Of a stretch of DNA of 64,000 nt, positions 1 through 64,000 are shown piece after piece. Source of the DNA: Apostichopus japonicus (lineage: Eukaryota; Echinodermata; Holothuroidea; Aspidochirotida; Stichopodidae); contig NC_092568.1 in assembly GCF_037975245.1 (NCBI RefSeq), positions 31,263,501-31,327,500 on the forward strand. The letters run 5' to 3'. Below the pieces are notes generated by a model. That model made no database searches and was not told the origin of the DNA. It was given only the letters and a program-made list of their open reading frames with translations. The translations under genes were made by a program, and so were the position numbers. Each line of letters begins with the position of its first letter. Within the stretch, counting starts at the first letter, position 1.

Positions 1-1560
1 TTGGTATGCATAGTTACCTATGACTAAATGAGCTTACTCAGTCGCTAATATATTTGTACTCAGACTTGTATTTATATGTTATTTTGAATGATTGACAAAA
101 GAAAAAGGTTGGAAAATATGGAACCTTGGACAACCTTCTGCTTCTGCTGTAGTTTACAGTACGCACGTGATATTGAGCAAGAGGCTAAAAATTTTTTTTT
201 TTACAAAGTATGAAAATAACTAGTATTTATTACTAATGTTATGTGATTAATCCTAACTGAATGATTAATGTTCAGTGTTAATCGAGGAACACAAACTTTG
301 AGCACAATTATTTTTAAATTGCATTGCATTTGATTGCAACACCGTATACAATCGGGACTTAATATTAGGCTATGTTGTGACCTTGATATTATACAGGCTT
401 AAATCCTTGATATAGGCAGATTCAAACACAGTCTTGTGGTGTGTTAGGTTTACTTTAGTTTGTTGACTTAACACTCCAAAATCAAAGTGACAAGAATACA
501 AACCCAATAAAAGAAATAACAGAAGGAAGTAAAGTCTAGGTTATATTGCAGGCTATTGCTTATTACATACGGAATTGAGTGCCTCATAACTAAGGGAGGG
601 TGTATACAGCGTAGTCTTTCAGTATAAGGTCACACGTACTAGCATGTCAATACAGCCTACGCTATAAGGTTTAACTCCAAATTTGTTTGATGAAAATTGA
701 CGGAACATAAACGAATAGTATTGCCAAAAAACAAAATTAAAATATCCAAAATCAACATAAATCGTTGCTTGTGGTAACTTGCAAATTACGTCGCTAGAAT
801 TTAGATCAACCTGTATACGATTGGACCCATATAGTGCGTTCATGGACATCTAAATATGATACCTTTTGGAAAATCATAACGTCTCGCTGTCACTTCATTC
901 GAAACTACATGAAAACTTATACGCTTCAATCTCGACACTTAAACTACATAGCATTAAATGATATGATATCTTTTACGTTGAAGAAGGAAGCCTATATTAA
1001 ATACTAAACGAAAATTCTAAACGAAAATTCTAAACGAACGCGTGAAGAAATTTGTCGTTGAACTTACCAAAATTTCTTGATATGGTATAAATTTTTCTAT
1101 AGTCTTGATACCTCAAACGTATTCGCTTAAATGTGAAAACAGTTGTGATAAGAGAATTTGCTATAACCTGTGTAGCAAAGACGGTTGAACGAACAAACAC
1201 AAAAGTCAAGTAAGTATATGCAGGCAGACTGACACAAATAAACAAGAATTGTCGCAGCCGCGGTTTGTATATTGGGTATATTCATATATACTTCGACGTA
1301 TGTAAGATATTTGTCTGCGCTTCCTGGGCTTGTAGGCTATTGGAGGTATATATGCGATAGACTTAACGCTGTCTATCACCTTTATATATATAGGCCTATA
1401 TATATGTAGGCCTAGATATATATACCTATTGTGTTGGCCGTTAAAGGCGTATAGGTGATATCCATGCACTTGAGTCTTAGGAAATATTAAAGAATGACAA
1501 TACTTCATTACTATCCTATGTACTAAGGCCCACAGCTACATTGTAATAGCTAGGCTATAC
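1..1560. other. No gene recognised
   Basis: AT-rich sequence with no convincing coding frame on either strand. A short direct repeat of an AAACGAAAATTCT-like unit lies near 1008-1036, and a TA-rich palindromic patch with TAGGCCTA cores lies at about 1380-1425. The short open frames here have no recognisable motif. Confidence 0.6.
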
Positions 1561-2102
1561 AACAGTTTCTACGGCCGGGATAACTTGGTTTCTTCCCGTA
1601 ACCATGACAACTGACGACACATTCCAGCAAGTTTCAAACGCGTCTATTCAAATAGATACAAATGAGATGACCAGCAAGTGCTGCAGCTATTGTGTTTATC
1701 CACAAGGAGATGCGTCCAAAGCCGTGTCCTGCGATTTCTGTAGAGTGAACTACCATGTCCCTTTGTGCTGTCCCCTTTCGAAGGGAATGGTGATGCACAC
1801 CCGACGATGATCACACAGTCACAGTCCCGATGCAAGGGGACTGGGGCTGAGAGCGTATCAGTCGGTAGTTTGGTTTTCGTGCCCAGGTTCTTTCTTGGGC
1901 GACTTTCTCTTAAAACGTACCCTTTGTGCTGGCCTTGAAAAACCTCCAACCAAAGGAGCGAAATCAAGATGGTTTTGCCAACCGTGCTTAAGGCTACCAA
2001 ACCATCTACAGGTAACCCAACTTAAACTTAAAGAAGCTCTACAAAAAATCATTACACCACAGACTCGGATCACATCAGGGGGGCGTTGTGGTTGATCGTT
2101 GT

Positions 2103-2880
2103 GGTTGATCGATAGTTTACTGGTGTGTGTTTATGAGCTGTAACTTATCATGAGGATGGACGGTGCTGGGGGTGGGAGATTATTAACGGATCCATGTACT
2201 GGCACTCTATATGGGCCTTCTTTTGTTTCTAGTTCAAACTGTTTGAACTGTTTAAAGGTGAGGAGTATGCCGGGCGAGGCATGCAGTGAGTAAAGGGGAG
2301 TCACATTGGTGGAATGGAACCCCTTTGCTTCTGACGTGTGTACGCCTTTGCCATTTTAAGACAACTTCATGAAGCAGTATTTAATGCTTTCACTTCTTTA
2401 AATATAGCTGAAAGACCCAGCTAATTTTCGTACATATGTTTTTGTTCTGATATTCGCAGTGTGCTTAATTTTTAAAAGACTCACATAATTTTCCGATACG
2501 TGCGTATGAAATAGCACATATACAGTAAGAATAGGGTAAATTGTTTATTTGTCTTATGAATTTGTCTTTGAGGGCGTTGTGGTCAAGTGGTTAAGGCAGT
2601 GGACTTGTGATCTAAGGATTACAGGTTCGAGCCATGGCCAGATCACTGCGTTGTGTCCTTGGGCAAGGCACTTTATCTCCATTGCCTCTCTTCACCCAGG
2701 TGTATAAATGGGGACTTGCGAGGTGACTTGTAAATATAGTTGCGTGCGCCGGTTTGTGGCTGCACCCTATGGGAAGTCCCCCAGGGAACACGTGGCTGTG
2801 GTGCACTGTGGTGCCCCAGGAGAGAAAGTTTGAATTGTGCACACTTTGGTGTGTAGGCGTGACAAGTTACCAATGACCAG
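2103..2880 (+). mobile_element. tRNA-derived SINE plus upstream flank, copy 1
   Basis: The tRNA-like head at about 2573-2640 has an A-box-like GTGGTCAAGTGG and a B-box GGTTCGAGCC. It is followed by a ~240-bp body containing TGCGTGCGCCGG and a conserved GGGGCACC-type region. The whole 2103-2880 interval, including ~470 bp upstream of the head, recurs in inverted orientation at 18564-19332. The mobile or duplicated unit is therefore larger than the SINE alone. It sits inside LINE ORF1 remains. Confidence 0.75.
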
Positions 2881-3250
2881 GGTTAAGTTACACATCCGGG
2901 ACAGCAAGTTTGCTTATGAGGATGTTCATTAATCAAGAATCAAGATGAATCAAGAAACTGAGCTAACTACTCCAAATATGCATACTGCAGTGAAACCGAA
3001 CTTAAAGTTTCAGGTAAGTATCATGCTTCTGAAATCTATAGTCAACCACCAAAGCCTCCTTGCCCACCCACAACCAAAGTTCTCATAGCTGGGGACTCGA
3101 TCTTGCGTGATTTCTCAAGAAATGACTTTGAAAGCAATGTCAATGTGTTGTCTTTGAGAGGAGCGACGATCAGTGACCTAAAGCTGCATATCGAAGAACG
3201 TGAAGCCTGCCTGGACACCAATCACGTCATTTGACATGTTGGAACTAATG

Positions 3251-3659
3251 ATATATATCATGGTTTCCCAAACCACTGAAGCAATTCTTGTGGGGTCGCA
3301 GGCTTGTTTCAAAATATATAAAAAAAATCTGAGGGTACCCAAAATTTACCCGAATTTGAACGTTCGCAGTCAAAATCCTACACAATTCACCCTGAAAACT
3401 CATATTTAGGGTTTTATTAGCGGCCGTTCTAGCGTTTTTCCTGAGTGAATCTGGCGTTTTTTGCTCAATTGTCGCTGGCCACCCTTCTTCTTTATATTCA
3501 CTATATTGTTTTCACATACAACTACAGTACTGTACTACAGGTACATGTGGGCCTGCACAACTTCATTATTCCGGAGACACAAACTTGGGGTCGCGCTCGG
3601 ATGGCGCTACATGAAATGGGGTCCCCGCCTTGAAAAGTTTGGGAACCACTGATATATAT
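3251..3659. mobile_element. hAT-type MITE with 8-bp target duplication
   Basis: A 393-bp non-autonomous element (3259-3651) is flanked by the 8-bp direct repeat ATATATAT at 3251-3258 and 3652-3659. The left end reads CATGGTTTCCCAAA and the right end TTTGGGAACCACTG. These are near-complementary termini of the CAGTGGTTCCCAAA kind seen in hAT transposons, and an 8-bp target duplication is diagnostic for hAT. No transposase frame is present. It interrupts the esterase domain of LINE ORF1 just after the GTND motif. The target is TA-repetitive, so the exact duplication boundary could shift by a base. Confidence 0.75.
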
Positions 3660-4520
3660 TATAAGCGATTATGAAGGTCTTGTAACTTAAATACAGACGA
3701 AGAATACATCCCCGACAAAAGTAATCATCTCAGGTCCCTGCCCAAGGACGGATCCACAATCCGAATCTATCAAGGAATTCAACAACAGTCTAAAGGAACT
3801 AGCCATGAAATGTGACTGTAACTTCATTGAAAACATACCATCGTTTTCATATGGTGATGGTGAAGTCGACACATCCCGATTGTGTGATGATGAACTACAC
3901 CTTAGTCAGCTAGGCAGTGATAAACTCAAATCTTAATTCACGTCAATAGGACCCGTTTGTCTCCGGAACAAGGTTCGTCTCGATCATCAAATGAGGGCTA
4001 AAACTCATAATGGAACATGCCGTATACCTATAGAAGGCATCCCGTCAGCTACAATAACCAGAGTCGCCAACATAGGATTTTTTTCGCATCCGATCAGCCT
4101 CAGCCCTACAACCCTCACCACTCCAACGAAAAGAACAGACTAACTATCAAAGATTACCCACACCAGTTAAACAAGAGGACCAACCATCAGTTCTCCAGAA
4201 GACCGTATAACAAATACGAAAGGGGTTCAACTATGGGGGAAATAACCACAACTCAAAAAGATGTCGATTTGACCGACCCATTAAGTGTAGAGCATGTGGT
4301 CGTCATGAACACAAGGAACGGTCATGCTTTAACACCACACCCATTTATTAGATTCTTGGCCAAATTGAGGGTGCCGCTACACATGAACCCTGTCCTGTGA
4401 TTACTCCTGACGACACCCATAATGAATCAAACAAGCTAATTCATTATAAACACATGAATAGTGCACACATTGATGTAAGTAAGAGCTTTAACAAATGTTT
4501 TTAATAAATTTACCAATTTT

Positions 4521-7410
4521 ATGACCACCATGAAAAACAATAATTTCATCGAAATAGGTTATATGAATATTCATCACCTTTTACCTAAGGTGGATCAATT
4601 ACAGGCTATTTTATATGATGGTACGAAATCTTTTAATGTATTTGCTTTGAACGAAACTTTTTTAAATGATACCATCCAGGATTATGAAGTATGCATACCT
4701 GGTTACAATGTAATTCGTAAAGACAGGAATGATAGAGAACGAGGAGGGGTTGCTGTATACATTAAAAACAACACCAGCTTTATTCGACATTCCAAATTTG
4801 AAACAAATAGAATTGAAGGGATCTGGGTCGAAATTATTTTACCTCATATTAAAAATTTGTTATTATGTGTTTTGTATCGCCCCCTGACTCAACAGCCGAG
4901 TGGACTGATCATGTTCATGACATGTTAGCTGCCCCATGTAATTCTTTTTCTGATATAGTTATTATCGGGGACTTAAACATAAATCTACTAGGTGGTGGTA
5001 ACAAAAGGTGGATGTAAGACATGGAGATGTACAACTTGAAGCAAATAATCAAGGTACCAACTAGAGTAACTAATTTATCGTGCACATTAACTGATCATAT
5101 TTATACGACTAAAGAAAGTCGAATTGTCAATACTGAAGTTCCAAAAATGAAGTTGAGTGACCATTACCCGATATATTTCACTTGGAAACACGCTGCCTCA
5201 CACCAACCATGCATCATCAAAAAAGACGGGTCACGAAACCATGAAATATCGTGCGACAAATAAATTAGATGTAAATGCGTTCAAGCAAGACCCAAGGTAT
5301 TGTTCTTGGCCATCTGTGTTGCAGGTAGCAGATGCAAATCGTTCTTTAGAAAATTGGGAAAATATTTTGCTTAATATTGTTAATAAGCATGCTCCCCAAA
5401 AAAAAAAAAAAGGGTCAAAATAAAAATCAGCCCAAGTGGTTCAATGCTGAGATAAGTCAGCCATTAAAATGAGGAATTCGTCAAAATGAAAAGATCCAGA
5501 GACATATCGATTCTGGAGAAACAAACTTGTTGTAAGTTTAATTCGATCGGCTTAAACAAAGTTATTTCGGAGATTCTATTGTTAAGGGCAAAGGCGATTC
5601 CAAAGCTATTTGGCAAATCCTTATAAATGCTCAGTCCAATGATACTAATATGAAACGAAAGTAGAAAATAAGCACGATAATCAACAATGGTAACCTAGAA
5701 ACAGATCCAATCGATATCGCTAAGTCATTTAACGAATTCTTTACGTCTGTATCGTCTAAGTATCTTATTGGTATTAACAACAATGTGGACAATGATTATT
5801 TAGCAAGTGTTAAAGAGTTTGTTTCTTCCCAATTACGCAAAGGTGTTGCATTCTAAATTCCAGAGGTGACTGATGAATTTGTCTACAAAACGCTTATTTC
5901 AATGGATGCTACTAAAGCCACCGGTCTGGACGGGATTAGTTCCTATCTTCTTAAGTAGTCTGCTAGTGAAATAACAAACAGTATCACCCATGTAATCAAT
6001 AGTAGCATCAGAAACTCCGTCTTTCCTACTAAGTGGAAGAAAGCCAAAGTTGTTCCCATTTACAAGAGTGATTCAAATCTAGAAGTATCCAATTATCGAC
6101 CCATTTCAATCTTGCTTGTATTATCTAAGATATTAGAAAAACACGTTCATGGTCACCGTGCTTTATCCAAGTTTTTAAATGCATTTGGTCTAGGCCTAAT
6201 ACAATCGTCCCAGTTAGGTTTTAGAAAGGGGCACTCTTGTGAAACTGCATTACTAAAGATAAAAGACGACTGGAATAAATCTATTGATAGCGGATATCTT
6301 ATAGGATCTGTATTTCTAGACATGAGAAAAGCATTTGACCTAGTAAACCATTCTATTCTAATAAATAAGTTATCTATATATGATCTTTCCGAAAGCTCTG
6401 TTGCATGGTTTAAAGTCGTATTTATGTAATAGACAACAATCTACATGTGTAAATGGTGTATTTTCCACCTTACTGCCAGTAACATGTGGGGTGCCACAGG
6501 GGTCAATTCTGGGCCCGTTGCTCTTTGTTTTGCTTATTAATGACATGGGTCAAAGTATTAATCATTGCAATTCGGACATGTATGCAGACGATACAACATT
6601 TCATATAAAGGGCAAGTCTATGGATGATTTAAATACCAAACTAAATGAGGATACAGCTAATGTTTGCAAATGGTGCAAGAAAAATGAAATGGTTATAAAT
6701 AGTAATACAACTAAAAGCATGTTGATTGGTTCAAGACAAAGGTTGAAATCCATTCAAAATAACAAATTAAATATTGCCTTCGAAGATTCTATAACTGAAA
6801 GTGTATGCTGTGAAAAGATTTTGGGCGTCGACAATGTATTATCTTGGAATGAACAAGTCGATTCTGTTTGCAAGCTCGTTTCCAGTAGATTGGCTCTTCT
6901 TAGACGCATAAAACCGTTCATTGATACCAATACTTGTATTCTATTTTATAATGGATATGTTTTACCGATGGTTGAGTACTGTAGCTTAATATGGGGAAAT
7001 AGGTAATGCCAGAAATGTTCTCAGACTTAGTCGTTTACAGAAAGCTGCAGCAAGAATTATTCTCAATGCAACATTTGATGATAGATCTGAAGACCCTTTT
7101 AAAACTTTAAACTGGTCCTCACTCGAAAAACTTTTAATATGTAAAAGATTGACAATGGTGTATAGGTCTTTAAATGGTCTGGCTCCACAGTATATATGTT
7201 GTGGAAATGTTCCGCCACACAAATAATATACATAACCACTCTCTAAGGTCCACCACACGAAATAATTTATATTTGGAGGGTGGTAATACCCAGTATCACC
7301 AGAAAACATTTTCATTTGTTGTTGCTAAGGAATGGAACGAATTATTAACGGAGTGTAAGAATGCCAAGTCTTTAAATACTTTTAAACTTTCTATGCAGGA
7401 CTTTAACTAA
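4521..7410 (+). pseudogene. LINE ORF2: AP endonuclease and reverse transcriptase, decayed
   Basis: Second ORF of a Jockey/CR1-like LINE, broken into about five frames. 4521-4928 gives the start of an AP endonuclease (IGYMNIHHLLPKVD, ALNETFL, GGVAVYI). 4940-5263 continues it (IIGDLNINL, then SDHYPI). 5880-6429 gives the early reverse-transcriptase blocks (KATGLDGISSYLL, NYRPISIL, QLGFRKGHSCETALL, FLDMRKAFDLVNH). 6380-7006 gives the catalytic region (GVPQGSILGPLLF, YADDTTF) and the thumb. 7007-7410 gives the C-terminal tail. The intact enzyme nicks DNA and primes reverse transcription from the target site. Here stops near 5015, 5855 and 5957, plus frameshifts near 4900 and 6420, make it inactive. 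ORF2 homology also appears at 47.1-48.15 kb. Confidence 0.85.
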
Positions 7411-7605
7411 TTTATTATGCTCTTAATTTCTTTTCATTGATTGTTCCATGTTGTATTTTAGCCATGTCATTTTTTATGTTTAATTTCATTGTCGTCTTAT
7501 ATTTATTTTATATTTTATTATTATTATTTTATATGATTTTATTTTTTCATTTCACTATTAGTAAATAACCGAGTATACCCTTTAATGTTAAATAAATAAA
7601 TAAAT
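7411..7605 (+). mobile_element. LINE 3' UTR and TAAA-type tail
   Basis: AT-rich non-coding sequence after the ORF2 end. It terminates in an AATAAATAAATAAA run at about 7590-7604, as expected for the short-repeat tails of CR1-like LINEs. This marks the likely 3' end of the element that begins near 1.6 kb. Confidence 0.6.
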
Positions 7606-9415
7606 TGTCATAACATTTAGTATAAGACACAACTTTCGTTCCAGAAACACAAGTTGCGGACCTTGGACGATTATAAAGTTAAAAACACACAACGTATTCG
7701 GATGCATGGTGCGCCATTTTTAGGACGTTTTTTTAGCAGACATGCAGGAATAGTCGTTTGCATTATGAAAATATTTCATGTTTACAGAACTGCTTTTAAT
7801 AAAGACTACAAGTGGCTTATGTGATAAAGTCTGACAAGTCTGGACGTCCGTCGCGTAAATATGACAATAGTTTTCATTATTTGATAGACTTCACTGAGTT
7901 ACCTTGAATCGACACTTTGGCTTCTGTATGGAATAACAATTAAGAGAAGCTTAAAAAGCTGAGGAAAAAAGTACAGTAAAATAAGTAATATTAATAAATA
8001 AGATTTCTTCTAGGTCAAAGGTGACTAGAAATGATCCAGGGATACAGGAATCATTTGATTTTTGCATTAATGTATCCGTCCAAACATATAGGCTTGATGT
8101 ATTTCATTATGACGTCAGCGATGTCCGCATATCAAACGATCAGTAAAGATAAAGATGGCAACATTTCAATTCAATCAAGCGTAGAAAGTTAAGCAGCTTT
8201 TGTTGATTGTTGTTGATTGGTATTGTTGTTGCTATTCGTATTCGTTGTTGTTCTTCTTGCTGTTTGTTTCGTTGGTGTCGTCATCGCTTTCGTCGTCGCT
8301 GTCATCGACATCATCATCGTCACGATGTTGTTGTAAATGATTGCCGGTGTTATATGTATTGCAATGGATGTGTCCTCACTGTTATGTTATATCAGCTCAA
8401 CGAGTTCAAGATATCAAAACGTAACACTAACACGAACCCATTTGAAATGAAAGAGAAGATACACAAAATCCTTACTACATCCTAAAATGTTGCAATATGT
8501 TATACAGCCATTTAATTTTTTATTTTATAGCTAAACGGGTTAACGTCTTCACTCGAACGAATTGTACCATATGATGTTCATTGTTCTTTTTACATCTAAT
8601 ACGTATAAATAAACTGTAGAAGTCGCAATGGGCCTACAGAGGGTGTCGTAAGTATGGAGAATACTGTTAAAAACGACTTATTACTTATTTTCTGAATTGA
8701 AATGTGAAGATTACTCCATGAGAACACTATCAAAGGGTTATGAAATCATAATTTTCATTGAGTAGTCTCCAGTACTTAGTCACAAAAAGTTCACTTTTAT
8801 ATCATGAACAACTTTCAACTTTTAATATCGTCCAAACCATCAGGTATATCATACAGCCTGAGCATATGAACTTTGTGCAGCGGTGTCAAGCCAGGGGATG
8901 AGAGGAGGCTCGAATCTCATCGAACTAGTTTGTTTATTGTCAAGAAAATATTTATTTTCAAGAAAATACATGTACCGTATATGCAACATATATGCCAGTA
9001 ACATAATAGATAAATTCAGTGACCCTCACTCTGAAGGTGCCCATGGTAAGAAAAAGTTCTGTCCGACAGCGCACGGTTGCTCGAAGCACTCTCTTCGGGG
9101 CCTCTTTATAAACTTGTCCCCCTGGAAATCGCCCCTCCCCCTCCTCCAAGTGAATCGTTACGCCGCCGATTTCGTGTGTTAGTCATTGAGACCATAACTT
9201 ATTTGTGTAGGTTGTGTTGACGCGTGGCTTATCACCTTGTAACACATGCATGCAACGTGACCCAGAAACACAACAAAAATCCTGCCTCAAGGACACAACT
9301 TTTTAAGTATGTATATAAATTTCAAACCACTAATACTATTCCCATATAAAGATTCGTTATCTAGAGTTGTTTTGACCATGCACATATTGTTTTATTCGTT
9401 TCATTTCGTTTATTT
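7606..9415. other. No gene recognised; trinucleotide-rich patch
   Basis: No domain-bearing frame. At about 8200-8340 there is an imperfect TTG/TCG/TCA trinucleotide-rich tract that generates a low-complexity open frame with no homology I recognise. Confidence 0.55.
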
Positions 9416-10300
9416 CTTCCTTTTAATTGTAGCTTTTACAAAAGATACGATTATAACAATGAATACAGAGTATGCTAATTACTAACATTATACAAAAATA
9501 ATGGCAGAACAATAAAGGAAGAGGAACCAGAAGGAAGTTTGCTGAAAGAAATGTTTTAGTCTGGTCCCAATATGGAGTTAATAATTATAGTACTGATTTT
9601 AACTCAATAACAAATAAAAAAGAAGTCAGTAATCATAATCTAAGACAAGGAGCGATTTCAGCCGTTTTTTGAAAATATTTAAACTGGGAGAAACTTTTAT
9701 ATTATCACAAAGAGAATTCCAAAATGATGGGCCGGAGCTTCTGCCTTGAGAGTGTGCTATCGTTTTCCTAGTATATGGATGCATAATATTGTCCTTATTT
9801 CTAGTGGGATAGGAATGATAATTGTTATTTAATATAAAAAACGAATTGAAAACATCAGCCAGGGAGTTATGTATGTGCTCATTGTACAAATCATTCAAAG
9901 TGAGAAGTTTATAACGTATGACGATAGTATAAGACGAGTTTGAAATCATTCGGAGGACACGTTTTTGAATAATGTATAGTGGATTCAAATACGAGTTTGC
10001 AAAACGCCCTTATAACAAAATACTGTAATTTAGCTGAGAAAAAATCAGAGCATTGTAAAGGGTCAGTAAAATATTTCTTGGAATACAATATCTTATTTTG
10101 CTAATAACCCCTACTGTTTTAGAAACCTTTTTAGTTACTTCGCGAATGTGTTCTTGCCATGTTAATTTATGATCAATTATGACACCTAAAAATTGTGTGC
10201 TACTTACACTATGTATAGTAGAGTCGTTTATAGTAATGGTATAGTCTAACGTGTTTCCCTTGCTATTTGTGAAAACTAGAAGTTTGGTTCAATTTCTAGG
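9416..10300 (-). mobile_element. Truncated LINE, 3' part of ORF2
   Basis: Minus-strand remnant of a different Jockey-group LINE. The thumb region around 10160-10290 contains a QFLGVIIDHKLTW block, followed by a decayed stretch with a stop near 10010. An open C-terminal frame at 9626-9988 ends with the usual SFWNSL..FKKRLK tail. No catalytic blocks remain, so it is a 5'-truncated dead copy. Confidence 0.75.
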
Positions 10301-13300
10301 TTCAACGAATTTGTTTATGAATAATACTTTAGAGTTTTTGGCACGTATTTGTATGGATAACTTAGTAACCCACCGTAACAAAGGATCCGTGGGCGTGCGA
10401 GTTCTCTAATTTCAAAAGAGAAGTTTGGCTTCAAAATAATTAATTCCAAGTCGATTGTTCAGTCTCTGCATTGTATGAGCGGGGTGTTTAGAAAACATCG
10501 GTCTATGACATCATCTTGTAACCCAAACATATAGTACAATAGTACCTGACACATAAAAAAGACCTCCTCGGGGCATTTGCATCAAACCGAACACTTACTT
10601 TCAAAGAATGGTTTTCGTAAAAGAGTTCAAGTGTAAGTCTTTGGTTATTCACTGCAATGTAATGGGTGCCAGCAGTTCACTGCACTCTGCTTCAGTGCTT
10701 CAGTGGTTCGAAGCTTATGAATGCTTTTCATTGTCTCGTTTACAGTCAATAGCAAGAGGGGGGAAAAAACAGAAAAAAAAGAACAATTGTGTCGTCAATG
10801 TTTGCTTCACTCTCTGTTCTTTTTCAAAAGGACTTTGCAGCAAATATAACAAAAGACACGATATAAGTTGCCAGAAAAACTTAAAGAAAAAGGAGAAAAA
10901 CTATAAAAAATACGCATAGTTTGATCGTTATCTATAATTTTTGGTAAAGCAATACACAGCAGAGTGCATGGTAAACAAACTGAGCTCAAAGGCTGAGTTC
11001 ATGGTATTAAGTTTCAACTATGATTGCACATTAGTATACTCACAAACAACACTGGTATCTCTCATTTGTCGCTGAAGGAATCTTTTGGGCAAGAATTGCT
11101 AAATCTGATGAAAACCTCCGTCTCAATAATTGAGGACTCGACCACTGAAAACGAACTGTCAGAGTGCGTACTTGGATAGTAAACCCCTACAACTGTCTCG
11201 AATGAACTATTCTGCAAATTTTCCCTAAATGTATTTTGTTTTGCATTTGGTGTTGCATTTAGAATATTCCTGCATGTCATTCTGCTCTTTAACTGTTAGT
11301 AAAGGAACAGTATAGTACGTTAGTTCTGAAGGGTTGTGCGTACTGTGTTAGGATATAATGTGACGTCTCGACAATTTGAAGACTTTTTAACCAGTGTTAA
11401 TGTTAGTATAATTTAACAACTCATCAAATGTCGTGTTTCAGACGTGTTGTCCAGTTACATGTAGTCTTGTTCAAGACCCTAGAAGTAGTACGTTAGGCTA
11501 TCGCGGCCTTTACTACTGCTGTGCAATTGGTTCTAGAGTGCGCCCCCACATCCTAAAACTGTTAATCTATACTACCATGGCGGTTTTACCTCCATGATAC
11601 TACGTGCAGAGAAAACCCTCGAGTGTGATAGCCAAATGAAAGCGCGCCCTCTTTATTATACATTTATACACAGAAGCCACTTCCGGCTTGCCGCTTGCAG
11701 ATCAATAGCTCACCGCGAAGCGTCAACCTACACTGCTATTATACGTAGAGTCTTAACGTTAGGCAATGAAGTGCTAATTAATTTACCAGATCGTAGGAAA
11801 TTCTTCAAATAAAATATTTCAATAAATACACAGAATTGAGAGCCACTAAAAGAAATCGCCCTTTTTTCTCTTCATTTTAGGCCCTTCGTTCAAACCTCGT
11901 GGACGGATATACACATATATACAGCTATTTTGATACCTTATTTATTACGCGTTTATAACGACAACAAATGAAATTTTAGGATGTTTCTGAAGATAAACAT
12001 AGGCCTATACAATGGAAATCAACAATTTCTCAATGAAGGCGTCCCCTTCGACACATCTTTGTTTTCAGTACAGGAAACACCACATTATTTTCCAACACAC
12101 TGAGACCTGGAGCAATGTGGATGGTCGTTGGAACTTGACCAACTAACCCTCTCCCCCTCCAAACGACTATTTGTCGATTCCATTTCATGCGATTCTAAAT
12201 CCGAGTCCAAATCATCCAGAAGATTGGAATCTATTCCAAAGTTGTATTTCTGAGAAAGAGGGAGGGGGGGGCTGATCATGGGGAAGTATACTGTCTTGTC
12301 CGTTGTAAGTAAGGGGAGGGGCGGGAAATATTGAAGAATGCCAAAGGGACCCTGTGACATACAAAATTAAGACGACATGGGTTTTGATCATGTCTTTATG
12401 TCCTACATGGTCTCAATAAATAACAAAGACTGTATTGTTGTTTATTATTTTGCTTCTTAATTTGGTAGTAATGTTGTGTGCAGTGTAATTACTGCACATG
12501 TGCATCACTTTAAATATAACAGTTTCTTTCGAGAACAGAAATGGAATCTTACCAGTAAACATGTATATTCATGCTAAATATATACGATATGCTATAGATA
12601 GTAATGAGGGTATAACAAATTCCTCCCCATCCCCTCCCTCCCTCCACCCCAACTCCCTTCAGACCGTGTTTAAAGTTTTAGTTGCTTTCGTTTTCTATCT
12701 TATCATCTAGAACGAGTGTATAGCCAATCTCGGAAGATTGAAGTGGCACGATTAATCAACCACATGCATAATTAGGATCATTTTTGGTAAATAAGTAGAT
12801 ATACAGTTATAATGTCCATATCTTAAATAACATCTCTTGTGATAGCATTTTTTTTTGGGGGGGGGGGGCAATCGATCCATTTCTATATTATATTATGTCA
12901 TTATAGGAAACCACGTCCCCACGCAATATAAAAACAAAATTAAAGCAAAGATATATTTCCAATCCCGTCATTTTAGATTTAAGTTTGTCGTTTATATTAG
13001 AAATAAAGCATAGAAGGAAGAATTTAAATGATGTCTTGTCTTGTTCTTCCACCTGCCTAAGTTTAATTTAATAGAATATAATCTTTAAGATAAAGGAACA
13101 TTAAATATTCAGCGTCTCATGGACCTCTGCAGCTTGCCTCTTGTCATCTTGGACTTGTAGTTTCATCTGAAATTTAACAATAAAATATACATACATTGGA
13201 TGATTTGGATCACTGCATACCGCAATGACAACACTAATGTAGTAGCGCAGCAAGAATAGTGTTAATGGGCGGAGGATCGATCCAGGGAAGGGCGAATGGG

Positions 13301-13940
13301 GGAGGGGTAGGGTCTGTTCACCCACAGCCCTGGATACCCATCTGGGTCTTCGACCATGATACAGTCACTCTTATCAGTGACGACATATGAGAAGAGTTCT
13401 GTAAAGGATGACTCTAAGAACAAGTATATTAATAACTTAACGGTGGTTTAGACCGTCCAGAGTGGACTGTAGTGTTATACCATATTTACATTTTATGATC
13501 ATAACGGAAAAGTGTTGCTATTAAAGTGTGCGAGAATGCAAATTACATACACAATCTGAATCTTTGCATATACTATGTAACCTGAACCCTACAGTGTACT
13601 GATGTCGTAATGCGCAAAACCTGATTCGTACGAAGAGCTAAACCCAACTGCGTAACCAGCTTTGGAGTGGGGTGCGAATATCCTTTCAAGTAACCCTTGG
13701 AAACATGACATTTCTTTAAACTACAAATTACGCCGTTATGACTTCCGAATAGCCTTCGTCGTTACCCCCCCCCCACCCTCCAAACACAACCGTACTCAAG
13801 TCCACACTGTCATTGCTATTTCTAATTGGGATATTGCTACCAACATTTATATCATTTTGGCGTTCTGTAGCTACATAATGAATCTTAATTAATATTATAC
13901 TAATGTGTTCGTTCTGAACAATTGAATATTCCCCCTCACT
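10301..13940. other. No gene recognised
   Basis: Long non-coding interval downstream of the Kazal gene on the minus strand. It contains homopolymer T/G runs (about 12847-12868) and CT-rich patches (about 12620-12660). Minus-strand frames at 12085-12360 and 13101-13325 are low-complexity and lack recognisable domains. Confidence 0.5.
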
Positions 13941-13944
13941 TTTT

Positions 13945-14096
13945 TTATGCACATCTGCCGTTGTAGGCGATTTCAAGATTTGGGTCATCGCAGAGCTTGG
14001 CCCAGTCGAAGAAGCATTGGTTGTTGTAGGTGACGTCATTGGTGCCACAGACAGGTCTCAAGGTTCTGAAGCAACGTCCGCGTCTGTTACAGTCGG
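13945..14096 (-). CDS. Kazal-type inhibitor, exon 3 (terminal)
   Basis: Encodes a complete Kazal domain with six cysteines. The loop is CFRTLRPVC, followed by CGTNDVTYNNQC (the Kazal tyrosine in the DVTYNNQC block), then WAKLC and a final NGRC before the stop. Kazal domains inhibit serine proteases by substrate-like binding of the loop after the second cysteine. The P1 residue, second after that cysteine, is Arg, which predicts trypsin-like targets. The exon enters in phase 1 after a TTCTTCAATCAG acceptor and ends with TAA at 13947-13945. Together with exons at 16516-16608 and 16950-17025 it gives a 321-nt frame (106 residues), a normal size for a secreted single-Kazal inhibitor. Confidence 0.85.
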
Positions 14097-14145
14097 CTGA
14101 TTGAAGAAATAAATAGGTGATTAACAACACGAGGTGTCTCTAACA

Positions 14146-14518
14146 CAAGGGCGGCGGAAGCACTTTTAATCTGGGAGTTTTCTTTCGAGACAAAATGAGG
14201 TGAAATCATTATAAAGTCCAAGTCTCTGCACACGCAATCGATGCATGCATGAAAGCAAATGAACTATGTCAAAATACGAAAGGATGGGGTAGGTTATGGG
14301 ATATTAAAACTATACTCAGTCATCATTCATAGTAGGCTATAAGTTTGACCCACAGAAATTCATTAATAGTTCTAAATTAGGATTAGATCCCTTACTGAAA
14401 TATCGCTGACCTAATAAGGTGATCAAGAGTACAATTGTTATGTAGAAAAGGGGCACATTTTTAACCTGAGGAAAAGTGGGGGCACGTGCCCCTGTGCCCC
14501 CCGATTCCGCCGCCCTTG
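14146..14518. mobile_element. hAT-type MITE in Kazal-gene intron 2
   Basis: A 373-bp element with a perfect 14-bp terminal inverted repeat (CAAGGGCGGCGGAA at the left, its complement at the right). It is flanked by near-identical 8-bp direct repeats, CTCTAACA at 14138-14145 and CCCTAACA at 14519-14526. The 8-bp duplication indicates hAT superfamily; no transposase is present. It begins only about 50 bp upstream (in transcription) of the terminal Kazal exon acceptor. Confidence 0.8.
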
Positions 14519-14989
14519 CCCTAACATGTTGGATAATCAAACCTGGATGCATTACTGATGACAGGACACTTGGTAACAGTACTGCATGGCTTTATATTTA
14601 AATACGAACATATATGTATAGGATCACCGGGTTTAGACACACAGACCTAAGTAAGTAGCAAACCTTTTGCTGTGGGCCGCGAAAGTTATCCAGACGTCGA
14701 AAACTTTTTCATCATATTTTTAAATTTTGCCGACGCAGATCTCAATAGGGTGTTTCTATCCACATTGATAATTGCCTATCTTGTCCTTGGGGTTTCTTCT
14801 GGTATTTCTTAAAACTTTCAAATATTTGAATTCTGTTTAGTATTTACAATTTATTGAAAGAATTTTAAAGCCATGCATGTGTTGAAATCTCCTCTTGTTA
14901 TTCCGATACTCTCAATTTACAGATTATATTGAAGTTAACAGCGCTACACAATAATGATTAAGAACGGATAACTAGAAAGGGGGCAGTCG

Positions 14990-15665
14990 TTACGTTTTTG
15001 GTTTCCCGAAAGGGATAACTTTTAAGTCACTTTTACCGACCTTGCAAAATTGTGAAGGGCGCCGCGGATTGCAAAGCCAATGACTATAACGCGGAAAGTC
15101 GGTAATTACTATAACGGTTCGATTATCCCAACACGGCAGCATAAACAAATGCTGTTCTGAAAGCTGAATGCTTCGTTGGTACAAATCCTTTGGCCAATTC
15201 TAAAAAAGGTTCTAATATCGTTATAGGGTCTGAACTTTTTGTCAATGTTAGAAAAAAATTCAACAGGTAGAATAAAATTAACCAAGGAACATTAAAATTA
15301 TACTTGGTACTATTAAATTAGGCAATGCTGATATTATTATGTAGTTAACATGTCTATAAATGTTTAACGTTGTTGTGTTTGGGACATCAAGTGGTAACCC
15401 CTATACCATGTACAATTCATGTACCTGAAATCTTTGGCCTAGCACCATTATGTTGATAGGGGTAACGTAATCTGGCTTTAAGTAAAAACAAAAGTGGAAA
15501 TGTATCTATAATGAAAATAACTGCTTGCACGGCAGAAGACATATAAGGAACACACTTATTTTATTATATATTCTGAAATAAATTTTCTCGCTCGATTACT
15601 CAAACATGTATATTACTCACCAACCTTACACATTACGAGTAGAACTCCTATGACAAATCTTACGC
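14990..15665. repeat. Diverged duplicate of 34460-35370
   Basis: Direct-orientation similarity to 34460-35370 over several blocks: TTTAAGTCACTTTTA near the start, CAACACGG with ATAAACAAA, TGTAGTTAACATGTCT, CACCATTATGTTGATAGGGG, and GCTTGCACGGCAGA with GACATATAAGGA. The partner copy has extra sequence in the middle (about 34772-35035) that carries a tRNA-like segment and a candidate small exon. It lies in intron 2 of the Kazal gene, and no coding frame is shared. It could be an old segmental duplication or an unclassified interspersed repeat. Confidence 0.65.
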
Positions 15666-15669
15666 GGTA

Positions 15670-16500
15670 CAGATATAGGACCCTTGCAATGTCATCTTTG
15701 AATTAATCAGGTCACATATCCGGAGTCTATGCATGCTTAGTTCTTTAATGGCGCCCTAATTACCTTTCGGGGAAACATTTCATACTGAAGTTTGAATTCT
15801 TTCGTTAATTCATATGTCTGTCTGCAGAAAGCTAGTGTTCCATTTTTTTTTGGGGGGGGGAGGGGGGCAGGGGGTGGCGAGGGGTAGTTTTGCATTCGTG
15901 TCATCGCACGCTTGGTAGGCAAATGTAGTTTACTTTCACATTGTTTACATGCGATGGGATGGGAAATTTGACCAAATGTTTTTTTTTATAGTTTTATTAA
16001 TTTTCATGTTAGCCTGTTTTTTGCAGTCCTTTACCTAAATTTATAGTGAATACATTTGCTAGCAACGATAAGACCAGAATAGACCTAGTGCTTCTTCGAT
16101 AGATATTAAGCAGTGGCATAAGAAGCTATATCAAAGCTGAGGAAGCAGAGAAGAATGTTATTTTTGTATAGATGCTACGGTGCTTCAGAAGAGACTTTTG
16201 ATCTTTTGAAAATTGTGATTATGTTTGTCAAATTTGTGTTACTTAATCTTAACTATACGAAGTGCTGCTATTCACGTTTGGTTGAAATTTCGAGTGAAGA
16301 ATAAAGAAGAAGAAAATTATACTTATTTTGAGGCATGAAACGAACAATCGGTCATGTGATTACCTTGCAATCCTACTGAGGAGTGCATCCCTAAAGGTGA
16401 GAAAGTGATTGGCAGAAATACGCTCCTGCTCCACTGCTCCACTCCCCAGTTCCTAAGCCTATGTTAAAGATAAAGCTGTCTCGACAGTGGAAATATGGTA
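15670..16500. other. No gene recognised (Kazal-gene intron)
   Basis: Intronic sequence. A T-run followed by a G-rich run lies at about 15842-15880. No exon candidate with good splice sites was found. Confidence 0.5.
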
Positions 16501-16515
16501 TACATTTCCGGTTAC

Positions 16516-16608
16516 CGTGGCACTGGACGTAACATCCATAGCCAAGTAGATTAGGGCCATCAGCATGTACAGGGTGAGAATGTCGAGAATAGAAGGGACG
16601 TTCGGGAA
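16516..16608 (-). CDS. Kazal-type inhibitor gene, exon 2 (candidate)
   Basis: A 93-nt phase 1-1 exon between a TTTCAG acceptor and a G|GTAACC donor, in frame with both neighbours. It encodes 31 residues, Ser/His/Pro-rich at first, ending in a two-cysteine stretch LLGYGCYVQCH. I do not recognise the module. It adds two cysteines ahead of the six-cysteine Kazal core. Because it is symmetric it could be skipped without a frame change, so it may be alternatively used. The donor is not a strong consensus; no transcript evidence is available. Confidence 0.5.
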
Positions 16609-16730
16609 CTGAAATTGTTAGAATTCTTCCCCAGCTAACCTTAAAACCAAGTTATTATTAAATCATATATATCATACATATAGACTTATATAAATATGAC
16701 ACGTTTACAATAATGTGTAAAAGTAAGTTG

Positions 16731-16769
16731 GCCTGACGTTTCGATCCAAGCAGGATCTTCTTCAAAGGC
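16731..16769 (-). ncRNA. Hammerhead-like motif, degenerate
   Basis: On the minus strand (39 nt) the order matches a minimal hammerhead. A 4-bp stem I (GCCT ... AGGC) encloses a core TTGAAGA plus one extra A, where the consensus is CUGANGA. Stem II is GATCC-TGCTT-GGATC, then GAA, a self-complementary ACGT in the stem III position, and the cleavage-site base C (GUC context). The first core base is U instead of C and one A is inserted, so activity is doubtful in this copy. The ACGT stem III would only pair in a dimer. It lies about 180 nt inside intron 1 of the Kazal gene, on the gene strand. Confidence 0.45.
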
Positions 16770-16875
16770 TAAATCATAAGTAACAGTAACATAAGGGACA
16801 AAACACGCACAGAATACAGACAGGTTAATGAGCATGGTGAACACAAAGAGATATATGTAAGGGGATTAGTAGAAT

Positions 16876-16918
16876 ATACATAGAATATACATAGAATATA
16901 CATAGAATATAACATAGA
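16876..16918. repeat. 11-bp tandem repeat
   Basis: About four copies of AGAATATACAT, the last imperfect, in intron 1 of the Kazal gene. Confidence 0.8.
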
Positions 16919-16949
16919 ACGGCAGTTTACACCACAGGGAATGACTTAC

Positions 16950-17025
16950 CGTCTTCTCCAAGACTCTGAGTAAGCGCCACCGACAGCACTGACAGCAAGA
17001 GCACGACAGTTAGTACAAGCTTCAT
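16950..17025 (-). CDS. Kazal-type inhibitor gene, exon 1 (signal peptide)
   Basis: Starts at ATG 17025-17023 and encodes MKLVLTVVLLLSVLSVALTQ followed by a short acidic stretch. This is a classic signal peptide with a Lys-2 n-region, Leu/Val core and a likely cleavage after the Ala/Thr region. It ends in phase 1 at a G|GTAAGT donor. A TATATATATA run lies just upstream of the ATG (17030-17040). It opens the gene that ends with the Kazal exon at 13945. Confidence 0.8.
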
Positions 17026-17040
17026 CTTTATATATATATA

Positions 17041-18500
17041 TTGACTGTTAAATGAAGTGATTTGCAGCGTCGTTCATTCGCTATATTAATTAATTAAAGA
17101 CTTCACAATAATAATACTCATAGCAAATCATCTGGTTTTAGTTTTAAACCTTGAAAGGTGTATCAAAATTATGCATTATATGGTGTGAAGTTGTTGACGG
17201 ATATAACAGCCATCTGTATTACGTTTCGAGGACATCAGATTAGGCTATGTGTTACATTATGATCTATCAGGTATTTACGTTTACACGCTAAAGCAATGTA
17301 GTATACGTTCATAGATATACTGGTAGAGCAAATGGCGTTGTCGTGTATTGTGTAAGAGTGTGTCGAGGGGGGGGGGTGGGTGCGATGAGGATGGGGAGGC
17401 AGGAACTGCATATGGACCAACATAAAACCAGACACTGAACTGATTGATACTGACCCCCCTCCCCCTCCCTCCCCATCCCACCCTTGCAGTGAAAATATAG
17501 AGGGTTATTAATAACAATTAGAGGACTATGCCAGTGGTAGGCTAAATGATAGTTAAAATAGAAGGCTTATATCTGATTTATTGCAAAGTCTTGCACTTAA
17601 AGGGTGTGAAGACTCGCGCAAAAAGAAACGTCTAATTTCGGTAATCTGACCTAGTTTCGAATGAGGTGTAACAGAAGTGTTAGACACACCATCGATACAC
17701 ACACAGCTTGCTACCGTCGGTAATTAGACATTAGTGTACAGTCAGTACATACAGCAATTATACGATCAATACCCACAGCACAGTGTATGAACGATACAGC
17801 GATGGACATCTCAGGTCCAGCTAAAGATAACAAGGTATCACGTTTCATTACTGTCTGCATTTTGTAGTGACACGAACAAAACGTCACTAGCAAGCAACAG
17901 AAAGTTAACTTTTACAGATGGGCGAGTCTTCAATGCCTTTAATATTCTACCTTTGCCAGATAATTTATAACTCGTTAGTCCTACAGGGTATGGATTACAA
18001 TGGACGTTTTGCTATGCCATCATGGAACTTTCTTCTCTCTGTAAGTAAAAACAAGGGACTATTCGTTTCCAAAAAACGGTATTAAAAATTGTAAAAGAAA
18101 CAAGCGGAATTTGGATTATTTGTTATGGAAAGTTTCGTTCAAGTGATGTCATTATCGGTCGTAGAATGAAATTGACCAAATAAATATGCTTCAATTGATT
18201 AATTTCACCAGTGAAAAAGTGTTCTGCCAACATCATCTGCTAATCACCTTCCCAAGGACTTGACATTTTACCTTTCAGTGTCATTTCGTAGAAAAAACGA
18301 ATAAAAAATCAATGATATTAATTAAACTTATTACTTAAACTATCACGGAAAATATAAGCGACACAATGGGGGACGTGAACAAGTTGTTTTTATAACACAC
18401 GCAACATCAGCCCTGTGTATGCGTAGTAGGACAAGACTTCTGAGGTGCTATACAAATTAGTCTTTTGCAGAATCATTTTTACAAATTAGTAGAGTGAAGT
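17041..18500. other. No gene recognised
   Basis: Presumed 5' flank of the Kazal gene. It contains a G-run near 17366-17378 and a C-rich/CT-rich patch at about 17455-17480. No supported exon was found. Confidence 0.5.
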
Positions 18501-18502
18501 AA

Positions 18503-19332
18503 TTATTATTATTATTACCCCGTTATTTATATAGCGCATAATCCTAAAGTTCTATGCGCTTTACTGGTCATTGGTAACTTGTCACACATACACACCAAAG
18601 TGTGCACAATTCAAACAATCTCTCCTGGGGCACCACAGTGCCCCAGGAGAGATTGTTTGAATTCCCATAGGGTGCAGCCACAAACCGGCGCACGCAACTA
18701 TATTTACAAGTCACCTCGCAAGTCCCCATTTATACACCTGGGTGAAGAGAGGCAATGGAGATAAAGTGCCTTGCCCAAGGACACAACGCAATGATCTGGC
18801 CAGGGCTCGAACCTGTAATCCTTAGATCACAAGTCCACTGCCTTAACCACTTGACCACAACGCCCTCAAAGACAAACTCATAAGACAAATAAACAATTTA
18901 CCCTATTCTTACTGTATATGTGCTATTTCATACGCACGTATCGGATACTGATGTGAGTCTTTAAAAATTAAGCACACTGCGAATATCAGAACAAAAACAT
19001 ATGTACGAAAATTAGCTGGGTCTTTCAGCTATATTTGAAGAAGTGAAAGCATTAAAGACTGCTTCATGAAGTTCTCTTAAAATGGCAATGGCGTACACAC
19101 GTCAGAAGCAAAGGGGTTCCATTCCACCGCTGTGACTCCCCTTTACTCACTGCATGCCTCGCCCGGCATACTCATCACCTTTAAACAGTTCAAGCAGTTT
19201 GAACTAGAAACAAAAAAAGGCCCATGTAGAGTGCCAGTACATGGATCCGTTAATAATCTCCCACCCCAGCACCGTCCATCCTCATGATAAGTTACAGCTT
19301 ATATAAACACACCAGTAAAATATCGATCAACC
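18503..19332 (-). mobile_element. tRNA-derived SINE plus flank, inverted copy 2
   Basis: Reverse-complement copy of 2103-2880: the tRNA-like head lies at about 18800-18865, with the B-box and A-box on the minus strand. This copy keeps a longer 3' tail (about 18503-18563) with a GCGC(A)TATATAAATAACGGGG-type motif and an ATT trinucleotide run, which copy 1 lacks. Its body contains a perfect 23-bp hairpin at 18611-18660 that replaces sequence present in copy 1. Confidence 0.75.
18611..18660. repeat. Perfect 23-bp inverted repeat, 4-nt loop
   Basis: The arms TCAAACAATCTCTCC.. and ..GGAGAGATTGTTTGA are fully complementary over 23 bp around a CACA loop. The related SINE copy at about 2788-2840 has no such hairpin; there the sequence runs on into an ACGTGTTCCC-type stretch. 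Confidence 0.9.
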
Positions 19333-19339
19333 TGTATTA

Positions 19340-22300
19340 ATTCCAATTGAGAGGGAGCAGACTTGGCCTCCTATTTGAAATTTTACTTCGTCATGTCAAC
19401 CCTTCACAATATTTCTCAGCCCATTTTAAGTGTGTGTGTGTGGGGGAGGGGGGGGGGTGGTCCAAGCTATATAGTTGCTTCGTGTGGTTCATTTTTAGCC
19501 AACGGATCACAACTACACCAGTCATGTTTTCGCATGCATAATTGAATGAGTGTCAACATGCCCGTGCCATATAGTAACTCTTATTTGATTAACATTATAG
19601 TTTGTTCCAGTTGATGAGCAAATTCACTTCCAAATGCATGCTTTCAATCAATATATTGCTTTCACGCATGACACGTACTATGAACATTGCATTCGAACTG
19701 CATGCTTCGTGGAAACTATATATGCACTCTACGTGAACCGGTCTGAATAGTGTTGCTTGGGTTAATTCATTATTCAGGAATGCATACTCAGTTAAAAATA
19801 GAAAACAAGCGGGCAATCCACGAAGTTGCATGTTTCATCGCCAGCAAATCGTTTAGGAGGAGTTTTTGACATTAAATTGAGCTAAAAATATACATTAACC
19901 ACATATTTGATTGTACTAAATATTTCCATTATGCCTGTGAACATTTAATGTATCCCCTTGGAGTTATTGCAAATAACAACAACTAAATTTGACCTTTGAA
20001 CTCTACATCATTCACCTGAATTAACAGAGTACAAAATGAATAAAAGTTCGTTTCATGCACCGCATAATCCGTGGATATTTTTCTTTTCTGGAACTATCGA
20101 AGGTGGAACGAAATATTCGTATATTTCGAGCTTAAACCTCATCCATATATCGTAATACATATAAGACACTATTGTACATTTAAATCTTTCAAAGAAATTA
20201 TTGTTCATTTCCTGTGTGTAGAGATGATAAAAAAAAACACACACACACATTGTAAGCTTATTGTACATTGAAGTATGCTCATCCATTGTGCTAATGTGAG
20301 GAAGAGTTTGGGAGGTTTCGTTGAAATTGCGCAATTCATTACTGGTTGAGATGTAACTAGTCAGGTGGCGCACTTTGCTGAGCTGTGGACAGGTTACTCG
20401 GTGTTCCAGGTTCGAATCCGTCTGAAGTTGGTTTAAGTTATACTTCTTTCCCCTTTCGAAAACTCCTCTATGAAGTTTGTATATATTACTGTAACTCAAA
20501 CATATATCTTACTATCTGACGTGATGGACAATGTGATAGAGACTGGTGAAAAACCCACGTCTGGCTGGCTGGCTGTGTAAAGCGTGCTAGGGTTCAACTC
20601 ACACTGGAGTTCATAGTAACGCTCCAGTTGTGGTATGGCACATTTTGTGGCCTAGGACCCCGTGTCCATATCTACCTTGATGTCGCAAGAGAACCCGAGA
20701 GGAGGCGAATAGGGTCGGTCAATCGACTGCAGAAGCGTTCTAGGTGGGGTGCGTGAATCCTTGCCGATATACAGAGGCTCTATGACCACTATTTGCGACC
20801 GGCATGTGTGCAGCCACCGTCCACTGAATACGCGTCCTAATGAGACGCTATTCGCCTTATTTTGAATGTATGGATGCTTTTATGAGACATAACAGTAATA
20901 TCAATACAAAATAGACTTTTAAACCAGCGCTATTATTTATGATGAAGTGTCTGTTTTCGTTGATTTTAATTTGATGCACTGAAAGTGGACTCAATGTGGA
21001 GTTCAATTGAAAGGCTTTATTTATTGAAGGCCCAAGCAAAAGCACTAAAACTTTCACTGGGAAGCCCAGGGTTCTCCAGGAAGCTAAACCAAATAGTTTA
21101 TTCGACAGAGGTGCGATAGTGAAATTATTTGACATACAATGGGGAACAATCACCGTCCCCATGCCCCCCCATGCCCCCAATCTCCCCCAAAGGGACAAGT
21201 AATTGTTTCGTTCAACATATATAATACCGGGATAATTCAAAGTTAAAGGCTTCTTTACTATTTGAGTTAACTCTATTAATCCATAAAATATATGAAGTAA
21301 AACGTTTATTGAGATTCCTTTATATCTCTCTCTTACAATAGTTTACTTTGAAGTTTTGAACAGAAAAGCTCTCTGTCGGTTATTTTAAAACATTTAGTGA
21401 AGATGTTTTAAACTGTTCTAAGTTTGCAGTCGACCTTTTGTTTAACACGTCAATGGTTAAACCTTGATATTGACAGAATGTCAGTGAGTTCTGTGCCATT
21501 GTATTACTTCTACAAGTCAATAGGCTTACATTCTGATGAACAATGAAAAGCTTCTTTACTGGTAGGTTAATTAATTGGCACTGCATGTTATAGCCAATAC
21601 TTAATGGCTCTAACACTCTTTGTCACAATTTTACTTTGACATTTTTTTACAAAACAATGTATAAATTGAGTGGCAGATGTTCATGTGCATTTATATTGAT
21701 CAATTTTTTTCTTGATTCCACTCACACAGTACAACCTTAATTCCTATTTAAGTCCGTAGATAAAAGTTTGTTTTGCCAAGGTGACTCTTATACTCATTAC
21801 GCCTTGCATTCTATTTACCGATTAAAAATATGGGAATCTAAATTATTAAACAAACAGTTTATTGATTAATTTTCTTATTTCTACCCTAAAATTAGAATAT
21901 ACCAAAATTGTGTAGGAGGTCACCGTACTATAGGCAATACACGTGCATATACATTATCATGAATTTGTCCATCTCATAGATTTCGTTGTTACTGGTTGAT
22001 ATACTTCTTTCAATTTTAAAATATTATCGACTCTTAATTTCCCAAAACACCCAAAGTCACGTTTAAAAATTCCACAAAGCGAAGACAGTTCAAGACGATC
22101 TCAGAACTATTGGTCAAATTTCGTTGATTTAGGCTGCAGAACAAATGCAAGAAAAAACAATCATTAATATATAAAGAAGGACTTGTTTCTTTGTCGTTTT
22201 AACAGACTTCAATCTGTTACTATGTGAGGTTACATATAAAAAAGCGAGCAACTACTAAAGGCAGAGTTAGGGCAGACAGGTAGAGTTGAATACCCGGATT

Positions 22301-22550
22301 AGGTACCGCGGTTTCTGGAAATACGATTAGATTGCTTTAATTTTAGTGCATATCGTTGTGGGAAATGCCATCCATTAAATATATAGATAAAAATCATTGT
22401 CAATGCACAGTGCCATACGAAACGGAACGGGGGTAGGGTGGCGGGGTGTAGATTCAGGCTCTTTTAACATAATTTGTTATAGGTTCATCTGACTACATTT
22501 TTATTATGAAGGCCATCTTCTTAATGTTAATTCTAACACTACGTGTTGTT
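19340..22550. other. No gene recognised; weak tRNA-like sequence
   Basis: Non-coding interval expected to hold the terminal exon of the VWC gene above it; I could not identify that exon. A weak tRNA-like segment with a GGTTCGAATCC B-box lies at about 20350-20425. A G-rich run occurs at 19441-19460 and an AC microsatellite at about 20236-20250. Confidence 0.45.
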
Positions 22551-22553
22551 TAC

Positions 22554-22655
22554 CTTGGAAAGGCCTGCATCTGGGGCAGCACTCTCCATCTGGAGTGAAT
22601 GTTTCATACCCTTCCTGGCAGATAACGAGGGCACAAAGGACTAGGCTGCAGTCAA
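22554..22655 (-). CDS. VWC-type module exon (gene B)
   Basis: A 102-nt phase 1-1 exon with a TTTTATCCAG acceptor and a CAAG|GTAAAC donor. It encodes a six-cysteine half-VWC module: DCSLVLC, VICQEGYETFTPDG, ECCPRC. It is the same size and pattern as the exons at 50588-50689, 52763-52864 and 58301-58402, implying descent from one duplicated module. VWC modules are extracellular and often bind growth factors or matrix; no specific partner can be deduced. The next downstream exon is not identified. Confidence 0.75.
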
Positions 22656-23405
22656 CTGGATAAAAGAATGTTATCTTAGAGTTATTACAATCTAAAAAAA
22701 ATACAATTTAAAAAAGAATAAGGAAAAATGAATTGGCATGATTCAGTCCATCGCAATACTTGCCATGCAGGAACCATGTGTCTATGTCATTTTGGTTGTA
22801 CTCGTGTTGCTTAATGCGTAAGAAGATTAAGGTTGGTTGACCGGGTGGGATTGGGGAGTGGGGGGGGGGTGTTGTGACTGCTAGGGATGGGTGTTGCTCT
22901 GAAGGATAACACTGACGTTTTTCTACATGTTTTTCTTTTCTTACTTCTCTTTTTGAAAGCCTACCAGTAGGGTGCCGGGTACAGTACTACAACTTGCTCA
23001 AGTGGATTTCTACGTATTCCTTCATTTGTACTGAAATTATAAAGAATGAATGTGAGTGAAAGTCGGTGGTTTGATGGGAATGGGAATGGGGGAGCTGTAG
23101 CTTAGTTGGTTTCCGAAAAGGTTGTCAAACAGGTTATGAGTAAACGGTGGAGGGACGAGAGGGGAGTGGAGAGGAGGAAAGAAGTTAAATATGATAAATC
23201 CAACTGAGTAAAGTGAAGAGCCATTCGGACGTTTCTATATGAGGTTATATGCCCGTTTTTCACCACTTCATATTTTATTGAAAGAGGATATATTGCGTCA
23301 TTTATAGTACCCAATCAATACACAATTCCAAGTCTGCGACGGATTTACGATACTAACTCCATGCACTGTAACTATATAGTTACCTTATCTTTACATGTCG
23401 GTTAC

Positions 23406-23522
23406 CTTTTGTTCGCCTACATCTCAAGGGACAACATTGACCCGGCGGAGTGAATTGTTCAAATCCTGGTGGGCAACTGAGGCTAGAGCAACGGACCAAG
23501 CTGCACACAACTCGTCGTCGTT
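23406..23522 (-). CDS. VWC-like module exon (gene B)
   Basis: A 117-nt phase 1-1 exon, acceptor ..GTACCAG, donor AAAG|GTAACC. It encodes a basic start (RRR) then the cysteine pattern CSLVRC, SLSCPPGFEQF, QCCPLRC. It belongs to the six-cysteine CC-x2-3-C module family of this gene. It is frame-compatible with the exons on both sides. Confidence 0.75.
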
Positions 23523-23774
23523 CTGGTACAAGTAAAAAAAAAAACAGATGACTAGTATATAGGTCCAGAAATACCTGAATATGGCACACTGCTGAAAATG
23601 ACAATATTACATCAGCTTATCGGTAATCAGTATATACTGTGTAATAATTCTTTGTCAACTCTTCATGTAGCATAAACATAAGGAACATGCATATGTTCTA
23701 TTTCGTTTGTGCTTGTCTCTTGGCTTGGCAACTTTCGACTTTCCAACATCAAGATATTAATGCGTGTTACTTAC

Positions 23775-23888
23775 GGATGTTATGACTGCACATAGGGCAA
23801 CATTTTCCCTCGGGCGAACCTCCTTCATATATTTGATGGCAATACGGGGGGTTACATTGAACTCGGCTGCAGGCAAATGGTCCGTCTC
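23775..23888 (-). CDS. VWC-like module exon (gene B)
   Basis: A 114-nt phase 1-1 exon, acceptor TAAATCAG, donor C|GTAAGT. It encodes ACSRVQCNPPYC then GGSPEGKCCPMC, the same six-cysteine half-VWC pattern. It is the first module after the signal-peptide exon at 24860-24923 and stays in frame with it. Confidence 0.75.
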
Positions 23889-24666
23889 CTGATTTAATCA
23901 ACAGAATAATATATTGTGTAGTAAAGAAGGCTTTTTACCAGCATGTGATTATTATTAATAAATTTAATCTGATATAAATTTAGTTCTCATTCCTCTATAC
24001 CTTCACCATTATTTGTTTTTATCCATGCCAAGCCGTTGTTGTACGCGGCAGCTAATAACAGCTCCATGCATGGCTTAAGTAGGCCTATAGGGTTCATAGT
24101 ACTGCTTTCGATTCTCTATATGGAACAGCCGGTGATATGGTGAGTAAAGAAGACAAGAATTTATCTTGTTTCCGTGTTTAAAACGCCTACCATAAGGTCA
24201 TGTGATGTCGAATCTTATAACGACTAAAACATGGATTGACCTGAACACAACTAACTACACTGCTTCCGAGATTCATAGAAAGTCTGTAATTTATATAGAA
24301 ACAGAACGATTGTCATTAGACATAAATGTGCTTTGTTTTTGAATCTGAAACTCTTACTAATGTTCATTAAGAATCGTTTCACACCTATGCCCGTCATGAC
24401 CATCGAAATATCCTTCACAATGCCCTCTCCTTAAGGGGACTTATATGTATTGGCTGAACCATATTCCAATCTATGATGAAACAGGGTGCTCCTTCGTGTA
24501 TACCGTCCCAAACTTCAGGTAGATGAAATTTGAGCGGACCGACAAACATAATCTGTTTATTTAGCCATAAAAACACTGTTTACTACAATCAAAGCTATAC
24601 TGAAAGTGTATAAACAATCATATAGTGATATATATTGAGGACAATGTCGTACAAATCAATCAATAC

Positions 24667-24682
24667 ATATATATATATATAT
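24667..24682. repeat. Short TA microsatellite
   Basis: An (AT)n run in intron 1 of gene B, adjacent to the hammerhead-like motif. Confidence 0.8.
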
Positions 24683-24715
24683 GTTGATACTAGATGAGAC
24701 TAGTGGAACACTAGT

Positions 24716-24761
24716 AGTTGTAACTCGGAGTTTCACGCGTTATAGCGATCGTCAGACAACT
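24716..24761 (-). ncRNA. Minimal type I hammerhead ribozyme-like motif
   Basis: On the minus strand the 46 nt fit the hammerhead plan position by position. Stem I 5' strand is AGTTGT, the core CTGACGA matches CUGANGA, and stem II is CGC/GCG with a TATAAC loop. Then come GAA, a very short stem III (ACT-CCG-AGT), the cleavage-site T, and the stem I 3' strand ACAACT fully complementary to the 5' strand. The weak point is stem II: the closing 10.1-11.1 pair is T.T instead of G-C, which should lower activity. Short stem III hammerheads are known from Penelope-like elements and retrozymes. It lies about 100 nt inside intron 1 of gene B, on the gene strand. Confidence 0.6.
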
Positions 24762-24859
24762 CAGAGTTGTCTGACGCAGTAAAGTATAACTATCATTCAG
24801 TCATTCCGACCACTAAATAAAGACGCAATTTTCTACAACAGATATAGGCTATCACTTAC

Positions 24860-24923
24860 CTATCGCTGGATCCGGGACCAGCATAAACACTCCGAAAAGG
24901 ATCGCCGGTATGAAACGATTCAT
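24860..24923 (-). CDS. Signal-peptide exon of VWC gene (gene B)
   Basis: ATG at 24923-24921 begins MNRFIPAILFGVFMLVPDPA, a signal peptide with a basic residue at position 3 and a hydrophobic core. The exon ends in phase 1 at G|GTAAGT. It is compatible with the VWC exon at 23775-23888. Its 64-nt length and phase match the other two signal exons of the window. Confidence 0.7.
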
Positions 24924-24929
24924 ATTTTT

Positions 24930-26100
24930 TTATGTTCACGTTTATAAAATGCAGTACAAAATGTGTCGTATAAGATTGATTTATGAACCGATATTCACTA
25001 AAAGCGATATATTTATTGTCAATAATCTACAAAAACAAGTTGTTGCCAATTGCAGTTGCCATGAGTCACCGTATGTTCTTTTCATCTTGATACGCCCGAA
25101 TACTTACGGGTTCATGCAAACAGGATATAACTTTTAATTACTTTTATGACTTGCATAATTGCATTTTTAAAGGATCATATTGGATTTTAACGAGCCTCAT
25201 TGGTCTCTACATGAACCGTTAATCGTCAAGTTTATCGAAAGCCAAAGTGACCAGAATCATATTAACAAACACGCAGAGCACACGTTAATTGCAATTAATT
25301 TAAATGGTCATTTTTTATTTTGTTTTTATTACGATGGTCTATAAGAAATGTATCATAATCATGCAAATTATATGGGACAAATATTGCGTTGTAATAATTT
25401 TTGTTAACCAACAGTTGTTACAAGGCTATATGTTCCTTTGAAGGTTTCCTGACGGTTCCGTCTATTCAAGGCCACACACAAACTGAGACCTTACTTCACC
25501 CCATCCAATTGAGGCTTTTTTTAGCAATATCATATGTGTATTTATCAATCAATTATAATGTATTGTCTGGTGTTTTCAGGTGTGCGGTTAATCCTCACAA
25601 AAGACACGGTACTGGAAAGGTCTACAATGGACTCCTGTATAATAGCATAGTCGTTCTTCCTTTGTGCTCAAAGTTAAGTAGACTTTACTGTACCATATCC
25701 ACTGTAAAATAAATTAATAAAATCCCAAAGCACTTACGAACTAGATTGTCAAATTAATATGCATGCGCTATCAAGCCTTCACTGCAGCAATTTGTGCAGT
25801 ACAAGTTCTCATCGATAGATAGCTGACAAGTAAATTGATATATGGCACCTTTACTTTTCCGTATCATGACCGTGTATGCATTTAGTTATGAAGAGTGCAG
25901 GTCATTGAATCTAATTTCTCGTTCACGCAATAATTTATCAAGGCTTTGGTATATAAAAGCCGCTGTCTTAAGCCAACAAGAAGTGATTTATAACTGCACA
26001 TGTTTAGGCCTAATCCAAAAAGAACGTAATTATCTTATAACTATGGTCAAGGCACCAACCAAACTAATTTTTTTTTCCATTTTTGGTTCCTTGCTTTAGC
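24930..26100. other. No gene recognised
   Basis: AT-rich upstream flank of gene B. Plus-strand frames at 25401-25712 and 25842-26099 have no recognisable motifs. Confidence 0.5.
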
Positions 26101-26104
26101 AAAA

Positions 26105-27830
26105 GGAACCTATGTAGTCAGGTTTGTGTGGGTGTGAGTGTGTGTCTGTGTGTCTGTGTCTGCGTGTCTGTGTGTGCGTCTGTGACACTTGCTTGGGTAC
26201 GCTCTATCTCAATAAGGGAAAGTTGGATTGAGGCCAAACTTGGACTATAGATCCGCCATATGGAGAAGGTGTGCCCTATTGTTTTTGGTGCCCACAAAGG
26301 TCACCAAAGGTCAGTTATGGTCCACAAAACGGAAATATTAAAACTGCAATAACTCCCAGTGCCAATGTGTGACAAGGTTGATATTTTGGGACAAGTTGTG
26401 AACTGGTTAGGGGAACATTTTAAAATTTAACACTCATGTGATCCGAGGTCACCAAAGGTCAATTAATGTTAAAAAACTAGTATTTTTGCGATAACTTGAG
26501 AACGAATTGTCTGTTAGGGTTGGGAGTTGCTTCAATGTAATCCAATTGTCGACCCGCATCTGGGTGACCCTTGACCTCAATTTGACCTCTGGTGACCTTT
26601 AAGTGTTTTGGGGATTTTTACAGTTTCGATGCTATTTTCAGATGTCAAAGGTACCTTCTGATCATAAATGTCAATAGGTTGACCCCGTGTGACCTTCATG
26701 TGCGAAGTTATATGGGTTCAAAGTTTTTCGGTCGGAGTTAGGATGGCTGTACAGACTTGTCGTGTTGTTTTTTTTTTTAATCAGGTGATCAAACTACATC
26801 TGAAACCAAGGTCAAAAGGTCAAAGGTTACATTAGAAAAAATGTGCTAATTTTGGGAGGAAACGGGCGAAAAAGAAAATGTTTGGTTTTCATGCTAGATT
26901 TGGGTATCAAAGGTACCTTCCGATCAAAAATGTCAATGGGTTGACACCCAGGTGAGCTTTGTGTGTGAAGTTATACAAGGTCAAAGTTAATTTTCAGACA
27001 TTTAATGCAATAACTCCCAGTGCCAAGGTGTGACACAGTTGATATTTTTGGACAAGTTGCAAATGGTATAGGGGAATATTTTCCAACTTAACGGTCATGT
27101 GATCCAAAGTCACCAAAGGTCAATTAATGTTAAAAAACTAGCATTTTGGGGGAGAAAATGGGCAAAGAAAAAAAGTTTGAATTTTAATAGTTTTGATGCT
27201 ATATTCACGTCTCACCGATCAAAAATGTCAATGGGTTGCCCCCTTGTGACCATTGTGTGTTAGTTTATATGAGGTCAAAGTTAATTTTCAGACATTTAGT
27301 ACAATAACTCCCAGTGCCAAGATGTGACACAGTTGATATTTTGGGACAAGTTGCAAATGGTAAAGGGGAATATTTTCAAACTTAATGGTCATGTGATCCG
27401 AGGTCACCAAAGGTCAATTAACGTTAAAAAAATAGTATGGGGGGGGGGGGAATGGGCAAATAAAAAATGTTTGAATTTTTACAGTTTTGATGCTCTAGTT
27501 AGGTCTCACCGATCAAAAATGTCAATGGGTTGACCCCCGGGTGACCTTTGTGTGTAAAGTTATGTATGTATACAAGTTCAAAGTTAATTTTTAGACATAT
27601 AATGCAATTAACTCCCAATGCCAAGGTGTGACATGGTTGATATTTTGGGACAAGTTGTGAATGGGGTGGTGGAACATTTTCAAACTTAACGGTCATGTGA
27701 TTTGAGGTCACCAATTTTATCATATCTGTTGACCCGCTTGTAGGTGACCTTATCTTTCATACATTTTCGACGCCATATTCAGATCTCAAAAATGCCTTCC
27801 GATCAAAAATCCGATCACAATTTGTGATCA
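26105..27830. repeat. ~300-bp tandem units rich in AGGTCA
   Basis: After a TG-rich stretch (26118-26180), about five diverged tandem units run to 27.8 kb. The phrase CAATAACTCCCAGTGCCAA recurs near 26347, 27006 and 27303 (and a variant near 27603), and GATCAAAAATGTCAATGGGTT near 26927, 27215 and 27509, giving a period of about 297-302 bp. Each unit holds several AGGTCA or TGACCT hexamers. At 26808-26828 three lie in direct repeat: AGGTCA, two bases, AGGTCA, one base, AGGTTA. No coding potential. Confidence 0.8.
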
Positions 27831-28555
27831 CAAAAGTGTTGGCTATAGTGTTGGTTACTTTATGGGTACATGTAGGACCACAATTGGACTATTTGAGCCC
27901 AATCTTGCTTGATAATCTTATGTGTATTGTCATATACCCCTATGCAAGGAACCACAGTACCCTTGGGCTCTTGTTTTCAGTGCGTCTCATATTTATATAG
28001 TATAAAGTGAACGGATTTGCATATAACAACGTGAACAGTATTATCAAACTTCTTCTACGATATCAATATAAAGTATTTTATGGCTTCGCTCTCGCTTCTC
28101 GCCAGGCTCATAAGCTCCTGGCACTAGCAGTTTGTGCAATACTGATCTGGTTGTTTTACCGTTTGTTTCTCCAAAAGAAGACGTATTCGGATGTAAACAA
28201 TATCGCAAACAATTAACGTTGTTGAAAATATTGTACTGACAACTACAGAGGAACAAACTCAATACGTTGAAATAGTATATTTTCCTTTTTTCCTATTTTT
28301 GATCGACTCCGTGAACAGTTGCTCTTTTTTAACGATACTTCAGCTCCTAGCAATATCAGTTTTTGTCATGCGGATTGTGTTTCACGGTCGTTTATGATTC
28401 ACTTTTATTGTTACTCCAAAAAGACTAAAATTTGGATGTCAACAAAGTCGAATACACAAAGGTTGCTGTTTGTTGTTTAAAATCTTGTGTATTAAAAGCA
28501 ATAAATAAGTAACCAATTGAGTTTTTAGCGTCCAGAAATGCTCCTTTCTTACGCG
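27831..28555. other. No gene recognised
   Basis: Low-information non-coding sequence with no splice-supported exon and no repeat identified. Confidence 0.5.
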
Positions 28556-28570
28556 TCTTTGAAGTGACAC

Positions 28571-28633
<63 letters not shown>

Positions 28634-28668
28634 ATATATAAATGTGTCACTTCAAAGATATTTATATT

Positions 28669-28700
<32 letters not shown>

Positions 28701-28710
28701 ATATATACAG
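28556..28710. repeat. TA microsatellite inside a long palindrome
   Basis: Unique arms TCTTTGAAGTGACACATTTA (28556-28575) and their exact complement (ending at 28659) flank a (TA)n core, forming a palindrome of about 104 bp. A second TA run follows to 28710. Confidence 0.85.
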
Positions 28711-29429
28711 CCCAGTCACCGGGACGTTTTTATTTCTTTTCTTAGTTTAGTTTCCTCACAGGTGGGTGGTATTGTCAGGTCTGGGGCAGCCTCCCAGTAT
28801 AGTCAGCTCCCCCTCTTAGTATTTTTTTTTTGTCATTTTAAACGCTTCTGATCTGTTATATACTTGCTTGTCTTCTTCTAGAAACCCTTTTTTTTTGCTT
28901 TAGTTTACATAGCTAGTCTGTTCCCCAATATTTTATTTGCAAGAGCCGCTGAGCCCTTCCGATGACGTATCCTATAGGTGATCCGCTTGGATCGTAAAAA
29001 GGTGAGCGCAGTTTCATTTATCAAAATTTTTAGAGGAACCTATTTGGAATTATCTTTTTCTTATATGTTTTAAAGAGGTTTAGAAATAACATCTGGTCTA
29101 TTTTGCTTTTTGAAGTTGTAACTAAATACTACGCGTTCCGATGACTGTTCTATGCATTATTCTACGTCAATAAGAGGAATATGCATATTCATCACTGAAG
29201 TTATTGGAATCATATATGTAGGTTAAGATGACGTCTGTATATCAATGGCATTCTAGAACTGCTACATATGTATCTTTAAGGAGTCGTCGGTGGTCAAATA
29301 TACTGGGCTTGATAATCTCTCAAGCAGATTGGTAGCGATTCATATACATATACTGGTATTCTAGCATAGTTTTATCTGGCTTGAACCCGTGGTCGCTCAT
29401 CTTGGATCTGTACTCGCTCTCTCTCTATA

Positions 29430-29433
29430 TATT

Positions 29434-29494
<61 letters not shown>

Positions 29495-29519
29495 TGGATT
29501 TGTACTCGCTCTCTCTCCA

Positions 29520-29564
<45 letters not shown>

Positions 29565-29565
29565 C
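29430..29565. repeat. TA and TC microsatellites
   Basis: A (TA)n run at about 29438-29492 and a (TC)n/(TA)n run at about 29525-29565, separated by a repeated CTTGGAT(C/T)TGTACTCGCTCTC phrase that also precedes the first run at about 29400. Confidence 0.9.
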
Positions 29566-29842
29566 TGTTAGCCGTAAAAGGAAAATATAAATTGATTTAT
29601 CATAGAATCTAAGTCTTTAATCTATTTATTTCATGAATGATTTAAGTTCTTCAAGTAACCCCAAAACCATCTTTTAAAAGATATCAAAGCCTACAAAATT
29701 GCCACGCACCTTCATCAACCTAGAATGATGTCGGGTTCGGGTTTTCGGTTTTATTTAATCTGCGAAATTAAGAAGACAAAAAAGAAAATCTGACACATGC
29801 TGTGAAACTTATGGTCACCAATTTACACACAAGCCGACAAAC

Positions 29843-29846
<4 letters not shown>

Positions 29847-29915
<69 letters not shown>

Positions 29916-30030
29916 CATACTACGATAATTTACACAAGCTTCAGTTACTGTTTACATTCATTTCATCTTTCTCCATCACTGGCGGTGTATAACCCGCTTA
30001 TAATGTGTGTGTGTGTGTGTGTGTGTGTGA
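29847..30030. repeat. TA and TG microsatellites
   Basis: (TA)n at about 29847-29912, then unique sequence, then (TG)n at about 30003-30029. Confidence 0.9.
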
Positions 30031-30494
30031 GTGAGGTGAAGTGTACGGGGGCAGTGCCACCAGGACCACGCCCCCCATTTCGTTCCCGTCATATTTCTAC
30101 AATAAATCGCTATGATGGGACGTGATATTCAATTACAGCCTACTGTAAAGATATATCAAAGACTGCAGCTATGGGCTTAACACAATATCACTAACACTGC
30201 AGTTGAAAGCGCCTCCACGATCACCTGCCCCCCTCCCCCCTTATATAAGAACATGAAGCGCCACGTTACTAGTGCTTATCACTATGATCTATTTAAATAT
30301 GAAAAACAAATATTTCAATATATACCAATTTGCTTGTTCCTTATTATTGTTGTTGCATACTTCTCGCAGACTGGGAGAAGGAGTGGGGGGGGGGGGGGGG
30401 ACGTAGGCGTATCGAAAATAGTCTGCCATTGCCAATTAATACAAGACATCTGTTAAATAAGCACATCACTGATTACGTCATCACAAATACATAC

Positions 30495-30656
30495 CACATT
30501 CATCGGTGCAATCACTCTCTGTGTCAAAGTTGTTTGCGTTTCCTAGGCAACCGCCGTAAATAAATTCCTCACATACGCCCAAATCAGGATTGAAACCCCA
30601 TCTCTGATATGTAGCTCTGCACGGCCCAGGCTCGATAGGAAGCTCGCAAGTGGGAA
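30495..30656 (-). CDS. Kunitz domain exon (gene C, second)
   Basis: A 162-nt phase 1-1 exon, acceptor CTTTCACAG, donor GTG|GTATGT. It encodes a complete six-cysteine Kunitz/BPTI domain: CELPIEPGPC, RATYQRWGF, GVCEEF, YGGCLGNANNF, SDCTDEC. The P1 residue after the second cysteine is Arg, so trypsin-like proteases are the predicted targets. The Kunitz core FxYGGCxGNxNNF is intact (Phe-Ile-Tyr). It is the last exon I can assign to this gene; the 3' end is unknown. Confidence 0.85.
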
Positions 30657-31004
30657 CTGTGAAAGAGCAAAACATGAGACAATGAATAAATATGATATAG
30701 AGTTATAGAGAACGCGACGGCGACGACGACGACGATGATGGTAATGATGATGATAGTCCCTTAAGCGGATACTTTTACCCTCTCATTCTCATGAAACTGG
30801 GAACATTTGAAAATGCAACAACGGTTGATAATTATAGCTGAACCCAAACTCCCTTCACGATTTTTGGAAATAGAAATATTCAATATTTGAAAGAAGCATC
30901 TTTCTGGAATACCATAAAGTTAAATGTTTGTCACGCTATATATTTAATTATTGATCATTTCTAATAGATCAGATCTAAGCTTTCCTGTTTCCAAACCTAC
31001 TTAC

Positions 31005-31147
31005 TATATCAAAATCCACCTCCGTGTCACCGTTAAACCAATCCGTGAAACATCCGCCGCAGTAGTTGTCTACACAGGTAGCTTCTGGGTAAGCTGCACA
31101 TGTTGCAAACTCGCAGGGTCTGACAAAGCAGTCGGCAGTTATACACC
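31005..31147 (-). pseudogene. NYCGGC-module exon, damaged donor side (gene C)
   Basis: Encodes GCITADCFVRPCEFATC, then YPEATC and DNYCGGC, as in the intact copies. The last conserved cysteine codon reads TTT (Phe), and two extra bases sit just before the GTAAGT donor. The exon is 143 nt instead of 141, so inclusion would shift the frame from phase 1 to phase 0. It is probably a decaying exon, or one skipped in splicing. Confidence 0.7.
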
Positions 31148-31300
31148 CTGTTGTGGAAGATAACATTATTTGTTTGTCAATTGCAAAAATTAGAGATAAC
31201 GAAATGTTTAAAAAATATATATTTCAAAAAACAAGTTTCATGTGAAAATGGCTAGCAAATACCATTTCAAGAAACAGCAATGTAGCATCCTCATCAACTA

Positions 31301-31370
31301 AGGGCTGTTAGCTCTCTTGGTAGAACGCAGAACTTGTAATATGAGAACAATGAGATGAACCCAGCTCAAC
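31301..31370 (+). repeat. tRNA-Thr-like segment, Kunitz unit 1
   Basis: Head resembling a tRNA (TTAGCTCTCTTGGTAGAACGC, then AACTTGTAAT in the anticodon position, suggesting Thr-TGT). No usable B-box, so a pseudogene or SINE head. It is one of seven such copies in the window (others near 32502, 48613, 50892, 53066, 54414 and 55447). Confidence 0.55.
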
Positions 31371-31678
31371 CATAAATTTCTATTGATCTTTTAAAATTTG
31401 TGTTTAATTTCTGTCAGTTTTCCGTTGTTCGTGTGCTTATATAAGAACATGAAGCGCCGCGTTACTAGTGTTTATCACTAGTAGCTATTTTATTATAAAA
31501 AAGAAATATTTAAAGATATACCAATTTGCTTGTTCCCTATTATTGTTGTTGCATAATTCTCGCAGACTGGGAGACGGGAGGGGGGCGTAGGAGTATCGAA
31601 AATAGTCTGCCATTGCCAATTAATGCAAGACATCTGTTTTATAAGCACATCGCTGATTACGTCATCACAAATACATAC

Positions 31679-31840
31679 CACATTCATCGGTGCAATCACT
31701 CTCTGTGTCAAAGTTGTTCGCGTTTCCTAGGCAACCGCCATAAGTAAATTCCTCACATACGCCCGATTCAGGATTGAAACCCCATCTCTGAATCGAACCT
31801 TTGCACGGCCCAGGGTCGATTGGAAGCTCACAAGTGGGAA
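31679..31840 (-). CDS. Kunitz domain exon (gene C, first)
   Basis: A 162-nt phase 1-1 exon, duplicate of 30495-30656. It encodes CELPIDPGPC, KGSIQRWGF, GVCEEF, TYGGCLGNANNF, SDCTDEC: all six cysteines and the FTYGGC core are present. P1 is Lys here and Arg in its duplicate, and the following residues (GSI versus ATY) also differ although the rest is nearly identical. Substitutions therefore concentrate in the protease-contact loop. Confidence 0.85.
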
Positions 31841-31897
31841 CTGTGAAAGAGCAAAAAATGAGACAATGAATAAATATGATATAGAGTTATAGAGAAC

Positions 31898-31931
<34 letters not shown>

Positions 31932-32199
31932 TGATGGTAATGATGATGATAGTCCCTTAAGCGGATACTTTTACCCTCTCATTCTCATGAAACTGGGAAC
32001 ATTTGAAAATGCAACAACGGTTGATAATTATAGCTGAACCCAAACTCCCTTCACGATTTTGGAAATAGAAATATTCAATATTTTAAAGAAGCATCTTTCT
32101 GGAATACCATAAAATTAAATGTTTGTCACGCTATGTATTTAATTATTGATCATTCCTTATAGATCAGACCTTAGCTTTCCTGCTTCCAAAACTACTTAC

Positions 32200-32341
32200 T
32201 ATCACAATCCACTTCCGTGTCACCGTTAAACCAATCCGTGAAACAACCGCCGCAGTAGTTGTCTACACAGGTAGCTTCTGGGTAAGCTGCACATGTTGCA
32301 AACTCGCATGGGACTGACCAAGCAGTAGGCAGTTATACACC
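32200..32341 (-). pseudogene. NYCGGC-module exon with frameshift (gene C)
   Basis: Same module as 31005-31147 and 55148-55288, with good acceptor and A|GTAAGT donor. It carries one inserted base in the stretch after GCITAYC, making it 142 instead of 141 nt. The CFVRPC motif is lost and the frame opens into a wrong reading. If included it would terminate or scramble the protein. Confidence 0.75.
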
Positions 32342-32501
32342 CTGTTGTGGAAGTTTACATTATTTGTTTGTCTTTTGCAAAAATAATAGATAACGAAATG
32401 TAATTAAAAAATATATATATATTTCAAAAAACAAGTTTCATGTGAAAATGGCTAGCGAAACCCATTTCAAGAAACAGCAATGTAGCATCCTCATTAACAA
32501 A

Positions 32502-32560
32502 GAGCTGATAGCTCAGTTAGTAGAGCAAAGAACTTGTAATATGAGATCAAGGAGATGAAC
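32502..32560 (+). repeat. tRNA-Thr-like segment, Kunitz unit 2
   Basis: ATAGCTCAGTTAGTAGAGC followed by AACTTGTAAT; the duplicate of the 31301 segment, lacking a B-box. Confidence 0.55.
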
Positions 32561-32789
32561 CGAGCTCAAACCAATATTTCTATTTTTCGTTGTTCGTGTG
32601 CTTATAAAAGAACATGAAACGCCGCGTTACCGGTGATTATCACTATGATCCATTTTAATATGAAAAGGAAATATTTCAAGAGACACCAATTTTCTTATTT
32701 CTTATGATTGTTGTTGCATAGTTCGCGCCGTCTGGGTGATGTGGGGGGGGGGGGCGTAGGAGAATCGAAAATAGTCTGCCACGTGTATA

Positions 32790-32905
32790 TATGGGGGACG
32801 TTGGAAGTAACTTGTATATATATAGTTGCATGTGCCAGTTTGGGGCTTGATCCTGTCGGAAATCAACCAGGGCATACGCCGAAGATGTGGCCCCCGTGTA
32901 TACGT
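32790..32905 (+). mobile_element. Truncated, diverged SINE body
   Basis: Resembles the body of the 2571-2880 SINE (TAACTTGTATATATATAGTTGCATGTGCC, compare 2725-2752) but lacks the tRNA-like head. It terminates the third partial Kunitz unit. Confidence 0.5.
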
Positions 32906-32909
32906 CATA

Positions 32910-34090
32910 GAGTACACTGTGAGTATTATATGACTTATATTCTAAATTAAGCTCATTATAGTGAATATTGTTTTCGATACGTCGATTTCGTTTTGGACAT
33001 ATCGATTTCGCTTTCGTTACCACGATCTCAGCTTGGACATAACAATGTCAATTTGAATAATATTCAAATACATGGCGCACCACAAAACGAAACGTGTCAA
33101 AACGTCAGACGTGACATCGAGCTATCCAAACTGATAATCGACATAGTGAAACCCCAAACGTGTAGTTTCCATAGCACATGAGCTCTCAAAATTAAGAATG
33201 TTTAGATGCAACTTACAAGACTTGGAAAGTGCAATTTCCGGCCATCTGGGAGACAATTTTTGGCAACAATTATCTTGCATAACTACGCGTCAACCGATGG
33301 TGGCGCTCCGCTTAGATTGGTCATGATGGAAAAGGCGCACCCACTAAAATTCTATAAAAAAGTTTTATACGCACATCAAAAACAGCACTATAACATTTGG
33401 ACGATAATGTTTCTCCATTTTCTCAACTGCCCCCTATATATTCAAGTGTAAAGAAAGGAAGATTTACACATAGTTGTCTGTTTTTTAAATACAACATCAA
33501 ATGATGTTTTCTCAGTGATATGTAGACTATAAGTTAGGTCATTATATCTAATGGCAAGTTTGTGGTAGTAAACATTTACTAAAGACCGACTGATTTAGTC
33601 AGAGTTGGTTAGTTTATATGAGGTTTTGAGGCTAATCAACGATCATATAAAGTATGGGGTGCTCCCCTTCCCCATTGGGTCGCTGAAGCCCTCTCCCATG
33701 TAGCGGGTTCTGGGGGTGCTCGCCCAGGAGTATTTATTTAGACCTCATATGATCCATTCTAGTTGCTTAATTCATCATCGGCTGCATGCAAACAATCCCC
33801 AGATTGAACTTTTTGTCCCAGACTGAAGATGATAGGAGAGGGGACCCCCCCCCCCTCTAATCTGGAGCAACACCGCCTGTTCGTTCCTAAGTGTTAAATT
33901 ACTCAATCTATATTCTCTACTTTTTGCGATGGATTACATATCCGCAGGTTTGATCGCCAAGGGTTTTCCCTTCAAACTTTATAGAGAACACTACGTAATG
34001 TAGGTTAGGTAATTTTAATCTTATTGAGTTTTATTGATTATTTTTGCGAACAAATAAAGGAATTGATAAACTATTTGAATGATAAAATCA
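32910..34090. other. No gene recognised (intron 1 of gene C)
   Basis: Intron between the signal exon and the first module exon. A C-run lies at about 33846-33856. Plus-strand frames at 32993-33451 have no motifs. Confidence 0.5.
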
Positions 34091-34095
34091 CTTAC

Positions 34096-34162
34096 CAATG
34101 GAAGGAGCTTCAGCCTGAATCGCTGGCCAGTTCAAACATAACAGGATTATAAATAATCTCAT
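34096..34162 (-). CDS. Signal-peptide exon of Kunitz gene (gene C)
   Basis: ATG at 34162-34160 encodes MRLFIILLCLNWPAIQA, a signal peptide with Arg-2, a hydrophobic core and an AIQA-type cleavage site, followed by a few residues and a phase-1 donor G|GTAAGT. Splicing to the Kunitz exons at 31679-31840 and 30495-30656 keeps the frame if the damaged NYCGGC exons are skipped. Confidence 0.7.
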
Positions 34163-34783
34163 TTTATTTTCTTGGACGTCTGACTTCAGCGAATCCTCAG
34201 ATGATATTGAAATATTTCATGCAAGCAAATCAGACACCGATACCATTTCATGATATCTGATATTTCTTAAATTTCTGAACGTGAAAGCCGAAACTAAAAT
34301 ATAGGCACAGTGACGGTACTTAATGGATAAGTGATATCTCGACCGCATTGTGGAAAGCTGGACAACTATATCACATTACACTGATTAACCCGTATGATAC
34401 CTCACTTCCTTTTGATCTATTATTTGATAATACGTCCTAGCTTTTTTTTTTTTTTATAAATACGACTTGATTTAAGTCACTTTTAATGACCTTGAAAAAT
34501 TGTGAGGGGGATCCCGGATTGCAAAGTCGGCAATGACTTTAATTAGGATCGCAAAATCAGTAATTACTATTACGTTTAGATTCTTCCAACACGGCAACAT
34601 AAACAAACGCTGTACTCAAAGCCGAAGTTTCCGTTGTTTGGCCAGGTGACGGGAGACCGTCATTTCTCAGAGAGGTTGCTATTACTAAAATCGTAGGGTC
34701 TGCACAGTTCGTCAATGATAGCAAATACATTCAACAGGTATAGCCTAAAACTATCAAAATAATATTAAAATTGTACTTAATGT

Positions 34784-34844
34784 GGAGTGTTCAGTGGTTA
34801 ACGCCGGTGCCTTCCAATCATAAGGTCCCGGTTCGAGTCACTCC
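34784..34844 (+). repeat. tRNA-like segment (degenerate, Gly-like)
   Basis: Begins GGAGTG and ends CACTCC, a matching 6-bp acceptor-type stem. It has GTTCAGTGGTTAACGC as D-arm, CCTTCCAA in the anticodon region and a GGTTCGAGTC B-box. At 61 nt it is too short for a functional tRNA, so a pseudogene or SINE head. Confidence 0.5.
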
Positions 34845-34932
34845 AAAATTAATGTTTGTCGTCTAGTTACGGAGTTGTTGACAATTGACAATTAATAATC
34901 ATGGACGTTAAATATGAATGTAAGATACTTAC

Positions 34933-34998
34933 TTCGGTCAGCTTGCGGCTTTGATAAGCCAATGAGGCTTCTTCGCGAGTTCCTGCTTGTAGGAGGAT
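34933..34998 (-). CDS. Candidate small exon, unassigned
   Basis: A 66-nt open stretch between a TATTTTAG acceptor and an A|GTAAGT donor, phase 1-1, encoding a Ser/Arg-rich 22-residue peptide starting DPPTSRNS. Splice sites are good and the phase fits the local gene family, but it has no cysteines and no recognisable domain. It lies upstream of the gene C signal exon, so it would be an exon of gene D or a non-coding 5' exon of gene C. Confidence 0.3.
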
Positions 34999-35371
34999 CT
35001 AAAATACATACATACATACTTGATAATATTCAATTAGCAAATGTTGATAATATAATGTAGTTAACATGTCTTTAAATGTTAAAAATATTTTGAGTTTGAT
35101 ACAGAAATTACTACCCCCCCCCCCCCTATACAATAGTCCATGTAACTGAATCTATGGTTAGCACCATTATGTTGATAGGGGTAAGTTGGTTTTAAGTTAA
35201 AACAAAAGTGGAAATATATCTATTACGTAAATAATTGCTTGCACGGCAGATGACATATAAGGATCACACGAATTTTGTCATGTATTCTGAAATAAAGTTC
35301 ACATTCGACTACTCAAAAATGTATGTTTCATGCCAACCTTACGCATTACGGGTAGAACCCCTGTGACAAAT

Positions 35372-36880
35372 CTTCTTCTTCTTCTTGTTTTTGGTTTTTA
35401 TTGGGGGGGGGGGGCTGGTGGGGGAGGCAGGTGGTACCATATATTTTGGTCGTCCATGTTTATAGGGTTAGGGTGTTTGAAGGACGCTATATAGCTGCTA
35501 TACAGAACAATATGGGTAAGGAAGAAGGTGGCTCACTAACATTGATCTTGCGGGCCACAGTGTAAGTTTGTATACAATCCACAGGACACAACCTTTCTAG
35601 ACGAACCAAACCCATGCATTTACACACAAAAACGAAATATTACATTCATGGGAACTAAGCATTCAGAACTTCTACCTGTGCAGTGTCCACTGATTGCTCA
35701 GTGTGTTGAAATATCCTATGATAACTATGGTAGACCCCAATATACAACATTTTTTCATGTTTTCTCATTATGACATGCATTCATTCATTCAAAATTTCAA
35801 TTCTTCTTCGTGACTGCTCGATATAGAAAAGGATTCGTAGGCCGCATTTATTAGGTCTTGAAATATTGGAGATTTACGAGAGGGCCGCACTTTATCCAAC
35901 TGTGGGATGATATAAGACCATTTTATCCAACTGTGGGATGATAGAAGATGACTTTGTCCAACTGTGGGATGATATAAGACCATTTTGTCCAACTATGGGA
36001 TGAGAGAGGACCACTTTGTGATTACAGGCGGATCCAGTTTCGGAAGTAACCTATGATATAGCGTCATGCAGCCATAACCCCCCCTCTCCCTTTCTTGTCC
36101 CAACTCCAGCGCGTCGTGAAATGCTGAACTTTTTATAAAAGAAAATACCTAACATAACTGACACAAGGATGGCCTTCACTCAAACATACATTAATCTTTA
36201 CACACGAACATATATACATGACACAAGTATAGAAGTGGTCCGTAAAAACACACTTAATGGTTCATCAGAATCATCAGTCTTTTTATTTCATAAATGTATT
36301 TTATTTATCATCAAGTAACCCCAAAACCATCTTTTTAAATTATATCAAAGCAAGGAAATCAATTTAAGATGCTCCGTCACCAATATAGGATGTTATTATT
36401 CGATGATTTATTCTGCAAAGTAAAGAAGACAGAAAGAAGAACATTTAAGAATCATTTTATTAACATAGAACTAACAATGGGCGTAATATCTTTTGCGTAT
36501 GTGACACCGAATAGATGGCGCTATTCACAAGTGTGCCTGACAGGACGTATAATGACATAGCTGCATGCTAATAGATTATACAGATAAGTGTTAAAAGTGA
36601 CACCAACAAATAAAAAAGTAAAAAGTAGACAAAACATGGCTGAACTCTCTTAGGATTAATGCCAACATTCAAGCAGGTAAAATTGACTTTAAAATTTGGA
36701 ATTTGACCAATCATTTCTGACATTTTATATTTAGTTCAATTAGTGTTAAGAGAGTTTCATTGAAACATACAATGATCAGTGCATATAATATAGTATATAA
36801 AGTGATAAAACCGTATACGTATGCAATGTATAAGCCTCTACAGCAATGTGAGCACCAGAAGTATGGAGGGCCATCAGTCT
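35372..36880. other. No gene recognised; 32-bp tandem repeat
   Basis: Contains four tandem copies of a ~31-bp unit with core CCAACTGTGGGATGAT at about 35890-36010, and a G-run near 35401-35415. No splice-supported exon. Confidence 0.6.
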
Positions 36881-36889
36881 CAAACCGTG

Positions 36890-37495
36890 GGGAATCGACA
36901 TATACCGATTTAAATCGACATATACCAATTTCCTTCGACTTCTTCAAGTTTCTAGCAGCTTAAATTGACTTTTACCGTTTTCAATTGACATATCCTTGAT
37001 TTAAACTGGTAGATGTCGATTTAAATTGACTTATACCAGTTTAATTCGACATATCATCGATTTAAATCGATGATATGTAAAATAAATCGGTATATGTAAA
37101 TTTAAATCGACATTTACCAGTTTAAATCGATGATATGTCAAATTAAATCGGTATATGTCATTTTCAATCGACATATACCAATTTAAATCGGCATATACCG
37201 ATTTAAATCGACGTATTCCAATTTAAATCGACATATATCAATTTAAATCGACGACATGTAAAATAAATCGGTATATGTCGATTTAAATCGACATTTACCA
37301 GTTTAAATCGATGATACGTCAAATTAAATTGGTATATGCCATTTTAAATCGATATATACCAATTTAAATCAATGATATGTAAAATGAATCAGTATATGTC
37401 AATTTAAATCGACATCTACTAGTTTAAATCGATGAGATGTCGAATTAAATCGGTAGAAGTCAATTTCCTTGGACTTATACTATTTTCTAGCAGCT
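36890..37495. repeat. ~20-bp repeat array with dyad-symmetric monomers
   Basis: About 25 diverged monomers built on ATTTAAATCGACATATACC and its complement, so TCGA, TTTAAA and ATCGAT dyads recur throughout. A higher-order unit (GATATGTAAAATAAATCGGTATATGT and following) appears near 37070, 37250 and 37370. Similar GACTT..TTTCTAGCAGCTTAAAT sequences close the array at about 36936-36965 and 37468-37500. Confidence 0.85.
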
Positions 37496-37499
37496 TAAA

Positions 37500-38307
37500 T
37501 GTAAGCATTAGGGTGTAAGCATGTAAGCTTGTAAGCATATTAGAACTATGCTTCTACACTTTTGCTTCTGTTGGCTTTGCTTTGCATTAATTTTGTGACA
37601 TGAAAGAATAAGAATCAGAATAAAACACAGCCCATTCAGTTTGGGCAGTTTTCTAAATAGGCTACTGTACTTTCATGTCCCACTTCAAAGTACAGTAAAC
37701 TGACGATGTGAGTATTATGAATATGATATGTTACTTTATATTAGATACAGTTTATAGGAACTGTTGATACTGTCAGTATGAGTGCTTTGAAGAGTGATAT
37801 GAGAGGACAGTATAGGTGGTATTACCATTAGAAAATTGTCCCAACTGGCCGCAAAGTTGTTAACATTTACGTATATTCCAGTGATTGCAAACAGTAGAAA
37901 TTGTACAAAAGTGAATTCAACTGCTTTCACATCAATATGTAATCCACCGTGAGAACTGTATCATCCGCTCATTTATAGGATATCAAAGATATAAAGGATG
38001 AAAAGGAGCCTAGGGAGGAGAAGGGGGGGGGAGTATATAACATGCATATTTGCTGGAAACCCCGCACATTCACCTATCAGTTACCATGCATAGAAACAGA
38101 AACAACCCCATGCACGTTCAAGCCACATCTGCATACACGCTCAGACGGTAACAAGGCTCGTAGAAGGCTATAATTCATGAGTTTCATAAGTAAAGGTCAA
38201 TATGTTGACTCATCTTGGGATACTGTTTGTTTCCGATTTACAAAGTACATTTTAGCCGAAATACAACCAAAACTTTTGTACATGTGTATCCACTGTACCA
38301 AAGTGTG
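37500..38307. other. No gene recognised
   Basis: Non-coding flank of the BEL/Pao insertion; a short GTAAGCAT tandem lies at about 37500-37535. Confidence 0.5.
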
Positions 38308-38312
38308 TAAAG

Positions 38313-38796
38313 TGTAGCGTCGTTGTTGGTGAATAGCGCCACCAAATTTGTTCTGCTTAAGAAAAGTGCTAACTTTACGATCGATTGCGATCACGGTGTA
38401 AATTATTGAAATTCTGCCCTAGTTGGATATAGTTGGTAAGTAAGGTTGTGAATTTTACTACTTAAGGGTCACGGGGGCATGCGGGGATGTGTTTTAGAGT
38501 GTAAATTCATGGCAAGTGTGTCAACATATCATCTTAAATTATACGGCAAATGCCAGCTACATCTACTGTATCCTAACTTAGCTTCTGTGTATGCTTTTCA
38601 CTAAGCCTAATGTACGCATGGCACACTCACGGGTGTTAGATTAACTTTGTATGTTTGTTTTCTTTAGTAAACCTCTCGACCAGTTGAAATAGTCTACGAT
38701 CCTATGTTGGAGAAAGAGAGAGTTGCAACAACAACATGAGCGCAGAAGCACAACGAGCCACGTGTTTTGTACATTTCTTTATGTCTTGAGTTTACA
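38313..38796 (+). repeat. 5' LTR of BEL/Pao element
   Basis: 484 bp, beginning TGTAGCGTCG and ending GAGTTTACA. By direct reading it differs from the 3' LTR at a single position (T here versus G, in GCGGGGA(T/G)GTGTT). Confidence 0.95.
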
Positions 38797-38826
38797 TAAA
38801 AGGTTTACAACTGCAACGGTGCAGGT

Positions 38827-41800
38827 ATGGCTGAGTCAGAACCAAAGCCGGTTGAAGATAGCGGTGTGAGTGACGTTACAACGTTGAAGAGATCCTGTAG
38901 TGGATATGTGGGTCTATTAGCCAGGTATTACAAGGAGCTGGAGGCGCTTTTAACAGACCCCATGAATTATGAACTGGCCTCTAAGAAATACGCTGAGCTG
39001 AATAAAATATTTGAGTCTTACGTGACAAGGTATAATGAGTACGCCAGTAAGCTGGAAGAGAAGGAGGCAGATGTAGCCTCTGAGCAGTTTGAAGTTAACC
39101 GTGTAAACAAAGTTGAGTTTGACAAACGAATAACAGAATGGTTCCAGGAAGTCCAGAAGGTCCCAGACAAAGATGATAGGCCAACGAGATGCGACACAGA
39201 AGTAGAATCCGTTAGAAGCTATCGGTCAAAGGGTAGTGCGCTAAGCGACACTTCATCAATCAGACTGAAGGAGGCTAAGGCAAAGAAGGCATTGGCAGAT
39301 CTGAAGAGGCAGCAGTTTATTAAAATGCAGAAACTGAGAGAACAGCAATTTCAGTTAGAACAGGAACTTGCTCGGGCTGAAGTAGAGAACGACATTGCTA
39401 GTGCTGAAGCCGAACTACACATATGGCAAGAAGAAATACGTACTGAAGATGGCCGAGGTGAAGAACCTAAAGGAACTGAGGATACTGGGAAGGTTGGTGA
39501 CAAGCCTAGGGAAGTTAAAGGTCCATGTGTTACACTAAATCCTAATGCACCAGAATTCATTAATAATGTAGAGACTGGTTATGATTCTATGGGCAAGGGA
39601 AATTTGTCAAATGAAAGTAATCTGTCACAGTTTATGCAGGCCATTAATTTGTCTGTTCACATGCCCAAACCAGAGTTAGAGGTGTTTACTGGTAATCCAG
39701 TAGAATACTGGAGCTTTATTAATAATTTTGAGGCAAGCATTGCCAGTAAGGTGAGTGACGACAGAGTTAAATTAACTTACTTGTTGCAGTTCTGTGAGAA
39801 TGAGGTAAAGGACAGCATAAGTTGTTGTGTGCTCATGGAGCCTACAGAAGGCTACCAGCGTGCCAGGGACATTTTAGCAAAACAGTATGGGCAACCGCAT
39901 GTGGTCGCACATGCTCTGATTAAACAAGTGTTAAATAGAGCCCAGCTTAAGCCTAACGATGCCAAAGAGTTGTCTGACCTTGCAAGAAGTATGAGAAAAT
40001 GTGAGATAACGTTGAGTCAAACAGGGTACTTGGCAGACCTGCATTCTAGTGACACCTTGCTGAAGGTCCAAAAATTGTTGCCCATGTATATGCAATCAGA
40101 TTGGGCGAAAAGAGCACAGTCTAACATGCTAAGGGGCATTGTTCCTAATTTCAGGCATATCACAGAGTTTGTGGAAGAGTATGTGCAGGTAGCAAACAGT
40201 ATCTATGGGAGAAATATGGGCACACAAGTAAAGGAAACTAAACAACTTCCTAGGGGAGTAAAGTACCCCATGAACGGTGGGAGAAGGTTGACTACATTAA
40301 CCACGCAGAGTTCCCAAAGGGAAACCTATGTATACAAGGTAGCATGGAAATGTCCATGTTGTTCTCAGAGGCATAGCCTCGACGCATGTAAAGATTTTCA
40401 GAGCAAGTCACAAAGAGATAGGTTTAAGTTGATTCGTAAACTGAGGTTATGTGATAATTGCTTTAAGCCTAGGCATATCGCAAGTGATTGCAGGTTACAA
40501 CCTGGATGTCAGGTAGAAGGATGCAATAGGAGACATCATACTCTTTTGCATATTTACCCAACTGAACGTAACAGCGAGAGTCCCCAGACAGGTTCCGGGG
40601 AGGTGGACAAAAATGAGAGAACTCAAGGAGTTAGTCTCTCGACAGTAAAGTCTCCAAGAGTATGTCTCAGAGTATTGCCTGTTAAAGTAAGAGGTAATGG
40701 TAGAGAAGTTACTACCCTCGCATTACTTGATCAGGGCAGTGATACATCTCTTTGTGAAAATGAGCTAGTCAGAGAACTAGGAATAGTGGGAGAAAGTGCA
40801 GTATATGAACTAAGTACTGTTAATTCCCCTGCCACTGTGACAAAGGGTGTAGAAATAGCTCTTGAGGTCGTAGGCCTGGAAGGCAACGAGAATATTGAGT
40901 TGCTAAATGTATGGTCAGTCGAAAGTCTCCCCGTAACAAAGCGTAGTATTCCTACCCAAGACCAGGTGAACAAATGGCCACACTTAAGGGACATAGAGTT
41001 CCAGACTATGGATAGGGAGAAGGTTCAACTTCTTATAGGGAGTGATACCCCTGAGGCATTTTGGGTCCTCGAAGAGAGAAGGGGAAAAAGAAAGGAACCG
41101 TACGCAGTGAGAACACCTTTAGGTTGGACGGTAATGGGCCCCCTAGCTGGTTCATGTGGGTCTCCCAGGTCGTTTTTAGTGAATCATGTTGCCCATGAAA
41201 GGCTCGAAGAACAGGTAAAGCGCTTCTGGGAGCTGGACCATGGGTTTGGGGGATCTGCAGATGAAAGAGTATGCGACTCTATTAATGATCAAAGGGCTCG
41301 CAAGATCATGGAAGACAGCGTCGTTCTCAAAGACGGGCACTATCAGATGAGGTTGCCATGGCGCCATTATCCACCTTCCTTGCCAAATAATAGGACAATG
41401 GTTGAGTCAAGACTTGGGAGCTTGAGGAAGCGGCTCCTCAAGGATGAGGATCTCCATCAGCGGTATAAGGCTGTTATGGAAGACTATCTGAGAAAGGGAT
41501 ATGCACGCAAGGTAGACGTGAGCGGAGATGTCTGTAAGCGAGGCGAGATCTGGTACCTTCCACATCATCCTGTGATTAATCCCAATAAGCCAAATAAATT
41601 GCGAATCGTTTTTGACTGTGCGGCGCAATACCAAGGATTATCCCTGAACAGTCAGCTCCTGCAGGGGCCGGACAATACCAATAGCTTGATTGGGGTGTTA
41701 ACTCGATTCCGAGAAGAGAAGATTGCCATTGCAGCGGATATCGAGGGAATGTTTAACCAGGTCAGAGTGGCACCAAGGGATCTTGATGCTCTGCGGTTCT

Positions 41801-44568
41801 TGTGGTGGGATGAAGGCGATCTCACAACGTCACCACAAGAATTTCAAATGTGTGTACACCTTTTTGGTGCTACATCATCGCCGAGCTGCGCGGGATTCGC
41901 CTTGCGCAGAACTGCAGATGACAATCAAGACAGCTTTGATGAGGAAGTTAGGCAAACAGTGTATGACAACTTCTATGTTGACGACTGCTTAAGGTCAGTA
42001 CGAACAACGGAAGATGGAAGGAGATTAATCCCCCAACTGCGAGATATGTTGAGCTTAGGTGGATTTCGTCTTACCAAATGGGTAAGCAATGATAGAGAAG
42101 TACTATCAATGGTCCCTCCTGCTGAAAGAGCGTCATCGGTGGTAGACTTGGACTTTACTCATCTGCCACTAGAAAGAACACTAGGGGTACTGTGGGACAT
42201 GGAGTCTGATCGGTTCAAGTTCAAGGTTGCTGTCAAAGACGTCCCAAACACTCGAAGAGGTATTCTGTCAGCAACGAGCTCACTTTATGACCCCTTGGGA
42301 CTTGTCGCCCCATTTACCCTGGAAGGGAAGGTTCTGCTACAAGACTTATGTGCGCAAGGCCTGAGTTGGGATGAACCAGTGAAGGATGAAGAACTTCGAC
42401 GTTGGCAGAACTGGTTAGAGGAATTACCAGATTTAGAGTCTGCTGAGATCAGTAGGTGCATCAAACCACCATACTTCGACGATGTGAGTTACGATGTTCA
42501 CATATTCGGGGATGCATCAGAACGAGGCTATGCCGTCAGTGCCTATGTGAGGACAAAGGATTCCGGAGGGAAGGTTCATTGTACACTGTTGATGGGCAAG
42601 GCCAGAGTATGTCCCATTAAGAAAGTAACCGTGCCAAGATTAGAATTAACAGCAGCGACTTTGGCTGTCAAGGTCGGCCAGGTTCTGCAGTCGGAGTTGA
42701 GCATCCCACTGAAGAGTACAACTTACTGGACGGACTCCACAACAGTCCTGTTGTATGTCCGCAATGAGGGTCGCAGGTTTAAAACATTTGTTGCAAACAG
42801 AGTGGCTGCCATCCGAGAAGCTAGTACCGTAGACCAGTGGAGGTATGTCGACACTCATCAGAACCCAGCTGACGATGGTTCGCGCGGACTACATGCTAGA
42901 GACCTAACGAGTACATGCAGGTGGCTGAATGGACCTGCATTTCTGTGGGATGCCGAGGAGAATTGGCCAGAGATTCCTTCTGGGATAGAAAACCTAGAGG
43001 GGAGGGAATTACCTGACAATATCCAGGATGAATGTAAGGTGAAAAAGCAAACTTACCTTAACACGACCAATGGTGTGGTTGCCAGATTGCTGGAGAAATA
43101 CTCATCATGGACTCGGTTGAAAAGAGGGGTTGCTTGGATTCTTCGGTATAAGGAATACCTTGTAGCACGATACAGGGGTAAACAACCATGTAAGGAGACT
43201 GTCTTGTCCTTGCAAGAACTGAAAGAAGCTGAATTAGCCGTAATCAAGTACGTCCAACAGAAGGCCTTTCATGAAGAACTACATCTTCTCAGGCAGAAGA
43301 AGGTCAGTAAGCTGTGGAGTAACAATGCCTTCAACAAGATTAACCCGGTGTTACATGACGGGGTCCTACGGGTTGGTGGGAGGTTGAGAAATGCTCCTGT
43401 TGCATATGACGAAATGCATCCCATCATACTACCATCCAATGACAGAGTGACATCTCTGATCATTATCCATCACCATCTCCTTGTAGGTCACTCAGGGTCG
43501 GGCATGACCTGGAGCTCCCTCAGAAACAAATTCTGGATACTGAAGGGAGGAGCAGCAGTAAGGAAGGTAATTGGAAAGTGCTTCGACTGCAAGCGGAGAA
43601 ATGCCCCACGCGGTTCCCAGTTTATGTCAGAGTTGCCATCAGTCAGAGTGACACCGGACAACCCACCATTTACCTTTGTAGGTGTTGACTACTTCGGGCC
43701 GCTGTGGGTGAAGCAGGGTCGAAGCCAAGTCAAGAGATGGGGATGTGTTTTTACTTGCATGACCATGCGAGCAGTTCACATAGAGTTGGCCGATAACCTG
43801 GATACCGACTCCTTCTTGAATGCTTTGAGAAGATTTATAAGCAGGCGCGGGACTCCAGCGAAAATTCTGAGTGACAACGGCAGCAACTTTAAGGGAGGAG
43901 AAAGAGAACTGCGAGAAGCGGTGCAGTCACTGAACAACGCAAGAACCGAAAATTTTCTGCTAAATAAGGAAATTGAGTGGCAATTTAATCCTCCGGCAGC
44001 AAGCCATATGGGTGGCATATGGGAGAGAATCATCAGGTCTGTGAGACGCATTCTGAAGGCGTTAGTGAAGGAGCAGCTCATCAATCAAGAGGTATTGACC
44101 ACATTGCTGACCGAAGTAGAGGCAATCCTCAATGCCAGGCCACTAACACAGATCAGTTTGGATCCAAGAGATAACCAACCATTGACGCCAAATCACCTGC
44201 TCCTCTTGAAAGGAAATCCAAATATTGCTCCAGGAGAGTTTGTTAAGACCGATGGATATGGACGTCGCCGATGGCGCCAGTGCCAGTACTTGGCAAATCA
44301 GTTCTGGAGGCGCTGGATAAGGGAATACCTGCCATTATTGCAGACGCGTCAGAAGTGGAACAAGGAAAAGAGAAGCCTCAGAGTTGGCGACCTGGTTCTC
44401 ATGGTTAATGAGAGCTTACCCAGGGGGAAGTGGTCCGTTGGAAGGGTGGAACAGGTGTTCCCAGATAGGTTCGGTCGGGTGAGGCAGGTAGAAATAAGAG
44501 TGGGTTCCCAATATTACAAGCGCCCAATTGTGAAACTGTGCCTATTGGAGGAGGCTGATAGTGAGTAA
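38827..44568 (+). CDS. BEL/Pao Gag-Pol polyprotein
   Basis: An uninterrupted 1913-residue polyprotein. The N-terminal third is Gag-like: coiled-coil-prone charged region to ~200, DUF1759-type capsid region ~270-410, and zinc-knuckle-like cysteines ~508-577 (CPCCSQRH, CDNCFKPRH). Then an aspartic protease (LLDQGSDTSL, catalytic Asp near 635; the DQGS form is usual for Pao), reverse transcriptase with YVDD at ~1050-1053, RNase H (FGDAS, Asp ~1229), an integrase zinc finger with H-H-C-C (~1545-1593), and an integrase core with Asp ~1621 (VDYFGP), Asp ~1683 (SDNGSNF) and Glu ~1733 (IWERI). A DUF5641-type tail ends the protein. All catalytic residues I can check are present, so it may be active. 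Confidence 0.95.
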   Translation: MAESEPKPVEDSGVSDVTTLKRSCSGYVGLLARYYKELEALLTDPMNYELASKKYAELNKIFESYVTRYNEYASKLEEKEADVASEQFEVNRVNKVEFDKRITEWFQEVQKVPDKDDRPTRCDTEVESVRSYRSKGSALSDTSSIRLKEAKAKKALADLKRQQFIKMQKLREQQFQLEQELARAEVENDIASAEAELHIWQEEIRTEDGRGEEPKGTEDTGKVGDKPREVKGPCVTLNPNAPEFINNVETGYDSMGKGNLSNESNLSQFMQAINLSVHMPKPELEVFTGNPVEYWSFINNFEASIASKVSDDRVKLTYLLQFCENEVKDSISCCVLMEPTEGYQRARDILAKQYGQPHVVAHALIKQVLNRAQLKPNDAKELSDLARSMRKCEITLSQTGYLADLHSSDTLLKVQKLLPMYMQSDWAKRAQSNMLRGIVPNFRHITEFVEEYVQVANSIYGRNMGTQVKETKQLPRGVKYPMNGGRRLTTLTTQSSQRETYVYKVAWKCPCCSQRHSLDACKDFQSKSQRDRFKLIRKLRLCDNCFKPRHIASDCRLQPGCQVEGCNRRHHTLLHIYPTERNSESPQTGSGEVDKNERTQGVSLSTVKSPRVCLRVLPVKVRGNGREVTTLALLDQGSDTSLCENELVRELGIVGESAVYELSTVNSPATVTKGVEIALEVVGLEGNENIELLNVWSVESLPVTKRSIPTQDQVNKWPHLRDIEFQTMDREKVQLLIGSDTPEAFWVLEERRGKRKEPYAVRTPLGWTVMGPLAGSCGSPRSFLVNHVAHERLEEQVKRFWELDHGFGGSADERVCDSINDQRARKIMEDSVVLKDGHYQMRLPWRHYPPSLPNNRTMVESRLGSLRKRLLKDEDLHQRYKAVMEDYLRKGYARKVDVSGDVCKRGEIWYLPHHPVINPNKPNKLRIVFDCAAQYQGLSLNSQLLQGPDNTNSLIGVLTRFREEKIAIAADIEGMFNQVRVAPRDLDALRFLWWDEGDLTTSPQEFQMCVHLFGATSSPSCAGFALRRTADDNQDSFDEEVRQTVYDNFYVDDCLRSVRTTEDGRRLIPQLRDMLSLGGFRLTKWVSNDREVLSMVPPAERASSVVDLDFTHLPLERTLGVLWDMESDRFKFKVAVKDVPNTRRGILSATSSLYDPLGLVAPFTLEGKVLLQDLCAQGLSWDEPVKDEELRRWQNWLEELPDLESAEISRCIKPPYFDDVSYDVHIFGDASERGYAVSAYVRTKDSGGKVHCTLLMGKARVCPIKKVTVPRLELTAATLAVKVGQVLQSELSIPLKSTTYWTDSTTVLLYVRNEGRRFKTFVANRVAAIREASTVDQWRYVDTHQNPADDGSRGLHARDLTSTCRWLNGPAFLWDAEENWPEIPSGIENLEGRELPDNIQDECKVKKQTYLNTTNGVVARLLEKYSSWTRLKRGVAWILRYKEYLVARYRGKQPCKETVLSLQELKEAELAVIKYVQQKAFHEELHLLRQKKVSKLWSNNAFNKINPVLHDGVLRVGGRLRNAPVAYDEMHPIILPSNDRVTSLIIIHHHLLVGHSGSGMTWSSLRNKFWILKGGAAVRKVIGKCFDCKRRNAPRGSQFMSELPSVRVTPDNPPFTFVGVDYFGPLWVKQGRSQVKRWGCVFTCMTMRAVHIELADNLDTDSFLNALRRFISRRGTPAKILSDNGSNFKGGERELREAVQSLNNARTENFLLNKEIEWQFNPPAASHMGGIWERIIRSVRRILKALVKEQLINQEVLTTLLTEVEAILNARPLTQISLDPRDNQPLTPNHLLLLKGNPNIAPGEFVKTDGYGRRRWRQCQYLANQFWRRWIREYLPLLQTRQKWNKEKRSLRVGDLVLMVNESLPRGKWSVGRVEQVFPDRFGRVRQVEIRVGSQYYKRPIVKLCLLEEADSE

Positions 44569-44836
44569 TTGACTGCACGTCAGGTTATAGGTCTTGTTAG
44601 TTTACATTCAGCAAAGACATGTATTCAAGTGTTATTGGTCCTTATGTTCTGCATATAGTTGCAGTATGTTAAATGTTTACATCCATTTCAGTTCTTGTAT
44701 GTTCAGTTAATGCTTTATATCTGTAAGTAATCTTTTAAGTGTATTTAGTTCTTTGGGAAATTGGGAGCAGTGTTGACAACGTCGCAAGAAATTAAAGGGA
44801 ATGAGTAACCCCAAGTTAGCTCATTGGGGCTGGGAA

Positions 44837-45320
44837 TGTAGCGTCGTTGTTGGTGAATAGCGCCACCAAATTTGTTCTGCTTAAGAAAAGTGCTAACTTT
44901 ACGATCGATTGCGATCACGGTGTAAATTATTGAAATTCTGCCCTAGTTGGATATAGTTGGTAAGTAAGGTTGTGAATTTTACTACTTAAGGGTCACGGGG
45001 GCATGCGGGGAGGTGTTTTAGAGTGTAAATTCATGGCAAGTGTGTCAACATATCATCTTAAATTATACGGCAAATGCCAGCTACATCTACTGTATCCTAA
45101 CTTAGCTTCTGTGTATGCTTTTCACTAAGCCTAATGTACGCATGGCACACTCACGGGTGTTAGATTAACTTTGTATGTTTGTTTTCTTTAGTAAACCTCT
45201 CGACCAGTTGAAATAGTCTACGATCCTATGTTGGAGAAAGAGAGAGTTGCAACAACAACATGAGCGCAGAAGCACAACGAGCCACGTGTTTTGTACATTT
45301 CTTTATGTCTTGAGTTTACA
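44837..45320 (+). repeat. 3' LTR of BEL/Pao element
   Basis: 484 bp, near-identical partner of 38313-38796, followed by the TAAAG target duplication. Confidence 0.95.
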
Positions 45321-45325
45321 TAAAG

Positions 45326-46490
45326 TTCATGGTGGATGTCCACTGATATATTTCAGATCAGAAGATAACGTTCGGTAAGAACATTATTGACTATATACGT
45401 TGCTTCAGATCGATAGGATCATGATGAGGGCGTATTCAAAAGAAATCACGTGAGCGTGACCCTTGACACACGAAGCAAACGATTCTATGGCGTTAGTCTA
45501 TTCACGTGGCTTTATTACATCCAACCGACTGAGTGACAGTTCTTCCTAGGTAATTTACCGCTTAAAGCATTTCTAACCTATTTTTAAATTCTCTTGTTAG
45601 AATATATTCAATTAAATACTTATACTCTATTGATTTTGCAATGACCAATCGGGACTTAAATCATTACTTGCATATTCTTTTACATATATGCTACTTGTTC
45701 ACTTAGGTAATCAACTACATTTTCTCTTTTTAGTGTAGGGAGAAAAAATCTTAATTCTTCGTTAACAATTTTGCGTATAAAAAAAGAGAGCAAAATTTCG
45801 AAATGAAGTAGTTATACGATTTCACCTTCTTAGATACTGAAGCTTAGCTATTTATAAAAACCATTGGTAATCATGTACTATACTAGTAGTATGCATAGCT
45901 ATATACACTTGAGTGCAGTTTAAGGAATCCTTAGCTCAACCGCGTTTCATTGCAAGATCACAATGGAACAAGTAACATGCAAAGGAGCCATGCAAAGATT
46001 ATTTAAATTGATTCAGGCTTGGGCCCTGGCGTGACTGAACGACATAACAACATATTACAGGATCGCCCATTGCATTCAACATACAAACACAAACAAACAC
46101 ATGGGTGCGTGTATGTAGGCAACTAAATACTACGTTGGTTGCAGCCTGTTTGCCACCTGTGATTACAGTAGAAAAGAAAATTATTAATGTTGCGCAAATA
46201 TTATTTTCCCTTCCAGGCCCCTCGCTGCCGCTATCTTTGCGATCCTTTAAAGGTGGTAGGTCATCCTGTTCTGTGACGTCAGACTTTGTGTCATACACGC
46301 TTATGATAATAAAGATGGAATTCTGTGGTATGTTGTCTGACAGTTACCATTTATAATATTGGGAATTATTAAGTATACCATTGGCCTGTGTATGGACATT
46401 GTAATTTTGGTGAGATTTTGGTCACGTGACCAAAAAGTGAACAAAGACGAAGTACCACCTTTTCTCAACTTGTTCGCCCCCCAAAAATGT
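45326..46490. other. No gene recognised
   Basis: Non-coding flank between the retrotransposon and the Kunitz exon at 46500. No exon with splice support. Confidence 0.5.
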
Positions 46491-46499
46491 AAGCCTTAC

Positions 46500-46655
46500 T
46501 TGGTCCACATGTATTTATGCACTCGTACTGTGAATAAAAATTATTGCCGTTTCCACCACAACCACCATATGCGAAGTGTACACAATCGCCATCTTGGAAC
46601 CCCCAACGATGGTAGACACCATCACAAGGACCAACGTCTAGAGGCAAGCCGCAGA
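46500..46655 (-). CDS. Kunitz domain exon (gene D)
   Basis: A 156-nt phase 1-1 exon, acceptor CTTCGTGTAG, donor A|GTAAGG. It encodes a full six-cysteine Kunitz domain: CGLPLDVGPC, DGVYHRWGF, GDCVHF, AYGGCGGNGNNF, YECINTC. P1 is Asp, which is unlike trypsin inhibitors and suggests another target or a non-inhibitory role. Its closest relative in the window is the Kunitz exon 59673-59828 (same length, LEVGPC/LDVGPC, GNGNNF). Confidence 0.85.
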
Positions 46656-46699
46656 CTACACGAAGGTAAAGTAGATAAAGATGTCGAAGGCTGAATTAA

Positions 46700-47080
46700 A
46701 GGTTGTATTTATTAACATTTACGAACAGCATATGCTTTCATCAAAATGTAGCCGTACGGTAAACAATATGTTTGGATGCCTATAAATTCCAGAAGGATAT
46801 ACTTTAACGATAGGAGACCGTAACATGTAAGTAAAGTCCTTGAAGTTCAATAATAGTTAGAGATCGTCTTACTTCTCACGCGGCCGGTACATGTAGCAAA
46901 GAATCACTTCTCCTCAACCCATAAATTTCTTGTCACATGTTGAAGGTAAGCTTAAAGAATACTTTTTAAATAAAAGAAAGAACCTGTGCACGAAAAACCA
47001 AACAACCGAACGACTGATCCGCTCTCAACTTCAGTCCCCAAGCTGCAGCGAGACTGTGACTGTGTCAGGTGTGTATCACG
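46700..47080. other. No gene recognised
   Basis: Intronic-looking sequence upstream (in transcription) of the Kunitz exon. Nothing distinctive. Confidence 0.5.
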
Positions 47081-48150
47081 GTTCCACTACAAGAGGAACG
47101 TGATGCTACTGTATTTAGTTATGTATTTATTTATGTATTTCAACAACAAAGGATAAACTCGATTAGCGTTAATGTAATCTCCCCCGAGACATTGGAATAA
47201 TAATACAAAAATCATAACAAAACGCATAAAGAACACAAACGAGTATAAAATGACGACAGTGAAGAAGAAACATAAAATGAAATTACAATGGTATAAAAAA
47301 TAGTACAAGGAATGATCAAAATCATAAAAAAGTAAGAAACATGGTGTTTAATGAGCTGGCATTTTTACACTCCTTACGTATTTCGGTTCACTCCTTAGCA
47401 GAAACATAGGAAAATGTTTTGTTATGATACTGATTATTGCCGCCTAATAATAAATAATTCTTTGTGGTGGATCTTAGGGAATGGTAATGTATATCATTGA
47501 TGTGATTGAACGTATCCGGAAGGTACTGTGGAGCCAGACCATTTAATGACTTATATATCATTGACAATATTTTACATTTCAACTTTTTTTCGAGTGGGGA
47601 GCAGTTCAAAGGTTTAAATGGGTCTTCTGATCTATCATCACATGTTGCATTGAGAATAATCCTTTCTGCAACTTTCTGTAGACGACTAAGACTGAGAACA
47701 TATCTAGCACTACTCATACCCCAAACTAAACTACAATACTCAAGCTTCCTCAAAATATTATCCATTATAATATAGAATACAAGTATTGGTATCAATTAAT
47801 GGTTTATTGGCCTAAATAAAGCCAATCTACCGGATAGGAGCTTGATACAGAATCGACCTATTCATTCCAAGATAATTCATTGAAGAATTTTACGCCCAGA
47901 ATCGTTTCACAACATATGCTCTCGATTACAGTATCTTGAACCAATCAACATACATGCCATTTGCTAACATTAGCCATATCCTCAATAAGTTTGGTATTTA
48001 AATCATCCATGGACTTTCTCTTCATATAAACTGTTGAATCATCTGCATTCATATACACAGAGCAATGATTAAAACGTTGACCTTTAATTGTCATTTATAA
48101 ACACAGCAAAGAGCTAAGGGCCCAGGATTCACGCCTGTGGCATCCCACAT
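47081..48150 (-). mobile_element. Truncated LINE, 3' part of ORF2
   Basis: Same family as the 4.5-7.6 kb element. From about 48150 downward the minus strand shows a degenerate GVPQ.S.LGP block, a Tyr/Asn-Ala-Asp-Asp box region with KSMDDLNTKL (about 48000-48040), the thumb and a C-terminal tail (47388-47795: YCSLVWG, LSRLQKVAERIILNA, HSLRSTTKN). A TA/TAAA-rich 3' end follows at about 47110-47140. It is 5'-truncated, and its 5' edge joins a partial copy of the VWC/SGNH duplicated unit at 48150. Confidence 0.8.
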
Positions 48151-48410
48151 GTGTGTGATTGTTTTACTGGTCGGAGTAACAACCTCCTCAAAGGTAACGA
48201 GTATCGTTTCCATTGGGGGTGCAACCTGGAATCATCATATGTAACAGAAACATGGCAATTTATTGCATGCCTGATAGTGGAAAGTGTAGCACCGCTTATG
48301 CATTTTACTTCGGTATTGCCAAAGGTTGCATGGGTAAGGTCACGGACCAATGAATCGTCTATTAGCAATTTCAGTTTGGCGTATAAGTGATAATCCTATC
48401 GGTTGATGAA
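48151..48410 (-). pseudogene. SGNH-esterase fragment, partial unit
   Basis: Minus strand encodes LIDDSLVRDLTHATFGNTEV, the first esterase block with GDS altered to DDS, followed by SGATLSTI. It matches parts of the larger copies at about 48890-49060, 51170-51340 and 53340-53500. The unit is cut at 48150 by LINE sequence and at 48410 passes directly into the flank of the next unit, with no VWC exon. Confidence 0.6.
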
Positions 48411-48612
48411 CCCTGGACGGAGGATCAAGGTCAGAGAATATACTTTTAAGTGCTCAGATAATAGCAAATACCTAATTTACATCAGGGGCGCAAACCTCAC
48501 AAACGAAATGAAATTAAAAAATGTATATGAGGGGGAAAAAGTGTACTGATGAAAACGTCTAGCGAAACGCATATCAAAGAAACAGCAATGTAGCATTGTC
48601 ACGAAACAACTT

Positions 48613-49060
48613 GGGGCTGATAGCTCAGTTGGTATAGCGCAGAATTTGTAATCGGTCGACGAGTCGTTCGGTACCTTCGTGGTTGAGGTACACATTATCC
48701 TTGAACAGGCTTCTGTCTGCTTTACCATCGGCATATTTCATACAGGCAGATGTTTGTACATACCCCACTCCAATCTAGTCGTCGGGTTATCTTTAGGCTG
48801 GCCTCCAGGTGGACCAATGTTCGGGTATGCTGGTCCAATCTGGGGCAGGGTCCGAAGATAACGATACTGGGGCTGGCATTTGATAGTTGTACTGAGGTAA
48901 CAACCTCATCAAAGGTAACGAGTATCGTTTCCATTGGGTTTCAACTCGGAAACATCATTTGGTGGAAGGGTAGCACCGCTTATGCATTTTACTTCGGTAT
49001 TGTCAAAGGTTGCATGGGTAAGGTCACAGACCAATGAATCGTCTATAAGCAGGTTCAGTT
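48613..49060 (-). pseudogene. SGNH-esterase (LINE ORF1-like) fragment, unit 1
   Basis: Minus strand encodes, in two frames, LIDDSLV.DLTHATF, then VVTSVQLSNASPSIVIFGPCPRLDQ (split here: SIVIFGPCPRLD is the diagnostic block), a degenerate middle and a late part near the tRNA-like segment. The pattern matches SGNH esterases of LINE ORF1 (compare ISGPCPRTD at 3.7 kb). The nucleophile block is mutated and frameshifted, so inactive. The plus-strand tRNA-Thr-like sequence lies at 48613-48655. Confidence 0.6.
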
Positions 49061-50587
49061 TGGTGAATAAGTGATAATCCTATCGGTTGATGAACCGTGT
49101 TTAACTGCGCTAGCATAGTTTCACATAGTACCTGTCGTCACTGGTTTCAGATGTATTGATTTTATTATTATTATTACTACACCGGTGCTAATATAGCGCA
49201 AAATCCCGGGGTTCATTGTGCTCAGCAAAACATATACAAAATATAAGTTAACATACAATTGAATACACTTAACCATAGGTTTGTTTGAAATTAAACGTTT
49301 CTAACGATGTTTTGAAAGTGCTGATAGAGGTAAGGCTTCGTATTTCTGATGGTAACTTGTGCCACAACGGTGCAACATGGCTAAAAGCTTGCTCCCCGAC
49401 TCGTTTGTTTGATCTACAAGTTGTGAGAGCAGAAGTTTCAGAGGATGACCGAAGGATGCGAGAAAGCTTGTGGATATGAATTTAATTCTAAACCAGAACT
49501 TCGTGTGTATCCTTTAAAATGTGATAACTTCTCAAGATGATCAATTTTGAGAGGCAACGAGCGGAAAGGAGCGGCCACACATAATAACATTACACTACCA
49601 CCAAGACACACTCTTAAAGTTAGTGTCGACAGGAAGAATGCAAAAGAGAATGTCATCGGGTACTATGCGATGCACTCGTAGCGACTAAACATAGCAGCGT
49701 GTGGCAACGGTGTACTTTGATTCTCTCTTGCCTGTAGGCCCAAATTATGACGAGCTAAGATCTTTAACAGTCTACTTGATTCTCATAGCGTTATCAGTTG
49801 AAACTGGTAAAGGCGAGGAACCGTGAATCAGTCAAAACCGACCGACCGGTGGTAGTGACACGGTAACATATGATAAACCATATGTCTGATCGCATGTCAA
49901 TGCAGATTTCAAGCAATTTTTGCGTGTGTACAATGTTATCTCGTCAAGATGGTAATTTCAAATTATAGATGTCAAGGGTGCCTATCTCTATAAGCTTCCG
50001 TAGAAAAGCGATACCCACAATCTCTTAGAATGCGTGCGAAAATATGAGTGGAACTGTTGAGAGATGTCTCGTTAGTCCAATCAATCGTTATAGGTTTGTG
50101 TGCTTAGGTTATAACTGTTTGTAGGCTACTTCCGTCTTAGTGGGAACTGATCGTAAGTGTAAGACATGATAATATATCATCACACAAATTGAATTAAACT
50201 GACCAACGGTTCTTCACCTTTACCAGGTTTGACTAATAAAGTTATGAGGATCGGCTGAACAGTCTGCAAAGTGATACATAGAATCCCCAGCTGAAGCTTC
50301 AATATATTTCAAGATCTTAATTTGATATTGCAAAATAAAGGTACGCGACTGCTAGATCATTACTGTTGTTAAACTGCGTTCATAGGAAATAGACATTATA
50401 AAAAATGTATACCGGTTTGTGTTTCATTAATTTACATTGTTTCTAAGACCAAATGCAGTGTTTAGTAGTACTGTGTGTGGTATGTCATAAGAACGCTCTA
50501 TTCATTTTTAAAGATGAACGATCAGTTTCTACATATGACTATTTGGTTTGAAAAAATCTTGCATTAGTTTACAACATATTGACTTAC

Positions 50588-50689
50588 CGATTGGCCTACA
50601 GTCAGAGCAGCATTCACCTTCCGGAATATAGGTTTCGTAACCGACGGCACAATCAGGCAAGGCACAAAGCACAAGACGGCAGTCAATCC
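50588..50689 (-). CDS. VWC-type module exon (gene D, tandem copy)
   Basis: A 102-nt phase 1-1 exon, acceptor GTCCAG, donor CG|GTAAGT-type (G|GTAAGT). It encodes IDCRLVLCALPDCAVGYETY, then IPEGECCSDCRP. All six cysteines of the half-VWC pattern are present. It is close to 52763-52864 and 58301-58402. Confidence 0.8.
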
Positions 50690-50891
50690 CTGGACGGAGG
50701 ATCAAGGTCAGAGAATTTACTTTTAAGTGCTCAAATAATAACAAATATTCCTAATTTACATCAGGAGCGCAAACATTACAAACGATATGTTACTTAACAT
50801 ATATATGAGGGGGAAAAAGTTTACAGATGAAAAAAGGCTAGAGAGACGCATTACAAAGGAACAGCAATGTAGCATTGTCACTGAGCAACTT

Positions 50892-51340
50892 AGGGCTGAT
50901 AGCTTAGTTGGTATAGCACAGAACTTGTAATCGGTCGATGAGTCGTTCTGTACCTTTGTGGTTGAGGTACACATTATCCTCGAACAGGCTTCTGTCTGCT
51001 TCACCATCGGCATATTTCACAGAGGCTGACATTTGCATATACCCGCACTCCAATCTAGTCGCCAGGTTAACTTTAACGCTGGCCAACAGGTGGACCAATG
51101 TTCGGGTATACTGGTCCAATCTGGGGCAGGGTCCGAAGATAACTATACTGGGGCTGGCATTTGATAGTTGTACTGAGGTAACAACCTCATCAAAGGTAAC
51201 GAGTATCGTTTCCATCGGGTTTCAACTCGGAAACATCATTTGGTGGAAGGGTAGCACCGCTTATGCATTTTACTTCGGTATTGTCAAAGGTTGCATGGGT
51301 AAGGTCACAGACCAATGAATCGTCTATTAGCAAGTTCAGT
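50892..51340 (-). pseudogene. SGNH-esterase fragment, unit 2
   Basis: Best preserved of the three. A minus-strand frame (50904-51215) runs from VVTSVQLSNASPSIVIFGPC through ADGEADRSLF to EDNVYLNHKGTERLIDRL, where Asp and His of the last SGNH block are visible. The GDS-like block lies in another frame (about 51290-51340). The tRNA-Thr-like segment is at 50892-50940. Confidence 0.65.
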
Positions 51341-52762
51341 TTGGCGTATAAGTGATAATCCTATCGGTTGATGAACCGTGTTTAACTGCGCTAGCATAGT
51401 TTCACATAGTACCTGTCGTCACTGGTTTCAGATATATTGATTTTATTATTATTATTACTACACCGGTGCTTATATAGCGCAAAATACCGGGGTTCATTGT
51501 GCTCAGCAAAACATATACAAAATACAAACATACAATTGAATACACTTAACCATTGGTTTGTTTGAAATTAAACGTTTCTAACGATGATTTGAAAGTACTG
51601 ATAGAGGTAAGGCTTCGTATTTCTGATGGTAACTTGTTCCACAACAAAAGCGCGACAAGGCAAAAGCTTGCTCCCCGGCTCGCTTGTTTTGATCTACGAG
51701 TTGTGAGAACAGAAGTTTCCGAGGATGACCGAAGGAGGCGAGAAGGCTTGTGGACATGGATTTTATTCTAAATCAGAACTTCGTGTGTATCCTTTGAACA
51801 AGTGATAACTTCTCAAGATGATCAAATTTGAAAGGCAACGAAGAAAAGGAGCGGCCACACATAATGACATTACACTACCACCAATACGCACTTTAAGATA
51901 GTGTGGGCAGGAAGAATGTTAAAGAGAATGTCGTCGGGTACTATGCGATGCACCCGTAGCGACTAAACGGTGACAACGGTGTGATTTGATTATCTTTTGC
52001 CTGTAGGCCCAAATTATGACGAGCTAAGATCTTTACCAGTCTACTTGATTCTCAAAGCTTTATCAGTTAAAACTGGTAAAGGCGAGGAACCGTGAATCAG
52101 TCAAAACCGACCGACCGGTGGTAGTGACACGGTAACATATGATAAACCATATGTCTGTTCGCATGTCAATGCAGATTTTAAGCAATTTTTGCGTGTGTAC
52201 AATATTATCTCGTCAAGATGGTAACTTTTAAATTATAGATGTCAAGGGTGCCTATCTCTATTAGCTTCCGTAGAAAAGCGATACCAATGCGTGCGAAAAT
52301 ATGAGTGGAACTGTTGAGAGATGTCTCGTTAGTCCAATCAACCGTTATAGGTTTGTGTGCTTATGTTATAACTGTTTGTAGGCTACTTCCGTCTTAGTGG
52401 AAACTGATCGTAAGTGTAAGACATGGTAATATATCATCACACAAATTGACTTAAACTGACCAACGGTTCTTCACCTTTACTAGGTTTGACTGATAAAGTT
52501 ATGAGAATCGGATGAACAGTCTGCAAAGTGATACATTGAATCCCCAGCTGATGTTTCAATATATTTCAAAATTTTAATTTGATATTTCAAAATGAATATA
52601 CGCGACTGCTAGATCATTATTGTCGTTAAACTGCGTGCATAGGAAATAGGAATAATAAAACATGTATACCGTTATGTGTTTCCTTAATTTGTACTGTTTC
52701 ACAGACCACTAGAAATGCTGGTTTGAAACAATCTTGCATCAGTGTGCAACATATTGACTTAC

Positions 52763-52864
52763 CGATTGGCCTACAGTCAGGGCAGCATGCACCATCCGGG
52801 ATATAGGTTTCGTAATCGACGGGACAATCAGGAAAGGCACAACGCGCTAGACTGCAGTCAATCC
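52763..52864 (-). CDS. VWC-type module exon (gene D, tandem copy)
   Basis: A 102-nt phase 1-1 exon with the same borders as its neighbours (CATCCAG acceptor, G|GTAAGT donor). It encodes IDCSLARCAFPDCPVDYETY, then IPDGACCPDCRP. Six cysteines are intact; it differs from the 50588 copy by several non-cysteine residues. Confidence 0.8.
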
Positions 52865-53065
52865 CTGGATGGAGGATCAAGGTCAGAGAATTTACTTTTA
52901 AGTGCTCAGATAATAGCAAATACCTAATTTACATCAGGGGCGCAAACATCACAAACGAAATGTAATTAAAAATATAAATGAGGGAAATAAAAGTTTACAG
53001 ATGAAAAAAGGCTAGCGAAACGTATTATAAAGAAAGAGCAATGTAGCATTGTCACTGAACAACTT

Positions 53066-53500
53066 AGGGCTGATAGCTTAGTTGGTATAGCGCAGAATTT
53101 GTAATCGGTCGATGAGTCGTTCGGTACCTTCGTGGTTGAGGTACACATTATCCTTGAACAGGCTTCTGTCTGCTTTACCATCGGCATATTTCATAGAGGC
53201 TGATGTTTGTATATACTCCACTCCAATCTAGTCGTCGGGTTATCTTTAGGCTGGCCTCCAGGTGGTCCAATGTTCGGGTATGCTGGTCTAATCTGGGGCA
53301 GGGTCCGAAGATAACTATACTGGGGCTGGTGTTTGATAGTTGTACTGAGGTAACAACCTCATCAAAGGTAACGAGTATCGTTTCCATTGGGTTTCAACCT
53401 GGAAACATCATTTGGTGAAAGGGTAGCACCGCTTATGCATTTTACTTCGGTATTGCCAAAGGTTGCATGGGTAAGGTCATAGACCAATGAACAGTCTAGT
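53066..53500 (-). pseudogene. SGNH-esterase fragment, unit 3
   Basis: Minus strand 53175-53387 again encodes VVTSVQLSNTSPSIVIFGPC and the following block. It is frameshifted as in the other units and is nearer to unit 1 in the downstream part. The tRNA-Thr-like segment is at about 53066-53110. Confidence 0.6.
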
Positions 53501-54175
53501 AGCAAGTTCAGTTTGACGTATAAGTGATAATCCTATCGGTTGATGAACAGTGTTTAACTGCGCTAGCATAGTTTCACATAGTACCTGTTGTTACATCATT
53601 GGTTTCAGATGTATTGATTTTATTATTGTTATTACTACACCGGTGCTAATATAGCGCAAAATCCCGGGGTTCATTGTGCTCAACAAGACATATACAAAAT
53701 ATAAGTTAACATACAATTGAATACACTTAACCATAGGTTTGTTTGAAATTAAACGTTTCTAACGATGATTTGAAAGTGCTGATAGAGGTAAGGCTTCGTG
53801 TTTCTGATGGTAACTTGTTCCACAACAAAAGCGAGACATGGCATAAAGGTTGCTCCCCGGCTCGCTTGTTTTAATCTACGAGTTGTGAGAGCAGAAGTTT
53901 CCGAGGATGACCGTTGGATGCGAGAAGGCTTGTGGATATGGATTTTATTCTAAACCAGAACTTCGTGTGTATCCTTTGAAAAAGTGATAACTTCACAAGA
54001 TGATCAATTTTGAAAGGCAACGAACGAAAAGGAGCGGCCACACATAATGACATTACACTACCACCAATACGCACTTTAAGATAGTGTGGGCAGGAAGAAT
54101 GTAAAAGAGAATGTCATCGGGTACTATACGATGGACTCGTAGCGACTAAACGTAGCAGCGTGTGGCAAAGGAAAG

Positions 54176-54216
54176 ACAATTAGGAAAGGCACAACGCACT
54201 AAACGGCAGTCAATCC
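54176..54216 (-). pseudogene. Truncated VWC exon
   Basis: Starts with a normal CTCCAG-type acceptor and IDCRLVRCAFPNC, then breaks off. The second half of the module, with CCxxC and the donor, is missing, and the sequence passes directly into intronic sequence of the shortened third unit. It cannot be spliced normally. Confidence 0.75.
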
Positions 54217-54413
54217 CTGGACGGAGAATCAAGGTCAGACAATGTACTTTTAAGTGCTCAAATAATAACAAATATTCCAAATTTACATTAGGGGCGCAAA
54301 CACTATAAACGAAATGTAATTCAAAATACATATATTACAAAAAGAAGTTTACAGTTGAAAATGGCTAGCGAAACGCATTTCAAAGAAACAGCAATGTTGC
54401 TTTGTCACAGCTA

Positions 54414-54460
54414 AGGGCTTGATAGCTCAGTTGGTAGAGCGCAGACCTTGCTATATGAGA
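54414..54460 (+). repeat. tRNA-Thr-like segment at VWC/Kunitz unit junction
   Basis: GATAGCTCAGTTGGTAGAGCGC, the best-preserved A-box-like copy. The flanking GAAAATGGCTAGCGAAACGC and CAAAGAAACAGCAATG sequence is shared with both VWC-type and Kunitz-type units, which makes this the point where the two unit types meet. Confidence 0.6.
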
Positions 54461-55147
54461 ACGTGAAATGAACTTCAGTTCAAAACAAACTTTCCATTGC
54501 TCTTTTAAAAAATTTGAATAATAGCCGTCAGTTTTTCGTTTTCGTGTAATTATATAAGCCACTTGACCAGTGATTATAACTACGATCCATTTAATATAAG
54601 AAAGTTTAACTGTATATAAAGTTTCTTATGATCTATTATTGTTGTTGCAAAGTTCGCACCGACTGGGAAGGTGGTGGGGGGGGGGGGGTGGGCGGGGCAT
54701 AGGGAGTATCTAAAATAATCTGTCATTGCCAATTAATGCAAGACATCTTATATAAGAACATGAAGCGCCGCCTTACTAATTGATTATCAACAGTGGGAAC
54801 TGTAAAGGAGCCAAAAAATAGAGGCAATGAATTAATATGATATAGATATATAGAGAGCGCGACGGCGACGACGATGATGATGGTAATGATAATGAAAGTC
54901 CTTTAAGCGGATACTTCTACCATCCCATTCTCATGAAACTGGGAACATTTAAAAATGCAACAACGGTTGATAAATATAGCTGAACCCAAACTTCCTTCAC
55001 GATTTTTGGAAATAGAAATATTCAATATTTGAAAAGAAGCATCTTTCTGGAATACCATAAAATTAAATGTTTGTCACGCTATATATTTAATTATTGATCA
55101 CTTCTTATAGATCAGACCAAAGCTATCCTGCTTCCAAACCTACTTAC

Positions 55148-55288
55148 TATCACAATCCACCTCCGTGTCACCAATAAACCAATCCGTGAAACAACCGCCG
55201 CAGTAGTTGTCTACACAGGTAGCTTCTGGGTAAGCTGCACATGTTGCAAACTGGCAGGGACGGACAAAGCAGTGGGCAGTTATACACC
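55148..55288 (-). CDS. NYCGGC cysteine module exon (gene D)
   Basis: A 141-nt phase 1-1 exon, acceptor CATAACAG, donor A|GTAAGT. It encodes GCITAHCFVRPCQFATC, YPEATCVDNYCGGC, then a C-terminal VDCD. Eight cysteines are spaced C-x5-C-x4-C-x4-C-x7-C-x4-C-x2-C and a late C. I recognise this as a recurrent invertebrate extracellular module found beside Kunitz domains but cannot name its family. This is the intact member of the family damaged in gene C. Confidence 0.75.
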
Positions 55289-55446
55289 CTGTTATGGAAG
55301 ATAACATGATTTGTTTGTCTTTTGCAAACATAAGAGATAACGAAATGTAATTTAAAATATGTGTATATTTTGAAAAACAAGTTTCATGTGAAAATGGTTA
55401 GTGAAAACCATTTCAGGAAACAGCAATGAAGCATCCTCATCAACTA

Positions 55447-55490
55447 AGAGCTCATAGCTCAGTTGGTAGAACGCAGAACTTGTAATATAA
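55447..55490 (+). repeat. tRNA-Thr-like segment
   Basis: CATAGCTCAGTTGGTAGAACGC then AACTTGTAATAT; lacks a B-box. It lies between the NYCGGC exon and the Kunitz exon, as in the 30-32 kb units. Confidence 0.55.
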
Positions 55491-55792
55491 AAACAATGAG
55501 ATGCACCCAGCTCAAACCAAAATTTACATTGATCTATTAAAATTTGATAGTAATTACCGTCAGTTTTCCGTTGTTCGGGTGCTTATATACGAACATTAAG
55601 CGCCGCGTTACAAGTGAATATTACTGTAATCTATTTTAATATGAAAAGAATTTTTTAAGATATATCGATTTCCTGATATATTATTATTGTTGTTGCATAA
55701 TTCGCGCCGACTGGGAGAAGGGAGGGGGTGTAGGAGTATCAAACATAGTCTGCCATTTACAATAAATGCAAGACGTCATCACAAATACTTAC

Positions 55793-55954
55793 CACACTCA
55801 TCGGTGCAATCACTCTCAGTCTCGAAGTTGTTTGCGTTTCCTAGGCAACCACCGTAAGTAAATTCCTCACATACGCCCGATTTAGGATTAAAACGCCATC
55901 TCTGAAATGCACCTCTGCACGGCCCAGGCTCGACAGGAAGCTCACAGATAGGAA
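55793..55954 (-). CDS. Kunitz domain exon (gene D)
   Basis: A 162-nt phase 1-1 exon, acceptor TTATTAACAG, donor G|GTAAGT. It encodes CELPVEPGPC, RGAFQRWRF, GVCEEF, TYGGCLGNANNF, SDCTDEC: all six cysteines and the FTYGGC core. P1 is Arg followed by Gly-Ala, as in BPTI-like trypsin inhibitors. It is closely related to the two Kunitz exons of gene C. Confidence 0.85.
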
Positions 55955-56279
55955 CTGTTAATAAAGAGCGAAAAACAATCAATACTATCATATATAGATA
56001 CAGAGAACGTGACAACGGCGATGATGACAGTCCCGTAAGTAGATAACTTTACCCTCCCATTCTCATGAAATTGGGAACCCTTTAAAAATGCAACAAAGGT
56101 TGATCATTATAGCCGAACCTAAACTTCCTTCATGAGTTTTAAAATAAATGTTTTCAATTTTTTAAAAGAAGCATCCTCCTGGAATACCATACAATTAAAA
56201 TGTTTGTCACGCTATATATTTAATTATTGATCATTCCGTATAGATCAGACCTAAGCTTCCTGCTTCCAAACCTACTTAC

Positions 56280-56429
56280 TATCACAGTCCACCTTCTTGT
56301 CACCGATAAACCAATCCGCGAAGCAACCGCCGCAGTAGTTGTCTTCACATGTAGCTTCTGGGTGAGCTGCACATGTTGCAAATTGACAGGGACGGACGAA
56401 GCAGTTAAAAATTGTGTCAGTACAGCCAC
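56280..56429 (-). CDS. NYCGGC cysteine module exon (gene D)
   Basis: A 150-nt phase 1-1 exon, acceptor GCTCTTACAG, donor A|GTAAGT. It encodes GGCTDTIFNCFVRPCQFATC, HPEATCEDNYCGGC, FADWF and VDCD. It is three residues longer than the 55148 copy at the start. All cysteines are present. Confidence 0.75.
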
Positions 56430-56449
56430 CTGTAAGAGCAAAAAATAAT

Positions 56450-56990
56450 TTTATAATTTATGGCTTTCACATTTGCACAAAAGACTCAATTTTAAACAGA
56501 TGACAGATGTTATTTGTTAATATGTGGTAGATCGATTGACTCAGCATGAGTCATATTTTATATTCTGTCTTCGGGTATATTAAATACATTTCGAGTTTCA
56601 AATGTTGAAAAAACATTCTATATATATATTTTTTTTCAATATGCTTCATTTTGTGTGCATATATCGTCTTACTAACTGAAGGAAATGACTGGACGAATAA
56701 TTATTAGAATATAATGGAAGTATTCGGCAAAATGACTGCCCAATAGTGACCAAAGGTAAAAAATAATGCTATAAGTTATACTTTATGTTGAGTATAAAAA
56801 CGGATTTTGACATCTTGTACTATATTCTTCATTATCGTTGCTAATAATTAATGGATGTAATAATAACAAGAATAATGATAGTAATAATTATAATTATTAT
56901 GAGGAAGACCATTACGTCACTTTTTTTGGCCTGCCTATCTCTTCTTCTCTCTCCACCCCTACCCCCCCCCCCGCCACCCCACCATTAATA
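56450..56990. other. No gene recognised
   Basis: Intronic sequence with AT-rich runs and a CT/C-rich patch at about 56935-56985. Confidence 0.5.
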
Positions 56991-57035
56991 GAAGGTAGGG
57001 TCGCGTCAAGGTAAAAGCTCCATAACATGACATAC

Positions 57036-57184
57036 AGGATCTTGACAAATTGGCTTGCAAACACCAGGACAACATTTCTGATCTCCTTTACAATCACTGT
57101 CAGTTTCACATCCGGGTGCTAAGAAGTCAGGACTATCTAAGACGCACGGTCTGAGTTGTCTAACTGGGCACTCACCTTCTTTCT
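57036..57184 (-). CDS. WAP domain exon (gene D), odd 3' end
   Basis: Acceptor TATCTCCAG, then EKEGECPVRQLRPCVLDS, GCETDSDCKG, DQKCCPGVC, KPICQDP. This is a WAP (four-disulfide core) domain with eight cysteines including the CC pair. WAP domains are secreted protease inhibitors or antimicrobials. A GTATGT donor-like site follows CQDP, but using it gives 149 nt, which ends in phase 0 and not phase 1 like every other module. Without splicing the frame stops at TGA 57008-57006. One missing base before the donor would explain this. Confidence 0.7.
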
Positions 57185-57194
57185 CTGGAGATAG

Positions 57195-57450
57195 CGATTT
57201 TACCCGTGTACAATATTATCTCGTCAAGATGGTAACTTTCAGATTGTAGACAACAACACGCCTTTCTCTATACGCTTCCTAGAAAAGCGATATCCACATT
57301 CTCTTAAAATGTGCGCGGAAATATGGGTGGAACTGTTAAGAGTAGTCTCGTTAGTTCAGTCAATCGTTCTACATAGGTTTGTGTGCTTATGTTTGGATAC
57401 TTCCGTCTTTGTGGGAACGTATCGTAAGTACAAGGCATGATAATATGGAA
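57195..57450. repeat. Diverged copy of VWC-unit intronic sequence
   Basis: Matches 49925-50170 and 52195-52440 (ATTATCTCGTCAAGATGGTAA, AGAAAAGCGATA, GTGGAACTGTT). It shows that the VWC exon at 58301-58402 and this flank are an older member of the tandem unit, separated here by about 0.8 kb of other sequence. Confidence 0.7.
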
Positions 57451-58250
57451 GACGGACCACGTGGTTCACATGGAACTGACAGTCGCGGTTAGTATTATGA
57501 CACATGTGTGCATGTGTTCTTGTGACACCTAGCTTGTGAACACAATTACTCAAGGAGGGAAGCTTGTAAGTCTTCATAGTTGGCATATGGATGCAGTATG
57601 CTTGGTAGTTGTGCTCTATTGCTTTTAGTTGAGGTAATGTTAGATTAGTAGACGCAAAGTCCCCAAAACTTGTAAACTCAGGAGGGGATGCTTTTCAATA
57701 CTTCTTTTATCTGTATTCTATGTGAAAGTCAGATGTGATTTGGGTTCAGCTGAGGTCCATATGTCAAAAGTATGTAAACATGATATCTAAAGAATGAAAG
57801 CTTTGACCTCAGATTAGGTGAACCAAAATTAGTACCAGAACACTATTGTTTTTGCTGAAGGTCAAAGTCAGTTGGAGTCACCAATGATCAAATAGTGAGC
57901 ATCTCGTAAATAAATCTCAAGATGGTGAACTTGGATATATCTGATGTTTAGTATAAACATGTATAACAGTGGATGCACATCAGTGGAAGTTGGTTGTCAA
58001 CATCTTTCACTGTGATTACATTCATGTCACCTTTAGATGCGTCTTGCTGTACTTCCTACGTCAAATGTGTTCAAATCCTCAATGTACAACATGTCCGACT
58101 CATTACAAAATAGTGATAGTAGTCATCACAACCAGATCGAATGTTTGCAGTCTGCTTCAAAAAGTAACTTTGTTGTTCATGTCCTTTGCACACCCTGCAG
58201 CCTTGTAAATCACCTGGAACCATTCAGTTGTGTCGCTTTGATCAAATATG
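57451..58250. other. No gene recognised
   Basis: Sequence inserted between the two homologous parts of the old VWC unit. No domain or terminal repeats recognised. Confidence 0.5.
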
Positions 58251-58300
58251 ACTATCTGGTTTGACAAAATCTGGCATCAGTTTGCAACATATTGACTTAC

Positions 58301-58402
58301 CGAGTGGCCTACAGTCAAGGCAACATTCACCATCCGGTGTATAGGTTTCGTAACCGACAGGGCAATCAGGAAAGGCACAACGAACTAAACTGCAGTCAAT
58401 CC
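58301..58402 (-). CDS. VWC-type module exon (gene D)
   Basis: A 102-nt phase 1-1 exon, acceptor TCGTCCAG, donor G|GTAAGT. It encodes IDCSLVRCAFPDCPVGYETY, then TPDGECCLDCRP. Six cysteines are present. It is probably close to the progenitor of the tandem VWC copies at 50-54 kb. Confidence 0.8.
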
Positions 58403-58454
58403 CTGGACGAGGATCAAGGTCAGAGAATTTGATGAAAATGATTCTAAGCGTACA

Positions 58455-58545
<91 letters not shown>

Positions 58546-58560
58546 ATAAATGTGTATATA
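58455..58560. repeat. TA microsatellite
   Basis: (TA)n with a few TTTA interruptions, just upstream (in transcription) of the VWC exon acceptor. Confidence 0.95.
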
Positions 58561-59380
58561 TATGCCTTACATTCTAAACAGTCGAATATTGTCAAAGGCT
58601 GTTTCAAAAGTTAAAATATAGCACCATTCTGCATCTACATAAAGATCCATTCTATCAAGATTTTCTCAAGACCCCTTGCCTGGACGACATAACATCACAC
58701 CCCCGTCCCCTCCCATCCCATCCCGCCCCTAGTAGAGATAGGTGGTTTTGGTTGTCTGACAGAATAACGCGATCAACAAGTTTAAGAATATATGAGTGAT
58801 GACGGTGAATAAACATATCACAAGAGGAGACTTTTTTTTAGTGCAGTGTTTATCTTAAAAATATTTTCTTGTAACCTTTATGTGTGCTATAGGTGCTAAG
58901 ATATAGTTTTTGAAATATACTTGCAAATATAGTTGTGAATTTAATATCGTAGCAACAACTGTGAACGGTGAAACTGAAATATGGATATGAACTGGACAGT
59001 AGATGACTCATAGGTGTTAATGTACATAACGAGAGAAAGAACAAGATCATTTGAAATTCAAATAGAAGGAAGGTGGTGAAGGTGGTGAATTGATAATGAT
59101 TGAATGAAAATCCTCAAAATCGGGCCCTTTTGATTAAGAAGTGTCATCTTTAAGCTGTTATGGGGAGCCATTCCATTGAAATTTAATATATCCAGAAATT
59201 CGAAACTTCGACTGGTTCACTCCATTATTTTCACACAAATTATTATCTCAAATGTTGGAATTTCTTGTAAAGGTTTGTCTTTTTGCTGAAATTTTGAATA
59301 TGTATATCCTCCGTATATCATTAATATGGGGAGGTCATATACGCACCGTACGTCATGCAGTCATGTATAAACACTTTTTA
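58561..59380. other. No gene recognised
   Basis: Intronic sequence; C-rich patch at about 58700-58735. No supported exon. Confidence 0.5.
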
Positions 59381-59385
59381 TCTAC

Positions 59386-59571
59386 CTATAACATTATCAC
59401 ACACAGGACAACACTCATCTTCTCGCACGGCTGGGATAGGACAATCCGGTATAGCGCATAACACAGTCGAGCAATCGAGTTTGCAAGTTGGACAACACCC
59501 TGGACCACCAACATCTACCGTGTAGCCCACAAGACATAGTGGTATATCACAAACGATGTTTTCACATGGAT
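59386..59571 (-). CDS. Double VWC-type module exon (gene D)
   Basis: A 186-nt phase 1-1 exon, acceptor TTTCATTAG, donor TAG|GTAGAT. It encodes two consecutive six-cysteine half-modules: DPCENIVCDIPLC, GPGCCPTC, then LDCSTVLCAIPDC, DECCPVC. The same architecture is found at 63712-63906 and 61906-62100. Confidence 0.8.
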
Positions 59572-59672
59572 CTAATGAAACAAAGTAATGTAAATTAAAA
59601 CAAAGAAGACAGAAAGAGAGAAAGATTGTACTTAACTTATTGACCAACCAAACAGACGACATATAAACTTAC

Positions 59673-59828
59673 TTGAGTCACACGCAGCCTCACAATCAGC
59701 TTGACTGAGGAAGTTGTTTCCATTTCCCAGGCAACCACCATAGGTGAACTGCACACATTCACCATCCCCAAACCCCCACCTCTGGAACAAAGCCTCACAA
59801 GGACCGACTTCTAATGGTAGCTGGCAAA
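59673..59828 (-). CDS. Kunitz domain exon (gene D)
   Basis: A 156-nt phase 1-1 exon, acceptor CTATCTCCAG, donor A|GTAAGT. It encodes CQLPLEVGPC, EALFQRWGF, GECVQF, TYGGCLGNGNNF, ADCEAAC, a complete Kunitz domain. P1 is Glu, unusual for trypsin inhibition. It lies about 100 nt before the double VWC exon at 59386-59571, so the two are separated by a very short intron. Confidence 0.85.
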
Positions 59829-60239
59829 CTGGAGATAGAGAGGGCGTAGTGTCGGTACTCAATCACTCAGGATGAATACGTCAATTATGACCGCATCAAT
59901 CAATCAGTGTATTGGGGTATAACATTTTGAAGAAAACCCACGATCTATAGAAGAGAGTTTACGTCAAAGTTTGACACTATCCTGACCAGAGGTTCTAAAT
60001 AGGTGGCCCGCAGGCCACTTCTAGAGAAAGATTTCAATTAGGCCCGAGAGAAAGACAGGACCACAATCCTTCACTTAACATGTATGCTTGCCCTTAATGT
60101 CTTCGTCCTGAGCACCCTACCAGATTAGCATGTACATTGATCAATCTAGGTATTGTACGATTTAAGTTCCCTTCGGCAGTTTGGCCATCTGTTCTTACCA
60201 ATGCTTCCGTCTGATAGAGTCGTACTTCTTACAACTGAC

Positions 60240-60600
60240 AATGATGCGAATAGAGGGGCGTTGAACATTTTGAAGTCTGGTTATGAGTGATTTATGATAC
60301 CAATCAAGAGGACGTTGCAATAGTCCAACTTGGAGTAACTAGAGTGTGCACGGCTGGCTTGGCTGCATAAGTAGCAAGCATTAGCAGATCTGATGACATT
60401 TGCGACATGTGCACTCACTGTCATACCATAGTCGAATATAACTCCCAGGGTTTGTTTGGACGGGAACGTCCACACCAGCAACAGTTACAGAGGGCAGATT
60501 GAACCAGTTGGGCTCTGAACCCAATCGCAATAACTTCGGTTTTGTCGGCATTGAGTTTCAGGAAATTCTTCGACATCCATGATTGCTACGAACGTGGACG
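60240..60600 (-). mobile_element. LINE fragment (L2/CR1-like thumb region)
   Basis: Minus strand encodes FLKLNADKTEVIAIG (about 60525-60570), then LGVIFDYGMTVSAHV and SKLDYCNVLLIGI. These are the conserved post-catalytic blocks of L2/CR1-type reverse transcriptases. It is short and frameshifted and belongs to a different family from the 4.5-kb element. Confidence 0.7.
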
Positions 60601-61520
60601 CAACTGCACGATTTGTAACACCTTTGTCCTATTTTGTTCAAGCTGATTGGTAAAGAGCGGTTTCAAAACATATCCTTGTCTGCGTCTTTTCTTGCCACGG
60701 ATTTACCACACATTTAATGTTTAATAGGCTATATAGGGATATGCAAATGAGGTTAAATGTAAGAATGCCTATTACTATGGCAGTGTTCCATAGCATCGGT
60801 TAGTTTGAACTTTTGCAGAAACGGGGAACTTAGTCATAAACTTCGTACGAACGAATTATAGGATTTCCTAATTTCCCAACGAATGAATAGTATTTTCGAA
60901 TGTCATTAGAGAAGTTTCGTAGTCTCATGATGCGTAATATATTGATAGGGTAGTTTATTATTAGTACTGTTTTAGAGAAGAAAATCAATGTGACAAGTGT
61001 AGAAATAATCCGTGACATGTTGATATCGCGAAATTAATATGCTGATACTATTTTCTGAAATACTGATATCTAAATATAACATATTACTTTTATTCGTGAA
61101 TGCTGATGTAAGGTTGTAACATACTGATTCTAATTTTGATACAGTAATATGGAAGCACCAAGCATCACATACTGATTTTGATATTGGATCATGGTGTTAT
61201 TGGATCATGGTGTTATGTTGTAACATGATATTCTTCCTGACGTGGGCTTTGAAACTATATCAATAAAAACCAAAATACAAAATACACATAAACCATGCCT
61301 TATTTCAACTAACAACCAAAGTAAACCAAGCTCCAAGGAACTTTAGACTTGTAGATCATGAAGAACTGAACTTTGAAACATTTTGGGTTTATGTGCATAT
61401 TGATAAAGGTTGGAATGTTAGATCTAACTTAAAACTGGTATACTGTATCGTCAGGAGATCTAGGGAAATTTAGAAACATCTCCATATGTGCCGCATGTGC
61501 TGAATGAAATGTCAATAAAT
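60601..61520. other. No gene recognised
   Basis: Intronic-looking; a near-exact tandem of TATTGGATCATGGTGTTA occurs at about 61191-61225. Confidence 0.5.
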
Positions 61521-61522
61521 GT

Positions 61523-61773
61523 TTACTTTCCGCTATATGATTCGCTACCACCCCCCCAACACCAACCCACCCCATCCCGAACCCACCACAAAGCTTCCTC
61601 TCCGACGAGCTTGCTATATTTTCGTGGTATATCAGGAATGTAGACCCAGTCGGTAAAGAGGCAATTGTGCGAAGGAGCGCAAACGGTCATACCACATTCG
61701 GAATGGCTGAATGTGTTGCTCTCAGTAAAGTGACCATTGCTGCCAATTGAATGATCACATATTTTACCCCTAC
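61523..61773 (-). CDS. Candidate terminal exon, unassigned
   Basis: After a possible GATATGTAG acceptor, a phase-1 frame runs 83 codons to TAA at 61525-61523. It starts GRGKICDHSIGSNGHF and contains SECGMTVCAPSHNC, four to five cysteines with a vague VWC flavour. The second half is Trp/Gly-rich low complexity that looks non-coding, so a donor may lie earlier. The frame agrees with the exon upstream (61906-62100). Weak acceptor; no domain assignment. Confidence 0.3.
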
Positions 61774-61905
61774 CTACATATCATAAGTAAACCTCCTTAT
61801 TCGCGCAGTATATACGTATCACGACCTCTTTATACACTCAGTCAAGATTGGCTAGTAGAACTCTAATGTCAGCACATTGTCTGAACTTAAAAGGTAAATT
61901 CCTAC

Positions 61906-62100
61906 CTGTTGTTGGTCTGCACTGGGGACAGCAGTTATCCTTCGGTTGATAGGTTTCCGAACCTTCTGGGCAAATCACCTGAATGCATGCAGTAGTCGAG
62001 CAGTCGAGGCCACAGGTGGGACAACAGTCATCTCCTTCAAAGACTGTGGTGTATCCTGGTGCACACTTGATCTGAGGACACTCAACATCTCGACAAGGAT
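61906..62100 (-). CDS. Double VWC-type module exon (gene D)
   Basis: A 195-nt phase 1-1 exon, acceptor TTTTCCGAAG, donor CAG|GTAGGA. It encodes DPCRDVECPQIKC, EGDDCCPTC, then LDCSTTACIQVIC, DNCCPQCRP. It has two six-cysteine half-modules and the same length as the exon 63712-63906, its duplicate. Confidence 0.8.
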
Positions 62101-62414
62101 CTTCGGAAAATTAAATATTCATGACTGTTTTCAGTATCTATAGTAATGTCAATAAAGTAACTAGTTGTCTTTTTGGGGTTGGTTGTGAATCTATGAAATA
62201 TTGGCTGGGTGAATGTCACAGATGTTTGGATATAAGTTAGTCTAACTAGAGATCTCTAAGTGTAGCCCAGACCCATTTAGATGACACCAGTGTTAGAGCT
62301 GTAAACTGTTTAAGCTGAATTAACTGATGGAATTACAATGGAATTGCGATGTAAGGATTGTAGACTCAGTTTGGCTAACAGTTTTGTTTCATTTTGAAAA
62401 TCGATTGTTTATCA

Positions 62415-62545
62415 GTTACTGAACCTACCCTACCGTCTATACCTGGAACAACATTGTCTTGCGGATGTGAATGTTTCAAAACCTTCCCCGCAATTTGGGT
62501 TTATACAGCTTATGGCGCTACAATCATATTCGCGGACGTTCTGAA
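62415..62545 (-). pseudogene. Degenerate VWC exon
   Basis: Minus strand reads DCSAISCINPNCGEGFETF, then ARQCCSRYRR and a stop. The final cysteine of CCxxC is replaced by Tyr, and the AG expected just before the first Asp codon is TG. It is probably a dead copy of the short VWC exon. Confidence 0.6.
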
Positions 62546-62559
62546 TATACAGACACATG

Positions 62560-63700
62560 CTACTCCTTATCTTCATTCTATGAAGTCTTAATATTTATAA
62601 TAATAATAATTAAAAATAGAATAATAATTAAAACAAACAAAGCCATGTATATTTGCTGCTTTGATGCCAATACTACACCAATAGACAGGAGCGTAGCCAG
62701 CCCTCGTGGTGTGAAAGGACAAAGCCTTACAAGTTTTATAAGGACAAAGTTTTATTGTTAAATCAGGGTATTTCCGTTTAATTAACGTTTGTATTGATAT
62801 GACCTTCAAGAAACTATATTTGCCCTACCTTATGTTACGAATTTGACTTTTTAAGGAGGAGGGGAATCTGTTATTGACGTCCGTTCTGGGAACAGGTTTG
62901 GGAAAAGTTTGTTTCGGTAATTGGCCTTAGTGTAAAGTTGTGCTATCACCAGTCGGGGAACGCTTATATCTAGATGACTTATATCTAGATGACTTTTCAT
63001 GGCACCATGGGCTCTACCCTCTGTTAGGAAGTCGAATTTTAGAGGGTGGGGGAGACATCAAATTTTGCTGACGCCCGTCTTGGGATGGGTCTAAGTAGAG
63101 GAAATAAATTATGTTTCGGTAGGGGGAGCTTAGATTCAAGATGGCGCTTTCCTTTGCATCATTTTAACTACATTTTTGAATATGACGTTTGGAAGAAAAT
63201 TTAGGAGAAGGGAAAGGAGGAGGCACTTGTTCATATGCTCCCATTACGGCCCTGTATATGTTAACGATATACTAATATATAGAAGTACCGTACGTGTTGG
63301 TAGGTAAACGCAGATATCTCATATCTCTGTATTGACCCAAATGGAGATTTGTTTCTATTAAATACGACAATCGATTTCCATACGACGCACGCCGAAACTT
63401 TCATTAGAAGTGTCAATTACTGAATCAAAGTTAACTTGTTCAAAGAATTCTCGTTTTATGCTTATCCAGTATCAAGTAGCCCATACTATAGCTGCTCAGG
63501 TTCAATTTTTTCGTCGTCCCGCTTCGTCCAATGGGGGCACTTTAACTCATGCCCTTTCCACTCTAGCTACGCCACAGCCAATATATGGTGGTTAACTGTG
63601 ATGTAGACAGTGGGGGAGAGGCCCACACAACAAAATTTTGTATTACACAGTTATTTTTCCAGGCCTAATGTTTATGTACCGTGATCATTCCATATTACAC
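62560..63700. other. No gene recognised
   Basis: Intron between the two double VWC exons. It contains a direct repeat of CTTATATCTAGATGA near 62970-62995. No supported exon. Confidence 0.5.
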
Positions 63701-63711
63701 AATGTCTGTAC

Positions 63712-63906
63712 CTTTAACTGGACTGCATTCCCCGCAACAACTACCGTCTGGTATTACTATCTCTGAACCAACAGGGCAGTCTGGTACAAGACAAAGGACA
63801 GCAGAGCAGTCTAATTTACACCCGGGACAGCAACCCGGTCCGTCGTAGTCAACTACTTGTCCTTTTGGACAGTTGGGAATGTCGCAGAAAATATCACGAC
63901 AGGGAT
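63712..63906 (-). CDS. Double VWC-type module exon (gene D), nearest the window edge
   Basis: A 195-nt phase 1-1 exon, acceptor CTCTCTCCAG, donor AAAG|GTACAG. It encodes DPCRDIFCDIPNC, GPGCCPGC, then LDCSAVLCLVPDC, GSCCGEC. It is the most 5' exon visible of gene D; the promoter, signal peptide and any earlier modules lie beyond 64000. Confidence 0.8.
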
Positions 63907-64000
63907 CTGGAGAGAGGATATTAAAAAGCGGACGGTAAAAGAAACGGTTTTGCCGCAATTTTAAGATGGTAATAGTTTCAGCAAATACTTCTACTCACCT

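Follow-up and report, generated by a model that had tools for sequence, protein, structure and literature searches.

Copying, damage and the occasional moving of frame-compatible modules are the usual course of evolution in animal genes assembled from extracellular modules. Such modules follow the class 1-1 rule of Patthy, being bounded by introns of the same phase (PMC8001218), and papilin and GASP/WFIKKN, proteins found in sea urchin, combine Kunitz, WAP and Kazal-type modules and are thought to have originated by exon shuffling (PMC3427181). Here we analysed a 64,000-nt stretch of the Apostichopus japonicus genome (the window), which an earlier note had proposed as a locus that may generate new inhibitor proteins by exon shuffling. 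In our judgement it probably belongs to a tandem cluster of an ordinary kind, whose genes are built of class 1-1 module exons and encode secreted, cysteine-rich proteins resembling protease inhibitors. The mitochondrial code of the genome points to an echinoderm, since AAA in COX1 falls at conserved Asn positions; among the mitochondrial genes, named by eye, ND1 and ND2 share the COX1 strand, an arrangement that would fit a sea urchin or sea cucumber better than a starfish.

Results

Cysteine-module exons lie on one strand

The earlier note had counted at least fifteen cysteine-module exons (Kazal, Kunitz, VWC, WAP and NYCGGC) on one strand, and we found 18 intact ones, all on the minus strand: five Kunitz, two NYCGGC, three double half-VWC, six single half-VWC, one WAP and one Kazal. 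Four damaged module exons and three candidate signal-peptide exons lie among them (window coordinates):

63712..63906, minus, double half-VWC exon, 195 nt, phase 1-1 (in Pfam, weak matches to VWC and IGFBP under the cut-off)
62443..62540, minus, half-VWC remnant without the last cysteine, borders approximate
61906..62100, minus, double half-VWC exon, 195 nt, phase 1-1
59673..59828, minus, Kunitz exon, 156 nt, phase 1-1, P1 Glu (Pfam and cysteine pattern)
59386..59571, minus, double half-VWC exon, 186 nt, phase 1-1
58301..58402, minus, half-VWC exon, 102 nt, phase 1-1
57009..57184, minus, WAP exon, phase-1 acceptor, donor unconvincing, reads to a stop
56280..56429, minus, NYCGGC exon, 150 nt, phase 1-1, initial 24 nt differ from relatives
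55793..55954, minus, Kunitz exon, 162 nt, phase 1-1, P1 Arg
55148..55288, minus, NYCGGC exon, 141 nt, phase 1-1
54174..54308, minus, half-VWC exon truncated within the exon, borders approximate
52763..52864, minus, half-VWC exon, 102 nt, phase 1-1
50588..50689, minus, half-VWC exon, 102 nt, phase 1-1
48411..50451, minus, VWC-unit copy without its exon, homology stopping at most 2-3 nt from the acceptor
46500..46655, minus, Kunitz exon, 156 nt, phase 1-1, P1 Asp
34096..34162, minus, candidate signal-peptide exon, phase-1 end
32200..32341, minus, NYCGGC exon, frameshifted
31679..31840, minus, Kunitz exon, 162 nt, phase 1-1, P1 Lys
31005..31147, minus, NYCGGC exon, 143 nt, broken frame, without the last cysteine
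30495..30656, minus, Kunitz exon, 162 nt, phase 1-1, P1 Arg
24860..24923, minus, candidate signal-peptide exon, phase-1 end
23775..23888, minus, half-VWC exon, 114 nt, phase 1-1
23406..23522, minus, half-VWC exon, 117 nt given a phase-1 donor, a phase-2 donor scoring higher
22554..22655, minus, half-VWC exon, 102 nt, phase 1-1
16950..17025, minus, candidate signal-peptide exon, phase-1 end
13945..14096, minus, Kazal exon ending in a stop

Across 264 kb around the window, cysteine patterns matched the minus strand 49 times (raw count) and the plus strand not once, and the reversed sequence, used as control, gave no match on either; the patterns were fitted by hand and adjusted visually to the observed modules, and the count is one of modules of such shapes. 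The raw matches merge into 43 module exons, 18 of which are inside the window, and the cluster extends ~70 kb past it, where an eight-fold NYCGGC+Kunitz array is located.

Kunitz exons show the six cysteines of PF00014 (61.8 bits at 59.8 kb), and the genome-wide profile search returned five in the window, all above the Pfam cut-off, as are the Kazal (PF00050; 39.9 bits) and WAP (PF00095; 35.7 bits) exons. P1 is Arg or Lys in 11 of the 13 Kunitz modules of the whole cluster, and modules with these residues are likely to inhibit trypsin-like proteases. The five VWC-like exons scanned scored 16-21 bits with PF00093, under the cut-off of 27.6 for the whole domain, and each matched only the second half of the profile; 'half-VWC' is used here as a descriptive label that implies no family membership. 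For NYCGGC, the one copy scanned matched no Pfam family up to E=1, the best match among PDB profiles was an unrelated nanobody (E=0.36), AlphaFold2 models of two window copies had a mean pLDDT of 53.9, too low for a fold search, and a literature text search for NYCGGC and YCGGC yielded nothing relevant among the matches listed.

Most top-scoring splice phases are those of class 1-1 modules

The top-scoring acceptor was in phase 1 in all 18 intact window exons, and so was the top-scoring donor in 15 of the 17 exons other than the Kazal exon, which ends in a stop and has no donor, with lower-scoring candidate sites of the same exons distributed 20/28/26 over phases 0/1/2. By best score, 15 of the 17 two-site exons are thus symmetrical class 1-1 modules, with the same phase on both sides and a length divisible by three; binomial P values for these phases overstate independence, since many of the exons are each other's copies. 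A convincing donor is missing from the WAP exon at 57184, whose frame runs to a stop, and for the VWC exon at 23522 the phase-1 donor at 23406 (117 nt) has a score of 3.0, below the 4.1 of a donor in phase 2. The phase 1-1 layout that the earlier note had ascribed to every intact internal exon measured therefore stands for all acceptors but not for these two donors, and its exon lengths of 102, 114, 117, 141, 150, 156, 162, 186 and 195 nt were recovered, but not that of 93 nt. The three signal-peptide exons that it described as ending in phase 1 have counterparts in the candidates at 34162, 24923 and 17025, each with a phase-1 donor at its end; this is weak evidence for the layout, since such endings are not specific to the coding strand (over the scanned stretch, seven of eight candidates on the minus strand and five of seven in the plus-strand control).

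Elsewhere in the genome, Kunitz/Kazal exons above threshold were in phase 1 at 15/15 acceptors and 13/13 donors, and the same phase was seen in 17 of 20 sampled Kunitz/Kazal regions (regions with a recognised module). Because the layout also holds there, and is published for extracellular modules (PMC8001218), it does not single out this locus as a special generator.

Modules were copied, damaged and, at one junction, apparently inserted

Module copies occur both in tandem and between segments of the cluster, with identities of 91-92% for VWC units and 87% for NYCGGC/Kunitz units (94% over the part aligned in a separate comparison), and paralogous segments differ in module order. Tandem copies, damaged copies and remnants are all visible, as had been claimed, but 'fresh' is apt only in a relative sense: at 87-94% identity the tandem copies in the window are not very fresh. 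Most events were tandem copying of a module or pair rather than mixing, and the edges of the eight-unit array fall in introns. Unequal recombination, mainly in introns, probably produced the tandem copies of single modules or module pairs, with mutation and further recombination then damaging some of them. The intron upstream of the WAP exon is homologous to introns downstream of VWC exons, and the homology ends 8-14 nt before the WAP exon; a break at that distance from the acceptor seems to have brought this exon in, as a true exon insertion. Another candidate shuffling junction, at the differing modules that come after a pair of paralogous leading exons located upstream of the window, was rejected, one side running into repeat-like sequence and the other reading as an NYCGGC module. 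The window also contains a retrotransposon with near-identical terminal repeats, within ~56 to 30 kb.

Predicted genes and selection

The window most likely comprises three gene starts together with a portion of a fourth gene. Of the predicted starts, one would head a single-Kazal protein, another three half-VWC exons and the third Kunitz exons with broken NYCGGC partners; the joined frames are open for all three, and the Kazal and signal exons together give an open frame of 75 aa. A mosaic gene starting beyond position 64000 probably contributes the exons between 63.9 and 46.5 kb, which would form its 3' part. Terminal exons were found for the Kazal gene only, and no AATAAA or ATTAAA occurs within ~650 nt past the Kazal stop or ~580 nt past the WAP stop. 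A conserved segment (35.4-36.0 kb/+113.9-114.4 kb; 88.8%) was discarded as a coding terminal exon, having stops in all three coding-strand frames.

For the eight-unit array, which lies outside the window, the pooled dN/dS was 0.27 for Kunitz (28/28 pairs) and 0.19 for NYCGGC (20/21 pairs from seven equal-length copies, the eighth left out), and exons are more similar among copies than the intervening intron, which points to purifying selection on this array.

Discussion

That chance or an assembly artefact lies behind the module cluster can practically be dismissed, for the repeated sequence of the region, the sole point in its favour, is outweighed by the confinement of pattern matches to one strand, by Pfam scores above cut-off for Kunitz, WAP and Kazal, and by divergence of several percent between module copies. 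It is possible but doubtful that much of the part at ~56 to 30 kb is a largely unused copy, in decay, of the intact array outside: two of the four window NYCGGC exons are disrupted, the VWC exons include one that is truncated and one that is gone, the retrotransposon lies inside and one VWC pair in the window has dN above dS (0.126 and 0.099, over 33 codons only, the remaining VWC pairs giving lower ratios), yet all five window Kunitz exons retain their cysteines, frame and phase-1 sites, and the pair 31679..31840/30495..30656 has a dN of 0.075 vs a dS of 0.169.

Duplication, loss and decay of frame-neutral modules and one apparent exon insertion do agree with the proposal of a module-generating locus. 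Its stronger form, an unusually active exon-shuffling locus that steadily makes new mosaic inhibitors and many spliced isoforms, would account for several module types sharing one strand and phase, a WAP exon abutting a VWC-type intron, a VWC unit severed close to its acceptor and the variable module order, but we regard it as distinctly improbable: the phase rule holds elsewhere in the same genome, C4 and C10 there carry larger arrays, near-identical copies that would mark recent activity are absent, and module types appear mixed at one junction only. The WAP junction and the VWC unit cut 2-3 nt from an acceptor would also suit a live workshop in which breaks near splice sites move whole modules between neighbouring genes, with NYCGGC as an uncatalogued inhibitor or binding domain in a fixed pair with Kunitz; we consider this combined reading unlikely. 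The ordinary tandem cluster, with predicted secretion and predicted transcript joins, remains our preferred explanation.

Understood in this way, the cluster leaves the understanding of exon shuffling unchanged, and provides a readable case, with visible break points, of frame-neutral modules being copied, lost and occasionally inserted; it also draws attention to a cysteine-rich, Kunitz-paired module absent from Pfam. Among known proteins, the sea urchin tooth matrix Kazal proteins (PMC2614417) likewise belong to the secreted proteins of echinoderms and carry a single Kazal domain or two. SmCI-type multi-Kunitz inhibitors (PDB 4bd9, the best match of the 55.9-kb Kunitz exon) resemble the cluster in their repeated Kunitz modules, here mostly with basic P1, but in the cluster Kunitz alternates with NYCGGC in separate exons. 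Papilin and GASP/WFIKKN share its Kunitz, WAP and Kazal-type modules but also have Ig and NTR domains, or parts specific to papilin, whereas only cysteine-rich frames were scanned here, and half-VWC and NYCGGC modules are cluster features without mention in the passages of PMC3427181 that concern these proteins. The class 1-1 module proteins as outlined in PMC8001218 share with it intron-bounded modules in phase 1 on both sides, lengths divisible by three and a phase-1 signal exon; from that outline the locus does not differ in principle, except that its copies and some of its break points can still be read.

Module exons and splice phases

The window spans C8:31,263,501-31,327,500. Both strands were scanned for cysteine-rich frames, ten representatives of which were compared with Pfam; module cysteine patterns were refined by eye, and exon borders came from hand-written generic splice-site matrices. 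All 49 raw matches of the final pattern set in the 264 kb stretch around the window fall on the minus strand, the plus strand and both reversed sequences giving none; they merge into 43 exons, 18 within the window and 25 beyond it. The reading of the sequence in the earlier note, which placed a minus-strand cluster at 13945..63906, was accurate, the given ends falling precisely on the Kazal stop (13945) and the first VWC acceptor (63906).

The top-scoring acceptor was in phase 1 in 18/18 module exons of the window and the top-scoring donor in 15/17, the WAP exon and one VWC exon deviating; beyond the window the figures were 24/25 and 25/25. Lower-scoring sites were spread over phases 0/1/2 as 20/28/26 inside and 20/23/40 outside. 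A phase-1 donor closes each of the window's three signal-peptide exon candidates, but this adds little, since the signal-exon scan gave phase 1 in 5/7 plus-strand as against 7/8 minus-strand candidates.

For comparison we sampled the surroundings of Kunitz and Kazal exons at 20 other places in the genome (671.6 Mb, 35 contigs); a module was recognised at 17 of these, one exon lacking a donor. Above the score thresholds, phase 1 was found there in 15/15 acceptors and 13/13 donors, and in the window under the same thresholds in 17/17 and 12/13. With thresholds ignored and the best-scoring site taken, the phase-1 figures elsewhere were 17/17 acceptors and 14/16 donors, the other two donors being in phase 2. 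The phase 1-1 layout is thus normal for such domains, not special to the window, and does not by itself mark a locus that generates new inhibitors by exon shuffling, as had been proposed. Contig C4 at 23.27-23.35 Mb holds 53 of the genome's 90 Kunitz matches in one stretch of ~76 kb, and the window five. Among the 150 scored of 324 Kazal candidates, at least 58 lie on contig C10 at 6.67-6.93 Mb and at least one in the window; the C10 matches, many of them ~960 bp apart, give the appearance of a single Kazal exon or gene repeated in tandem on a very large scale.

Gene anatomy

Genes or parts of genes could be read as follows (all minus strand; plus signs mark window coordinates beyond 64000):

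17025, signal exon, giving with the Kazal exon a complete 75-aa frame
24923, signal exon, with three half-VWC exons in frame
34162, signal exon, with two Kunitz exons in frame provided that two broken NYCGGC exons are omitted
63.9 to 46.5 kb, module exons with no signal exon found in the window
+118 to +129 kb, eight NYCGGC/Kunitz pairs in an array with a spacing of 1.32-1.50 kb, ahead of which lie another cysteine-rich exon and, at +133.6 kb, a signal exon

Neither AATAAA nor ATTAAA was found within ~650 nt downstream of the Kazal stop, nor a terminal exon for the genes headed by 24923 and 34162. The 63.9 to 46.5 kb exons probably make up the 3' part of a larger predicted gene, as signal-exon candidates lie upstream of them on the same strand, at ~+79.7 and +89.9 kb.

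Break points and copying history

One copy of the 2.2-kb VWC unit ends within 2-3 nt of the acceptor and so lacks its exon; a different VWC exon is cut internally. The intron upstream of the WAP exon tracks that found downstream of VWC exons until similarity stops, 8 nt (alignment) or 9-14 nt (BLAST) before the exon; only here does a module of a different type seem to have arrived. At 56.4 kb, the first 24 nt of the NYCGGC exon and its upstream intron differ from their relatives, which either fusion or divergence would suffice to explain.

Between 58.4 and 35.4 kb the window is matched piecewise by sequence lying at +113.9 to +118 kb, and the surroundings of the 34.2 kb signal exon match a region at +88 to +90 kb. 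Among four window units compared, three group together (support 0.999) and the 56 kb unit stands further off, so the segments amplified or homogenised their units partly independently. Between the two paralogous segments, the stretches 35411-35955 and 113892-114430 (window coordinates), which look non-coding, are 88.8% identical, more alike than the neighbouring introns.

In the eight-pair array, pooled dN/dS was 0.27 for Kunitz exons (28/28 pairs) and 0.19 for NYCGGC exons (20/21 pairs from seven equal-length copies, one pair without usable dS being dropped and one copy of other length excluded), and mean identity was 93% for NYCGGC exons, 88% for Kunitz exons and 82% for the intron between. 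The low ratios, together with exons more alike than the intron, show both modules to be under purifying selection in this array. Within the window the signal is mixed: dN is 0.126 and dS 0.099 in one VWC pair (33 codons), dN/dS is ~0.2-0.4 in pairs that include the 58.4 kb VWC exon, and the 31.8 and 30.7 kb Kunitz exons show dN 0.075 versus dS 0.169.

Mobile elements, repeats and flanks

Other features observed were:

38313-45324 (+), LTR retrotransposon, which we take to be BEL/Pao, opposite in strand to the inhibitor genes, with a long open frame and terminal repeats that share 99.8% identity over 488 nt; in two pieces, integrase zinc-binding passed the cut-off, which the matches to reverse transcriptase and integrase core did not reach
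4479-7006 (+), non-LTR retrotransposon fragments, 6365-7003 matching reverse transcriptase (E=2.9e-13)
2169-2778 and 18659-19267, inverted pair of ~600 nt with 97% complementarity, separated by 16 kb
37017-37466, layered tandem repeat with periods of 20, 40, 121 and 181 nt
C8:31214810-31215088 and 31251307-31251675 (-), on the window's own contig to its left, one frame with matches to OATP transporters, including a Kazal_2 segment, the other matching Kazal_2; probably transporter genes outside the inhibitor cluster

The 16.1 kb mitochondrial contig gave a sensible COX1 reading with AAA as Asn, a code indicative of an echinoderm.

Module identity and predicted function

Each of the cluster's 13 Kunitz exons matches the cysteine pattern; the P1 residue is Arg or Lys in 11, Glu at 59.8 kb and Asp at 46.7 kb. 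From what is known of Kunitz inhibitors in general, Arg or Lys at P1 suggests trypsin-like proteases as the predicted targets of these 11 modules. A double half-VWC profile had no PDB match up to E=1. NYCGGC had no Pfam match up to E=1 (one copy scanned), and a profile of ten copies found no credible relative in the PDB. The value of the locus is modest and lies in its readable junctions and this uncatalogued module. Similar NYCGGC-like sequences may occur in other marine animals. The closest solved relative of the 55.9 kb Kunitz exon is SmCI (whole-sequence E=6.6e-42).
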